Positions 1 through 64,000 of a stretch of 64,000 bases of DNA are shown here, piece by piece. This DNA is from Kalaharituber pfeilii. Lineage: Eukaryota; Ascomycota; Pezizomycetes; Pezizales; Pezizaceae. The position numbers were made by a program, and so were the translations under genes. The stretch covers positions 2,108,001 to 2,172,000 of the forward strand of contig WHUZ01000003.1 of NCBI GenBank assembly GCA_015179045.1. Direction: 5' to 3'. The notes under the pieces were generated by a model that saw only the letters and a list, made by a program, of their open reading frames with translations, did not search any database and was not told the DNA's origin. Each line of letters opens with the position of its first letter. Within the stretch, counting starts at the first letter, position 1.

Positions 1-74
1 GAGTCCCGTCTGTTGTGTTTATCTTGAAGGTCCATTTTCTCGCCATAGCCCCTAGGGCGGCACGCGAGCAATGA

Positions 75-112
<38 letters not shown>

Positions 113-470
113 AGGTCCATCATCTCTAAAATATTTCTTAGTATATATACTTGAATATAAAGTGTGATACATACTTGACGAAAAGTCGTAGACCGCTGCT
201 GTTTAAAATTCTAGATGTACGGGAGATTCTACTCATTTAAGTACTCAAACAATCTAGTGAACGCTGGCCTCAATTCACCTGATAGCTGTGGAGTGATTCA
301 GTTAATTGGCTTTAACCTGCCTGAATGGCCTGGACCGGCCTGGTTGGCCTGATCCCAATGAATCAGGCCAACCAGGCTAGTCCAGGCTGGTCCAGGCCAC
401 TGAGAATACCGGCCTGGACTGGTCCAGGCGGTTTCAGTCCAATGCAGATCACGGCCTGTTGGATTCCTTG
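1..470 (-). mobile_element. TIR element with ggcctggttggcct repeats, copy 1 (partial)
   Basis: This stretch is the reverse complement of most of 31956-32878. The shared sequence runs through the conserved AT-rich core, the GC-rich 'ggcctggttggcc' segment and the end 'cctgttggattccttga' near 470. The minisatellite is short here and expanded in the other copy. The other end lies outside the window. No coding region is seen, so it is probably a non-autonomous DNA element; its superfamily is not clear. Confidence 0.6.
36..108 (+). mobile_element. F1 micro-retroposon (LINE1 tail)
   Basis: Hairpin ctcgcc...gcgag followed by 'caatgatat' and a long A tail. It is flanked by a perfect 12-bp target duplication, ttgaaggtccat (24-35 and 109-120). 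It sits inside the TIR element at 1-470. Confidence 0.85.
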
Positions 471-573
471 ACAACCATGGACGTCTTGGAGCGGGCGGCG
501 GCATTAATATACTGTGCAATTCCTTGCTAGTATCTCCGGTGTTAGCATACTGTATGCCAGAATTGAGACTCAA

Positions 574-693
574 AAAAACAGACAAGTACGAAGCCTTGAG
601 AGGAGATAGCTATGGACTTTGTTGGAGAACTACCTGAATCTAAGAGCTTTGATGATATTTTAGTGGTCACGGACTAGTTTACGAAGATTCAGG
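574..693 (+). pseudogene. Ty3/gypsy integrase fragment
   Basis: Plus-strand translation gives a short match to the catalytic core start of gypsy integrases (MDFVGELPESKSFDDILVVTD, then stop, then FTKIQ). It parallels MDFITELPPSDGF... of the intact element at 17454-20132 but belongs to a different subfamily. In-frame stops lie before the M and after VVTD. It is joined head-on to the minus-strand gypsy remnant that begins near 697, so this is a rearranged junction. Confidence 0.6.
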
Positions 694-696
694 GTT

Positions 697-2867
697 CTTT
701 GAGAAGAGGGGGAGGAAAGTCAACTATTGGAGAAGGAGTGGCAGAAACTTCATTGGCTAAGATCTACCTCTCTAGTTTTCTAACTCAGATTCCTCGAGGG
801 TATTGATTCGGGAGGCTAAGCTCTGTACTTGTATTCCTGCCAATTTCTCTTTTTTCTTCTTGACCTTCTGGACTTTCTTAGACTCTCTCTTCTTGTCATC
901 ATCTCTCTTCCTCTTGTCTCCCCCTTGAGTAGTGTCCTCGGCATCCAGTCCTTCATGATTTCTGTACCATAGCATTTGGAGAAGGTGTGCCCTCTTCTTC
1001 CACATCTGAAGCACTTCCCTTCCTTTTTCCACTTCTCGCTAAGTTTTTTTGATGACCCTGGCAGGTATAGATTCGAGTTTGATGTTTTTGGGGTACTGGT
1101 CTCTTTTTTTCCCTGGCTTGCCTTTCCCTTCATATGGCCACTAGGTTTATTACCACTATGGTGGCCTGTGATCTATGTCGCTCCTTCGTCTAGCATGCCG
1201 ACCGCTATTACGTATTCGTACCAGTCTTCGAGCAATTTGTTTGGTACCGGGCATTCCCTAAGGAAGAAATGAGCTATGTCCTTTTTTAACCCCCTTACTA
1301 CCCTATCCTTGAAGGTTTTGTCATCGTAATTAGCGAAGTGGTTCATTTTCTTCATGGTATTAATGTAGTTCATGATTTTCTCTTTTTGGGTATAGTTGTC
1401 TATTTTATCTAGGACATTCATTTCCTGCAGTCCTACTCCTATTGCATTTTCGAGGTCTGCCAGGCACTTTTCAAAGGTTGCATCTCGTCGGGCCCCTGGG
1501 CCCATGTACTTGTGCTTGTTTTATACATGCCAGTCCGCCGCGGCCCCCGTGAGTGATCGTTCTGCATAGAGAATCTTGGTGTCTCCCTCTACAAAAGTGA
1601 GTCTGTGCTCCCGGAGGTGGATTAGGTCTATTATTTCGGTTTTCCAAACTTGGAGGCCTTCAAGACTTCTGTCCCAGTTTTTGGGAATTGGGAGGTACGC
1701 AAACGGCACATAGTGGTGAGGATCTAGCATAGATTAGAATAAGGGCCAAGGTTTGGCATCTTAAGTAGCTTTTCGTGGAGGTAAAGGTGGAGGTGTAGAA
1801 GTTAATGATCTTATGGAGAGAATGGTTTTTGCAGGTGATGAAGCTTGTGATAATAGATAGCTGGAAGGCAAGTTTGCTTCGAGAGTCTTGATCCTGTCCT
1901 GTAGGCCTTCTCGAAATATCTGGTCTGTCTTGGCGTCATTTTCTAACTTTGCCACTAGTGCTTCTAGAGTGGTCTTCGAGTCTTCTAGAGCCTTCTATTT
2001 TTGCTCCAGTTCTTTGTTCTCGGTGGTTTGCTTGTCACTATAAATCTTGGCATCTTGGAGTTGTGATTCTAGGGCTGCTACCACGGCATGCTTCTCGTTC
2101 AGGGCCTTGATAATTGTAGCATTAACATCTTTGGTATACTCTTGTTTAAGCTTTCAGATACACTTAGTAGTTTCTGCTTCCTACTTGAGTTTCTCGTTAT
2201 CCAGTTCGAGCTTGTACTTCTCAGCAGCAGTGAGTACTATGACATCATGGGCTGCTTTTTCTTCAGCCACCTTGGCCTGCAGTTTGGAGGCCCATTTTTT
2301 GGTTTTGGCTTTGAGCTTGGCTTCGTATTGCTGCATGTATTTGGTTGCGTTGTTTTTCAGCTGCTGTTGAAGTTTAATGAATTCTTGTTTTAAGAATTCC
2401 GCCTCGAGTTCTTCTTTTTGATCGACTTCCATTTCAATCGGTAAGGAAGGAGTGAGTGGCATTAAGCCGTTTCATGCTTTTTCGGGTTCATTCGTGATAC
2501 TTTCCTTGAGCTAGGTGTGCAAATTCAAGGCCCAGCTATTTAATTCTGCCATTAATGCATTAATATATGCTGAAGCAACTGCTTCTAGTATAGGAATGAT
2601 AATGGAGAGCTTTTCTTGTCTGTCTAATACTATGAAGTCAAACTTCCTTTGTTGCACTTCAATCCAGCTTAATTCATCTACATTCTCGATTTGCTGGGAG
2701 TATGACTTCCCCCTTGTGTGTAGTCCTGGCCTTAGTGTAGTAGTTAGAGCTGACTGCGCTAGTTCCATGCTATGCTCGGATTCTGCTTCTTCTACTAAGC
2801 GCCAGAGAACGAGTTCGTTTCCGGCACTAAGGAGTTTTGGTGTATCGGGGAATTCATATGCTGGCAT
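697..2867 (-). pseudogene. Decayed Ty3/gypsy gag with the first bases of pol
   Basis: Minus-strand reading, split into several frames, matches the gag of the intact element at 14363-16474 from its N terminus (MPAYEFPDTPKLLSAGNELV against [20 protein letters not shown]) through the coiled-coil region, the CCHC knuckle (CFRCGRRGHTFSKC near 1000) and the SELEN end. About 80 bp of the proline-rich pol start follow before the homology ends near 697. Many frameshifts and stops show it is dead. Its LTR is the diverged copy at 2925-8373. Confidence 0.8.
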
Positions 2868-2950
2868 GGCTATGGATTTATGAGATCCTAGTAAAGAAGG
2901 CAAACAAAGCCTAACAAATAATAGTGTTACGAGGTACGTAAGGCAGGCTG

Positions 2951-3245
2951 TCTAACGTTTTTATGGAGAGAGGAGAGTTTATTGTGCTCGCTCGATTAGC
3001 TTCGGGAGCTCTGCTACTTTCTACTACTATCTACATTTTTCTGGCGCGATACGCCCCCTTTTTATATTCTCGCTCCTTCAGCCTTCAGCCTCCGTTCATT
3101 TTTAGCAACTTGAATTTTAACCCTGCGAGGAAAGTTGAATTTTAGCCCTGTGAGGAAAGTTGAATTTTAGCCCTATGAGGAAAGTTGAATTTTGACCCTA
3201 TGAGGTTTAGCTCATTGACCGGGGGTGAGAGGCTACATTCTTACA
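2951..3245 (-). repeat. copia 3' LTR
   Basis: Direct repeat of 7468-7763. On the minus strand it begins TGTAAGAATG and ends CGTTAGA, so the usual CA end is replaced by GA. It contains three or four tandem 'gaggaaagttgaattttagccct' type units of about 24 bp and a TATA-like 'tatataaaaa' region. Confidence 0.9.
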
Positions 3246-3300
3246 CCCTCCCCAGCTTCGAACACCCGGTCTAACAGTTCTAAATCCTCATTACTGTACC

Positions 3301-4821
3301 CTAGGTCATGCAACCATCCTTCCAAATCGTCATCTGCAGCCTGTCCTTCCATTCCTTCATTGGCTTCTGAGGGATTAGCTTCGTCAACGGATCGGCAAGA
3401 TTGTCTTTCCCTGGGACTTTGCGTACTGTCAGTAGTTGCCGTTCCACCTGGTCCCGAATATAGTGATATCGATTGTCTATGTGCCTCGTTCTCCGGTGAA
3501 AGGACTTGTTCCCACTGAGCTTCGCCGTTGCCTCGTTGTCTGTGTATAGTATTGGAGTGGCTGATATCCCCCATTCGTCTAGTAGTTGTCGAATCCATGC
3601 AGCATCCTTGGCTGCTTCCGCTGCAGCTATGTATTCTGCCTCGGTATTTCCGGTTGATGCTACTGCTTGTCTTCGAGTATACCACATTACTATCTGTTGC
3701 CCTATCATGGCTATTGTGCCCATGGTAGCCTTGGCTTTTTCGGCAGGATATGATGCGTCCGTTATTATTTCGACATTGAGTGAATCTCCCTTTTCGATAG
3801 GGATCGCTTCGAACCGGGTAGAGTATAAGTATTCCAAAACTCCCGGCGCTGCTAGCATATTGGATTGGCTGGGATCCTGAGCTCTCCTTCCTAGTAGATT
3901 CACTACCAGCGAAATGTCTGGTCTGGTCATCCTGGCTATGTAGAGAAGGCTTCCGACTATTTGTTGATACTTTCGCTTGTCGCATCTCGGTTCTTCGGGC
4001 CTTTCGGCATAGCAGTCTGGGTCGAGCGGCAGCCAATTTCGCCCTCCAGTGATACCATGGGACTGGGCTGTTCGTTCTATAAGGCGAGTTTGAGTTAGTA
4101 TTACCTTATTCGTTCCCTGCCAATTCCATTCCATGCCCATGTCAGTAGGTTGATCTTTCCGTTCCAGCTCTACCCATTCCTCTAGTACTTGTTCAGTCTC
4201 ATCCAGCAGTTCTTCCGTAGCTGCGATTCCAAGGAGGTCGTCGACATGTTCAGCTAGGATCTGGTCCTTTTCTTCTGTAACAAAGCACCCCTCGTCACTG
4301 ATGCAGGGATAAAGCCGGGCATTGTTTAGTAGTCGCTTGAGCATTTTATTCCATTGATACCCGGCTTGCTTAAGTCCGTATAGTGCTTTGTGGAGCTTCC
4401 AGTACTCAGTTTCGCCCTTCTCATTAACGTCTATTACATAGACCTCGTGTTCCAGTGGAGCTTGAAGGTAGGCTGCCACAACGTCCCATTGCCTCATTTT
4501 CCATCCATTGTGTAGTGCTATTACTGTCATTATGCGCCATGTTTCTGGTCGAGCCATCTGCGCATATGTCTCATCATAATTAATACCCTTTTCTTGTGAG
4601 AACCCTCTTCCTACCTTTCGAGCTTTATATTTGTTGATACTACCGTCAGGGTTTCTTTTTACTACATAGACCCATTTGGTATCAACAGGCTTCACACCAT
4701 CAGGTAGCTGACTGACCACAGTATACACCCCATAAGTTCGTAATTGTTCTCGTTCAGCTTCTCGAGCTTTGCAGTGGTATAGGCGAAGCTTCTTCATCTT
4801 CGTCGTCGCTTTCTTGCTCAA
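3301..4821 (-). CDS. copia reverse transcriptase and RNase H
   Basis: About 500 residues covering the RVT_2 domain of Ty1/copia elements followed by RNase H. Visible motifs are KARKVGRGFSQ, the ALYGLKQAGYQWN signature, the catalytic box AEHVDDLLGIA (histidine where YVDD is usual), and the RNase H segment EIITDASYPAEKAKATMGTIA with ADPLTK near the end. The frame is +1 relative to the integrase part; the two open frames overlap at 4754-4821. In a typical copia element these are one polyprotein, so this is either a 1-bp insertion or a frameshift site. The product would copy element RNA into DNA inside cytoplasmic particles. Confidence 0.9.
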   Translation of the reverse strand: MSKKATTKMKKLRLYHCKAREAEREQLRTYGVYTVVSQLPDGVKPVDTKWVYVVKRNPDGSINKYKARKVGRGFSQEKGINYDETYAQMARPETWRIMTVIALHNGWKMRQWDVVAAYLQAPLEHEVYVIDVNEKGETEYWKLHKALYGLKQAGYQWNKMLKRLLNNARLYPCISDEGCFVTEEKDQILAEHVDDLLGIAATEELLDETEQVLEEWVELERKDQPTDMGMEWNWQGTNKVILTQTRLIERTAQSHGITGGRNWLPLDPDCYAERPEEPRCDKRKYQQIVGSLLYIARMTRPDISLVVNLLGRRAQDPSQSNMLAAPGVLEYLYSTRFEAIPIEKGDSLNVEIITDASYPAEKAKATMGTIAMIGQQIVMWYTRRQAVASTGNTEAEYIAAAEAAKDAAWIRQLLDEWGISATPILYTDNEATAKLSGNKSFHRRTRHIDNRYHYIRDQVERQLLTVRKVPGKDNLADPLTKLIPQKPMKEWKDRLQMTIWKDGCMT

Positions 4822-6496
4822 TAGGCCTTGGATTTTTTGCCATTACTAGTTGGCGTTCATCCGTAATTACCCGGTATATTCCCCATGTATTTGTATATCC
4901 TACAATTCGTCCTGTAGTTGCTCGGGGTGCAAACTTGGAATGGACATCATACTTATGTATTGCTACTTTTTGTCCAAACGCTCGTAGGTTGGCTCGTTCT
5001 TCTATAATGTTTGCCTTTGGTCGAACTCGGAGGAGTGGTTCGATGCCTGTGGTCTTATGGGGAATTCTGTTCTTCGTGTATACTGCCCATCCGACTGCTT
5101 CTCCCCATAGACTTGTTTCAGCTCGAGCAGCTATTATAGCAGTCCGTGCCATTGTTATGATGGTGCGATTACTCCTTTCGGCTATGGCATTCGTCTCGCT
5201 ATGCCTTGGGACTGTTTCCTTCAATATGATCCCTCGTTGCCGTAATTCGGTTTCAAGCTCTTGGTTTCTGAATTCTCTACCCCAATCGGCTTTAATAGCT
5301 TTTGTTCGGCAGGCGCACAGTGTTTCGAGGGTATTAATGATGTTGATTAGGGCTGTACCGGTATCCGACTTATTTCGTAGGAGTGCAGTAGATGTATATC
5401 TACTGTAGTCATCTGTGACGATCAGGGCATATTGTTTCCCATCTCTGGTAGGCTTCTGCGGCCCTACCAGGTCCGCATGGATTACCTCAAGCGGATCATG
5501 GGTTCGGACCTGTAGATCTTGCTTTCTTGCTGGAGGTTTCGTGCTCTTACCTTTTATGCACGCGAGGCATGGTTTGGTAGGTCTTCCTCCTCTTGCTTCT
5601 GGTAGTTTAGCGATGGTATCAAAAGAAATGTGTCCATACCTTTCGTGTAGCTCTTGCATATTATCATAGCTAAGTATTTTCAGCTTTTCCTTGTTTTCAG
5701 ATCCATCAGGAATTACCCAATTCGTATACTTGTGATCATGCGTAGTGTAGAAGAACCCAGCATCTGTTTTAATAATCGCTCCTGAGGCGACCTCTTTCCA
5801 GTCCTTAGGCCTGAGTATCTTCGCACTGATGAGATTGCTGAAGCTTGGGTGGTATAGGACATCTTGAAGTCGAATGATTTGTGCTTTATGTTTGAATTCT
5901 ATGTCACCAATCCATTCGCAGTTCGTTTCATGACCATCGTGTCCCTGTGTAGTGATGTTGATTCGTTTGGGATTGATGAGCCAGTCTTTCCTGAAGGTAG
6001 TATGGGCATCGGCTCCGGTATCATACTCAAACCATTCCCGGTCCCTTGCGGTCTTGTTGATTCGAATGACATCTATTTCTATCCCTTCGTTATCACTCGC
6101 TTCGTCCTTTTCGACCTTCTTTGCCTCCTTCTTTTTCTTCTCGTCACGTTTTTTTGTATAACATTCCTCTTCAGTATGCCCTCGGCCTCGCCATCCTTTT
6201 ACTTCTTGACAATATCTACATGTTTTATCCGTATTCTTTCTCTTAGTCTCTGCCTTAAGTACTATTGGGTCATCTGATGTTCCTTGCCCTCCGTTCTTCT
6301 TTTTGCGTTTGTCGGGGATATATTGTTCGAGCTCCCTTACAACGTCACCATATGTGAATTCTCCTTTCGCACGGATGTTGCCAACAGTATTTCGGTAGAA
6401 GGGAGGTATTGTCAGAAGCAAGAATTCGGCCTTACAATAATCGTTTAGCTGAGATCCGCTGCATACATTCTCCCAGCTCTTTTTTCTTTCCCTCAA
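4754..6496 (-). CDS. copia gag C-terminus, protease and integrase
   Basis: In order: the end of gag with a zinc knuckle (CRYCQEVKGWRGRGHTEEEC, a variant spacing), a retropepsin motif (WFEYDTGADAHTTF), the GAG-pre-integrase zinc region (HERYGHISFD...CLACIKGK), then an integrase core with HADLVGPQ, IKADWGREF and ETNAIAERSNRTI as the DDE triad. The open frame overlaps gag by about 65 bp in another frame. Function is processing of the polyprotein and insertion of the element DNA. The frame changes at both ends suggest damage or recoding. Confidence 0.9.
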   Translation of the reverse strand: MRERKKSWENVCSGSQLNDYCKAEFLLLTIPPFYRNTVGNIRAKGEFTYGDVVRELEQYIPDKRKKKNGGQGTSDDPIVLKAETKRKNTDKTCRYCQEVKGWRGRGHTEEECYTKKRDEKKKKEAKKVEKDEASDNEGIEIDVIRINKTARDREWFEYDTGADAHTTFRKDWLINPKRINITTQGHDGHETNCEWIGDIEFKHKAQIIRLQDVLYHPSFSNLISAKILRPKDWKEVASGAIIKTDAGFFYTTHDHKYTNWVIPDGSENKEKLKILSYDNMQELHERYGHISFDTIAKLPEARGGRPTKPCLACIKGKSTKPPARKQDLQVRTHDPLEVIHADLVGPQKPTRDGKQYALIVTDDYSRYTSTALLRNKSDTGTALINIINTLETLCACRTKAIKADWGREFRNQELETELRQRGIILKETVPRHSETNAIAERSNRTIITMARTAIIAARAETSLWGEAVGWAVYTKNRIPHKTTGIEPLLRVRPKANIIEERANLRAFGQKVAIHKYDVHSKFAPRATTGRIVGYTNTWGIYRVITDERQLVMAKNPRPIEQESDDEDEEASPIPLQSSRS

Positions 6497-7025
6497 AGGA
6501 TGAGCTTGCGAGTGTTGACTTCATAAAGTTCCATCTTTTCTCATACTCAGCGATGTGTTCTTTGATGGTGGTCGTTCGGTCGTCGAAAACAAATTGAAAC
6601 AAGCTTCCGAGTACTGCTCCTAGATCCGTAATAGTTTTCCCTTCGTATTTGGACCGTAGTATCTCATATACTTCTGAGGCTTTCTTGCATAGACCGATCG
6701 ATGAAACTACGTCTTGTTCGCAATTCTTGACCCTTGTTAGGATCGCAAAGTTGTTGGCTCGTTTATATGTTCGTTCATCTATGCAGTCCACAGTTGATCC
6801 ATCTTGCTTTTTCACTTTTCCAGTCGGTTCGATGTCCCCTGTTACGATGTCCCAAATTGACATATTTGCACCAAGTTCATAGAGGGACAGCATCTGCTCA
6901 ATCAGATTTATCCACTCAGCATAGTTGTCTTGTCCCCTCAACTTGTGATCTAGCTTCGGAAGGGATTGCATAGTGAATGGAGAGTCTTTGGATTCTGTCT
7001 TAGTTGATGAGCTTTCTCCAACCAT
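6432..7025 (-). CDS. copia gag N-terminus
   Basis: About 197 residues of a copia-type gag (UBN2 family): LRGQDNYAEWINLIEQML, the AWD-like IWDIVTGD block, and YEILRSKYEGKTITDLG. The start is ATG at 7025, 440 bp downstream of the 5' LTR. It runs out at a stop at 6432, and the homologous frame continues +1 at 6496, near a run of A residues. Gag would form the cytoplasmic particle that packages element RNA. Confidence 0.85.
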   Translation of the reverse strand: MVGESSSTKTESKDSPFTMQSLPKLDHKLRGQDNYAEWINLIEQMLSLYELGANMSIWDIVTGDIEPTGKVKKQDGSTVDCIDERTYKRANNFAILTRVKNCEQDVVSSIGLCKKASEVYEILRSKYEGKTITDLGAVLGSLFQFVFDDRTTTIKEHIAEYEKRWNFMKSTLASSSFEGKKKELGECMQRISAKRLL

Positions 7026-7444
7026 CTTGGATAAGGGTTCAGTTTCGCTTTGCTCGTGTTCTGACTGATAGGGAGTTTCCGCTCTGGATTCCAGTTTTAG
7101 AGTTCGATTAAGTCGTCAGGCTCTGTGAACTGCTCTTTTCTGAGGCGATCGATTGCAATGGGTCTTCTTCGAGGAACTTTCACTGATTGTGCTGGTTACG
7201 AGGTTCTCTTGGTGCCTTAGCGATTTTCGCGTTGAGTTGCTCGTTGGCTTTTTGAGTGAGAATTTCGTTAAGTGCTTCCTCAGATTCAGCTTCGTTGTAG
7301 TGGCGGGCTACTTCTTCGAATTTTGGGCAGTGGAGAAGTTGAAGGTCGTTGGTGTATGTGTATCGGTTCTGGTTGGGAGGTCAAGATTTGGTCGTTATTC
7401 AGTAGTATTTTCGTGGAGGGTCGCTTGTATTCGCTTTCAGCTTT

Positions 7445-7467
7445 GGCGCCACACCGGGCTCATAACC
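7445..7467 (-). promoter_or_regulatory. copia primer-binding site, half-tRNA(iMet) type
   Basis: Immediately inside the 5' LTR the minus strand reads GGTTATGAGCCCGG. That is complementary to the anticodon arm of fungal initiator tRNA-Met (GGGCUCAUAACC), the primer mode known from Drosophila copia, rather than to the tRNA 3' end. Confidence 0.75.
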
Positions 7468-7763
7468 TCTAACGTTTTTATGGAGAGAGGAGAGTTTATT
7501 GTGCTCGCTCGATTAGCTTCGGGAGCTCTGCTACTTTCTACTACTATCTACATTTTTCTGGCGCGATACGCCCCCTTTTTATATTCTCGCTCCTTCAGCC
7601 TTCAGCCTCCGTTCATTTTTTAGCAACTTGAATTTTAACCCTGCGAGGAAAGTTGAATTTTAGCCCTGTGAGGAAAGTTGAATTTTAGCCCTATGAGGAA
7701 AGTTGAATTTTGACCCTATGAGGTTTAGCTCATTGACCGGGGGTGAGAGGCTACATTCTTACA
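7468..7763 (-). repeat. copia 5' LTR
   Basis: Direct repeat of 2951-3245, differing by one T in a homopolymer. It is followed on the outside by the target duplication ggctg and on the inside by the primer-binding site. Confidence 0.9.
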
Positions 7764-7822
7764 GGCTGTCTACTAATTAACTAAGTAAATAGTTGCTACA
7801 GAAACAAGGTAGTTAAGAAGTA

Positions 7823-7890
7823 TATCCCTGCCCTGCCTTGGCGAACAGCTGCACGCGGGGTCATGTGAAATAAAAAAAAAAAAAAAAAAA
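7823..7890 (+). mobile_element. F2 micro-retroposon (LINE2 tail)
   Basis: Hairpin CCCTGCC...GCGGGG with tail 'tcatgtgaaat' and about 22 A. Target duplication aagaagta (7815-7822 and 7891-7898). It lies in the diverged gypsy LTR. Confidence 0.85.
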
Positions 7891-8455
7891 AAGAAGTAAA
7901 TAAGCATTATATTTGTTAGGGTCGAGTTCCGGGTTCTTGCCCCTCTAACTCCAGTGGGTCCGGCTTCTTATTTCTACAGAAGTAATTCTTTCAGTTAATC
8001 CTGTTCAAACGGTACCTGGGGATCAAGCTAGGCCCTGAAAATGCCAAGTGGAAACAGCCTTAACAGTTGATCAACCCATACATGAAAATAATGTGACATT
8101 GATAAGAAATCCGAAACGCCTTAATGCAGATCTCATGCTAATAATACAATCATAACTCCAATTTCCTATGCAAAGGACAATGAAGAAAATAGAAGAGGTT
8201 ATTGCGCAATACCCTTTGCAAAACAGGATTGCCGATTATAGTCAGTAACCAAGATTACCAGCCTACTTGTTGAGGTTAGCTAAACACTCTAGTAGTAGCG
8301 CTTAAGTAGTAATACCTCTTGACGACACTTTTAACGAGACGGTTGTATAACATGACAGGTTACCCCTGTAACAAAGTTGTACCTCTATGGAGTCAGAAAT
8401 TGAGCAGGAATCGACTCTGGATACAATTGTGGTCAGAACCCCTACCTTATCGATA

Positions 8456-9782
8456 GACTTTTGCGATGCCAACATACTCACATTTCCACCATCGTTGCCA
8501 ACACATCAACCGGCGCCAAGAGCCAATAGACGACGTCCGATAGCGACCACCAGCCAATCAGATGCCGCCGAAAAGCCAGAAGACCGTTCCATCGTCCGGC
8601 ACCCCAAAGACCAAAATCGCACTCGACCCCGTGGCACAATGGGTTGAGACGCAAGAGACAGCGTCCGTCTCCTCCGAACAGGAAACAGACGATGAGAAAC
8701 TAGACTGGGACCTCATCCGAGAAAAACTGGAAGAGGTGGGACTAGACATAGGGGTAGTACTAGCCGCAAGATGGAAACGGACCATGAAATTAGACTTTCC
8801 TCCGCCGGAAGGGGCGATCCTCTCCATAGAGTTCATGGACGACAGTTACGAAAAGATCCGCTATGGAGGCGGAGGTCCACACGACCCGTTTCCCCCCACG
8901 GAAAAGAAGCGCCACCCACACCACCACCGCCACTACAGCCACTGGGGCTCAGCCTCATCACGTGCATAGACACGGAGCCGACGGAACTAACACTAGAAGC
9001 CCTCGGCTTCAACTACTATGTGCTACTCTCGGAGGAACCCCTCCCCGAGGTAGTAACACCCAAGACTTCAACCGCACAGACGTCGACACCCCCGACGAGG
9101 AAGAGGAAAGGCCGACAGCCGTCACCCCAGGAACCGTATCAGGTAAAGAGACAGCTGGGCAAGAAGGAAGCCAAGAGAATAGCCTCCTCTCCTCCGGTCG
9201 AAGACCTGGCGGCAACCCCGGAAGACACCCCAGCCGCCCCCACTACATCACCCACATCGCCCGAACCCACACCAACACCAACACCCGCACCCGCACCCGC
9301 CCCCAGACATCACCTCCACGCCCCAAAACCAGCACACAACCTCCGACCAGCCCCGACAATCTCAAAACCCAACACGGCATTGTCATACACGGCATTGCTT
9401 TGAGGAAAGACTTGGGTAAGGTCAGGAGATGGCTGGAGACATCTAACAAGGAACTAGGCAAGACAAGAGGCATCAGATGGCTGCGGAAGAAGACCACACT
9501 AATGGAGGAAGGAAAGCAGACAAGCTCGGCGGTGTTATACTTGGAGACGCAGAAGGGCGTTGGGAAAGTCAGACTTGGGGGGAGATGGTTGCGAACGGGG
9601 ATTTACGAGCCGGATAGAGGAAGGAAATAGGCAGGCTCGGGATATCTCTTTCCACCCGTATCACGCTTGAGCACCGCGGGAAATACATGTATCTAAGACT
9701 TTTTTCTCAAATTTTTTCTATAATAAAACCTCGCCATAGCCCATAGGGCGGCATGCGAGTAATGAAATAAAAAAAAAAAAAA
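8456..9782 (+). mobile_element. ORF1-only LINE, HAL1-like (complete copy)
   Basis: Flanked by a perfect 13-bp target duplication taccttatcgata (8443-8455 and 9783-9795). It holds about 106 bp of 5' leader, one ORF1-like coding region, a 3' UTR and the F1 hairpin with A tail. There is no endonuclease, RT or RNase H. The coding stop is followed directly by the UTR, exactly as in the copies at 33969, 54870 and 54682-55890 (minus). Confidence 0.85.
8562..9630 (+). pseudogene. LINE ORF1 protein, frameshifted
   Basis: It starts ATG at 8562 (MPPKSQKTVPSSGTPKTK). An acidic helical N-terminus is followed by a long Pro/Thr-rich linker with basic patches (KRKGRQPSPQEPYQVKRQLG), then the conserved C-terminal block GIVIHGIALRKDLGKVRRWL, GIRWLRKKTTLMEEG and RLGGRWLRTGIYEPDRGRK. 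Two frame changes, near 8900 and between about 9200 and 9390, split it. In Tad-type LINEs this region precedes CCHC knuckles and ORF2, which are absent here. The likely role in an intact copy is binding element RNA. Confidence 0.75.
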
Positions 9783-9976
9783 TACCTTATCGATAACCAG
9801 CCCACAGACCCCCTCCGAGCCCAGCACACAGGCAGGCATTACCCCACGCACCCCACCAATCCCCACACCTTCTCCGCACATCATTGAAGTATCTGGAGAA
9901 AGTCAAGAAAGTAGCAGTAGGAGGTTATTGAGGCCACGGAGGAAATAAATGTATATATCACATCCCTATAAAATTA

Positions 9977-10067
9977 GTGACCCGCTTCTACGTCGTGACC
10001 CGCTTCTACGTCGTGACCCGCTTCTACGTCGTGACCCGCTTCTTCGTCGTGACCCGCTTCACCGTAA
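9977..10067 (+). repeat. 18-bp tandem repeat
   Basis: Five units of gtgacccgcttctacgtc; the fourth has ttc for tac and the last is cut short. No coding role seen. Confidence 0.9.
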
Positions 10068-10247
10068 AACACAGTACCTAATGCACCATCGTCAATTACT
10101 GATAGTGGAAATATCCAAAATCTAACTCACCTGGGTTAAATTCTGAAATCGCTTGAATTTACATAAGTGGCCTGGTTGGCCTGGACTAGCCTGAATAGTG
10201 TGGACCGGCCTGGTTGGCCTGGCTTGGCCTGGCCTGTTGGATTCATT
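10068..10247 (+). mobile_element. TIR element copy 3, right-end fragment
   Basis: Matches 32720-32878: 'gtcaattactgatagtgg', then the 'cgcttgaatttac' block, the ggcctggttggcctgg repeats and the end 'cctgttggattcatt'. The left part is missing. Confidence 0.6.
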
Positions 10248-10257
10248 GACTTAGTTT

Positions 10258-11405
10258 GAAGAGTAGATGAACGAGTTTCAGAGTGCACAAGAGTACATTT
10301 AATGCTAATTACGTTATTGTAGTCTATCCACTTGCAGCCTATACGAGAACACCGGCCTTGATGTCCGTGATCCTGTGAAAATTACGAAAATCATAATAGT
10401 GGACTGGATACCTCAGAGCAAAGATACAAACTTATACGGTAGAGCCTCACATTTCTGTAAGCAAGCAGAAAAAACCCACGAATGAGACGATCTTCAAGCT
10501 CATGAACCTGTAACCAATCATGTCGCAATGATCGACAGACTACCAAATAGTGACTCACGAATATGCACTACTCCGCGAATTGTTCCCAGATCTAGTACTT
10601 TATTTAGTGATAAGCTGCAAAAAATTGCACTCTGACTAGGATTATATGGAGGTTAGAGGCTGCAGGGCTTTACTCTCTGCAAAATGCCTGGGAAACGAGG
10701 CTAGCCTACCTGGTGAATTGCAAGTATGTTTAAGGAATCTTTTCAGGGCAATTTAGCCGGCGCTGCATAGTGCTTCGAGAGGATAGGTTGGGCGATAATG
10801 AAATCATCTTTACCAGAGTCAGATACAGCTCTGAATCATCTGAGCAAGCAGCAGCGTGAATTCTATTAGATGAGAATGGAAACGATAGTGTAGGTACTCG
10901 AAACTTGGGATGTGACACCAAATCATCTGCCAGGAGAGATGAAAGGATCTTCGATTTTCCCAATAGGGGATCAACGTGTCAACATGAGGGCCTCTAAGCA
11001 GTAGCAGTAGGTTATCCATATTCGCATAGCAACGAAGATCATGCCAAATGGCAGAAATCGCACCTTCGCAGCAGAAAATCTGGCAACAATCACAGTACTC
11101 CACATGTTGCACGTTCTAATAATTCAACCTATATTTTTCAGTCTTCTGATACTACTCCACTATAGAGTGCTCAGTATAGAATGCCACATGGCTCTCTTTT
11201 ACAGTTTTTTGCTATGATGATATATTGAAACCACTCCACCACTTTACGATTTTTCTGAGATGCAAGCAATTCTTGTAAAACTCACGTGCAGCACATCAAG
11301 CTATTGTGCACTGAGCTGAGTTTGTATAAATTTTCAAATCTGGGTACTTAGAAAAGGGATATATGAATAGGAACAAGTAGGTATGAGCTTATAAGATTAA
11401 GACTA
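10258..11405. other. No gene recognised
   Basis: About 1.1 kb of mixed-composition DNA. The only open frames are short, overlap on one strand and match no family. No repeat of the families described here is seen. Confidence 0.5.
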
Positions 11406-11407
11406 TA

Positions 11408-11470
11408 CCTAATCGCCATGGCCCCTAGAGGCACGCGATCAATCATATATAAGAAAAAACAAAAACACAC
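11408..11470 (+). mobile_element. F1 micro-retroposon, decayed
   Basis: The hairpin atcgcc...gcgat is recognisable ('atcgccatggcccctagagg'), with an interrupted A-rich tail. The target duplication is no longer clear. Confidence 0.55.
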
Positions 11471-11535
11471 TATCCCTCGTAAATAGGATCCTGAGTAACG
11501 GAGCCTCAATTGCTCTCCAACCCGTATAAGATTAT

Positions 11536-11600
11536 TCTTTTTTTTTTTTTATATATCATTAATCGCATGCCGCCCGATGGGCTATGGCGATAAACTGACC
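11536..11600 (-). mobile_element. F1 micro-retroposon
   Basis: T run, then the reverse complement of atcgcc...gcgatt. Target duplication gtataagattat / gtgtaagattat (11524-11535 and 11601-11612), one mismatch. Outer pair A-T type. Confidence 0.75.
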
Positions 11601-11854
11601 GTGTAAGATTATCTTATTTGCGAAGTTTCAAAGCAACTCAAAATGCACCAGCAGTAAGAACTTCCAATAACAGCCACTGAAGCTGCAGAAGCGCATGCAT
11701 CTTGTGAAGGTTTACTTCATTCCCACTTTTTCACGATCTTACATTTACTTTTATTACTGCCACATCCAATCTACCAATGAGAAGCTGACATGTTTCTCCC
11801 AAATTAATCACGAATTTAGAAGTATCTAAGTAGTACAGCTACAATTTTTAACTC

Positions 11855-12030
11855 TGTTAGAGATCTACAGTAATGTCGGAGTGTCGGAGGTGTCGGATAT
11901 CAGAGAGGTCCGTGATAAAGGGTGGTAAGGGCCCGAGAGCAACCTCATGCTCTATGTATATAGGTGTATTACTTTGGCTACTCTCTCTACGAAGGAATAA
12001 CAATCATCTCTTTCTACCCAATGCTCAACA
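11855..12030 (+). repeat. 176-bp solo LTR, copy 1
   Basis: Starts TGTTAGAGATC, ends GCTCAACA, with a TATATA-like segment. Perfect 5-bp target duplication aactc (11850-11854 and 12031-12035). Same family as 36220-36407 and 41704-41879. No internal region of this family is present in the window. Confidence 0.88.
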
Positions 12031-13676
12031 AACTCTGACGTGGCCGTTAACTATACGCAGTTTCCATCACACTGCTTCCGGCAATCTATGAAATCTCGCA
12101 ACAATACAAGCTGAGCCTTGCACCCACTAATATCACTCCACTATCTACAGGCATAAGGGAGGAAGAGGATGAGAGCGCGGGGACTCGCATCCGCGGAAAA
12201 GTGACAGAAGAGGGGGAGGGCTGCCAGTCGCGAGGGGTTTCACTCTTGATAGGCCAGAGATCCCTTTCACCCGGCCTCAAAAAATAAATTCGGGAGCTAG
12301 CAGAGGGGAGTAAAAGAAGTGGATGCCTGGGATGCAGATTCAGGGATAAAAAATAGTCATTGGTGGAAAGGAGCCTGGGATGTAGAATACGTGCAGCAAT
12401 ATAGCGTGGATAGAAAGGGAGAGCATACACAATCGATCTAGAAGATTGGATGACAATCAATGATATGGATCGCATTGGCACTGGACTTCGAAGGGAGCTG
12501 TTTCTGGTGTCAGACTCTTAGCCTGTCAACAGGCTGTAGGGAGCAGTGATTCGAGATGCAGCACCATGGGAGGTGCTAGAAGAAAACGAAGAGGCTTCTT
12601 ACACTTAGACAGCGCACAGGGTAGGTGAAGGTCCCTGCCGCTTGTAGCTTCTTTGCGGGGTTATGTGAACCCCCCCCAAAAAATATGGGTAAAAGGATAT
12701 ATTATAATGAAGTCTGAAAATGATGCTTTGATACCAGCTACCAGACAGCTCGTAACTGGGTAGATAGGTAGCACTAGGTAGCACTGGGGGTGTCGGGGGC
12801 AACGGTTTGAGGCATGAGGATGGGAGATTGCTCAAGTGGATAGGCCAAAATACAGACGGTGTAGAGAAGAGGGAAGACAACAGTACTCAAGTCCCTGTAG
12901 TGGAACGTGCACCACTATGAAACATAGAACGGGAGGATTCATATACATGAGTGCATTGTAACCACATTCTTTGCCCCCTCCACTGATTCCATAGTACTGT
13001 ACACACTAGACAGCATTTGAAAGTCCCGGTATAAGACCTTGATCAAGTTAAGTACAGGTAGAAAAATTCTCGATTCATATTTATTTACGCCGGTTTTCTC
13101 GAGGAAGCATAAATTACAGACTTCTTGAGCTCTTGCCGCGCCAGTAGCCACTGAAATGTTTTCTAGAGCAGGCGAGCAGCTCCACCTTCATGAGGTTGAA
13201 GACAGGAAAAGGGCTGACGAAAGCGAGGATTGGCAGGGGGGAGAGGGCTGACTACGAATGCGGGGAGGTAGAAACAGCGGATCATCAGGGCTTCAGATGT
13301 GAACAGCTGGCCATGGGGAGGTGCGATTGGGGACTCATGTAGATAGACCTGACTTTCCATCATATGCTTGCCTCCGAGCATCGAGGGTTTCCACCCATGG
13401 GCCCTGCCAAAACGATAAGCAGGGTTACGTGATATTGAAGGGGAAAAAAAAGCAATAGTACTCAGAATAAGTGTACAGCAAGACACAGGCAATGATTTAT
13501 ATGCTAGGGTCAAATTAAGATAAAGGCTACCATCTCCGCATAGCTCCTTACCTTCCCTAAGAGCGGTATTTTCAAATTATCCATACATAGCCATTTTTTT
13601 GCCTGCTTGTTATCTTCTACTACTACAGTATCATTTCACCTGAGATGACTTCCGTCTCCGACAAAAACGACCTTAG
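12031..13676. other. No gene recognised; two decayed F2 tails
   Basis: No protein family recognised on either strand. 12631-12680 resembles a LINE2 3' end (gtccctgccgcttgtag, then gcggggttatgtgaac). 13401-13455 holds an F2 variant whose stem is CCCTGC/GCAGGG, followed by ttacgtgat and an A-rich stretch. Confidence 0.45.
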
Positions 13677-14314
13677 TGTTACAGGCATAATCGTTCTCAT
13701 GCTATAACACCGTCTTGTTTAAGTGTCGTCAAAAGGTACTACCAACTATAAAGCCTACCAGTCGGAAGTTTAGCTAACCCGATACTAGTCAGGTCTGTGG
13801 TAGTGGAACTTCTTCGGTTAAGAAGTAAGTAACTACTAAGATTAGCAATCTTGGTTACTAACTCTTCCGGCAGCTCCTGTTGTACTATTCGTTGTACGAT
13901 AACCTTTTCTTATTTTCTTATATCATCGATCTTTGCATAGGGATCGGAGTTATGATGGTATTTTTAGATAGAGGCTTGCATTAGAGGTTTCAAGTTCTCG
14001 TATTTGTTGTTCTAGAATTTATTGTAAGGGTTGGTCAAAAAGAAAGGCTGTCACTTGGCTTTTTTCAGGGTCTGGCTTGATCCCCAGAATCCGTTCAAGC
14101 TGAATTTGTTAACAGCTTTGAAGAACTACATTTTGTATAAATAGAAGCCTGACCCACCGGAGTTAGAAGGGCAAGGACCCGGAACTCAACCCTAACAAAT
14201 ATAAAGCTTTCTTACTATCTTAACTACTTTATTTTCCGTGACTTATATTTAATTATATTTCACGTTGCACTTAGTTATTTAGTAAACGGCTTACCCCCAA
14301 CGTACCCCGTAACA
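13677..14314 (+). repeat. gypsy 5' LTR
   Basis: 638 bp, TGTTACAGG...CCCGTAACA. It holds a TATA box (TATAAATAG, 14136-14144). Differs from the 3' LTR only at 'ttactatctt' against 'ttactacctt'. Confidence 0.95.
14136..14144 (+). promoter_or_regulatory. LTR TATA box
   Basis: TATAAATAG, 58 bp upstream of the sequence AACAAATATA (14194-14203). The latter is complementary to the primer-binding site and is a likely transcript start. Confidence 0.6.
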
Positions 14315-14315
14315 C

Positions 14316-14325
14316 TATATTTGTT
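14316..14325 (+). promoter_or_regulatory. Putative self-priming primer-binding site
   Basis: One base after the LTR, TATATTTGTT is the exact reverse complement of AACAAATATA inside the LTR (14194-14203). This is the arrangement of Tf1/sushi-type self-primed elements, in which the mRNA 5' end folds back as primer. No tRNA 3'-end complement is apparent here. Confidence 0.55.
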
Positions 14326-14362
14326 GGGTCTCGTTTCGCCACAACCTCACAAATAACCAACA

Positions 14363-16474
14363 ATGGCGTCCTACAACTTCCCTGTGATTCCCAAGCTATT
14401 GACTGCTGGGAACGAACTAGTCTATTGGAGATCTAAAGATGAAGTGGATTCGGATTCCAGTGCAGAAGCAGCACAATCGGCCCTCACCACCACTCCAAGA
14501 CCAGGACTCCGGCCTCGAACAAAGTCTCAGTCCCAGCAATTGCGCATTGAGGACACTCAAGAACTAAATTGGATTCAGATCCACCAAAGCCGCGTGGATC
14601 AATTGATCCTACAGAGACAAGAGAAGCTCACCCTTCTGATTCCTATCTTAGAGGCAGTGAATCCGGGACATGTCAGCTCACTAATAGCACAATTCTCCTC
14701 ATGGGCGTGGAATTTAGTTTCACAGCTTAAAGAAGATATAGCAGATGAGCTCGAAAAAACCCGAAGCGAGATAAGCCGCCCACTACCGACAGAACTACCG
14801 GTAGCAATGGACGTTGACCGAAAAGAAGAATTAGAAGCCGAATTCCTAAAACAGGAATTCATCAATCTCCAACAGCAGCTCAAGCACGATGCTAACAAGT
14901 ACAAGCAACGTTATGAAGCACAAATCCAAGCCGAAGCCCAAGCTTGGGAAACCAAGCTTCGGGAACAGCTAGGGAAGGAAAAAGCCGATCACGAAGCAAC
15001 AGTCTTAGCCGCCGCCGAGAAGTACCGACTCGAAATGGAGACTGCCAAACTCAAGTGGGAGGCAGATACCACGGAAAAGATACGGAACCTAGAGCAGCAG
15101 TACACCAAGGATGCCAATGCTACTATTATCAAGGCCTTAGACGAGAAAAGAGCCATGGTTGCCGCCTTGGAGTCTCAACTACAGGACGCCAGAATCCTCC
15201 TCGACAAGCAGAAGGCCGAGCAGAAGGATCTAGAAGGAAAAATCCTATCCCAAGAAGACGCTATTAGAGCTGGTCAAGGACAGGTAACAATATTAGAAGC
15301 AGAAATCACCTCTCTCAAGAACCAGAATAAAGAGCTGCAAGACAAAATAACAGCTCTTGAAGTCAAACTTCCGCCCTCCCGACCGCCAACTAGATCACCA
15401 TCTCCGTCACGAACAGTGACCACCGTCCTCTCCATCCGACCAGCACCATCTCCTCCTCCAAGAAAGAAAGCCAGGCACGAAACCAGACGATGGGATTCAC
15501 CTGAACCCGAACCCACTGGCCAGTACATCCCATTCGCCCGCCTCCCGACTCTAAGAACTTGGGATGGCAACCTGGACGGACTACAAGTATGGAAGTCCGA
15601 AGTAATGGACTTAGTATACCTCCGAGAGCACCGCCGAACCTTTGCTGAAGAAGATACCAAAATTCTGTATGCATCCCGATCTCTAACCAAGGAGGCAGCA
15701 GAATGGCATAGCCAAAACAAACATATGTACATGGGTCCGGGGGCTCGGAGAGATACTACATTGGAAAAATGGATGGACGATTTGGCAGAGGGAATGGGAA
15801 TCCACATGCAAGAGCAGCAAATGCGAGATAAACTCGATACCTACACACAGAAGGGCAAAATCATGGACTATATCAACACCATGAAGAAAATGAACCACCT
15901 AGCCAATTACGACGAAAAAACGTTCAAGGACAAGGTGGTCAAAGGGTTGAAAAGAAACATTGCCCAATTCTTCCTCATGCAGCCAGGAGTACCCAATGAA
16001 TCGCTTGATGACTGGTGCAAACGCGTAATAGCGGTTGGCATGCGGGACGAGCGAACAACGCAAGTTGTGGGTCACAGTGGTGGTAACAAACCTAGTGGCC
16101 ATTCAAAGGGGAAACAATCTTCAGAGAAGAAGAAGGACAGTGTGGAAACTACGACCTCTAAGCCCAGCCCATACCTCCCCGGCTCCTCCAAGGAACTCAG
16201 CGCCAAATGGAAGGCCGATGGGAAATGCTCTCGCTGTGGAAGAAAAGGCCACACTTTCAGCAAATGCGTGGCTACGGAAATCGTGAAGGAGTGGAAGACG
16301 ACCCAGCCAACTAATCAGTCGGGTAATAAGAGGAAGAGAGATGACGACAAGAAGGAGGACAAAAAGGAGGTAAGGAAAATTAAACAAGAAAACAAAGGAG
16401 ACTCGGCTGGGATACAGGCTCGCAGCCTAGCGTCACGCATCACCACTCTCGATGAATCCGAGTCGGAAAACTAG
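14363..16474 (+). CDS. gypsy Gag
   Basis: 703 residues from ATG at 14363, 48 bp past the LTR. A long coiled-coil region spans about residues 110-330 (heptad-rich, Glu/Lys/Gln). A Pro/Ser segment follows, then a retrotransposon-gag core ([20 protein letters not shown], then [13 protein letters not shown]) and a CCHC knuckle [14 protein letters not shown] near residue 620. It ends in a Lys/Glu-rich tail and stop TAG at 16474. The reading frame is intact. Gag should form particles and bind genomic RNA. The pol frame opens about 20 bp before this stop, in -1 phase. Confidence 0.95.
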
Positions 16475-16497
16475 AAAGGCAGATCTTAGCCAACGAA

Positions 16498-17454
16498 GTG
16501 TCTGCCCCTCCTCCTCCTCCAGTTGGCCTCACTCCTCCTCCAATCCTCGAAGGACCTCCAGCAAAGAAATCAATCATTCGCAAAGCCGAGCTAAAATGGA
16601 AGGAAAACGGTATCTCAAAATCAGTAATGATTAGAGTATGTATCGACCCAGGAGCAGAAACGTCAATGCTCTCCAACAAAGTACCAATCCCACGCATCAA
16701 AAGAAAATTCCCCATCAAGTTCAGAGGAGCCGGAGGTGTGCCCTTACCAAACACTGGGACAGAGTATACCCCAAAGCTCCAAATGACCCTTATCGACGAT
16801 ACCGGTAAAGTTCATAAAGAACTCATCGACTTCGACATGGGTGATGGAGGAAAGGACTATGATGCACTCTTGTCAATGACGTGGATGGCTAGTCACCAGC
16901 CATACATTGATTGGGACTTGGACTATGTTGAACTAAATCACGCCAAATGCTCGGAACACATCAAGGCTAGGCGCTTTGAACTTTGTGAAGCGGAGGAACT
17001 TTACACGACTGAAGAATGGCAAGCAGGGCAAGTGTTTTTTGGTGGATATATGCGTATCGTGGGACGAAAAACACCCCAAGTGCGCATCTACCAAACGGAA
17101 GCTGGCAAGCAGGTGACCTTTGACCTAGCAGCATGGAAGAAGAAATTCCCGAAGGTTTTCGACCCCGAGACCGCAGCAAAACTACCCCCGCACCGATCAT
17201 ACGACCATCGCATACCTCTACAAGAAGGACAACAACCTCCATGGGGACCTATTTACCGATTAAGTGAGAAGGAATTGGAAATCCTTAAAGAATATATCGA
17301 ACAGATGTTAAAAGAAGGAAAGATCCGACCCTCACAATCCCCGGCAGGTGCACCTATCCTGTTCGTCCCAAAAAAGAATGGCAAACTACGCATGTGTGTC
17401 GATTATAGAGGCCTTAACCGAATCACTATCAAGAACCGCTACCCCTCCCACTAA
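16498..17454 (+). CDS. gypsy Pol, protease and start of RT
   Basis: First part of Pol, in -1 phase relative to gag; the frame is open from about 16455 without a required ATG. It holds a retropepsin with [15 protein letters not shown], then a linker with the conserved [20 protein letters not shown] entry to [22 protein letters not shown] and [18 protein letters not shown]. It stops right after NRYP because one C is missing in the run at 17441-17450; adding one base restores continuity with the downstream frame. This is either a real inactivating deletion or a homopolymer error in the assembly. Confidence 0.9.
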
Positions 17455-20132
17455 TGGCAGAACTCCGAGACCGACTCCGCAAGGGCAAATACTTCACCGC
17501 CCTTGACTTAAAGAACGGATACAACTTGGTACGAATTGCCAAAGGGGATGAGTGGAAGACAGCCTTTAGGACTCGGTACGGCCACTACGAATACACAGTT
17601 ATGCCATTCGGACTCTGCAATGCACCAGCAACCTTCCAGGAGTTCATGAATGAAATCTTCAAAGACATGATCGATCAGGGTTTACTGGCATACATCGACG
17701 ACCTACTAATATATGCCGAAACCCTAGAAGAACATAATACAATCCTGGAAGAGGTGTTGCGCAGGCTACAGGAAAATGGTTTGGCTATACAAGAGGAAAA
17801 ATGCGAGTGGTGCGTGGAGGAAGTTGAATTTTTGGGTTATCACATCTCGGGGAAAGGAATCTCGATGTCCACCGATAAAATCCAGGCTATCCTTGATTGG
17901 AAGACCCCTGGTACTAATGAACACTCCAACTTGAAGACAGATATACAATCCTTCCTAGGATTTGCTAACTTCTACCGACGCTTCATTAAGGACTACAGTA
18001 AGATATGCTTACCTCTAACTCGACTACTCAATAAAGAGGCAAAGCTAGTCTGGGGACCTCCGCAAGAGGAAGCTTTCCAACAACTTAAGGAAGCTTTCAC
18101 GACTGCTCCGATTCTAGCACACTATCACCCAGAACACGAAATCATTCTGGAAACGGATGCAAGCGACTTCGCACTTGGAGGGATCCTAAGTCAGAAGCAA
18201 GAAGACGGCAAACTACACCCAGTTGCGTTCCATTCCCGGAAGTTCACCCCAGCCGAAATTAACTATGACATCTTCGACAAGGAGATGCTGGCTGTGGTGG
18301 AATGTATGACAGATACCTGGAGAGAATACTGTGAAGGTGCTAAGCACAGCATCAAAGTCTATACCGACCACGACAATCTCCGGATCTTCAACACCATTAA
18401 GAAGCTATCTCGCCGTCAAGCACGATGGGCAGAAAAACTTGCCCCATTCGACTATACAATCATCTACCGAAAAGGAAAAGCGAATGCCAAGGCAGATGCT
18501 TTATCCAGACGTGGTGACCACGCCCTTAAGAAGGGGAGTGGACAGCGAGATCAGCAAGAAACTAAGTTCTGGGAAGAAGGAACGTGGCAGGAAGAGGAAG
18601 AAATTTTGACTGCAAGAACAATAAAAGCTCTGAAAGTGGTAGCATTAACTGACGAATGGAGGAGCAAGCTAATCGAAGAAGGGAAAAAGGACAAATGGTA
18701 TACTCAACTTAAGGAACGCATCCAGCAGAAGAACGATAACGTCGATAAACGATTCAGTATCCGTGACGAAGTAGTCCTACACAACAACCGGTTTGTGATA
18801 CCAACGGCCCTTAGACAGGAAATACTTCAAGCAAAACATGATCATCCCCTCGCCGGCCACCTCGGAATCGAAAAAACCACAGAACTTATCGGCAGGGACT
18901 TCTATTGGCCTAACGCTCACAACGATATCACGGAATACATCGGCGCATGCTTGGAATGCCAAAGGAACAAGGCACGAAGACACAAGAAATATGGCCTCCT
19001 TCACCCTCATGAGATACCATACCAACCATGGTCCTCTATCAGCATGGACTTCATTACCGAACTCCCTCCTTCAGACGGCTTCACACAAATATGGGTAGTA
19101 GTGGATAGGTTCACTAAGATGGCTCACTTCATCCCTCTAGCAGAACAATCCGCAGAACAATTAGCAACTACCTTCCTTCGAGAAATATGGCGACTCCACG
19201 GCTTACCGAAGTCTATTATATCGGACCGAGACCCGAAGTTTACTTCGAACTTCTGGCAGGAACTCATGAAGAAACTCAAAGTCAACCTAAACATGAGTAC
19301 CACTGCACACCCGGAAACCGATGGACAAACCGAAAGAGTCAACCAAACCCTCGAAGGTTACCTCCGCAACTACGTCACCTACCACCAGGACAATTGGAAC
19401 CAACTCTTACCCCTCGCAGAGTTCGCATACAATAACGCACAACATAGCTCCACCAAGACCTCACCTTTCTTCGCCAACTACGGCTTTCACCCCCTTGTTG
19501 ATACCATCAATGAGGAAGAGGCCCTCAACGTACCCTCGGGAGAACTCACAGGAGAATGGGAACGGATTCGCAAGGAACTGAACAAATCAATCGAACGAGC
19601 AGCTAAGTGGTACGACCAACATCACGCCCAACAGCCAAACTTCAAGGAAGGAGACAAAGTCATGCTTAACGCCAAAAACATTCCGACAAAAAGACCTTCC
19701 AAGAAACTCGACGCTAAGTTGATCGGACCCTTCACTATCGAAAAAGCAATAGGCAAACGTTCCTTCAAGCTTAAGTTACCATACAACTTGAAGATGCACC
19801 CTGTCTTTCACGTTTCACTGCTCGAACCGTTCAAAACATCCGCTCTCAACCCTCTACCCGACCAACCATCCCCACTAATGCAAGAAGGCGAGGAAGAATA
19901 CTTCATAGCCTCCATCACCGACGTACGATACAACGGTACCAAGAAGACACTAGAGTACCTTGTGCAGTGGGAAGGTTATGGGCCCGAGGAGGCAACATGG
20001 GAAAGCCTAGGCGAACTATTAATGGATGATGGATCACCGGTGGATGCACTTAAAGAATTCCGCGAACGATACCCTGATAAAGAAAAACAAGCCGAATCAG
20101 GGCAACGAGGAAGAAAGAGAAAGAGAAGTTAG
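17454..20132 (+). CDS. gypsy Pol, RT, RNase H, integrase, chromodomain
   Basis: 892 residues. RT blocks: FTALDLKNGYNLVRI, MPFGLCNAPATFQ and catalytic AYIDDLLIYA near residue 80. RNase H: LETDASDFALGGILSQ, later FDKEMLAVVE and ADALSR. Integrase: an HHCC zinc domain (HPLAGHLGIEKT...CLECQRNK), core MDFITELPPSDGF, ISDRDPKFTS and HPETDGQTERVNQ, then a GPY/F-like module. The C-terminus is a chromodomain (LEYLVQWEGYGPEEATWESL near residues 835-865), which in this clade guides insertion to marked chromatin. The reading frame is open throughout; the separation from the upstream part is the one-base shift near 17445. Confidence 0.95.
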   Translation: MAELRDRLRKGKYFTALDLKNGYNLVRIAKGDEWKTAFRTRYGHYEYTVMPFGLCNAPATFQEFMNEIFKDMIDQGLLAYIDDLLIYAETLEEHNTILEEVLRRLQENGLAIQEEKCEWCVEEVEFLGYHISGKGISMSTDKIQAILDWKTPGTNEHSNLKTDIQSFLGFANFYRRFIKDYSKICLPLTRLLNKEAKLVWGPPQEEAFQQLKEAFTTAPILAHYHPEHEIILETDASDFALGGILSQKQEDGKLHPVAFHSRKFTPAEINYDIFDKEMLAVVECMTDTWREYCEGAKHSIKVYTDHDNLRIFNTIKKLSRRQARWAEKLAPFDYTIIYRKGKANAKADALSRRGDHALKKGSGQRDQQETKFWEEGTWQEEEEILTARTIKALKVVALTDEWRSKLIEEGKKDKWYTQLKERIQQKNDNVDKRFSIRDEVVLHNNRFVIPTALRQEILQAKHDHPLAGHLGIEKTTELIGRDFYWPNAHNDITEYIGACLECQRNKARRHKKYGLLHPHEIPYQPWSSISMDFITELPPSDGFTQIWVVVDRFTKMAHFIPLAEQSAEQLATTFLREIWRLHGLPKSIISDRDPKFTSNFWQELMKKLKVNLNMSTTAHPETDGQTERVNQTLEGYLRNYVTYHQDNWNQLLPLAEFAYNNAQHSSTKTSPFFANYGFHPLVDTINEEEALNVPSGELTGEWERIRKELNKSIERAAKWYDQHHAQQPNFKEGDKVMLNAKNIPTKRPSKKLDAKLIGPFTIEKAIGKRSFKLKLPYNLKMHPVFHVSLLEPFKTSALNPLPDQPSPLMQEGEEEYFIASITDVRYNGTKKTLEYLVQWEGYGPEEATWESLGELLMDDGSPVDALKEFRERYPDKEKQAESGQRGRKRKRS

Positions 20133-20544
20133 AAATGCAGTCAAGTTACCGACCTAGAGTGCAGATATATCTGTCATAAAGGTACGGCATGGACCTAACC
20201 TACGAACTTAAGTTCGTATAGTGTTAACACTTATCCTAGATACAAGCCAAGGTGTCAAACGGAAAAGTGTTCAAGGGGTCAAGACACTACGAATATAGTA
20301 GTATGTCTTATGATAAATAGGTAAAGCTCTTACCAACTACCTTCAACGTCAAAGACTAAGTAGAGGCACAGCCTATAGTCAGGACATCACGGAATATTAC
20401 CTTGAGTACGATCACGGCAATTAAGTTGCTAAGGTCAAGGTAAGAGATCCACCGACGCTAAGCTGTACGGCTTATATTCTTTTAAGAAATTAAAGAATAA
20501 TAGCTAACAGGCACTCGGGACGTGTGCTCTAAGAAGGGGAGTAC
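20133..20544 (+). promoter_or_regulatory. gypsy 3' untranslated region and polypurine tract
   Basis: About 400 bp without a reading frame. It ends in a polypurine tract AAGAAGGGGA (20531-20540) and GTAC just before the 3' LTR, where plus-strand DNA synthesis is primed. Confidence 0.75.
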
Positions 20545-21182
20545 TGTTACAGGCATAATCGTTCTCATGCTATAACACCGTCTTGTTTAAGTGTCGTCAA
20601 AAGGTACTACCAACTATAAAGCCTACCAGTCGGAAGTTTAGCTAACCCGATACTAGTCAGGTCTGTGGTAGTGGAACTTCTTCGGTTAAGAAGTAAGTAA
20701 CTACTAAGATTAGCAATCTTGGTTACTAACTCTTCCGGCAGCTCCTGTTGTACTATTCGTTGTACGATAACCTTTTCTTATTTTCTTATATCATCGATCT
20801 TTGCATAGGGATCGGAGTTATGATGGTATTTTTAGATAGAGGCTTGCATTAGAGGTTTCAAGTTCTCGTATTTGTTGTTCTAGAATTTATTGTAAGGGTT
20901 GGTCAAAAAGAAAGGCTGTCACTTGGCTTTTTTCAGGGTCTGGCTTGATCCCCAGAATCCGTTCAAGCTGAATTTGTTAACAGCTTTGAAGAACTACATT
21001 TTGTATAAATAGAAGCCTGACCCACCGGAGTTAGAAGGGCAAGGACCCGGAACTCAACCCTAACAAATATAAAGCTTTCTTACTACCTTAACTACTTTAT
21101 TTTCCGTGACTTATATTTAATTATATTTCACGTTGCACTTAGTTATTTAGTAAACGGCTTACCCCCAACGTACCCCGTAACA
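20545..21182 (+). repeat. gypsy 3' LTR
   Basis: 638 bp, near-identical to 13677-14314. The right flank is AT-rich DNA belonging to the integrase-CXC unit. Confidence 0.95.
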
Positions 21183-21581
21183 ATATCTATGACTCATAAC
21201 TCTATCAATTCTAAACGGAATTAAGCGGCTTTTAAAGTAATAACTACTATATTGTAAAAGTCTTCCTATATCACTACCAATATATATATTCTTGGCATCA
21301 AGGCTCTAAGAATATATTAAGGCTTTAAGGATCCTCCTGTTTATTGCTTTTTATTCTTTATCTATTCATTAAGTTAACTCTTTATCTCCTTATACCTCTT
21401 TCTATACCTCTTCTTCTACATTACGATACTCTTATACTTTATTATAAACTCGTATCTTACTATATTATCTCTTTTACTACTTCAATGTCGGATTCTGAAC
21501 CTACATCTGGTTTCTCTTTACAAGCCAAAACGGAATTTGAAAACTGGTTAAGACAACAAAATTCCTCCTATCGTTTTCGTC

Positions 21582-21647
21582 ATCGCCATAGCCCTTAGGG
21601 CGGCATGCGATTAATGAAAGAAAAAAAAAAAAAAAAAAAAAAAAAAA
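21582..21647 (+). mobile_element. F1 micro-retroposon in the integrase exon
   Basis: Element starts exactly at atcgcc; outer hairpin pair is the A-T type (atcgc...gcgat). Perfect 13-bp target duplication tatcgttttcgtc (21569-21581 and 21648-21660). It interrupts the first exon. Confidence 0.92.
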
Positions 21648-23481
21648 TATCGTTTTCGTCTATCTTATGAAAAATATCGCCAAATTCGCTAATTTTTAAA
21701 TAATCCAACAATGACAGCTTTCAAAGAAGAACGACGATTAAAATGGACAGCTTTACATGAGTATCAACTTAATGATAAGAGAAATCTTATGAAGTTACCT
21801 AATGAAACCCAAGCTTTACATGGAGAAATACCTAAACAGGTGATTCTTCAGCATGAAGTATGGGATCAAATAGTTGATACTCATATAGCATTACTCCATG
21901 CCGGGCGAACGAAAACATTTTTACATATTAATAAACATTATTATGGAATTTCTAGAGAAGAGGTAAGTAATTATTTTCTTTTTATATTAAGTAATTAATT
22001 CTAATATTCTAATAGGTTGAGAAAGTAATTCAATATTGCACACTATGTATTCAAAATCAAGCACGAACTATAACTGGAGAACTACAGCCAATCAAAGTAT
22101 CACATTTATGGGAACGAGTTCAACTAGACTTAATTGATATGCGAGGCTCTCCTAGTGATTCATATAAATGGATATTACATTTACGAGACCACTTCAGCAA
22201 GTTTTCGTGGGCTACAGCATTAAAGTCTAAACGAGCTATAGAGGTTGCAACAAATATCATGACTTGGATTAGTCTTTTTGGACCGCCAAAAATTTTACAA
22301 TGTGATAATGGTACTGAATTTAAAGGTGTATGTGAGACACTAGTTCATGGTCATGGTATTCAATTAATACATGGACGTCCACGACATCCACAAATACAAG
22401 GACTTATTGAACAAGCAAATAGTATTCTTAAACAGAAATTAAGAGCATGGACTGCTGAAAGAAATATAAGTTTCTGGCATTTTGGATTATCGGAAGTTAT
22501 ATTTATAATGAATGCTCAGGTAATCTCTTTTTATATAAATTTAAATATTAATACTAATCATTAATAGGTACATTCGACAACTGGATATAGTCCATATGAG
22601 GTAGTATTCAAACAAAAACCTCATAGTTTACCATTACCACATCATCGCCGAAAAAGAAATATCTTATATGATGAAGATGGTGAAATTGTTACACTTCCTA
22701 CCTCAGATGAAGTAAATGCAGAACCCGGATCTAGTAATTCTGCTTTATCAGAACCAGAGTCTATTCAATCTCATTTTTCGGCTAAAGTGTTATTATTCGG
22801 TAAAAATTCTTAATTTCCTTTTTATTATAACTTATTTTACTAAGTATAGTCTTATTAGAATCTACTTTACCCCCCCCATTCAAATATGATAAACAATCAG
22901 TATTATCATCTTCCGGCGACTCTATATCATCCTCTAAAGATTCTCCATCATCTTCCAAAAATTCATTATTATTATTGAAGAGCTCAGCATTATCTTCTCA
23001 AGAAGTGATAGTTATTTCCTCAGATACAACTTCAAATTCTGAATCAAAGTCAGAAGACTCAGAAACCTTGCCTGAAGTGTCCTTACTTCTTCATAATGTT
23101 CGCCAAAATACAAAACGAAAGCGCCAGCAAATGAAGCAACGTCATCAAAGAAAACGTCCAATTCGAACCTTTGAACCAGGAGAAATTGTGACAGTATATA
23201 TTCCACAAAACGATCGCTGTGGACTCAATAAACGCAGACTATTTGCAAAAGTTTTACATAAGTCACATTTGGATCGCTATCAGCTTTATACTATATATGG
23301 TCTTTTAGATCGTCATTATCCTTCTCGAGAGCTTCAAAAAGTTCCAATTTCTGTCACCAATTCCGAAATTCAACATATGCAGAATATCTCATTTGAACCT
23401 GATCAGTTACAGCTTTTAAGGTCAATATCATTACGTGAAGCAGCTCGTCGTTGCAAAGCAACTACTCAAAATACAAATGAA

Positions 23482-23625
23482 ATCGCCAGCACCAGCCAAA
23501 TCGCCAGCACTAGCCAAATCGCCAGCACTAGCCAAATCGCCAGTACCAGCCAAATCACCAGCACCAGCCAAATCGCTAGCACCAGCCAAATCGCCAGCAC
23601 CAACCAAATCGCCAGTAGAAACACT
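23482..23625 (+). repeat. 18-bp coding tandem repeat (IASTSQ)
   Basis: Eight units of atcgccagcaccagccaa encode a Ser/Thr/Gln-rich stretch between the integrase core and the Cys-rich tail. The last units degenerate (IASTNQ, IASRN). Confidence 0.85.
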
Positions 23626-24050
23626 AATTCTACTACCAGCAAAAGCATTAGGACCAACTCCAATACCAGCAAGAGTGTAAACACCAATATTAGCACTAAC
23701 TTTAGTGCTAATAAACGTATCAGAACAAATATCAGTACCCACAAACTTGCCAGTACCAGTATAAGAAAAACCAGACATGGTACTAACAGGCAACCTATAC
23801 ACTCTAATATACACAGTCAACCTCATCATGATAAACGTTTTCAAGACAAAATTTCATGTTCTTGTCTAGGTACCTGTTCTTCTCTACGTTGTACATGTAT
23901 ACGTCAAAAGGTTAAATGTTCTTATTCTTGTCATAAAAGCAATACTAGTCAATGTACTAACCAGGAGAATGAGAGTGAACATAGTGATGTATATAGTACT
24001 ATTGTTTGTACATAGATGACTGCATAGAGGGATCGGAGACTGTGGAAATT

Positions 24051-24306
24051 TCTTTTTTTTTTTTTTTTTTTTTTTTTTTTCATTACTCGCTGCCACCCTG
24101 TGGGCTATGGCGAGTATTTTATCTACTCTACTCTCTGTTCCTTACATTATATCTACTCCATCTCTTCTTGCTTCTCTCCCTCCGTCTACCTCCTCTCCTC
24201 TGGCTCCCCCATAAGTTCTAGAACCGTCCTCAATGGATCCCCTTCCTCTGTCTTCTTCGGTCTCCACACCTCTTCTTCCCCACCTGGCCACCTCCTCTTT
24301 CACACA
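24051..24306 (-). mobile_element. LINE1 3'-end fragment
   Basis: T run, then the reverse complement of the F1 hairpin (gccatagcccacaggg), then about 200 bp of a 3' UTR. It splits the 3' flank of the integrase unit; the uninterrupted form is at 34380-34440. Confidence 0.7.
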
Positions 24307-24366
24307 GTTAGCTGTATGGTAGATCACTATTACCTTAAATCATAAGCGAGTATATATATTACATAT

Positions 24367-24658
24367 AGGTACATCGAGGTACATTCATGTTCGCCGCTGG
24401 GCCAGGTGTTCGTGGCTGGGCTGGCCCCGTGAAAAACACCATATGTTTTTCACGGGGCCGGCCGGTTCGCGAACCGGAAAATGTTCGTCTGTGGGCCAGA
24501 ACAGGTACATCGAGGTACATTCATGTTCGCCGCTGGGCCAGGTGTTCGTGGCTGGGCTGGCCCCGTGAAAAACACCATATGTTTTTCACGGGGCCGGCCG
24601 GTTCACGAATCGGCTGGCCGGTTCGCGAACCGGAAAATGTTCGTCGGTGGGCCAGAAC
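24367..24658 (+). repeat. Two tandem cruciform-rich units
   Basis: Units 24367-24502 and 24503-24658 both run from aggtacatcgagg to gggccagaac. Each has a 13-bp perfect stem (ccccgtgaaaaac ... gtttttcacgggg) and ggttcgcgaacc; ggccggcc palindromes are also present. Further copies lie at 34646-34808 and, diverged, 29918-30119. It follows the integrase unit in both of its copies. Confidence 0.8.
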
Positions 24659-24659
24659 A

Positions 24660-25600
24660 CACATAAAACTCTGACTTCTTTTGTCGGGCGACACTCCTAT
24701 CTGCTGAAGGGGAATGATTATCGCAATTGGCTAGTGTAGCTTTCGCATCTTTCAATACAATCTTAAAAAAGGAAGAGCGTAGAAACTCATGAGTTACTCT
24801 ATGAGAGGAGACGTCAGTGCAGGTCTGTGGAGGGATGACAGCTCAAACAATGGCCATACGCACTCCGTATCCATAATCACCTAACCAGTAGTGGGAAGCC
24901 TGTGTTGCAGGATAATCGAGCTCAACGACCTGAAGACTTTAGAGCGATAGCAAACTTTTAAGCCTGAGGGAGTTATATGAGATTCAGGTCAGAGACATAA
25001 TATTCTAAATCAAAAGGCTAGAAGTTCAATTAGCGAATTGATTATAATTGACAATCGCAGTCACCTACTGTACTCGAGTGCTGGATGAGGCACCGATGAA
25101 TGTCCGCTGCGCCCACGGATGTCCACTAGGTTTTGAAGTACCAGATTTCACCTTGCTTTAACGGATGTCCTTTGCTTTCCACGATGATAAAGTAGCCGCC
25201 TATTTTAAGCGGGGTTGATCGCCTTGCAATAGTGAGTAGCGATAAGCAGGGTTACATCATTGAAAAAAAAAAGAAGAAAAAAAAAAGGCGGGTTGATCCT
25301 CAGAGCTCCGTTGCTTTTTCTTGATTGGTTAAGTATTGCATTTCCCGCCAATTGATGGGTCTCGACCACCGCCGGTGACTGGATTAGGGTTTGCGGCGCT
25401 CATGGCGAGAAGCTGCCGAGCCGTAGCATTTCTTGGCGACACTGTTAAGGCAGGTTACTAAGCAGCCTGCTGCTGGCCTTGGCAGGAGATAGAGACTGTT
25501 ACGAGACTAAAGAGTATAACCACAACAAACTATCGTCTAGCCTCGACCGTAGCATCCATGTTAACCAATACATCTCCGCATACGCTTCTCCTTCGGAAAC
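24660..25600. other. No gene recognised; one decayed F2 tail
   Basis: Probably the upstream region of the F-box gene. 25222-25290 is a decayed F2 (cgataagcagggttacat plus an A-rich tail) bracketed by gcggggttgatc / gcgggttgatcc. Confidence 0.45.
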
Positions 25601-25628
25601 AATACGACCTACTTGAACCTTACGAAGC

Positions 25629-27460
25629 ATGTCAACGCCCAGCGCACCCCGCGACTACCACGCTGCAGCTCACCACAACCTCACCATTCCCGGCCTCCTG
25701 CGCCTCACCCCAGAGACACTCACTGCCATCATCCTTTTTCTGTGTCCCCGTGAAGCCATTTTCCTCTCCCTGACCTGCCGCTCCATCTACAAGGGCATCC
25801 TCGCACGCGAGAATTCCTATGTCTGGTACCTCGTCGGAGGATTCGTAAAGGGATTACCTGGGTGGAGTGATAGCTGGAACTTGGCTGCACTCTCGCTTGC
25901 CGCAGAGGATCCTTTGCAACAGGCAGATAAGCAGCAGAAGCTCAGGAAGGGAACGGGTAGGACTAAGCGGCTGGGGCGGCCCCAATTGGAAGCAGTTCTA
26001 CGCCAGTATGAGCGGGACAGAGTCATTGATTACAAACGGATACTAGTGGACACTATGCTAGGAGACACTACCATAGGCTGCCAGTGGTGCCTGCAGCAGC
26101 CGCTTACAAGGAAGGTCTATGAAAACTGGAAGATTAGGTTGTGTGTTGGCTGCTTTGAGGAGAACGTTATTAGTAAGTTCCCCATTCCCACATACTCTCG
26201 ATGCCAGTTTTATGCCTCTGCAAGGCTTAGCTGGAGTTGACTGACACTCATGTTGTCACCCACCTGCTTACATACATAGCTAAATTCGAGCTGAGCAAAC
26301 TCGACATCGACATTCTCCACTTGCCTGTCCAAGACCGTGCGAATAGAACCCATATGAACCGCATTGTCGGCGGCCTGTGGAAGCGCTCTGTCGAACGCCT
26401 AGTGCGTAACCGTTACGGTGCTAACATAACTTTGCAGGAGCTGATTGAAGAAGCTGAACGAAAGTTTCGAACCTCCACCACTGAGACGGAAAAGGAAGCC
26501 CTGGAAGTATACCGTCAGAGGCATAATAAAGTCGTCTTTGCCGCTTTTCAGGCCCGCTGGGCGGAGCTTCATGCAGCGGGCGACGGCGGAGGAAACCCAA
26601 TGATTGCTGCGGTACAAAGATTTGTACCTCCGGAAAAGATAAACGCGGCATGGATGTACGAGATAACATTACCCTATTATTCCCAGGATCGACTGTGGAG
26701 GATTAAGGCCTTTGCTTCCGACCCGCTGTTCATCGAGCTCCAAGTCATCAAGTCCCCACGGAGGCTCTCGTCCGGGATACTTGGGGAGCTGTGGCAAGAC
26801 CAGGCGTGGGTGGATAGCATCGTCAAGTACCGCTTGGATACCTTGACCAAGCACCTCACTGAAAACCACCTGGATCATAACTGGATGACATTTCTTATTG
26901 CGCAACAGTCCCGTGACGACATCATCAAGCTCGGCACCGCATGGCACATGTCACGTCTGAGAGATGAGGGCGCCGACGACCTCTTCCGCCGCGCTTGCGA
27001 ACACGACCCCGAAGGTATACGTTGTCCTCTGCGGACGTGCCAGACTGGGCAGCGCCAGGAGTCGTGGTTGCAGTTATCCCATCACGAAGAAACTCCAGTC
27101 AAGTGCTACAAGTTTCACAGCCTTGAAACCTTTCTACCCCACATGATTCACTGCCACTGGGACTTTTTCATTGCCGGCGATTTTGACTGGCTTGTGGGAA
27201 AGCCTAGCAGGTGGTGGCCGAAAATTGCGGTGCGGGGGCGGACGTCCGGCACAAGCAACGACATAATCGAGTGGCTTGAGAATGCCTGGACACAGGAGAT
27301 GTGGCTGAAGGAGTGGTGGCCACGCAGATGGAAACCTGAGTACGGTCAAATATTGTATGAATGGTCACAAAGACGGGAATTCATGGAAAAAATACCGAAT
27401 CCAAATCCTCCAGCTGGCACTGACGCCCAGGATTGGGGCCTTTCCAGGAATGGAACTTAG
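25629..27460 (+). CDS. F-box protein, two exons
   Basis: Exon 1 is 25629-26172 and exon 2 is 26280-27460, with an intron of 107 bp (GTAAGT...TACATAG, CTGAC branch candidates about 35-45 bp before the acceptor). Splicing gives a 574-residue protein with no internal stop. Residues about 20-55 form an F-box (LRLTPETLTAIILFLCPREA, then LTCRSIYKGI). A CxxC...CxxC pair (CQWC, CVGC) lies near residues 155-175. The rest is Trp-rich and unassigned. F-box proteins bring substrates to SCF ubiquitin ligases; the substrate here is unknown. It is the best-preserved host-type gene in the window, with clean codons and no repeats inside it. ATG 25558 opens a different, unrelated frame. Confidence 0.8.
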
Positions 27461-27558
27461 GTTGTCTTACACTCTGTGTGCGTCCTTGTATAAGTCTATA
27501 TCCTCTGTTTCTATCCTTTGTGGAATTCTACATGCCTTTTCCGGTCACAACAGTAGCG

Positions 27559-27587
27559 AAAAAAAAAAAAAAAAAAAAAAAAAAAAC
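27559..27587 (+). repeat. Isolated poly(A) tract
   Basis: About 29 A residues, 100 bp after the F-box stop codon. There is no F1 or F2 hairpin before it and no duplication around it. Confidence 0.7.
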
Positions 27588-28229
27588 CATCCTGTACGAG
27601 AAAGTTCAATCGGGCGCGCGGACTTCATAAAAAAGCCAAAAGGGAAAATTTATCGACCGATTGCAGCACGAACATGGAGCGAACAACATATTGGTGGTGC
27701 GATTCCCTGACCTTGAACTCTGGTTGTGCGCCTTAGGATGTTAGTCAAGCGAGTCTATAGAGCAGGGGTTGCATGTTTACCTACAAGATCTTTATATGCT
27801 TGAAAATATTTGACATGTACATAAAACAAGTTTCTAGAAGTTGTATATTACACTCAACATTGCAGAAAGTTTTTCATTTACTCAGTATATGCAACGCCCC
27901 ATAGTCGTTGGCAACGTCTAAAGCTATAATGGTGTTTGATCTCGACTTTGGGTGCTAACAGGCACCTGACATTGATCAACCATGTTAGGTCTCTTCTCCA
28001 GCAAGGCCGATGACCGTGATGTGATAGAGCAGGGTGTCAGTCTACTGTCTCTCCCGGCAAGGGCACAGCTGCTCGCTTACCCTGAAGCAAAGAGGAGCCT
28101 TGACGTGTAGGCTATCAGACTAATTTGGTGCTGCACTGGACTATCAACGCCGCCTTGTGGCCAGGATCCATGCCATATGCCAGGAAACATTGACCGGACA
28201 TCGCGGCCCAGTTTTGTTCCTTTATCTTC
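27588..28229. other. No gene recognised
   Basis: No reading frame of note and no repeat family seen. Confidence 0.5.
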
Positions 28230-28241
28230 ATCTGGTCACGA

Positions 28242-28291
28242 CTCGCCATAGCCCCTAGGGCGGCACGCGAGTACTGATTAAAAAAAAAAAA
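28242..28291 (+). mobile_element. F1 micro-retroposon
   Basis: Starts at ctcgcc and ends in 12-13 A. Target duplication atctggtcacga / atctagtcacga (28230-28241 and 28292-28303), one mismatch. Confidence 0.88.
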
Positions 28292-28509
28292 ATCTAGTCA
28301 CGAAGATCAGACCCTACGCAACACCTTCACCCTAAGAATCCCCCTACTCGTGGTAGCAGTGTAGGGATTGGTTTTAAATATTCACGCAAATCGTCTATTG
28401 AGATTCAAATACTTAGCTAGCTACGATGACATACAAAAGACTTGTCAAAACATGTCATCCGCCACCCGTGTTCGAGCTTTCTATCACCTTACATCCGCTA
28501 CTGTATGTT

Positions 28510-28674
28510 GGTGTTAACTAATAGATACGTTCTTTTCCGTTACTGTTAACTAATGGATACATTCTTTTCCGTTACTGTTACCAACAGCTACGCTCTTTCC
28601 GACTACTATTTCGTCTGTTTATTTCGTTGCTTACGCTCTTTCCGACTACTATTTCGTCTGTTTATTTCGTTGCT
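28510..28674 (+). repeat. Two small tandem duplications
   Basis: A unit of about 34 bp (taactaat.gatac.ttcttttccgttactgt) occurs twice. It is followed by a perfect 43-bp unit at 28589-28631 and 28632-28674 that starts tacgctctttcc. Confidence 0.8.
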
Positions 28675-29132
28675 GTTCTGTTCTTTCATTTAACTCATAT
28701 CAATGATCTACCACCATGATGTTGCCATTAATGTTTGATGAAATCATGCAATGACGCCACAGCACCAACTTAAGCTTAGTTGCAAGCCAAACGCATTCCG
28801 TGTGACTTGCGCACCCTATTGTTCTGGCAGTCATGTCATGCAAATGCTTATCATGTATGTAATCCTGTGTTGTTCTGCAATCTCTTTAATCAATCAGACT
28901 TAGGTACAGATCTTCTTTATTCCCTCAGAAGGGGCCAGTATAGCCCGCCTCCCAGGAAAACTCTGCTTTCGCCACCCTGCCCTTGCTACTGCCCTTATCG
29001 CTGCTCCTACCTTTGTATTATTTTTCTCAGCTAATGAACCTATCGTATAAAGGCCTCATCTAGCCCTCATGTAAATAGTTCTTTCTCTCCTTGTCTGGTG
29101 TCTTATGTTTTTACTAGACCCATATGGTTCCT
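28675..29132. other. No gene recognised
   Basis: Short frames only; no recognised family. Confidence 0.45.
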
Positions 29133-29140
29133 CGTAGTCC

Positions 29141-29144
<4 letters not shown>

Positions 29145-29178
<34 letters not shown>

Positions 29179-29227
29179 CATTTAATCGCATGCCGCCCTA
29201 TGGGCTACGGCGATATTTAGTTACAAT
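29145..29227 (-). mobile_element. F1 micro-retroposon
   Basis: Long T run, then the reverse complement of atcgccgtagcccatagg and gcgatt. Target duplication cgtagtccatat / cgcagtccatat (29133-29144 and 29228-29239). About 13 extra bases precede the hairpin. Confidence 0.85.
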
Positions 29228-29244
29228 CGCAGTCCATATGTTCT

Positions 29245-29915
29245 TGGTATTCTTGTCAATCCCTAGATCTTATTCATTACCTGATCTTCTTCACTGCCTT
29301 TTCACCATAGTCTGCCATCGCTACTGAACCAGAACCGCGGAACCAGAATCGCTGAACCCAGAACCGCTGAACCGCTACCTGCGAGCCTCTCCTGTCAAGC
29401 CTCTGCCGTTCAGCGCTTGCGAAACCACTGTTACCCTGAACCGGTCGTATTCCTCATGAGAGTCCGCCCGCCACGCGTGACAGTATTATTAGAAAATGCA
29501 GTTACTAGAATTTCTGCAAGTCTCAAGTATCTACTTTACGTAAGTCACAATCTTATTTCTTTACTATACTATTAATCTAATAAATTCAATTTGTAGTATA
29601 CTATTAGTTTTTACTTCATTTATAAAATTACTACATTATTGGAAAGTTAAGCTAAAGCAGTTTAATATATGCAATTCTTTCTTGTACATAATATAATAAT
29701 TATTACCAAGTAGTAATATAAATAAACATTAAGCTTATTATTGATTTTCAACAGAGTTAGGTGGTTATCGAATTATTATATTGTTAGTATGTAGGGCTAT
29801 CATTTAGGCTGATTTCCTGGAATTCAGATACAAATCCATTGGTTATTGGCAAAATCTGCTACCTCTCTGCTACCACCCCATCTATTACCGATCCAAGGCC
29901 AAATTTATGACACAT
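29245..29915. other. AT-rich stretch without a gene
   Basis: AT content rises from about 29480. No coding frame and no known repeat seen. Confidence 0.45.
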
Positions 29916-29917
29916 GT

Positions 29918-30119
29918 TGTGGCCCACTGACGAACATTGTGGTTCGTGAAACTGGGCATAAATAGAGGCGTAGGTACATAGAGGTACATTCATGTTCGCT
30001 GCTTGGCCAGGTGTTCGCGAATCGGCTGGCCCCGTGAAAAACACCACATGTTCTGGCCGATTCGCGAATGGGCCTGGCCGGTCCGCAAACAAAGAAATGT
30101 TCGTCGGTGGGCCAGAACA
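29918..30119. mobile_element. TIR form of the cruciform repeat, about 200 bp
   Basis: The left end tgttgtggcccactgacg and the right end (reverse complement tgttctggcccaccgacg) form terminal inverted repeats of about 24 bp with a few mismatches. The interior matches the units at 24367-24658. No target duplication is clear. Confidence 0.6.
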
Positions 30120-30189
30120 AAGCCATTCGTAACCATATGAGTTGAATTGGTCAAACTGACACACGAGCTGTGACAATTTGGATGAGTGG

Positions 30190-31097
30190 AGTCTTCCTTT
30201 TTGCAACTTACAACGGCCCGTAAAAGGTCTTGGATTAGACAGTATTGGGATAAGTATGTCCTGCAATATACTGTGTGGGACGGCGAGGTCGTAGGTATGA
30301 GAGGTGCCCTCGAGGCGGGTGATGCCAGGGCAAGAGTGTTATTGCTCGCAGACTCTCAGACAGCAATTAGCGCGGTCAAGGTAGCAGGGAAAACTGGAAA
30401 ACCGAGGACTGCGGACCTGGCGCATGTGGTAGAGCTCGTGGCAGAAAGGCGGCGGAACTTGAGATCCCGGAGCTGTGAGGCTTGCGTGGGTCAAGGCCCA
30501 TGTGGGGATAGAGGGCAATGAGACCGCAGATGAGAGGGCCAAAGAGGGGGCCAGATGCACGAGGTACGATGGGCAGGCTACTGAGGGCGGTCTGCGCCAG
30601 GAGTTAGTTCGAAAGAGAAATGAGGAGAGGGAGCGAGCTGGGTTCGGGAAGGGCAAGTTCGTGAAGTGGTGCAGGAGGGCCCTCACCAACTACTCCTGAC
30701 TGCGGACTGGAAAAGGCGGAGCCATGTGGAGGAGAAAAATCAGTGGAGAGAAGGCACGGGGCTCTTGTGGAGCAGCTTGGAGTGCAGAACATGTGGTGTT
30801 TGAGTGTGGCGAGCTGGAGCGGCCCAAGGGAAAGAAGGAGAGTGGAGAGATGGCCACCTGGCAGTGCTGGGAGGACTTTGAGGAGAAAGGGTGGAAGCAG
30901 GAGGGGGTAGAGGGCAACCCAGTCGAGGTAAGGTTCGCCAGCCTCGATCTGAGCTAGCTGAAGGGCCGCAGCTACGTTGTGTACCAAGCGTGTACGTAGT
31001 GTAGATAGGTAGCTGGTTTAACCTGACCCGGGTAAATGGGTCCCTGCCATAGGCTGGTAGCCTGTATGCGGGGTTACGTGAATTAAAAACAAAAAAG
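30190..31097 (+). pseudogene. LINE2 fragment: RNase H and 3' end
   Basis: 5'-truncated Tad-like LINE. The RNase H domain is readable: VLLLADSQTAISAVKVAGKT in one frame, then LAWVKAHVGIEGNETADERA in the next after a shift near 30470. A basic stretch RNEERERAGFGKGKFVKW follows. The 3' UTR ends in the F2 hairpin of the type ccctgccataggctggtag, gcggggttacgtgaat and an A-rich tail. This anchors the F2 micro-retroposons as copies of this LINE's 3' end. Confidence 0.8.
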
Positions 31098-31098
31098 T

Positions 31099-31182
31099 AC
31101 GCAGATCGAGGCTGTATTCCATTGTTGGCAAAAGATATCGTTGCCAACTGTGAGCCTCGTTAAATGCAGACTCGATCTGCAT
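31099..31182. repeat. Interrupted palindrome
   Basis: gcagatcgag ... ctcgatctgc at the outside and gttggcaa ... ttgccaac inside (near 31124-31150) form a nested hairpin just after the LINE2 tail. Confidence 0.6.
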
Positions 31183-31955
31183 ATGGCGTGATCCTCCTGT
31201 TCCAATACTGTCTAATCCCCAAGACTTTTTTATGGGTAACCGTCCTCTTCTGCCATACCTGTGGCTGGTGCTACAACCAATCAAAAAATGTATTCCCACA
31301 GCGTCAGAGTCCATACCATCCCACCGCTTGGAATGGGGGGATATATATGTGCTGGGTCTTTTGTGACAACCGCTCTGGCCCGGACCATTCACAACACACG
31401 TACTTGTACAACTTTTTTTTGTACAACATGTCGCTGAATTATTGCGGTTGCCACATTACTGTACTGTCAATTTCATCAACTCTTTGGAGTATTGGTTTCT
31501 TTACACATTTATTTACTCATATTTTCTCTTGTCCTTGGAAGTTACATGCATTTAAGATTGTTGGATCTTTAACTATGCAACTATATTTTGTATAATTCTC
31601 CAGAATGTGCTATTCAGGAGTATTTCACTGGAATCAGATTATCGCTGAAGAGGGTTCTGCATTTTTAACGGCAGTTTAATTGGGTTCGAAGTTAACTGTA
31701 GAGTACACTTGTAGGGTGCGTAGGTAATGCAGTGCATGGTGCTGTATGCAGAACAAAAAAAACATGGACCGTGGGGCTACTGAGTAGCCCGGACAAGTGG
31801 TGACTGAATCACTGTTACGAATGACCCCGCACATATAGATGGAATATGCATGCTAAAATACACTAGAGCAGTCAATAAGCCACGCCCGTATCTACAGGAT
31901 GAGAACTATCACAAGCGGCAGTAGCACAGCGTGAGCCTCACCCAAGGGATGAATC
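31183..31955. other. No gene recognised
   Basis: An open frame of about 140 codons at 31164-31595 is rich in aromatic residues but matches no family. 'gtctaatccccaagac' near 31213 is an inverted relative of the sequence near 30220. Confidence 0.4.
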
Positions 31956-32008
31956 AATGAATCCAACAGGCCAGGCCTGGCCTGGCAGGCCGTGATCTGC
32001 ATTGGACT

Positions 32009-32115
32009 TTTTTTTTTTTTTTTTTTTTAATATCAGTACTCGCATGCCGCCCTATGGGTTATGGCGAGGTCTTTATTAAAAGAAGAAAAAGAATTAATGG
32101 CTTAATACATGTAGT
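32009..32115 (-). mobile_element. LINE1 3' tail insertion
   Basis: T run, F1 hairpin, then UTR up to the tacatgtag motif. Perfect 13-bp target duplication tctgcattggact (31996-32008 and 32116-32128). Confidence 0.9.
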
Positions 32116-32214
32116 TCTGCATTGGACTGAAACCGCCTGGACCGATCCAGGCCGGTATTCTCAGTGGCCTGGACCAGCCTGGACTGGCCTGGTTGGCCTG
32201 ATCCACATGAATTA

Positions 32215-32424
32215 AACCAACCAGGCCGGTCCAGGCCAACCAGGCCGGTCCAGGCCAACCAGGCCGGTCCAGGCCAACCAGGCCGGTCCAGGCCAACCAG
32301 GCCAGTCCAGGCCAACCAGGCCAGTCCAGGCCAACCAGGCCAACCAGGCCAGTCCAGGCCAACCAGGCCAACCAGGCCAGTCCAGGCCAACCAGGCCAAC
32401 CAGGCCAGTCCAGGCCAACCAGGC
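32215..32424. repeat. 19-bp minisatellite
   Basis: Units of aaccaggccggtccaggcc, some with an extra aaccaggcc half unit; about ten in all. Copy 1 (near 300-420) has only a few. Confidence 0.9.
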
Positions 32425-32622
32425 AGGTTCAGGCCAATTGAATGAATCACTCCACAGCTATCGAGGTGAATTGAGGCCAGCGTTTACTAGATTGTTTGAG
32501 TATTTAGATGAGTAGAATCTCCCGTATATTTAGAATTTTAAACAGCAGCGGTCTACGACTTTCGTCAAGTATGTATCACACTTGATATTCAAGTATATAT
32601 ATATTTTAGCGATGATGGACCT

Positions 32623-32677
32623 TTTTTTTTAAAAACATATCATTACTCGCATTCCGCCCTGGGGGCTATGGCGAGAT
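32623..32677 (-). mobile_element. F1 micro-retroposon
   Basis: Reverse orientation, target duplication atgatggacct (32612-32622 and 32678-32688). It lies at almost the same element position as the F1 at 36-108 in copy 1. Confidence 0.85.
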
Positions 32678-32933
32678 ATGATGGACCTTTCAGATAATAC
32701 AACAGACGGGACTCAATTCTTTGATGATGATACCTAATACGCAACTGTCAATTACTTATAGTGGAAATGTCCAGGACTATTAAAATCTAATTCACCTGGG
32801 TTAGATTCTAAAATCGCTTGAATTTACGTAAATGGCCTGGTTGGCCGGCCTGGCCTGGCCTCGCCTGTTGAATTCATTATAAAAATCTCACTACTCAAAT
32901 TCAACTCCAAATCCTCATGCGTTCTTCACTCAA

Positions 32934-33803
32934 ATGTTCTTCGCTCAAATGCTCTTCACTCGTGCCATTCGAATGGTGACTTTTCTTCCTTTCCTGATCA
33001 TCCTCTTTAGCTCTGGTATCGCGGCTGAAGCTACCATTTGGAGTCGCAAAGAGCCTGCCAATCCAACCAATTCAATCGTGCAGACAACATGTGGCTTCGA
33101 CGGAAATGCGGATATGTACGGTCTTGGTGTAAGAATTGGGGTCTACTTGCAAACTTTCGCATGTATCTGGGCCAAATACTTTCGGCTTGACCGTGCGCTC
33201 GAAAGCCTAGCGTTCTCCAGCGGGCTTCTCCGATTGGCATTGCTCATTTCACTGTCCTACGTTACGATCAAGGAAGAAAGACTTGAGGCAGTCGACACCG
33301 CCATCATGGTCTTCCTTGCGCTGATCTCGAATCCACCTTTTGACTCTCTTGAGGGAGTGTCATTTCCATCGAAGTTACGATTCCGAACACTTGGGAGGTT
33401 TTTCACCCAGATGGCACCCTTATTCAGATGGTTGATTGGACTAGGCCTGATAAGTTACTCAGTCTGGTTTTGGTGGACGGGATTAGAAACGCTGGAACAT
33501 TCGCCATGCACTGGGACAACATTTTTCTTCGCAAAAGTCAGTCTCTACAACTGGTTTCGCTGGCTCGGGAGGATATATACCATCTACACGCTGATTGTTC
33601 TTGCGCTGATTACACTCAAGTGGTTTCGCTGGAATTGGTTCCCTAATAGTGGCTCTGCTGGGAACTCTAGCCGGAATTCAGAATCAAAAGTAGAGCCACC
33701 AGTGTGGGGGGTCATAGATAAAATTCCTGGCACAGCCAAGGCTGTCTCCACTATTGTGGTAAACGGATTGATAATTCTTGCGATAGAACTTACAATTAGG
33801 TGA
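32934..33803 (+). CDS. Multi-pass membrane protein, unknown function, late stop
   Basis: 289 residues. A second ATG (32973) gives a cleaner signal peptide (MVTFLPFLIILFSSGIAAEA), so translation may start there. A motif CGFDGNADMYGLGVRIGVYL, which I associate with a family of uncharacterised ascomycete membrane proteins, follows. Further hydrophobic segments occur near residues 90-110, 120-135, 165-180, 205-225 and 270-285. The stop TGA at 33801-33803 is followed by about 40 in-frame codons resembling family sequence (NFITGVNSLGSVGQLIPFLV). The C-terminus has therefore probably been lost by one nonsense change, and the extended frame then runs into transposon sequence at 33920. Confidence 0.65.
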   Translation: MFFAQMLFTRAIRMVTFLPFLIILFSSGIAAEATIWSRKEPANPTNSIVQTTCGFDGNADMYGLGVRIGVYLQTFACIWAKYFRLDRALESLAFSSGLLRLALLISLSYVTIKEERLEAVDTAIMVFLALISNPPFDSLEGVSFPSKLRFRTLGRFFTQMAPLFRWLIGLGLISYSVWFWWTGLETLEHSPCTGTTFFFAKVSLYNWFRWLGRIYTIYTLIVLALITLKWFRWNWFPNSGSAGNSSRNSESKVEPPVWGVIDKIPGTAKAVSTIVVNGLIILAIELTIR

Positions 33804-33919
33804 AATTTTATTACTGGGGTCAATTCGTTAGGGTCCGTAGGGCAGTTAATTCCGTTTCTTGTTGGGGTTGGAAATCTGTTTTCAGTATGGTTAATCTGCG
33901 GAGAGGATGGGGATCAATG

Positions 33920-34470
33920 CTGGTCAATGTACTAACCAGGAGAATGAGAGTGAACATAGTGATGTATATTTAGGGAAGGTCCGGAAATGGTTGGAGTCCG
34001 GGAATGATAGGCTAGGCAAGACTGTGGGGATAAGGTGGCTGAGACGAAAGACCGCGCTACTGGAAGAAGGAAAAATGACCAGCTCGGTCGTGGTGTACTT
34101 GGAGGCAGCGACGGGCGTAGACAGAGTTAGGTTAGGTGGGAAATGGTTGAGGACCACTCAATACGAGCCGGACAGACGGAGGAAATAGGCTGTATTGACC
34201 AGTGTGTACATTCTACCCGCACCATGTATGAGTATTGCGGGCACCACATGTATTTAGTGACTGTTAATTTTCTTTCTTTAATAAATACCTCGCCATAGCC
34301 CATACTGCGGCATGCGAGTAATGATATAAAAAAAAAAAAAAGTACTATTGTTTGTACATAGATGACTGCATAGGGGGATAGGAGACTGTGGAAATTGCTT
34401 AGCTGGCTGTATGATAGATCACTATTACATTAAATCATAAGCGAGTATATAGGGGGGGGAGAGAACGTTG
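33920..34470 (+). pseudogene. Second copy of the integrase-CXC 3' end, split by a LINE
   Basis: 33920-33968 and 34341-34470 match 23949-24050 plus the following flank (ggtcaatgtactaacc, then agtactattgtttgtacata). The coding part is the last Cys/Asn-rich residues (CTNQENESEHSDVY). A LINE copy at 33969-34340 sits in it. Confidence 0.8.
33969..34340 (+). mobile_element. ORF1-only LINE, 5'-truncated
   Basis: Carries the last 72 or so ORF1 residues in one frame (LGKVRKWLESGNDRLGKT, GIRWLRRKTALLEEG, RLGGKWLRTTQYEPDRRRK), then the short UTR with CCCGCA...TGCGGG, acatgtat, and the F1 hairpin with A tail. No clear target duplication. Confidence 0.8.
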
Positions 34471-34625
34471 GCGGAGGTGATGGACTGGGCGGCGGAGTAA
34501 CCGGTCATATTTTCACTTTATCTCCTTATCTGTTACTTATTTTTCCGTTGATTATCATTCATGTATCTAAACCCTCGCCATAGCCTGCAAGGCGGCATGC
34601 GAGTAATGATATAAGAAAAAAAAAA
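34448..34625 (+). mobile_element. LINE1 3'-end fragment
   Basis: UTR plus F1 hairpin with the compensated inner stem gcctgcaaggc and an A tail. Imperfect target duplication taagcgagtatata / taagtgagtagata on the two sides. Confidence 0.7.
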
Positions 34626-34645
34626 GTAAGTGAGTAGATATATTA

Positions 34646-34808
34646 CATATAGGTACATCGAGGTACATTCATGTTCGCCGCTGGGCCAGGTGTTCGTGGC
34701 TGGGCTGGCCCCGTGAAAAACACCATATGTTTTTCACGGGGCCGGCCGGTTCACGAATCGGCTGGCCGGTTCGCGAACCGGAAAATGTTCGTCGGTGGGC
34801 CAGAACAG
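34646..34808 (+). repeat. Cruciform-rich unit
   Basis: Near-identical to 24503-24658. It follows the integrase-unit flank here as well. Confidence 0.85.
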
Positions 34809-35417
34809 AAACTGACCCTCCTCCCACCGCCCGACCCCCCCCCCCCCCCCCCGGTGAGAGCCTGGCGGACGGACCTGTCGCTCGAGCTATACACGAAAGG
34901 CTACGACTGGGAAATGGTTATAGCCAGGTCGCTCTGGAGACATGCGACAGAAGACGCCTACAATGCGGCCCCCGAGCCAACACCAGGAGCGATCATAGAG
35001 ACCGTATGGGGCCAAGACTTGTGGCCGGAAGTTCGCCTCCTTAGCCACTCCGAGCTCCCGCCACCATCGCCCATGCCACGACCGCCACCAGCCACACCGC
35101 CACACCATCACTACCATACACATGGCTCCGGCGGAATCCACTCCGGAAGCAACACCACAATTGGGGTTCAGCCCCACCCACACCCTACTCTCGGAAGAGC
35201 CATCCCACGCGGAGGGGCCTTCCCCGAGCACCCACGCGGCGCCCACTCCAGGGACCGCAAACACCAGGAAACGAAAGGGTTAAGCGGTGTCCGCCACCCT
35301 GTCCACCCTCAAGAGACAACTCGACGATAAAGAGGCAAAGAAAATTGCCACAGCACCTGTGGTCACCCAAGACGACATCCCCCCCGCGGTGCCTGTCGTC
35401 AAGACACCCCCTCCCCC

Positions 35418-36130
35418 ATGGCCCTTAAAAAAGGAAAACCGATGGACGACCCTGGAAGCTGGAGACCGATAACCCTTTTAAATACCGTAGCCAAATTAGG
35501 CCAAAAGGTGGTAGCCGACCTCCTTCAGAAACAAGACTCCCTGTTCCGAGAATCCCAACTCGTGGCAGACCACTCCGAGGAGCAGAAGACTTACAAAGAC
35601 AAACGCTGAAGGAGATAGATCAGAGACTCAACCGGAGCGAGTGGGTAGCGCTAGCTGGCGACGACGCCAAGTCGGCTTTCAATTTCGTAAGAAGGGAAAA
35701 GGTGGTAGCACGCATCAATGTAGTCAGCGTCAACCTGGCAGCCTTCGTGGAAGCTTTCCTGATGCCGAACGACTTCAACCTGATATGGGACGGAAGGAAG
35801 CATGCCACAGGTAAGATGACAGATGGAACTCCTCAGGGCTTACCACTCTCGCCGGTACTGTTCCTGATAGGGGTGCCCCCTTTGGCCCAAAAAGCGGACC
35901 AAAGGAAGTTTACGAGGTCGTACATAGACGACTTCCACAGCATAATATCGCACCCCTCACTTACCAAACTTCGCGAGGCCATAAAGGCGCACCGGGCTTT
36001 CCTGACAGCAGAAGCGGCAGCCGAGGGCTACGAACTAGACCCAAAGAAGTCCGAGACTCTGATCATAGGAGTCAAAGGTTCCAGCATACCGTCTGGTCGG
36101 CCTAAATGTCGCCTGGGAATTAAAGTTTAA
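35418..36130 (+). pseudogene. LINE1 reverse transcriptase fragment
   Basis: Motifs of a Tad-like LINE RT in two frames: MDDPGSWRPITLLNTVAKLG, then ALAGDDAKSAFNFVRREKV, DGTPQGLPLSPVLFLIG and the catalytic box RSYIDDFHSI, followed by YELDPKKSETLIIG. A frame shift near 35590 and the solo LTR downstream inactivate it. RT would copy LINE RNA at the nicked target site (target-primed reverse transcription). Confidence 0.85.
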
Positions 36131-36219
36131 TGACCATCACAAAAAACGGCTCAACTAGGCAAGGGCAGCGTGGAGAATCGCATCGAGGCTAACCAAAATC
36201 GGCCTGGCTAAAAGGAGAC

Positions 36220-36407
36220 TGTTAGAGATCTGCAGTAAGGTCCGGTCGGACATCATGGTTCGGAGTGTCGGATATTATGTGGGGGTGGGGGCCGTGACGG
36301 AGGCTAGTAAGGCCTGAGAGCAACCTCATACTCTATGTATATAGATACCGTACTTTTGGCTACTTTGTCCAAGGAATAACAATCATCTCTTCTACCTAAG
36401 TTTGACA
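36220..36407 (+). repeat. 176-bp-family solo LTR, copy 3 (188 bp)
   Basis: TGTTAGAGATC ... TTTGACA with a perfect 5-bp target duplication gagac (36215-36219 and 36408-36412). Inserted in the LINE1 coding region between the RT and thumb-like pieces. Confidence 0.88.
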
Positions 36408-36416
36408 GAGACAACT

Positions 36417-37167
36417 CTACACGAGCATCGCACGGAGCATAGCAACCTGGGGTTGCAGGGCATGGAGGGAATACTCACGGAGCGCGCCCATGGAGACCAA
36501 ACTGAGAGAACTGGAAAAGTGGCAATACACGGTAGCTAGAGAAATAACCGGAGCCCCATGGGGGACCAGGCGGGACGTAGTCGAAGGATCGGCGAACCTG
36601 GAGACGATACACACCTTCACCGAATACGAGGCGACGAGAGTCGAGACGAGAACTCTGAGGTTCGCGGACGAGCGCCTGAAGAACGGACGAAGGTTGGAAC
36701 TGCTCCTAGGAGCCTAATCGAAGGAAAAGCAGGAGCCGACGTCAAAGGAAACAGACAGTCAATACACCTAGGCTCCAAAGCGACGGTCAACGACGCCGAA
36801 CTCCTCATCCTCACCGACTCCAAGGTGTCCCTAGCGAAACTCCGGAGGATTGCAGAGGGACGTCCCCCCCACGAGGGTGCGACACAGAAGGTCAGAACAG
36901 CCTAGGTGGGACGGACAGAAAGGGGGGACTTGGACGTGGCCGCGATGTGGATTAAAGGACACAAGGGCATACACCAAGATCGGCACCGCTGACGGCCCGG
37001 AATGCCGCTGGTGCGGCGAGGATAACGAGATGACTCACCACATACTAACACAGTGCCGGGTATGGAAGCAGAAATGTCCGAGGGGCGAATTAGACCTATA
37101 CCGCCCAGAAGGGGGGAAAGGAGACGGAGACCAGCTGGTAGAAATCTTGGACTGGGCAGAGCAATGA
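36417..37167 (+). pseudogene. LINE1 thumb, RNase H and zinc-finger end
   Basis: Pieces in several frames: ELEKWQYTVAREITGAPWGT, LLILTDSKVSLAKLRRIAEG (RNase H), AAMWIKGHKGI, then a CxxC...H...C ending ECRWCGEDNEMTHHILTQC and the final residues ILDWAEQ. The same end is seen in the LINE1 pieces at 37793-38400 and 38884-39515. Confidence 0.75.
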
Positions 37168-37399
37168 CGAGCTCTACTCAGCCCGGACAACGACTCGGAA
37201 TAAGGAGACCCACTGGCAGCACTGATGGTATGGATGGAGACATGAATTTCTTTACCTATAGTTAAATTTTTTCTTAATGGGTACGGGGAGAAAGGGGGAC
37301 GGAGCCTGTGCTATTTCATTGATTACGTTTCTTGCCTATTTCCTACTACACCTCACTATGTAATTGCACCTCGCCATAGCCCATCGGGGGCATGCGAGT

Positions 37400-37792
37400 A
37401 CCCGGAGGAAGGGCTGTGACACAAGGTTGGGGGCCGGATCACCTATGCTACCTAGGTACCTACCTACCTACATGCCTTCGCCGTGACTCCAGGTGAACAA
37501 GGTGCAGAGAGTAAGTGGACCAAACATTTGTTACACAATGGATACTCAATCAGTCTCCATTGCATCCTCTCCAAACATATCTACCTACCCAGCCTTCATC
37601 AGGCCCTTTCCCTCATCTCCTCTTCCCCTATCCCGCTCATATGCATCCCATCTGTACTTCCTTCCACCGATGTGCCGAGTCTCTGGTATTCGACTAGTCC
37701 TACTCGCTCCTCCAGGTAAACCACAACTGAACTATTCACCTTTCCCTCCTCCTCTCTTGCTTCAACAGCGATCGAGCCCCCCGCAATCTTTA
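37400..37792. other. No gene recognised
   Basis: A short 'ctacctaggtacctacctac' simple run near 37450; otherwise nothing recognised. Confidence 0.4.
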
Positions 37793-38400
37793 CTTTTTTT
37801 TATTATCATTACTCGCATGCCGCCCTATGGGCTATGGCGAGGTTAGGTACATAAGAGATGAATAACAGGAAAATAGAAAAGAAGAAGGGAAATTTGTGAA
37901 ATTTAAATGGTGAGTAAGTCCGATCAGGGCCAGTTCCGTCCTTAATGTTCTCTCCACCCCATCAGTTCCGCCAGTGGGTCCCCTTCTCCTTCGCCCATCT
38001 CCGGTGGACGGAGTACTGCCTCCAGTCCGCCTAGCCATCTCCTTCTCCACTCCCTGCACCTGTCCCAAATATGCATCGTCGTCTCCTCCTCGTTCCCGCA
38101 TCACCTGCATTCTGGTCCGTCCGTCTTGCCTAACCTGTAGCCCCACGCTCGCAGGCTTTTGCCGCCCAGTAGGCCAGCCAGTGTTCGTGCTCCATACCCA
38201 GCCTTTGTAGGGGCCTATAATCCAGACCAAGCCTGTTCCTTTCCTTCGCTCGCTGTGCCTTAGCGTGCTGGCGCATTCCCGCTTCTGTGACCATTTCATC
38301 CTGATACTGCATAATGTGCCAATCCTGGCCGCCTTGTCTGTCTCCTCGTTTCCCTTTATTCCCCTGTGCCCTTTGACCCACATTACGGCCACGTCAAGCC
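37793..38400 (-). pseudogene. LINE1 3' fragment, RNase H end
   Basis: Minus strand: MWVKGHRGIKGNEETDKAAR (RNase H end) then frame-broken sequence to the stop, UTR, and F1 hairpin with a short A tail (37794-37840). The flanks share agcccccc, a weak target duplication. Confidence 0.75.
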
Positions 38401-38424
38401 CCCCTCTCGCTATCCTGTCTTCCC

Positions 38425-38690
38425 AGGCCCTCCTGACCGGAGGAGAAGCGAAAGACGAGAAGCGAAAGAAAAGACTCGGACCGGCTGCCAGCGCCAGGAC
38501 CTGGTCCGGAAGAGAAAAAAAAACAGAGGGAACAAGTCGACTTTGGCAAGGGGAGATTTGTGAAGTGGCGCAGGAGGGTCCTCACCACCAGGTAGAGGCA
38601 TGTGGAGAGGGAAAATCAGCGGACGCGGAGGGGAGGTGCTGTAGAGGAGGAAAGTGGACTAGAGGGAAGAAGGAGTAAATCACTGGAATT
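38425..38690 (+). pseudogene. LINE2 fragment
   Basis: Resembles 30600-30740 (gaagtggcgcaggagggtcctcacc; catgtggagaggg...aaaatcag). It lacks RNase H and the F2 tail. Confidence 0.55.
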
Positions 38691-38883
38691 GAACGAGGTC
38701 TATGGATCTGACTTTCTTCAACCTTGTAATGATGATTATTGATTGTATTGTGTGCTACAGAGAAGGCCTTCCCTTCGCCTTCTTGATATACCCGTAATTC
38801 TCAAGTACCCACTTCCCCTTTTGGTAGTCTCCCAGTTCTTCAACCGGCCGAACCTTCTAGTACCCTCTCCTCTGGCCTTCCTT

Positions 38884-39487
38884 CCTCGGCAACGAGGCGG
38901 CGGACGAAGCAGCGAGGGTGGGCACTGCGTTGCAGTACGAACCGGCGCTAGTGACGGAAGCCGGCATGAGACAAAGAGGGAGGAGAGAGAGAGCGGGGGA
39001 GAGGAATCGAATGGAACTGACATACAGACCGCTAGAAAGGCTCGGACATATGACAGGACGATTGGCGGGCCTACTGGGGGGCAAGGGGCTGAGGGCGTGG
39101 AGATGGCACATGGGGGAAGGGGACGGCCCAGAATGCAGGTGGTGCGGGGAGGAGGAGGAGACGACGAGACATCTGTTTGATCAGTGCAGAGTATGGAGGC
39201 GGGGATGACCGGGGGATTTTATTTTTTTTTTTTTTTTTTTTTAATCACATAACCCCGCTTGTAGCACTTGGCCATGGCAGGGTATGACCGGGGGGAGAGG
39301 AGCACGTCAGGAGGCCGCCGCGGGACAAAGGGGAGGGGGGGAGGACCCGCTGAAGAAGTTGATAGAGATGCTCGGAGAATGAAGAGCCCGCATAGTTTCT
39401 AGTTGTTTATTTCCTGTTGCCCCTGATTTTATGTTTTTATAAATAACACATCGCCATAGCCCATAGGGCGGCAAGCGATTAATGATA

Positions 39488-39515
<28 letters not shown>
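38884..39515 (+). mobile_element. LINE1 3' fragment with nested F2
   Basis: Perfect 13-bp target duplication tctggccttcctt (38871-38883 and 39516-39528). Coding sequence reads GNEAADEAARVGT (RNase H end) and ECRWCGEEEETTRHLFDQC, then an F2 insertion, the last codons, a UTR and an F1 hairpin of the A-T type with a long A tail. Confidence 0.9.
39216..39283 (-). mobile_element. F2 micro-retroposon in LINE1
   Basis: T run, then aatcacataaccccgcttg. Target duplication atgaccggggg (39205-39215 and 39284-39294). Confidence 0.9.
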
Positions 39516-39520
<5 letters not shown>

Positions 39521-39642
39521 CCTTCCTTTACCAGGGCACGTGCAATGCCAAGGCCCTCTCCAGGTTTGCGACAGTGCCCTGCATCCGCGGGTCGCCAAGC
39601 CTCGATTTGGGTTATGGTGATGTGCATCAATAAGGGACCCGT

Positions 39643-39800
39643 CTAGAAGCTAGGAGAGCGGGGGCGATGGCGCGTGGGGGCCATGTACGTAGAGAGTTAG
39701 TTTAGCCTGTCTCCGGGCTATGAGGGCTTGCCCAGGGACCCTGCCATGGCCAAGTGCTACAAGCGGGGTTATGTGATTAAAAAAAAAAAAAAAAAAAAAA
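39643..39800 (+). mobile_element. LINE2 3' end, 158 bp
   Basis: UTR, F2 hairpin (ccctgccatggccaagtgct) and A tail. Perfect 14-bp target duplication aataagggacccgt (39629-39642 and 39801-39814). Confidence 0.92.
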
Positions 39801-40106
39801 AATAAGGGACCCGTGTCAGCCGAAATTATGGGCTTAAAGTTGAGACTCTTCCTTGTCACCCAACCAGATCTGATTGAAGTGTAAACCCCATAGATAAGTA
39901 CTATTTCGTCTGCTCTACAACTTGATGATATCCGATTCAAAAAATATGAAGGCGTTGTTGAGTTATAGGGTTTTGAAAACCTTATACTTTGTATGAGAAG
40001 CCCTTGAAATGTAATATGCCAAAATAGCCAAGAATTTAGAATTAGTACTAGTGTAAGTCAAATTCCAACTAAATAAGGAAATGATCTACTCAATCATCGG
40101 TGACTT

Positions 40107-40172
40107 TTTTTTTTTTTTTTTTTTTTTTAATCACATAACCCCGCTTGTAGCACTTGGCCATGGCAGGGTTCC
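40107..40172 (-). mobile_element. F2 micro-retroposon
   Basis: T run and reverse complement of the F2 hairpin. Target duplication tcggtgactt (40097-40106 and 40173-40182). Confidence 0.88.
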
Positions 40173-40182
40173 TCGGTGACTT

Positions 40183-40655
40183 TGCTTGTGTACTATCTAG
40201 AGATATGCTTCTATAGTACGCAAACATCTATAAAAAAAAGCGATTAATGATAATAGCAGAAATATGTGACAGGCCTGTAGACCATGTTGATATCAGAGTT
40301 CAATAGCAGAAAAGTCCATATCTATTATATTTTCATCAACTCCTGATAAACATTTGTTGCCATGCTCAAATTGTGAATCTCCTGTGCATCACGTCGCTCC
40401 TGCTCTTCTTGATCTGACTCAAATTTATCTTCCAAAGATTCTTCACTTTTGCCAAATTCAATGGAAGTATCCACTTCCACCGTAACTGATATTTTTTACT
40501 TCCTGCTAGCAGCAGTGCGCAGGCAAGCTCTTCTTTACTTAGTAGGACGAGGCATTTGGCATAGATGAGGCCAACATGTTCTACAGAACTAGCCTCTCCA
40601 TAGAGAACAAGTAAGTAGAATATGCTCACTCTTAGGAACTTCGCTCAAGTTGTCC
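40183..40655. other. No gene recognised
   Basis: Only a short minus-strand open frame (40366-40629) without family resemblance. Confidence 0.4.
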
Positions 40656-40659
40656 GATG

Positions 40660-40985
40660 TCAAAAAACAGGTTCGTTATAGGGATATGTGGTACTGAATT
40701 TGCGAAGTTGTGGGCTCAGGGGCGAGCAGGCGACAAAGTGCAAGGGGAACAACACAATTTTTGTCATATTAGTCAGCAAGCGGGCGAATGTAACAACTGG
40801 TCCCTTGTTGATGCACATCACCATAGCGACGATGCCCGAGAGTATGTTGAGCGCTTTGGACACGTGGGAGTGAACATAGAGTACTTATATAGCTGTCCGT
40901 AGCCTGACCTGCATATGTGGGTCTCTGCTGTAGGCTGTTGGCTTTGTATGCAACCCCACCTAGAAAAAACAAAAGAAAAGAAAAA
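40660..40985 (+). pseudogene. Decayed LINE2-like 3' end
   Basis: The end (gtctctgctgtaggctgttgg, tatgcaacccc, then an A-rich tail) resembles the LINE2 terminus at 31045-31097. The region around 40795-40830 is an inverted relative of 39610-39640. Too decayed to translate. Confidence 0.45.
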
Positions 40986-41515
40986 AGGATAAATAGAATA
41001 CTGAATCGAAGCGAACTCCGCGTTAACATTAATCCATTCTCCAGATCTGCATACCAAGCAATTTAGCGAGCGAGCCTCGCCGAATTTGCTGCTAACCACC
41101 CTGGGAATACAAATTTGTTCTCTTGGCAGTCATACGTTTCGGAAGGCGGGTCATATTCTCTCAGAAGCTCGATTGGGAGTCTCTTCTCCTTCATCTTTCC
41201 CTCGCATATAGAGAAAGAATCAAGAGACAATCCCGGAAAGCTGCACTTCGGTGTAATAGCCGACGTTCCCAAACAGAATGTTGAACTCGATTAGCTATGG
41301 CGAGTGCAGAGGCTACCACTTCCGCCATCACCACCACCTCAGCCGCCTACACCGCATCCTCCGCTGCTACGGCACAGAAGGGGGGAGACATAAAATGACA
41401 CTACCGAGAAGGCCAGTCAGGCGACTGTGATGCATAAATTAGCGCTATAGAAGAGCAACGCTGCTGGTTCCTGCGTCAGGCTAGGAGCTGCGACGGAACG
41501 AAAGCAACGCGATAG

Positions 41516-41698
41516 TTTTTTTTTTTGTTTTTTTTTTTAATATCAATACTCGCATGCCGCCCTATGGGCTATGGCGAGGGTTTATTAGAAATGAAAGAAA
41601 AAGTAGTAACTAGATACATGTGGTGCGGCAGAGATAGTGTGTGAGGGTGTCGATGTAAGGTAAGAGCACCAGCTTGAGTCACCGCTCGTGAGGGAAGC
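41516..41698 (-). mobile_element. LINE1 3'-end fragment
   Basis: T run, F1 hairpin in reverse, then UTR with the acatgta motif (41630s). Followed directly by the solo LTR at 41704. Confidence 0.7.
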
Positions 41699-41703
41699 TT
41701 AAC

Positions 41704-41879
41704 TGTTGAGCTTTGGGTAGAAAGAGATGATTGTTGTTTCTTCGTAGAGAGAGTAGCCAAAGTAATACACCTATATACATAGAGCATGAGGTTGCTCTCG
41801 GGCCCTTACCACCCTTTATCACGGATCTCTCTGATATCCGACACCTCCGACACTCCGACATTACTGTAGATCTCTAACA
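41704..41879 (-). repeat. 176-bp solo LTR, copy 2
   Basis: Reverse copy of 11855-12030 with the same length. Perfect target duplication ttaac (41699-41703 and 41880-41884). Confidence 0.9.
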
Positions 41880-41943
41880 TTAACTACACGGTTCGGAGGG
41901 AATGTACATAGATCATCATCTACAGACCAACATATTCTATTTG

Positions 41944-41978
41944 CGGCACGCGAGCAATGATATAAAACAAAAAAAAAA
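41944..41978 (+). mobile_element. Minimal F1 insertion (35 bp)
   Basis: Only cggcacgcgagcaatgatat plus an A-rich tail, flanked by a perfect 12-bp target duplication atattctatttg (41932-41943 and 41979-41990). The 5' half of the hairpin is absent. Confidence 0.92.
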
Positions 41979-41990
41979 ATATTCTATTTG

Positions 41991-42303
41991 CTTTTGCATA
42001 CACTGTACTAACCACGTTATTCATTCTTTCATGCGGCCTTCCCGTAGGTGACCACTATATATTTCCTGCTGACCTCACAGCCGAGGGTCTAGCGATAGCG
42101 TCGTGTTTCCCTACGCGCTCAAAGTGCTGGGAGAAAGGTTAGGGAACATCCTGAATGGGCTGAAGGCCGCAAACAGGGGATGGGAAATAGCAATTTGAAC
42201 ATTTATTAGAATTCAGTAGCTGAAGGATGGGGGTACTGATGGGAGAGAGGAAGAAAGAACTAGTTCAGTTGTTGTGCATATGGAGTGGGCAGTCCATCAC
42301 TGG
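41991..42303. other. No gene recognised
   Basis: Nothing recognised on either strand. Confidence 0.45.
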
Positions 42304-42617
42304 TAGTGAGCGGCACGAGCCGAGCCAGCTCGAGCTCAAACGAGCCAAGATCATGCTTGTGTTTTTCTTGACAGCTCGCTAAAATGCTTAGCCAGTGCAA
42401 GGGTTCATAAACTGTAAATACCTAATATAGTAATAATTAGAGACTTGGAGCTCATTCTGACCTACCAACAACTTCGAAATGCATAATTTAGCTGATAGTA
42501 GTGAGAAAGATGAAAATTTAGCTTAGTTTAGTTTAGTTTGTCAATATTATGTATATAATCAATCCAGGCTCGAGCTCACCCTCCAGCTCGGCTCGAGCTA
42601 GCTCGTGCCGCTCACTA
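42304..42617. mobile_element. MITE with 17-bp TIRs, hAT-like ends
   Basis: TAGTGAGCGGCACGAGC at both ends in inverted orientation, with subterminal agctcgagc repeats. 314 bp, non-coding. An 8-bp target duplication is not visible, so the hAT assignment is tentative. Confidence 0.7.
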
Positions 42618-42966
42618 GACCGTTAAGGAATGGCCAGAATTGGATGGAGGTTGCAAACATGGAGATGGGAAAGATGATTAGAATTCGAGGGCTGAGAAAG
42701 AAGGAACAGCTACTGGAGTAGGGGAAAAAGACCAGTGAGGGTAGGAGAAGAATGGGAGGCGACATAATCAAGCTCTGTTTCGTCCATCGATGGAGTATCA
42801 CCTCTAGTCATGAAATCATCATATAATAAATTACCTAGAAATCATCCAATGTTGCCAGTTTATTACCCTACAGTCCACTCCGTTGCCCCATTTAAAATGG
42901 CAAAATTAAATTTTATTGTAGATGTGGTGCGTGGAATTCGATAGGGTACTGTCTTTCACCATAAAG

Positions 42967-43735
42967 CGACGTACACCAAGCCCCGAAGCACGTTTTACAC
43001 CAAAACTGAGCATGCTCGACAACATATATCTCAACCACCAGAACAGAATATCATGCGCATTCTTCAGGGAAAATAAATAAAGAGTTATTCTTCACCTTCA
43101 ATACCTCTATTTGCACTAAAAAGACATTCTGGTCAATTAGTGGCTCCATAAGTTTTCAATTGATGTCTTGGCATGTATTTATATGGAATTCCGATACAAA
43201 GTGCACTAGAGGGTAGGATGCCCTACAACGCTCACCATAATGGCTACAGAATTGCGGCTAGAAAGTCTCCCCAATAGGTCTCGTGATAATTAGTTCAGCT
43301 TAATGCCTAGTTGATACATCAAATTGCCTTCTCCGGTAGTTTTCCTATACAATTGTTGCATACAATTTCTATGAATAACTCCACCACTTCTTAGGAAATT
43401 TTCTTGGTGCACTTCTCACATCCTTGAATAAGGTAAATATTGATATTCACGTGTCCTACTGTTTTTATCAAATTTAATTCAGGTCCGATTAGTTGAATTC
43501 AATACTAGTGGTATTACAACGAGAATATACGCCAATCCTATGCATGCGAAATTCATGGCATTTTAAGTCCCTCCAAAACATCATTTCTGGAGAAGCTAAG
43601 GTGCGGAATATGACGATTAGTCCTTCATTTAATTTCGCCACAAGCTGGATGCCAAAGTCTATTCTGGTGGTTGAGAAATATGTTGTCGCGCGGTCAGTTT
43701 TGGTGTAAAGCGGCGTCGGGACGTGGCGTACGTCG
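42967..43735. mobile_element. Non-autonomous element with ~80-bp TIRs
   Basis: The left arm (cgacgtacaccaagccccg ... acaccaaaactgagc ... acatatatctcaaccacc) and the right arm (43655-43735) are inverted copies with scattered differences. 769 bp with no transposase. Long TIRs recall MULE-type elements; no target duplication could be fixed. Confidence 0.65.
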
Positions 43736-43971
43736 TGTTGTGCTGAATTACAGCAGTACAACATGCATCTATGAGGATCCCATATTATATCCCACATTAT
43801 AAATGCCAAGACAGTTGGTATTACAGGGACCTGTGCATCAAGATGCGATCCACCCTTTGCTCTAGGTTCCATGTACGCAAATGCAGTGAGCTATCTCTTG
43901 GCGTCGCGAGACATACAGCCCCCTTGTCGATGTAGGCTTTTCAGTAAGATCCTGTGTGACGTATGGTGAAA

Positions 43972-44055
43972 TTTATTTTATTTTATTTTATTACGTATAT
44001 TTTATTTTTTTTTATTTCATTACTCGCGTGCCGCCTGTAAGGCTATGGCGAGGTA
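43972..44055 (-). mobile_element. F1 micro-retroposon
   Basis: T-rich tail then the reverse of an F1 hairpin with the inner stem gcct/aggc. Target duplication acgtatggtgaaa / acgtacggtgaaa (43959-43971 and 44056-44068). Confidence 0.85.
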
Positions 44056-44083
44056 ACGTACGGTGAAAGCAACGAAGAGCATA

Positions 44084-44141
44084 CCTCGCCATAGCCTATA
44101 AGGCGGCATGCGAGTAATGAAATTAGAAAAAAAAAAAAAAA
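44084..44141 (+). mobile_element. F1 micro-retroposon
   Basis: Starts cctcgcc, inner stem gcctataaggc, A tail. Perfect 13-bp target duplication aacgaagagcata (44071-44083 and 44142-44154). Sits 28 bp from an opposite F1 copy. Confidence 0.92.
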
Positions 44142-44154
44142 AACGAAGAGCATA

Positions 44155-44723
44155 GGGTAAAGGGGGAGTCGGCAGCATGTCTCGCGACCAAGATGTAAGG
44201 GCGATGCTGGGATCGGTAGGCGAAGGCACGATCGCGGGTGCTACGAGACAGCAGGAACAGAGAGGGACAAGGTAGAAGAGAGAATGAGCGTACGTTGACC
44301 AGTGGAGACTACATACAGGCGGGTAGAAGAGGTATATATAGACGAGAGAGAGTGAACAGAAGTAGCAAGTACGAGTATTGCATGAACTTGGACATGACGA
44401 CATAGAAGAAGACAGATGGAAATAGAAACATACATGACGACATAGAAGAGTGCTTGTAGAATGCTGTAGAATGATGTGGAATGATGTAGAGCTATGGCGG
44501 CGGTTCGAGAGCATTCTGTGGTTCGGGTCGATCACTGCATGGTTGTTACCAAGAACTAATCCCTGTTATTTCCTATTGCGGCATGACACAAGAGATAGCT
44601 ACACAATCAATTCCTTGGACTGAATGACTACCTTTTCAGGCAAGTAGAGGTGCTACGTACCGAAGCAGCGCGTCATTAGCTACCATGCAAAGCTCTTCCA
44701 AATTGTGTTGTGTTAGGTGAGAT
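44155..44723. other. No gene recognised
   Basis: Short minus-strand frames only. Confidence 0.45.
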
Positions 44724-44736
44724 AAGTATAAATGTT

Positions 44737-44795
44737 TTTTTTTTTTTTTTTTTTTTTTTCACGTGACCCCGCATGCAGCTGTTCGCCAAGGCAGG
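44737..44795 (-). mobile_element. F2 micro-retroposon
   Basis: T run, cacgtgaccccgcatgcagc. Perfect 13-bp target duplication aagtataaatgtt (44724-44736 and 44796-44808). Confidence 0.92.
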
Positions 44796-44954
44796 AAGTA
44801 TAAATGTTGAAACTTGGGTACGTTGTACAGCGAACCTAGCCAGGGATGGTGATGTGGCAATGAGCGTGAAAAAACATAAAGATCAAGCCTGGCGTTCTGT
44901 TTTGTATGACCCCCACAAGAACAGCTGCCTCAGGATGACATAACACGTGCCGAG

Positions 44955-45100
44955 GCAGTGCTCTTGCCCCTTGCTGCTTGCTGCTTGCTGCTTGCTGCTT
45001 GTTGCTTGCTGCTTGGCTTTAATCGAACCGGGAATGAAAGACTGCAAAAAAAAAATAAAATAAAATAAAATAAAATAAAAATAAAAATAAAAAAATACAA
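44955..45100. repeat. 7-bp repeat and AAAAT-rich run
   Basis: About seven units of cttgctg (44970-45018) followed within 25 bp by an aaaataaaat-type simple repeat. Confidence 0.85.
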
Positions 45101-45241
45101 AAAAATATCAACTATTGTCGTACAGATCCAGTCTTGAGCATACGAAAACGTGTCACCCATCTCTCAAGCTTCCACAGCCATGCTGCAATGATGGAAGTGT
45201 TCGGGGCCAGCCATCATAGCGGGCCACTCATGACTGGTCCA

Positions 45242-45879
45242 TGTTACAGGCATAATCGTTCTCATGCTATAACACCGTCTTGTTTAAGTGTCGTCAAAAG
45301 GTACTACCAACTATAAAGCCTACCAGTCGGAAGTTTAGCTAACCCGATACTAGTCAGGTCCGTGGTAGTGGAACTCCTTCGGTTAAGAAGTAAGTAACTA
45401 CTAAGATTAGCAATCTTGGTTACTAACTCTTCCGGCAGCTCCTGTTGTACTATTCGTTGTACAATAACCTTTTCTTATTTTCTTATATCATCGATCTTTG
45501 CATAGGGATCGGAGTTATGATGGTATTTTTAGATAGAGGCTTGCATTAGAGGTTTCAAGTTCTCGTATTTGTTGTCCTAGAATTTATTGTAAGGGTTGGT
45601 CAAAAAGAAAGGCTGTCACTTGGTATTTTTCAGGGTCTGGCTTGATCCCCAGAATCCGTTCAAGCTGAATTTGTTCACAGCTTTGAAGAACTACATTTTG
45701 TATAAATAGAAGCCTGACCCACCGGAGTTAGAAGGGCAAGGACCCGGAACTCAACCCTAACAAATATAAAGCTTTCTTACTACCTTAACTACTTTATTTT
45801 CCGTGACTTATATTTAATTATATTTCGCGTTGCACTTAGTTATTTAGTAAACGGCTTACTCCCAACGTACCCCGTAACA
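45242..45879 (+). repeat. gypsy solo LTR
   Basis: 638 bp, same family as 13677-14314 with about eight differences. Perfect 5-bp target duplication gtcca (45237-45241 and 45880-45884). It arose by LTR-LTR recombination. Confidence 0.95.
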
Positions 45880-45884
45880 GTCCA

Positions 45885-46247
45885 GGCCAGCTATTTCTTC
45901 CACACCAAAGTGGATAGCCCGGGCCAGTGGTCCGCATTCCGAGATGAGTGGCCCGGGCCATCCATATTTGTGCTGGCTGGCCTGGGCTACTGGTCAGAAT
46001 TCCGAATAAGTACCCTGCATACTTGAGCGAAAAATTTGTATTTATCGCTGCCCTGCAGAGAACCAGACGTAGCTGCTCCCGTTGTCTGTATTGGCAAATA
46101 TACTGATTAAGTATATAAGATCCTAATTAGTTGCAGGATGCCTCAAGATATTCAATGTCACCGCATTCCCCACACTCCTCTGCCGCTCGCATCTCTTCTC
46201 GTCCTATGCAGGTTCAAACACCAGTCAAAAATGCAGCAAGCCACGTA

Positions 46248-46249
<2 letters not shown>
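45885..46249. other. Unnamed GC-rich repeat remnants
   Basis: Repeated blocks with cccgggcca palindromes (agcccgggccagtgg, gtggcccgggccatc). Related short blocks occur near 45215, 46720-46770 and 31775. No coding content. Confidence 0.4.
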
Positions 46250-46286
<37 letters not shown>

Positions 46287-46324
46287 TTCATTACTCGCGT
46301 GCCGCCCTAAGGGCTATGGCGAGG
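46250..46324 (-). mobile_element. F1 micro-retroposon
   Basis: T run of over 30, attactcgcgtgccgcc and the rest of the hairpin. Target duplication unclear (a short gtac is shared). Confidence 0.75.
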
Positions 46325-46418
46325 TACTGCCTATTCTATACCTGTTCACACTCTTGTCATCCTGATGTAGAATTCCAAAATCGGGCTAAAGAAGAGTCAG
46401 ATGATGAGGTGCATCAAG

Positions 46419-46487
46419 CCCTGCCATGGCGAAAAACTGCAAGCTGGGTTACGTGAAAGGGAAAAAAAAAAAAAAAAAAAAAAAAAA
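46419..46487 (+). mobile_element. F2 micro-retroposon
   Basis: Starts ccctgcc, ends in about 25 A. Imperfect target duplication atgaggtgcatcaag / atgaggcatatcaag. Confidence 0.8.
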
Positions 46488-46539
46488 ATGAGGCATATCA
46501 AGAGGAAATTGATGATGTTCATAGGACTATTCATGTTAG

Positions 46540-46541
<2 letters not shown>

Positions 46542-46570
<29 letters not shown>

Positions 46571-46605
46571 ATGACCCCGCGTGCAGCTGTTCGCCAAGGC
46601 AGGGC
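46542..46605 (-). mobile_element. F2 micro-retroposon
   Basis: Perfect 13-bp target duplication attcatgttagtt (46529-46541 and 46606-46618). Confidence 0.92.
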
Positions 46606-47056
46606 ATTCATGTTAGTTAAGAATGCTGTACTATAAAGCGGCAATCTCTCCGCTCATGTATCTAATAATGCATCTTGGTTCCTTTTTGGCTTTTATCCTT
46701 GTAAATTGATCAATGGCCCGCTTTAGTGATGAGTAGCCCAGTTACCGACTGGCCCGGATAAGATGGCTGGACCCGAACAGAAGCCATTCGGGCGTTTTCG
46801 AAAGTTAGTGCTATGAGGCCTAGACTTTAATTGGATTGATTAAAGATCACCTAGAACATAACTTCCGGATGGAGAGGTCAGTGGGTGTGGGTGGCTTAGA
46901 TGGAACAAAATTGATCGATCTAGAAGGACAGTGAGGAACCTTGTTTTTTTTGTTTTTTCAGGGCCAAGCATCAGAAGGTATGCCGAAGTGGTTGTTGAAT
47001 TCAGCAGTGCCTAACTAGCACTGCATAATGTACCTACACTTGCCTTCATACGAGGG

Positions 47057-47185
47057 TTCTTTTTTGTTTTTTTCGTCACGTGACCACGCATGCAGCTGCT
47101 CGCCATTTTTTTTTTTTTTTGGTCACATGACCCCGCATGCGGCTCTTCGCCATAGCAGGACAGCTGCTCGCCATGGCAGGGCACC
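47057..47185 (-). mobile_element. F2 copy with a second F2 inside it
   Basis: Outer copy flanked by tacgaggg (47049-47056 and 47186-47193). Inner F2 at 47107-47160 in the same orientation, with a 14-bp duplication cagctgctcgccat (47093-47106 and 47161-47174) made from F2 sequence. Confidence 0.85.
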
Positions 47186-47193
47186 TACGAGGG

Positions 47194-48380
47194 ATAGTGC
47201 AACTGTAGCAACATATACGGAAAAGATGCGCAGGAATGCGTATTAGATGTTCACACTTATGTCTTCTATTCAATGTACAGTATGTGCTCCTAACATCCAC
47301 CTATTTATAGACATGAGCTGCTAGCAAACACGGTGGTTCAAGGTTTAGGTGTAGAGTAGAGGTTTACACCCGTTTTTGGTGTCGGAAACACCGGAAAAGG
47401 GTGTATAGTAGGCTCGGCGGTGTCAAGGGACACCTTTAAAGGAGTTCGTGCAGGTCAGGCAAATCGGATTTACACCCGTTTTGGGTTTCTCATACAAATT
47501 GCGAAAGCGCAGAAGCTTCTAAGAGGTGTTGCGGGTATAGCAGAGTTGATTGACACCTGAATAAGGAGTATGTGAAGGACCCTGCGTAAGGCTTGGCATT
47601 TACGCCGAAATAGGTAATTTTCTAGTCGTGGATATAACTGCAAGAATAGCTTTCATGCCTCTGTTTTTTGAAGGATTGAGGTTTTTTAGATAGCTTTAGT
47701 AGAGTATCATATCAATTCAGCTTTTGCAGTGATTTCACCGAATGAATTGTGAATATTCAACTCAATTGCTATGATATTACTTTACAATGATAATGCAGTC
47801 ATACTTCCGTATGTAAAAGTACATAACATTATTGCGCTATCGGCCCCTAATAGTCACACTTGCGTTAAACCAATAAACTAAAATTCATTAAATTGAGATA
47901 TTGATTCTCTTTTGTCTGATATACCTTGGAACATCAAGGATATATTTTTATAATATAATATCAATGTTGTCTGCTAAATATACATATTTCTATAAGTCCT
48001 CACTCTAAGTGTCGATGCCTTTCGGGGGTTTCGTCGCTCCAGTGACACTCCCCACAGGCATTGTATATGCATGAAACCCTCCAAAAGGTGTCTTGAGGGG
48101 TGCCACTCCTAGATTTGGCTTCCATCACCTCGTCTACACCCAGGAAAAGTCTTCACTTACACCTGCAAAGTTCTTCATCACTGCACCTGAACATACCCAT
48201 TCTGACAACGAAACTGTACTCAACTCAACTGCCGACCAAGATCTTCCCATTACTGCATAGGTAAGCAGCACGAAGCCCTTCTCACGCCCACTGATGTAGT
48301 CTCATCAATTTTCCCTTGCTTGATCAGTTTGTGTATATGGATCCGCCCCCAAATCCTTCAGCAAACACAATTGATCTAAC
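47194..48380. other. No clear gene; possible ends of an unnamed element
   Basis: Repeated 'acacccgttttggt' and 'ggtgtcgg' blocks near 47370-47480 recur in inverted form near 49090-49160, on both sides of the putative gene at 48381. A mobile unit is possible but not shown. Confidence 0.35.
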
Positions 48381-49107
48381 ATGAAAATGAATGCGAGTAG
48401 GATATCCCAGCGACAATCCTCTTTGGAGATTCTGTTATCCCTGATGTCTATGATCGCTCAGACATTGGCAGCTCAGAACGAGCAGTGGGTTGGGCTGCCG
48501 TCTAACCCACCAATAGGGTATTCTTATTACTCGGACCCTCCTAGCAATCATCCAACATCCTTCAGCATGACTTCATCCGACTTAGGCTATGTCGACAACT
48601 CCTCCCAACAAGTGCACCCTGCGTGGGGGGCTCAAGCTGAAGCCTCGCAACCCCAAATGGTCAACTCTGTGGCGTACCCGCCCCAGAAACCACCCCAGTG
48701 GTATGATGAGATGCATCACTTGTATATGGAACAATCAAAAGAGGCAGCAGTCCAGGGTAGAGGTATTTACCATCACGGGTTTCATCTGATTTGCGAGCAC
48801 GTTCTAACGTCAATGTGTTACAGATATGGTAAGTTTCGGGGCATTCATGGCACAATATGAAGCTGTGGATCCAAATCTTTGTCAAGGAGAAACCCCCAGA
48901 GCAGCCACAAAGAGTGGGGTTAAGGTCACGGAGAAGGTGGCATCGAAAACGCCTGCGAAAATGTCATCGGGACGCCTGTTGTGGGTGTCGCCCTGGATGG
49001 CATTATGCACAGGTGAATACTGCATCCGGGGCGACACCTATAACAGGCTTCACATTTGCTTAACTTTACACCTCAAAAGGTGTGAAACGATACTTCTACG
49101 GGTGTAG
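48381..49107 (+). CDS. Putative spliced gene, unknown
   Basis: Open frame from ATG 48381 encodes a Pro/Gln/Ser-rich segment (NPPIGYSYYSDPPSNHPTSF; YPPQKPPQWYDEMHHLYMEQ). A plausible intron 48764-48825 (GTATTT...TTACAG) extends it to 49107, without a recognised domain. An alternative downstream frame (48857-49063) is very basic and Cys-rich (RRRWHRKRLRKC, CCGCRPGWHYAQVN). The true structure is uncertain. Short inverted repeats on both sides suggest it could belong to a mobile element. Confidence 0.35.
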
Positions 49108-49485
49108 CCCCCCAACCTAAGCCCCGACACCCAAATCGGGTTGCGGTGCTGACACCCGACGCTTTGCACCACAGTGCAAATTGTGCGAGTATTAAGGTTG
49201 CTCATTATCACAACACGTACCCACAACATAGATTCCTCATCATATGCAATTACCTTATACCATAATCTCGGTTCATGTGCTATCCTTCACACATGTTAGC
49301 TTTCCGTGATATGTCCCGTGATGCTCATTGCATAATCTTTAACAGCAATCAGACTATACACTTGCACAATACATGCTAGACTTTCTTGTTAGCGAGTGCT
49401 GCCAAGGATCCAGCAGTCAGGACCCGAACAGACAAACGTTGAAACCTGACGGCAACATAAGCGACCAGTCAACAGGTGCTTGTCA
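49108..49485. other. No gene recognised
   Basis: Apart from the 'gacacccaaatcgggtt' block near 49130, nothing recognised. Confidence 0.4.
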
Positions 49486-49498
49486 GCCAGCCGACGGT

Positions 49499-49559
49499 GC
49501 CCTGCCATGGCGAACAGCTACAAGCGGGGTCACGTGAAATAAAAAAAAAAATAAAAAAA
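49499..49559 (+). mobile_element. F2 micro-retroposon
   Basis: Starts gccctgcc; tail of A with one T. Target duplication gccagccgacggt / gccaaccgacggt (49486-49498 and 49560-49572). Confidence 0.9.
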
Positions 49560-49860
49560 GCCAACCGACGGTTTGCTCACGTTTAACAGTGGAGTCCAAG
49601 TTGACGGGAAGATGTGGTCGCGCTTTAACAAAATTAGATTCTCATCCATAAACGTGCCAATACATATACTGTAGATATATTGATAGTGGCAAGTCAAACG
49701 CGAGGCCTCTGCATAATCACAACAAATCGGCAAAAAAGTCAATGAAAGTGCAAACAGATAATTGTGGAGAAAGTTCAATAGGCTCAAAACTTCAACAGAA
49801 GGTCTGATTTTGAAACGCTTTGTAGCAGAATTGCTGTTACGTTGGCACCTGGGGTCACCT

Positions 49861-50031
49861 GCCCTGCCATGGCGAACAGCTGCAATTTCTTCTACCTTCA
49901 TATGTATCTAATCTCATGTAACTAATCTCGCCATAGCCCCCAGGGCGGCACGCGAGTAATGATATAAAAAAAAAAAAAAGAAAAAAGAACAGCTGCAAGC
50001 GGGGTAACGTGACAAAAAAAAAAAAAAAAAA
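49861..50031 (+). mobile_element. F2 copy with nested F1
   Basis: Outer duplication acctggggtcacct / acctggggccacct (49847-49860 and 50032-50045). The F2 body is split at cagctgcaa by an F1 insertion. Confidence 0.9.
49886..49986 (+). mobile_element. F1 with 41 bp of leader, inside F2
   Basis: Target duplication gaacagctgcaa (49874-49885 and 49987-49998). Carries 41 bp before the hairpin and an A/G tail. Confidence 0.9.
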
Positions 50032-50209
50032 ACCTGGGGCCACCTTGGCTGCACAGATTAAGCCGTAACTTCGCCTTCACCTAGCGTCCGTACTAGTATA
50101 ATGTTCCATTTCCCATTTTTCCAGATAAAGTTTTGAAATACTGTAGTGAGGGCTATGGCGGGAGCGCTTCAAGGCGACAAGAGACATGAAGAAAGGAGAA
50201 TGAAGAAAA

Positions 50210-50276
50210 TTCCCTGCCATAGGCTGGTAGCCTGTAAGCGGGGTTACGTGAATAAAAAAAAAATAAAATAAAAAAA
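50210..50276 (+). mobile_element. F2 micro-retroposon, LINE2-like subtype
   Basis: Loop stem aggctggtagcct as in the LINE2 end at 31050. Perfect 14-bp target duplication gagaatgaagaaaa (50196-50209 and 50277-50290). Confidence 0.92.
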
Positions 50277-50369
50277 GAGAATGAAGAAAAGCCACACAAC
50301 GTAAATGAGCTAGCCACCTGCCGACCATAGCAATCCTTATAGCACAACTCCACTTTCCATGACGAATGG

Positions 50370-51391
50370 TTATAAGCCAGTAATCATAAAAAAAAAGGTA
50401 AATATATATCGAAACGAATAAATAAATAAGTAAATAAAGGGGATAACTAATGATCGAAGGAGAGAGGTAGAGGCAGACTGGAGCCACGTCCGCTCAGGTA
50501 CGTCTGGATGGGGTTGCAATGGAGGATCCATAAGAACAAAGATGAGTCTGCTCCAAGGGTCGCAGTCAGCCTGGTTCAGCATGCACGGATGAAAACTCAT
50601 AATACTGTCAGTTTGGTGTTGATGAGTGCTTACCCGCTGACTGGCAGCAAGAGAAGAAGCTGCAAACATTGCTGGTTCTTCAAATCTGATACCATCTTCT
50701 GGAAATGATGGGGCAGGCACAAAGCCATGTGGAATATTGGGAGGCATCCAAAAAATTCCTTCAGCTTGTTGAGAAGCTGCAGCTGCAGCATTGAGGGTGG
50801 GCTGAGTGTTCTGGCCGTCAAAGTGGGCACCAGCATCTCTTTTGCGCATGGAGAGGCTGGACGTCTCTGGCTCAGTGCTGTTCCGGTTTCCATCAAGGAA
50901 GCACTCAGCAATGGGATGATCGACTACTTCTGGATAACTGCTGCAGGGTTCCGGTGCTGCCGAAAACAGATTGTCAAAAACGGGGTTGGAAATTGTGTCG
51001 CCAGGAAAAATCATATCATATTGATCGGTTAGAGTTGGCGGTTGATTGTGAGTATACACAATAGGTTCATAAGATAGTCCTTCTGCAATGTCCTGTTGAC
51101 TTAGCAGGTTGTCCGACAAGGTTTCACGACCCCCCATGCTCCGGCTATTCATATTCATTAAAATATCAGTATCTGACAACTGGGAAATAGGTTTTGCATT
51201 CTATAAATGATATGTAATCACCTGTAAAGAATCCCCCGTGGTTCAATGCCTGGTGGAAACACTATCAGAAACTGACTGGTCCCTTGCAGGCTTGGGCCTA
51301 GAGGAATTGCTGTAGGGGTCATTGTTAGGTTGGTGACAGTGAGGGGTAAGAACCCAACGGACAGCTGTTCTGGTGCCAGATGGTTTTCCAT
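50370..51391 (-). CDS. Unknown protein, paralogue A (spliced)
   Basis: Exon 1 51391-51222 (MENHLAPEQLSVGFLPLTV ... FPPGIEPRGILY). Intron 51221-51145 (GTGATT...GAATAG, branch-like ACTGAT). Exon 2 begins 51144 and reads RSMGGRETLSDNLLSQQDIA, later LNAAAAASQQAEGIFWMPP and IPHGFVPAPSFPEDGIRFEE. An optional 63-bp in-frame intron (GTAAGC...ACCAG near 50571-50633) would remove a less conserved patch before ADCDPWSR. No domain is recognised; the composition (Pro, Asn, Ser, acidic) suggests a disordered regulatory-type protein, but that is a guess. The same exon plan and phase occur in paralogue B 8.7 kb away, on the same strand, which supports a real gene. The tail beyond PDVPE diverges and its end is uncertain. 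Confidence 0.55.
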
Positions 51392-51567
51392 TGAGGGCAA
51401 CAGTTCTCAGTAGAGTTGCTTCGTTAGTTCCAGGGCAATAGGCAGTGCCGACCGTGAAGGATGAGAGAGGCAGAGTAGGCAACACCAGCCCTCGATATAT
51501 GCTGAAGTGGATTATATATATGGAGAAGCTGTCCAGTCCCATCGTTAGAATCATTTATATAGAAGAA

Positions 51568-51894
51568 TAACTGGCAAGGCATTGGATGGATTTTGTTTTC
51601 GCATGTAGTCTGGTTGGTTGGGTTGGATCCTTGAGGCGCGAGGTTAACTGCGCTCGGACTTGGCACAGGAGTGGATCAGTCCGGGCTCGCGAGCGGGCGC
51701 GAGCGAGTCAAAGAGAACAAAAGAGCGGGCGCGAGCGACTCAAAGAGAACAAAAAAAAATCGCGCCCGCTCGCGAGCCCGGACTGATCCACTCCTGTGCC
51801 AAGTCCGAGCGCAGTTAACCTCGCGCCTCAAGGATCCAACCCAACCAACCAGACTACATGCGAAAACAAAATCCATCCAATGCCTTGCCAGTTA
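51568..51894. repeat. Perfect 135-bp inverted repeat with 57-bp spacer
   Basis: Arms 51568-51702 and 51760-51894 are exact reverse complements as read. The spacer holds a duplicated gactcaaagagaacaaaa-like unit and ends in a run of A. It lies just upstream of paralogue A. Transcription across it would give a long hairpin RNA. Confidence 0.92.
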
Positions 51895-52501
51895 GGCACT
51901 GACTCCTGCGCCAAGTCCGACGACTGCGCCCAGCAACAGCCACGCTGTTACGAAATCAGAACACCCCTGCGCAGCTGCCGAGTGATTTTGAGTTTGAGTT
52001 TGACTTTTATCAACGCCTCCGGATCCCCTACTTCAACCGATGCAGCGCAGCGATCCCCGATTCCAACCAAGCCTGGGTGCCACCTTTCCTCCCACACCTT
52101 CTTTACCTCCTCTTATGAGTTGCATGAGATGACGGTGCATGCTATTTTTTATTTCGACTGTGCATGATGAACATAGCCAATAGTCACCAGACTTGATTTC
52201 AAATACCCATCAATCTGCTGTGTGACTCCCATAACTAAGGGATAAGCTTCGTGCCCATATTGTAACGGGAAAAGAATTTTCCCCAGTTTACGCCATATTT
52301 TATTCGCTGCTTGCTGGTCTTTGAATTGGGTCGGTGTGGGTCATCGCTAATTACTGCTACTCAACTATAACAAAATTCTTTTAACCGCGACAAAAAAGGA
52401 CACTCACATGCACACTGCGTATCATCACCACCTCACATCCCGAAAGTCCGGATCTTCATCATTACCACTAGCAATCACCGTCATTACCACGAAAACAAAG
52501 T
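51895..52501. other. No gene recognised
   Basis: The first 100 bp share 'ctg.gccaagtccga' with the inverted repeat arm; otherwise nothing recognised. Confidence 0.4.
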
Positions 52502-52503
52502 TA

Positions 52504-53059
52504 TAGTCAAACCTGTCATATTGGATAACATCGGGACCGGAGGGTTCTATCCAATAAGACAGGTTATCCGCTTAGACAGTTTTGAGTGGAGAGGTCAGTT
52601 TTTGTGCTATACAGTATACATGCAATCAGCGCTATAGCGGGTACGTACATGAATAATAAACTATACAGGTGCAAATAAGAGGTAATTGCCTGTTTCAAAA
52701 GGCGCTTGAAGCTTTGGATGCTGTGGAGGATAACAGAATAGTTGGTACCGCTCAGCCTCAGTGTGATCTTAGTATTCGCGCTTCTTTGGCACAGTGTCTA
52801 CCATGCTATGTACCAACAACAATTCAAGGCACGAGATCTGTGCTTGCCAGTAACAATCCCACAAAAGTGGTCTAACAGCCGGCTAAAGTTCATGATCCTT
52901 GCTAGTATTCGCGCTATCCAATTTGACAGGTCCAATTACTACGTAAATTCGAGAAACGGGCCAGCAAAAATGCTATCCATCCAATAACGAAATATCCAAT
53001 AATCTGCACCAGCGCAAGCTCGGGCTGGGGGGGTTCATCCAATATGACAGGTTTGACTG
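52504..53059. mobile_element. TA-flanked MITE, Tc1/mariner or pogo type
   Basis: TIRs agtcaaacctgtcatattgg at both ends, flanked by TA (52502-52503 and 53060-53061). Imperfect subterminal copies of the TIR motif occur inside. 556 bp, no transposase recognised. Confidence 0.85.
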
Positions 53060-53061
53060 TA

Positions 53062-53457
53062 TGCACAATACCATCATGCTAGTACCTCAGACATAGATTT
53101 CTGTCCAAACACACAATTCTATGTCGCAACTTCAAAACAACCATGATCACCAAATCAATACGCGCATTTTTCTTGTGCTATAACAGTATTTCAACTAATC
53201 TATAGAGACACTCAAACTGAGGCACAAAGTCTGCCTCATACATGAAATGGTTCATTTGTATGGTAGGTTTCTGGTGATAATTATTACTGGGCACAAGCAG
53301 AAATTGGGTAACTATTCTAATTATTTAGATTCCATTTTCATAGCGCCTGCAGCTGGCCTACGAGACACGCGGTGTAGCTGAGGCAACATGGGCAATTCAA
53401 GAACACGACCGTAAGTCACATTTGCTGGCATAAGAAATTTGACGCCGCAAAAATACA
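53062..53457. other. No gene recognised
   Basis: Nothing recognised on either strand. Confidence 0.45.
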
Positions 53458-53466
53458 TCAGCTAGT

Positions 53467-53468
<2 letters not shown>

Positions 53469-53501
<33 letters not shown>

Positions 53502-53519
53502 CATTAATCGCATGCCGCC
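53469..53519 (-). mobile_element. Minimal F1 insertion
   Basis: Reverse orientation; only ggcggcatgcgattaatga plus about 32 A. Target duplication tcagctagtta (53458-53468 and 53520-53530). Truncated at nearly the same hairpin position as 41944-41978. Confidence 0.92.
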
Positions 53520-53884
53520 TCAGCTAGTTAGTGAAAGTATTCCTGTCTTGGCCAAGTAAGTTCTCAGCAGACACTTCAAACGAAGATCTAAGTGCTTAAG
53601 TCTGCTCACAGTGCGAGATACTGGAGCAGGGGTATCAGATGTGAGAAGAGTGTACTATGAGATAAAATAAAATAAATAAAATGCCAATGCACCTGGGGCA
53701 CTATGATCTGGAAAGGAAAGTACTAGTACCTCTCTGATCCTCTGATTCGATCTTTACAGTTGTTTTCTCCCCGATGTGAGCGGTGGAAAATGACTGCTGC
53801 GCAGCGCTTTTGCTTCCTAAAGTGGAGTTGAAGGATCTGGAGAGACGCCTTTTCTAACGTTTCAGGGAGAAAATATGACATTTC

Positions 53885-53945
53885 ATTTTTTAATTTTTTT
53901 TAATATATACCATTAATCGCGTGCCGCCCTTGGGGCTATGGCGAT
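53885..53945 (-). mobile_element. F1 micro-retroposon
   Basis: A-T type outer pair (atcgcc...gcgatt), interrupted tail. Flanks agree only loosely (gagaaaatatgac / gagagaataggat). Confidence 0.7.
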
Positions 53946-54197
53946 GAGAGAATAGGATATGAACGTATTGCATTTAGATGATGAAGGAGCAGTCCGCGTG
54001 CAAAAGTAGGACGCGTGGTGAGGTTTTTAGTAGCTGTGTATGAGACTAGGCAAGTGCTATTATTTTTGTGTCACCAGGAATGATATGTGATTAAGCTTCC
54101 TCTTATCCAAACCAGATGGGATGAGATGTGGCGGGGCATCATCGTAGATTCACTCGCAGATTACAGGACCCTAACCGGCCTAAGTTTTGTAGCGGCT

Positions 54198-54263
54198 TGT
54201 TTTTTTTATTTTTTTTTATTTTATCACGTGACCCCGCGTGCAGCTGTTCGCCATGGCAGGGCA
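54198..54263 (-). mobile_element. F2 micro-retroposon
   Basis: Perfect 13-bp target duplication ttttgtagcggct (54185-54197 and 54264-54276). Confidence 0.92.
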
Positions 54264-54486
54264 TTTTGTAGCGGCTGAAAGGGGTTTAGACTTTGGATAA
54301 CATTCCAGTCGTGATCCGACAGATCATCGCGATCCAGCGCACTTCCGGACTCACAACACATCACCATAATAAGTTCAAATTTTATATGCAGCTTCAAGAA
54401 GGGTACCTTCTGCACCTGATCCACCAAATCCCACAGTTGAGGCCGATACTCTAAGGGGGGTAGTTACCTTAATAGGAAGTAGAGAC

Positions 54487-54549
54487 TCTTTTTTATACAT
54501 ATATTTATATCACATAATCCCGATTGCAGCTGTTCGCGATGGCAGGGCC
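54487..54549 (-). mobile_element. F2 micro-retroposon
   Basis: Target duplication agtagagac (54478-54486 and 54550-54558); tail partly mutated. Confidence 0.85.
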
Positions 54550-54869
54550 AGTAGAGACATATACAGGCGCCAATATGTGATATGGCCAGTTACAGTAACA
54601 CTTCGATCAAGTGTATATAAATTCTACACTTGTGTAGCTAAGATATATGGAACGTTTCAGGGCCATTGGGAGCAACTAGGGTTTTTTTTTTTTTTTTTTA
54701 TATCAATACTCGCAAGCCGCCCAAAGGGCTATGGCGAGGGTCTTTATTAATGAAAGTAAAAAACAAACAAAAAACAAATCTCGTAACCCTAACTACATGT
54801 ATTGCCCGCGAACTCCTCCATGATGCGGGTGGCGCCCGGTATCTCCTACTTCCGTCCCCTCTCCGTCTC

Positions 54870-55524
54870 CACGTGCACAGAGACAATCCCGGCGGAGGCA
54901 CCACAGCCACCATCGCCATCACAGCCACCACAACCGCCACCACCCAAGACTTCGACTAAGAAGAGGAAGGGGAAGGCACCAACTCCCGACCAACCATATG
55001 AGATCAAACGCCAACTCAGCGATGAGGAGGCCAAAAAGATCGCGTCGTCCTCTTCGGTCGACACCACGGCCACGGGAGCACCACCCCGCGCAGAGGAGCC
55101 TCCGAGTGCGACTCCACCCCCCCCAACCGCCAGGAGAAAGTTGCCGAGTCAAAGCGCAGCCTTCAAGCACCACCAGGTGACCACCTCACACAAGAATCCC
55201 TCTCCCCGCCCCAAGAGCACCTCCGCCTCCCCGCCAACCAATCTCAATGCCACCACCAGATCCAAAACCGGCATTGTAGTACACGGGATCGCCCTACGGA
55301 AGGACCTAGGGAAGGTCAGACAATGGTTGGAGGCAGCGAATAAGGATTTGGGAAAGATTACCGGAATTCGCTGGCTGAGGAAGAAGACCACGCTGGTTGA
55401 GGAAGGAAAGAAAACCAGCTCGGTGGTAGTTTACCTGGAGAGAGAGACCGAGGTTGGGAGGATAAGGCTTGGGGGACGCTGGCTGAGGTCGGACCGGTAT
55501 GAATCGGAGAGGGGACGGAAATAG
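54870..55524 (+). CDS. LINE ORF1 protein, C-terminal part, open frame
   Basis: A single unbroken frame: a Pro-rich linker, the basic patch KKRKGKAPTPDQPYEIKRQL, a second Pro/Ser-rich linker, and the conserved block GIVVHGIALRKDLGKVRQWL, GIRWLRKKTTLVEEGKKTSS, IRLGGRWLRSDRYESERGRK, then stop. The last block may be a small RNA-binding fold; CCHC knuckles expected in Tad-like ORF1 are absent. The frame is open to the insertion boundary with no start of its own, so expression would need an upstream ATG (54802 lies in copy A sequence). It shows the ORF1-only form was intact when it last moved. Confidence 0.7.
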
Positions 55525-55702
55525 GACATACCGGGCCTTTCACCCGCACCATGAGAGAGTTTTGCGGGCAATACATGTAGTTAGTAGTAGTTAGTTGCAG
55601 GGTTTGACTTCGTTTCGTTTTTTCTTTTAATAAAGACCCTCGCCATAGCCCATCGGGCGGCAAGCGAGTATTGATATGAAAAAAAAAAAAATGAAAAAAA
55701 AA
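54870..55702 (+). mobile_element. ORF1-only LINE (copy B)
   Basis: Perfect 10-bp target duplication tctccgtctc (54860-54869 and 55703-55712), made from copy A's ORF1 end. 5'-truncated; contains the ORF1 C-terminal two thirds, UTR, F1 hairpin and A tail. Confidence 0.92.
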
Positions 55703-55890
55703 TCTCCGTCTCATACCGGACCGAACGGAGCCAACGTCCACTGAACCTCACTTTCTCAACATCCATCTCTTTCCCCAAGTAAACTACCACCGAACTTGTT
55801 TTCTTCCCTTCCTCCTCCAGTATGGTCCTCCTCCTCAGCCAACGAATCCCAGTTATCTTCCCCAATTCCTTGTTCGCGGCTTCCAACCAT

Positions 55891-56712
55891 GAGCACTAAT
55901 ATACCAATACCTATGGTATCCGTTAAAAGGAGTGTCTAGAAAGTTCTAGAAGAGAGATAATATATGTCGAAGTTTTAGATGACTATTTTTCACCTCCAAA
56001 AGTATACTCGCTCGTTCCAATACTTTTTGAACGAGCGAGCAAAGTAGCCTTTGCCAAGTCCGAAAATATTGCGCTGAGGGTTATCTATGCACGTTCTTGG
56101 GAATTTATAGAAGTATCATGCCTATGATCTTGCTAATATACCAGTGTACCATCTCTAGTCTCCTTGACCCTTTGAAAGAGGGCGATATACAGAGCTGGTA
56201 AGCAAACCCCAACCTCGGTCTAGTGCAGTAGAAGATTTAAAGTTTTTTGGGTTCACACTGGCTTATAAGCTTTTTTCTATATGGAATAGCTGCCCGTACG
56301 TGCGTCGAGACTATCCTACGCAGCTACCCGTAAGCTTGCCACGCTAAGCTGAGCAGTGGAATCCGGCTTGGCTCGGCTAACGGAGCCGAAAAAGGGGCAG
56401 TCCGTTTTTGCCAAGAGTAATTTCTTACACATCAAGGGGTGCTGAAGCACGTGCTATGTTATATAAGCAGATTTCAATTTCGTCATTCAACACACAGGCT
56501 GCGTCATGTCACAATTGACACTCACAGGGAAGTCGAACGGTTAGGCTATGTCGATCAGTAAAGTTCTACCATTTTAAGGTGGATCGTCTGTGATAGTCGC
56601 CCTTCTTCTCCTCCATAGGATTTAAAGTGGGATTAGTGGACCAAGAAAAATTAGGCGAGGTCCCATCTTGGAAAAGGAGCTAACCATGGTAATGGGCCCC
56701 CTTATTGTATGA
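55891..56712. other. No gene recognised; one small palindrome
   Basis: An inverted repeat gctcgttc ... gaacgagc near 56010-56040. Nothing coding recognised. Confidence 0.45.
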
Positions 56713-56714
56713 TA

Positions 56715-57485
56715 CAGTCTACCCTTGCTATACCGGACCTCGCTATACCGGAAACCTTGCTATACCGGATGGCCTCTGGCTGCAACATCCGTTCCCCATA
56801 CAAATCGCCCTTGCTATACCGGACGCCCTAACAATTCCGGACCGGACAGAAACCTCCAGACAAGTACCCCCCTGTCTCCATACAAATAATATTTGCTATA
56901 CCGGATGCGCTAATACTAATACATCTTAGACTACTCCATTTCACACTTGGCTGCCACCACTGCTGTCACTGCTTCTCCTAATGCCGTTGCTACTACTGCT
57001 ACCATCACTTGCTACAATGTTGTTCGAGTAATGGAAACTGGGCACTTTGTTGCTTCTTGTCAAAATACCTGACTAAGTAGATACAGCTACTGGTCAGCTT
57101 AAAATAATAAATTAGATACCTTGGATATCAAAGTTAAGTTAAAGTACAGTAATCTTACCAATTCATGTCAAAGATGTTTATCAAATTCATTCAACTTTTC
57201 TCCAGCATATTTTGGTTCTAGTCAATGTTTACATATTTGATGCTTCTCATGCACACTCAAGGCCCGACATTTTTCTAGATTTCGTGACTGATGCATATTG
57301 ATGTCTTTGGCTGGGTGTGGAACAAGTTGATGTTTACTTCGTTTATCTCCTATTTCAGTAATTATTTGAATTTACAAAATTTTATCAACCCCCTGTCTGC
57401 CAAGCATTTTATTCTATACCGGAACCTTGCTATACCGGACGAAAAGTACCAGATTTTAGGGATCCGGTATAGCAAGGGTAGACTG
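56715..57485. mobile_element. pogo/Fot-like non-autonomous element
   Basis: TIRs cagtctacccttgctatacc at both ends, flanked by TA (56713-56714 and 57486-57487). Repeated ttgctataccgga blocks occur inside each end. 771 bp with no transposase. The TIR resembles those of pogo/Tigger elements. Confidence 0.88.
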
Positions 57486-57487
57486 TA

Positions 57488-58930
57488 TTAGACTCAACCT
57501 AGACTGGTCCCCTAGAACCGTTATTGTGCGCCACACCCGCCTAGGATCTTCCTCGCCAATTTGCTCGGTAGAAGTTTATCTTTGTCTGATGGGCAACAGC
57601 TAATCGCCACGTGGGATGAGACAGGGGGGCCTTCGGCTAAAATCAGGATGAGATAAGATCGGAGATGACCATTGCATCGGCACCCAATCTTGGAACATTT
57701 TCTTAAAAAATAAATTCCCGCGCATGCAGCTACCACACCACTACCCAATTTGAGTATGGACTTGCTTAATCTAGTTTGGGTGCAGGTACTAGACAGGGGA
57801 TATCTGCGCCATGCAATTTGGCGTATCTTCGAATGCTTGGCGGTAAAGAATAGGTTCAAATTCATTATGTCAGCTGTCCAAATATTTTCTTACATAATAA
57901 ACCTTGGATACCTATCACTCCGCAAAGTATGTGGAGGATAAGTCATCTGAAATTTTTGTATGGGTAACCCCCATCACTTTTCTACAAACACGTGACGAGA
58001 CCGATCCGCTTGTGTAAAGCAGAACCACAAAAAAAATATTGCACCCATCCGAACGACTCTCCCCAAATTCTCGTAAATATAGTCCCAAAAAAATAAAATC
58101 GAGACTGTCATTCACTAGAAACACCCTCACACACGTTAATGAGTAACCGCTAGTACAGATGAAAAAGATAATAACAAAGTCGATGAATTCGCATACATAT
58201 CAAGCTAGTCAAGCGACATCAAGATGAGGGCTGCCAAGGAGGCGCGCTGATGGAGCGGTGTGAAAGGTGTAGAATACATTGTTTATCGTTGTAACTCCAC
58301 CCAGCTCCATTACCTAAGCCTAGTAACGCTGTAGTTCCTATATAACCGAAGTACCACGTGAGTGCACGTGAGTACCTTGATTCTGGGTAATTCTGCACAC
58401 TTTCTGGCATTCCCAAGTTTTTATCGGCAAACTATCGCCGAAATTTTTCGTGTTCGCAGGTACCTGTTCACCCGAATATTTCAACTTCCAAGTTGGCGAG
58501 ATGGTAAGTAGTAACAGCGAATTCACCGAACACAACTTTGAATAATGCAGCTTGTCATAAGAATTAGGGTTAACAAACCCATAAATCGGGGGGAAAAGAT
58601 CGGGGGGAAAAGATCGCGACAAAAAGTGTACGCCTAAGAAAACCACTTCAGTAGTAATTGCAACTCCGCAACTAGAAATAAGGTTGTTACTTCTGCAGAA
58701 GGGGGCCCACATGGGCCGACACACCCGACAGGTAAAACAGTGATATGCTTAAGTTAAATGCAACAATTCCACATCCTCGCTTTTATGCAAGGAGCGACAC
58801 TTCCGTGTAAGGTTGTTTTTCCGCATGCGATACAGAATTTTGAAATCATTTACCGCGATGGGTTATTGCGAGAGCGCTAAGTTACAAGGGGAATAGAGAA
58901 ACGAACACCAAAGAAGCCAAACAACAAACG
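57488..58930. other. No gene recognised
   Basis: Short open frames on both strands without family resemblance; a tandem gatcggggggaaaa pair near 58588. Confidence 0.4.
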
Positions 58931-58937
58931 ATCTTAG

Positions 58938-60115
58938 CTAACCACCATCGCATCCTAGCCAACCATAACAATTCCAATAGCACAATGCAACCCGACCTCC
59001 TTCTTCGTTCAACTTCGGTCTGTCCAGTAACGCAAAAAGGACTTTCGCCATAGTGAATAACTGCAAGGGAGGAATGATTTCAAAAGATAAATAAATCAAC
59101 GAACGCAATAAATAAAAGATGATGATAACCAATGACATAATTGTAGAGGGGGGGTATAGGTAGGCTTGAGCGATATGCAGCTTGAGCGATATGTACTCAG
59201 GTATATCTAGATGAGGTTGCCATGCAAGATTCATAAGCGCTGAGATTTGTCTAGTTAAAGGGTGACAGTCAGCCTGGTTCACCATTCTCACATGCAACAT
59301 CATAATACTATGAATGGGTGTTATTGTTTGGCATACCCTCTGGCTATCAAAAAGGGGAGGAGGTGCAAAAATTGCTGGTTCAAATCTGATAGCATATTCC
59401 GGAGGTGATGGGGCAGGTACATAGTTGTGCGGAACAATGGGAGACATCCAGGACATGACTTGAGATTGTTGAGAAGCTGCAGCTGCAGCATTGGGGATGG
59501 GATGAGAATTCTGGCTGTTAAAGTGTGCACTGGCATCTCTTTGATTTATGATGCCACTGACTATCTCCCCAATGCTATTCTGGTTCGCATCGGGCAGATA
59601 CTCAGGCATAGGGTAATTGACCATTGGCGGATAGTGACTGCTGGGTGCTGGTACCACCGGAAACACATCGTTGAAAACAGAATCATAAATTCCATTGCTG
59701 TTGATAATTGTGTCATATCCAGGAAATGGATCATTGCCTGATGCCGGTAGTTGGTTGCAATTGTAAGTGTATACATTTTCCATAAAAGATTGTTGCACCT
59801 CCGCCCCACCTGGAAGGATGTTCAAAGAGGATTCTGGACTCCTCGTCACAGTCCAGCTGTGTTTGTTAGTTTATTGCTACCAGAGGACTGTTCAATGAGC
59901 TTGCTCTGCAATGTATATAATTACCTGCAAAGAATCCCCTGCGGCTCAACTCCTGGTGGAAACGATATCAAGAACTGGCTTCCCCCTTGAATACTTGTGC
60001 CTAAAGAAATCGCTGTAGGAGTCGTGACCGTTGGATTTGTGACAGTGAGAGGCAAGACTGGTGTTGACAGTAGCTCTAAACCAGGCTTATAGTTTCGCAT
60101 GGTACGTGCTTCCAT
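58938..60115 (-). CDS. Unknown protein, paralogue B (spliced)
   Basis: Exon 1 60115-59925 (MEARTMRNYKPGLELLSTP, ... VTNPTVTTPTAISLG, FPPGVEPQGILC). Intron 59924-59857 (GTAATT...ACACAG), same position and phase as in paralogue A. Exon 2 reads WTVTRSPESSLNILPGG, ... PIPNAAAAASQQSQVMSWM, VPHNYVPAPSPPEYAIRFEP, SQR, then an optional intron (GTATGC...ACCAG) and ADCHPLTRQ. The C-terminal part beyond DIPEY is hydrophobic and may be untranslated if the optional intron or an earlier stop is used. Function unknown. Conservation with A is strongest in the N-terminal exon and the AAAAASQQ region. Confidence 0.55.
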
Positions 60116-60119
60116 TGAG

Positions 60120-62009
60120 GAGAAAAGTCTAGCGTGGATGTGTTTTGGTACTTCAGGGCAAGCAGCAAAGAAGACGATGAGAGCTCAAGAGACGGGAACA
60201 GTATGGAACACCATCCCGATATATATGCGAAACCGAATTATTGTATGGAGAAAGTATCGGGTCTCGTTGGTAGGATAATGGCTGAGAAATGTGATGATAT
60301 CTTCAGTCAGTTTCAAGGCCCCTTCAAGTTTTGGTACCATTTCCGCCCTAGTCTCGTACTTTACCCCGATATGTAGTCTCAAACTATCCGATATGCATGG
60401 TTAAGACTAGCTAAACAGGGTTGGAACATCTACCTGCATGGTTGAGACTAGCTAGACAGGGTTGGAACATCTATCACACACCATCATCATCAAGCAGCCT
60501 AGCACCATCAGCTATAGTGGTTGCATCAGCTGCCTTCCAGTTCGAGACTGGTGCCCTCCCAGCTCTGCTCCCCCGCTCCTATGCATAACTATCCCAATAA
60601 CCCACACTACTCCACCCACCACAATCCCCCCCCCTGGGCAATGGTTGTCACTCTAGGGAGACGCTAAATACATAATAATAAAAATAAAATAAAAACTAAA
60701 AATAAAAATAAAGATCTACAGTAGGGAATCACAGCGCCCAACTTGCCTGGACAAGCGACAGCTCACCCCAGCCTAGGCAGCCGGAAGAGGTAATGCGATC
60801 GTTTCTGGAACGGAGGTTTTGAGCCAAAAGAAAAAAAAAGAAAAATGACACGATGACGAGCAACTTCGGATCACATCCACCCGTGAGGCATACCGCATCG
60901 AAAGCTCTCGGCAGTCTCTTGGTTTAATTTTCGTCCAGACTGTGATACTTAGAGACCGCTCGACTCCCTTGTTGCCAGCACATCGATCCCGTGCCAAGAC
61001 CCAATAGGACGCCCGAACGAAAGCCCAAACCCTTCCACGCTCTGCCTCTCCGGATGTGCGATAGTGTCTACCATCCTCAGAGTGACCGTAAGGTTGAGAA
61101 CTGGCAAAATACACACACAAGGCTTGTATTCACATGTTGAATAGCGAATGGGTGCAAAAGTGCAGTATTGCAAGAGCGTCCGAAAGATTGCTTATCCTAG
61201 TTACAGAACAAACATGCTACAGTACTTTAATCATATTCACAAAGCAAGCAAAGAAAGTAATAACTCGAGCCAAAGAGTAAAGAAAGATTCTATGTCAAAG
61301 AATTCCGATGATGAAAGAAGTCCAAATAATCAAAGATGAGTACTCAAAGAAGCCATAGAAAGATCCATCCTTGGCACCCTGTGTGCCGACTGTCGGCGCC
61401 GGCCTTGGCGCCCAGCGATCCCCCCTCGCCATCGACTGAGCGCCAGCTGCACAGCAAACCACCGCACCGCTTCCTGTCTCCTTCCAGACCCTCCCATTCA
61501 TGACCTCCAAGCACACACGCGGCAGGAGCACGCCAGCAGCAGCACCACCACCCTCACATCATCATCACACCCCAGCAGTCCCCGAAGATGCAAGTCCAAA
61601 GGTAGCACCAATGCAAGCAGGGATCCTAACCTTGCCAGCAAGAGCTCTCATGCATCAGCAGTCCCCTATGAAGGCCTCGGCGAAACAAACTAAATACAAG
61701 CCGCAGAGCATGCAGAAGCAGCTGTACCCGCTCATAGCATGCACGGCATTACCAGCGCGAAGATTAAACAGTGTCAGGATCATACACGCGCACCTTAGTT
61801 CCACAATGGAGAAGATGGTATGTTCGTCTGCACTCGCTCGTGACTGGAGCATGCTCGACCCCATTTGTGCAACATTGTAAGAGTTTGGCACTCGACTGAT
61901 GGGCATAATCCTAAGGGCCAAAAGCGAGGCAAATGAAATGATGGACTCAGGTCGCCTCTAAAACAGGGTTGAGTGGACTGGTTTGACGCTGACATGACAC
62001 CCTGTTTCC
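60120..62009. other. No gene supported
   Basis: The short frame at 61500-61880 is Ser/His/Pro-rich without a family match. A simple aaaataaaa run lies at 60670-60715. 'catggttgagactagctaaacaggg' is tandemly repeated twice near 60400-60465. Confidence 0.4.
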
Positions 62010-62022
62010 GATTGGCCGTTTC

Positions 62023-62084
62023 GCCCTGCCATGGCGAACAGCTGCACGCGGGATCACGTGACAAAAAAGGAAAAAAAAAAAATG
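62023..62084 (+). mobile_element. F2 micro-retroposon
   Basis: Starts gccctgcc. Perfect 13-bp target duplication gattggccgtttc (62010-62022 and 62085-62097). Confidence 0.92.
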
Positions 62085-62097
62085 GATTGGCCGTTTC

Positions 62098-63653
62098 AAC
62101 CAATTGAAGGATTCAATGTACCTCTGTTACCCTCCCGCATTGCGCTTACATCAAGGAACCCCACACTCTCACTCTTCACACAACTTCTTGGAGCAGGGCT
62201 AAAATATTGCAGTGAATATGTGCCCGAGCAGCATTAGGCAGTACATGGCCGGTGTAACCTGCTCATTTTCCTCTACACAGTTAACTCAATGTAGAAGAAA
62301 GCATCACCACTCCTTTCCTGGAATGAGATCAGAGGTTGCTTCGGATTAAGTGGAACGCATGTTACGGTTTTGTTTTCAAACTTTCTGCTGTGGGCCCACT
62401 GTTCTGTAGCCAATTCAACTAGCGTATTGCAATGCAGCCTAGGCCCCACATGTTCCTCAAACAAGAAAGCACTGGATTGCAGCAGCAGGCGTATCTTGCT
62501 TCAGGCGTTCAGACATACGCTCTGGTCGTTCGAGAAATACAAAGTCCACGTCAGTCTCAAAAAATCATGGACCGAGTTGGAATGGAAAATTGTTATTGTT
62601 TATGAAGACGCCTTCGCTTCAGCCGTTACAAAAGCGTAGTCACATTTGACCTAAGCTAGGGAGATGTACTCACCTGAGTACATACATACTGGAGTGTCCT
62701 CAATCAGGAAACCTTATGAGATTGCAGCTGGTTAGGATGTCTAAGCATACCAAGCCTGAAAAATAGGCCTCAACTCTACATGCGGAGTACAGAAGCAGGA
62801 AGGAACTCATACTAATCCATTTGAAGTAACAGAACTTATGAGTGAGGGGACAAAAGGAGCTCTAGTATCGTCATGTCTGATGGGAAAGCTGTTCATTTTT
62901 ATCATAGTCGCAGAAAGGGTGGCATGCTGTGCGAATATCTGACATGATCCAATGGGATGAATATTTAGGATATGAAAAAGGGGAGGGGGGCAATGAATGT
63001 AGCTGTCAACCTGGCGTGTGCGTTGTTCATCACAGGAGACACACCCAACAAAGCCTACTGTGCAAATGGCTTTGATCGAGAATTCTCAGGAGCCTAATGA
63101 GGAGCATACAACACTCAAAGCCTACTGTACGGTCGATCTGTTTGCCAAAAACGTGGAAAAACACTGTTGAAGGGTCACAGAGCTTGTCAAAGAAACTGTA
63201 GGGCGAATTTGAAACAATAATGTGAGTGCCAGTTTTTGTCGACAGACCCAGGTGGTAAGTTCCGGAAGAGGGGACCGTACATCGATAATCAGCGACTTAT
63301 TCGGTGCGCTTAGCTTACTATTGGACCTACGTCTCACAATCATAGTTGCAGGATAAGCTGGAAGATAAAAGTAATGTGCAATGCGATGTCCAGCATGATT
63401 GAGTTCCATACTGGACTTTACACCATTGTAACGGGAACGGCTTACGAATCAACAACACCACATTAAGACAATGGCTTGACAAGCATTCTGGCATACCGGC
63501 AGGGCACAAGGTGCAATCAAAGGTGATCTAGTATGGACTGCAGAGTTTTCAAGGTGATCTAGTATGGATTGCAGAGTTTTCAAGGTGCATATATATATAG
63601 CGGTGTTCATGACCATGCGTTCTCTTTTTCTTTTCTCTTCACGCAACCTCTTG
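62098..63653. other. No gene recognised
   Basis: Only a direct repeat of aaggtgatctagtatgga (63520-63575). No recognised coding family. Confidence 0.4.
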
Positions 63654-63737
63654 TACTAGCCAGTAAAATATGTATTCGGACAGGGGTACTAATACACATT
63701 ATGCGCTGTGTCCGAATACATATTTTACTAGCTAGTA
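63654..63737. repeat. 84-bp hairpin element
   Basis: Arms 63654-63682 and 63709-63737 are inverted repeats of 29 bp with one mismatch (core agtaaaatatgtattcggac). The 26-bp loop is unique. Possibly a very short MITE or foldback. Confidence 0.8.
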
Positions 63738-63900
63738 TCTAGTTTTACTAAGTAAGATTGGTTACCTGCTGTGCTGGACGCGGTGACCCGCTGAACCGCT
63801 GCCTGCTGAACCGCCGCCTGCTGAACCGCCGCCTGCCTGCGCTCCGTAGATCACGATCCCAGACCACGATCCGCCGTTACAACCATTCACACCTAGCATG

Positions 63901-63952
63901 TTTTTTTGTTTTTTTATCACGTGAACCCGCGTGCAGCTGTCCGCCATGGCAG
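63901..63952 (-). mobile_element. F2 micro-retroposon, 5' end lost
   Basis: T-rich tail then atcacgtgaacccgcgtgc and gccatggcag. The ccc of the outer stem is gone and no target duplication is visible. Confidence 0.65.
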
Positions 63953-64000
63953 CACGGTTACGGATTTTGAATAACCCAACTTCCACCAAAATAAAAACCA

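Follow-up and report, generated by a model that had tools for sequence, protein, structure and literature searches.

Ultrashort LINE-tail insertions made of one hairpin and poly(A), with discrete 5' ends, in Kalaharituber pfeilii

Results

Hairpin-plus-poly(A) insertions in the window

The DNA studied here, subsequently designated the window, comprises 64,000 nt of Kalaharituber pfeilii (assembly GCA_015179045.1, contig WHUZ01000003.1, positions 2,108,001 to 2,172,000 of the forward strand). A tRNA ligase with the fungal phosphodiesterase domain is in keeping with a fungal source. Scattered through the window are some two dozen insertions, each 50-82 nt long with the A run included and consisting of one hairpin and poly(A); target duplications of 9-15 bp flank most of them (Table 1). 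Insertions of this kind had been proposed in a first-pass annotation, and the repeat pairs named there (21569/21648, 44071/44142, 44724/44796, 46529/46606 and 62010/62085) are all perfect 13-bp duplications. A duplication finder detected seven F1 copies beginning 1-13 nt before TCGCC and one beginning within the hairpin, as well as the 11 F2 copies labelled ultrashort in Table 1; a further four F2 copies (7831, 46419, 47161 and 63917) are short by eye and passed none of the automatic tests. The previous counts of about 14 F2 and about 8 F1 copies were right and exceed chance, as judged by reversed patterns and a mismatched-pair control. Since the F2c copy at 50196..50290 has duplications identical to those in L132 and L141, these represent one F2c event that was copied along with its surroundings.

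Table 1. Hairpin-bearing copies in the window. Leading A's at the edges of the duplications may be part of the A tail.
Feature	Position	Strand	Remarks
F1b ultrashort	24..120	+	12-bp duplications 24-35, 109-120; element 36-108; 4 nt before TCGCC
F1a ultrashort	11522..11612	-	14-bp duplications, 1 mismatch; 8 nt before TCGCC
F1a ultrashort	21569..21660	+	13-bp perfect duplications; start at closing pair of hairpin
F1b ultrashort	28230..28303	+	12-bp duplications, 1 mismatch; 1 nt before TCGCC
F1a short	29132..29239	-	13-bp duplications, 1 mismatch; 13 nt before TCGCC
F2c hairpin and tail, end of longer copy	31042..31097	+	LINE-like upstream, resembling F2c LINE ends; no duplication within 160 nt
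F1b ultrashort	32612..32690	-	13-bp perfect duplications; 3 nt before TCGCC
F2b ultrashort	39201..39294	-	15-bp duplications, 1 mismatch
F1a LINE copy, 3' end	39300..39515	+	97% identity to L002 (216 nt), 98% to L003 (208 nt)
F2b longer copy	39629..39814	+	158-nt element, start 96 nt before hairpin; 14-bp perfect duplications
F2b ultrashort	40097..40183	-	11-bp perfect duplications; 4 extra nt
F1b ultrashort	44071..44154	+	13-bp perfect duplications; 2 nt before TCGCC
F2a ultrashort	44724..44808	-	13-bp perfect duplications; T instead of G at -1
F2a ultrashort	46529..46618	-	13-bp perfect duplications; one extra G
F2a ultrashort	47093..47174	-	nested inside second F2a copy (pieces 47076-47106, 47161-47181)
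F2a ultrashort	49485..49572	+	14-bp duplications, 1 mismatch; one extra G
F2a ultrashort	49847..50045	+	interrupted by nested F1b insertion 49874-49998; separate duplications for each
F2c ultrashort	50196..50290	+	14-bp perfect duplications
F1a, start within hairpin (3' arm)	53458..53530	-	11-bp perfect duplications; counter-example to hairpin-base start
F2a ultrashort	54185..54276	-	13-bp perfect duplications
F2a ultrashort	54478..54558	-	9-bp perfect duplications
F2a ultrashort	62010..62097	+	13-bp perfect duplications; one extra G

Discrete 5' ends in F1 and F2a

The 78-Mb genome was searched with F1 and F2 tail patterns at up to 3 mismatches, yielding 5,138 F1 and 2,757 F2 matches with LINE ends counted in, and no match for reversed control patterns. 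Exact-match tails were sampled (60 F1, 60 F2a and 20 F2c), and 2,786 mismatched pairs served as control. Duplications were found at 67 of the 120 F1 and F2a tails, at 3 of the 20 F2c tails and in 12 of the 2,786 mismatched pairs. A start at most 8 nt from the hairpin in combination with a duplication was detected for 47/60 F2a and 14/60 F1 tails, as compared to 1/2,786 in the control; neither a duplication nor LINE-like upstream sequence was present in 7/60 F2a and 18/60 F1 tails of this tail-selected sample. Among F2a copies with duplications (n = 50), the stretch between 12 and 37 nt contained no start, nor did that from 39 to 160 nt, and F1 copies with duplications (n = 17) were devoid of starts between 9 and 60 nt. 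Smooth truncation is thereby excluded for F1 and F2a. Both have a discrete 5' end across many copies, a trait of SINEs, and not the ends scattered over the LINE that characterize 5'-truncated copies. The earlier proposal that the 5' ends pile up at the hairpin base therefore holds for F1 and F2a, and the smooth decay from full-length LINEs, which the first-pass annotation had set against its own reading, was not seen.

Some scattered copies exist alongside, with F1 starts in a mixed set at 13, 27, 35 (weak score), 42, 48, 61, 98 and 104 nt, an F2b start at 96 nt in the window and an F2c start at 114 nt; three F1 copies start within the hairpin. A second sharp 5' end lies one hairpin further upstream, again at the foot (6 of 18 long F2a copies, and L007:3048, L068 and L150). 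Starts at the foot of hairpin 1 far outnumber those at the foot of hairpin 2, followed by long copies.

The base step at the 5' end was counted in the first 100 exact F2 tails among the matches listed. The LINE parent reads AGGGG at the step of the GTCA-type tails; in those of the matches listed that lack AGGGG upstream (n = 48), G occupies position -1 in 48/48 and position -2 in 7/48. At -1, F2a has G, F2b A (3 window copies), F2c T, F1a A and F1b C, with three F2a exceptions (L007:2919, L028:9244 and window position 44795). Because base -1 tracks the parent LINE subfamily (G, A or T), a cap-derived G at this position was ruled out.

LINE parents and yield of short copies

The hairpins had been assigned to the ends of two LINE families. 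Their origin from LINE tails was borne out, and short copies and partner LINE have the 3' end in common, as SINEs do; F2, though, comprises several LINE subfamilies. F2 parents carry a reverse transcriptase (RT); in the F2c LINE, on C2, C13 and C201, the distance from the RT to the F2c tail downstream is ~1.6 kb. A 144-residue piece of RT matched 33 relatives, and no solved structure matched its longer frame. The tail at 31050-31097, formerly taken for the F2 parent, is of the F2c type, which is seldom short; the main producer of short copies is F2a, whose LINE parent differs from that of F2c. The window yielded no recognisable long copy of F2a.

Short copies occur in F1a, F1b, F2a, F2b (two window copies) and F2c (a single event). 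Long copies predominate in F2c, where only 2 of 20 were short, both from this one event. An F2 relative, GTTA, has a 33-nt tail 2 bases off the sampled F2a tails and is mainly long, 1 of 20 tails picked for absence of G at -1 being short. Hence the presence of hairpin and tail is no predictor of short copies, and the strong difference in short yield among LINE subfamilies with similar tails indicates that the hairpin alone is not decisive. An initial figure of ~90% short copies for all F2 tails was wrong, as LINE tails with AGGGA upstream had been miscounted and 19 of the 20 GTTA tails are long; among F2, only F2a tails have a high proportion of short copies.

Junctions, nick site and hairpin structure

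The insertions display features of LINE-type target-primed reverse transcription, i.e. duplications (8-15 bp), an A tail adjoining the downstream duplication and a preferred nick site. In F2a, C/T precedes the nick in 87% and A/G follows it in 91%; in F1 (14 copies), the values are 85% and only 50%, respectively. The 5' junction shares at least one base with the target in 13 of 47 short F2a copies, which is near chance, and 11 of 45 carry extra bases that are not simply G or GG and mostly differ from the parent. Full-length L1 and Alu copies are reported to share bases at chance level, and truncated L1 copies in nearly 80% (PMC2912911). Short F2a copies lack the excess of sharing that marks truncated LINEs such as L1. 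By this comparison, F2a junctions resemble full-length rather than truncated L1 and favour, short of proof, a tail-only RNA template over an early RT stop. The first-pass annotation had left open a discrete template or a fixed RT stop; the junctions lean to the former.

The F1 stem shows compensatory pairs, with 96.2% of positions paired versus 92.4% in the best of 200 shuffles. No covariation was detected in the comparison of F2 stems, which include G-U pairs, and the F2a hairpin energy was no better than that of shuffles (z -0.38).

Searches for promoters and ribozymes

That the copies are not ordinary SINEs, as suggested earlier, was corroborated: in the window ARAGORN detected no tRNA-like gene and Rfam no family at the gathering score, and, also considering the size of 50-82 nt, neither an internal pol III promoter nor a tRNA, 5S or 7SL body was found in the copies. 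The closing G-U pair of F2a is reminiscent of the foot of HDV P1. Rfam analysis of 7 LINE ends gave only three weak matches (E 0.9-2, far under the cut-off), and an HDV-like or other ribozyme at the cut was rejected, as no ribozyme was among the matches up to E 5.

Discussion

The probability appears to us evenly balanced that the ultrashort copies arose by target-primed reverse transcription of a tail-only RNA, itself made by cutting or trimming of LINE transcripts from the 5' side to the hairpin foot. The LINE end with its hairpin, short linker and poly(A) would be the putative recognition site of the LINE RT. Transcripts would be shortened as far as the hairpin foot, or in fewer cases only as far as that of the next upstream hairpin, bound LINE protein perhaps shielding the tail, and the ~40 nt polyadenylated RNA left over would be a complete template, copied through to its 5' end. 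The free tail RNA and its making are what we infer here. Such an RNA is supported by the sharp ends of F1 and F2a, by the second pile-up of ends one hairpin further upstream, by the base step and by the near-chance base sharing at F2a junctions. On the other hand, a 5'-to-3' trimmer should reach the upstream hairpin first, yet the hairpin-2 class is smaller, which argues against trimming; the F2a energy and the lack of F2 covariation speak against this reading, and so do the starts inside the hairpin, the F2a copies without G at -1, the F1 and F2a tails with neither duplication nor LINE-like upstream sequence, and the mainly long copies of GTTA and F2c.

An unlikely alternative is that RT starts on the whole LINE RNA, copies poly(A) and hairpin, and quits at the foot owing to hairpin anchoring or bound protein. 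The class order, with hairpin-1 feet far ahead of hairpin-2 feet, then long copies, matches the direction of cDNA synthesis, and for MGL of Magnaporthe, a fungal LINE, RT template switching at GCC*A/U, downstream of predicted hairpins, is described (PMC2104539). However, this motif is absent at the present ends, the parents lacking GCC directly 5' of the ends seen in F1, in F2a and at the second hairpin; the stop would come after copying of the hairpin, not before, the near-chance base sharing of F2a is unlike truncated L1, and the similar GTTA hairpin yields long copies, although the GTTA RT may differ. A block by the next-upstream hairpin was rejected, since it would shift F2a ends outward by ~4-5 nt and since pairing in the regions upstream of F1 is inconsistent. 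It is rather improbable that one active tail-only locus, or a few, gave rise to the short F2a copies through read-through or a neighbouring promoter, which would make them a promoterless SINE lineage. Among the matches listed, 48 GTCA tails lack and 8 carry AGGGG, and F2c and GTTA make few short copies, as such masters would explain. Against them, short copies arose separately in F1a, F1b, F2a, F2b and F2c, and all 5 tail variants listed at least 7 times occur with and without AGGGG (AGGGG share 5-27%; read by eye among the matches listed, 100 + 99 rows, the commonest variant including long GTTA LINE ends).

Trimming might instead act on the cDNA: after RNA removal a long cDNA would fold into the hairpin, and a host nuclease would trim its single-stranded 3' end to the foot before joining. 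Ends at every hairpin foot, within a base, would be expected, and NHEJ factors have been reported to shift LINE insertions in DT40 cells in favour of truncated copies (PMC2666801). We nevertheless regard this as quite improbable, since the G-U pairs of F2 stems become A-C mismatches in cDNA and thus weaken the DNA hairpin, and since the GTTA LINE group is largely spared. Ordinary random 5' truncation, with a pattern owed to chance or a biased sample, has next to no probability: scattered truncated copies are present in F1, F2b and F2c, but the empty start intervals and the -1/-2 base step refute it for F1 and F2a.

If the tail-only template is right, target-primed reverse transcription needs no more than hairpin, linker and poly(A), and the genome has repeated a natural minimal-substrate experiment many times; template recognition would be separable from processivity, SINE-like elements could arise ahead of promoter gain, and very many natural 5' junctions would be at hand for studying 5' end joining. 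The data suggest that free tail RNA may be enough for copying into DNA. LINE groups with similar tails and different upstream bases provide a contrast that makes the cause directly testable. More tentatively, and with some doubt on our part, the copies might form a class of promoterless retroposons whose whole mobile unit, the RT-binding hairpin of a LINE plus poly(A), is set free when longer transcripts are processed at the hairpin foot; any hairpin-bearing transcript, including host transcripts with an older copy, could then give templates, and the copies would renew themselves without promoter or gene.

The copies are a variant of LINE-dependent non-autonomous retroposons, new in form; a literature search by title and abstract, with subscription papers mostly outside its coverage, found no family of the tail-only kind. 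Known SINEs have a body and, as a rule, a pol III promoter. In Magnaporthe, the Mg-SINE 3' end is described as similar to that of MGL (PMC2104539). Like such SINEs with LINE-related tails, the present copies are non-autonomous, have a LINE tail and show LINE-type target duplications; unlike them, they consist of the tail alone, ~39 nt before linker and A run, and have no body. A terminal 3' stem-loop is reported to be required for retrotransposition of the stringent-type LINEs UnaL2, ZfL2-1 and ZfL2-2, and the ZfL2-2 protein to bind its cognate stem-loop (PMC4176376). Here, too, a stem-loop terminates the LINE 3' end, but it is mobile by itself, and it may be required by the RT. With 5'-truncated LINE copies the insertions have LINE origin, duplications and poly(A) in common, but their 5' end is fixed, not scattered, and their junctions resemble those of full-length copies. 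Therian tailless retropseudogenes, ascribed by their authors to internal priming, are missing the 3' part as well as the A tail; in the fungal copies it is the 5' part that is missing, and the A tail is retained.

Copies in the window and genome-wide sampling

The window (G000:C223:2108001-2172000) belongs to an assembly of 78.0 Mb in 360 contigs, whose source is probably fungal, judging by the tRNA ligase encoded in L017 and the chromodomain-bearing gypsy element of the window. F1 (F1a, F1b) and F2 (F2a, F2b, F2c) are LINE tails made up of hairpin, linker and poly(A), and short copies are tail-only insertions that start near the hairpin foot (TCGCC in F1, CCCTGCC in F2) between target duplications. 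Scanning by BLAST with both hairpins, combined with a duplication finder, recovered the insertions that the first-pass annotation had listed, and the five duplication pairs quoted there are all exact. Including the A run, short copies in the window measure 50–82 nt (F1) and 54–67 nt (F2), leaving out a split copy at 49847 and a 158-nt F2b copy.

Genome scans detected 2,581 + 2,557 F1 tails (35-mer, up to 3 mismatches), 1,387 + 1,370 F2 tails (33-mer, up to 3 mismatches) and 300 + 282 F2c tails; reversed control patterns gave 0 matches in each scan. These totals are not short-copy counts, because LINE ends are included. Flanks were examined for 60 F1 tails (the first 40 of 100 exact matches listed plus 20 from the remainder), 60 F2a tails (chosen likewise from exact 33-mer matches) and 20 F2c tails (13 exact, 7 with one mismatch), all picked by the tail alone. 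For two further sets the upstream sequence was the criterion: long F2a copies (18) and F2 tails of the GTTA form lacking G at -1, the base just 5' of the hairpin (20). Using exact matches biases the samples towards young copies, and the places listed lie mostly on low-numbered contigs.

Short copies start at the hairpin foot

With a score cut-off of 6.5 and a distance penalty of 0.02 per nt in the duplication finder, 47/60 F2a tails carried a duplication and started within 8 nt of CCCTGCC, and one more, placed at 11 nt by the finder, really starts at 1 nt by eye. Two started at exactly 38 nt, three had LINE-like upstream sequence without duplication (by eye, one of these, L151, also begins at 38 nt), and seven had neither. 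Of the F1 tails, 14/60 started within 8 nt of TCGCC and 3 at 61–99 nt, while 25 were LINE-like without duplication and 18 had neither. Extrapolated to the genome, the F1 fraction would correspond to about 1,200 short copies, and 48 of the 100 exact F2 tails listed would correspond to some 500 short F2a copies with exact tails, to which mismatched ones would add. In F2c, 2/20 were short, both sharing the duplication of a window copy and therefore representing one event; one started at 114 nt, 14 were LINE-like and 3 unclassified. As a control, 2,786 mismatched upstream/downstream pairs yielded 12 duplications, 1 of them short. An earlier pass without distance penalty, covering 161 tails (window, L002–L028 and the first 80 samples), detected duplications in 54/74 F2 tails of all types and 22/87 F1 tails, versus 2.9% of mismatched pairs; scattered F1 starts (13, 27, 35, 42, 48, 61, 98 and 104 nt) were also present in this set.

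The F2a end is sharp. G occupied -1 in 45/45 short copies of the exact-match sample, with the extra bases between duplication and hairpin being G (21), none (11) or others ending in G (13, two of them GG); three F2a copies of the 161-tail set had another base. The GTCA form made up 56 of the first 100 exact F2 tails listed and had G at -1 in 56/56, with the AGGGG of the LINE in 8 and G at -2 in 7 of the remaining 48. With AGGGG in the parent, this places the boundary of the copied sequence between -1 and -2. Genome-wide, 736/1,037 exact F2 tails had G at -1 and 191 had GG; within the list of 100, every tail lacking G at -1 carried GTTA (28 of 44).

Folding of the tails and a second end

Single-strand folding placed the usual start at the closing pair or one base beyond (A-U in F1a, C-G in F1b, G-U in F2a, A-U in F2b). 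When more of the F2a LINE end is folded, the prediction changes and the 5' arm pairs elsewhere, so that the hairpin is uncertain within the whole RNA. Fold energies relative to shuffles gave z of -2.60 (F2c), -2.23 (F1b), -1.62 (F1a) and -1.08 (F2b); F2a was no better than shuffles (-0.38). The 35 distinct F1 tails include compensatory changes (the closing pair is C-G in 25, A-T in 10; an inner pair goes from C-G to T-A in 4), and their stem was 96.2% paired versus at most 92.4% in 200 shuffles. Covariation support was absent for F2 (92.6% paired versus a shuffled mean of 92.9%).

In 6 of the 18 long F2a copies, the duplication lay 0–2 nt from AAGCC, where the next predicted hairpin has its foot; L007:3048, L068 and L150 also begin exactly there. 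The remaining long copies had it at 85 nt (one) or at 14 nt with a weak score (one), or lacked one within 200 nt (10).

Finished template versus early stop

The sampled genome-wide distribution of 5' ends bears out the first-pass view that these are not smoothly truncated LINEs, excluding smooth truncation for F1 and F2a. We favour a finished template rather than an early stop: the end comes after the copied hairpin, longer extras mostly differ from the parent sequence, and 13/47 short F2a junctions share bases with the target, which is near chance (28%, 25% expected). According to an L1 survey (PMC2912911), such sharing is at chance level in full-length L1, similar in full-length Alu, and nearly 80% in truncated L1; the F2a junctions resemble the full-length elements and not truncated L1, although different organisms and LINE clades are being compared.

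A purely structural rule is opposed most strongly by the GTTA tails without G at -1 (one 33-mer, two bases off the sampled F2a tails), of which 19/20 were long and 1/20 short. Nearly all of these 20 are ends of another LINE group, with upstream ...GGACTTCGGTCCAGGGA. Upstream sequence, or the reverse transcriptase and transcript involved, matters for the yield of short copies. The accessible parts of PMC4176376, PMC2104539, PMC2912911, PMC2666801, PMC5322556 and PMC5135761 hold no description of tail-only elements of this kind.

Parent LINEs and neighbouring elements

Searching with a reverse transcriptase fragment (RVT_1) from L128 revealed two main groups of relatives, some members having open frames of >1,000 codons. 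The parents may belong to the Tad clade. The F1 parent is less clearly recognised, with LINE ends 75–98% identical over ~200 nt. L189–L208 represent a further F2 LINE group with a UUCG-type hairpin (GGACTTCGGTCC) immediately 5' of the tail and few short copies. Three mutually similar frames (by eye), which resemble LINE ORF1, run almost straight into an F1 or F2 tail; those at window 54802 and in L127 lack a Pfam match. Since they nearly abut the tails, ORF1-only derivatives with the body deleted, like half-LINEs, seem to exist.

Coordinates of LINE-related and other features (window positions unless a contig or stretch is named)
Position	Feature	Remark
C2, C13, C201	RT group 1, ~1.6 kb upstream of F2c tails	mostly 91–97% identical to L128 fragment; coordinates checked
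C11, C73, C101, C124, C203, C298, C301, C315, C321	RT group 2, ~1.6 kb upstream of long F2a tails	~50% identical to L128 fragment; coordinates checked
37835-38392	RNase H-like frame upstream of an F1 tail	below Pfam cut-off
8771-9765; 54802-55674; L127 3563-4984	ORF1-like frames	
47076-47181	F2 copy nested within another F2 copy	
49847-50045	F2 copy split by F1 copy with its own duplications	duplication finder
50196-50290	short F2c copy	
14363-20132	gypsy-type element with chromodomain	Pfam
3233-7025	copia-like element	putative; by reading of sequence
3110-3205; 7628-7723	25-bp tandem array	same on both sides of copia-like element

Ultrashort copies inserted into one another form nested series, in the window as well as in L029 and L030, which could order copy ages. 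The short F2c copy of the window recurs with an identical duplication in L132 and L141, so the surrounding segment has been duplicated. Twenty 10-kb stretches along contig C223 (L009–L028) gave 10 tail matches versus 43 rows in the 64-kb window; C223 therefore has repeat-rich and repeat-poor parts. The long ORF of L017 encodes a tripartite tRNA ligase including the Pfam fungal tRNA ligase phosphodiesterase domain.
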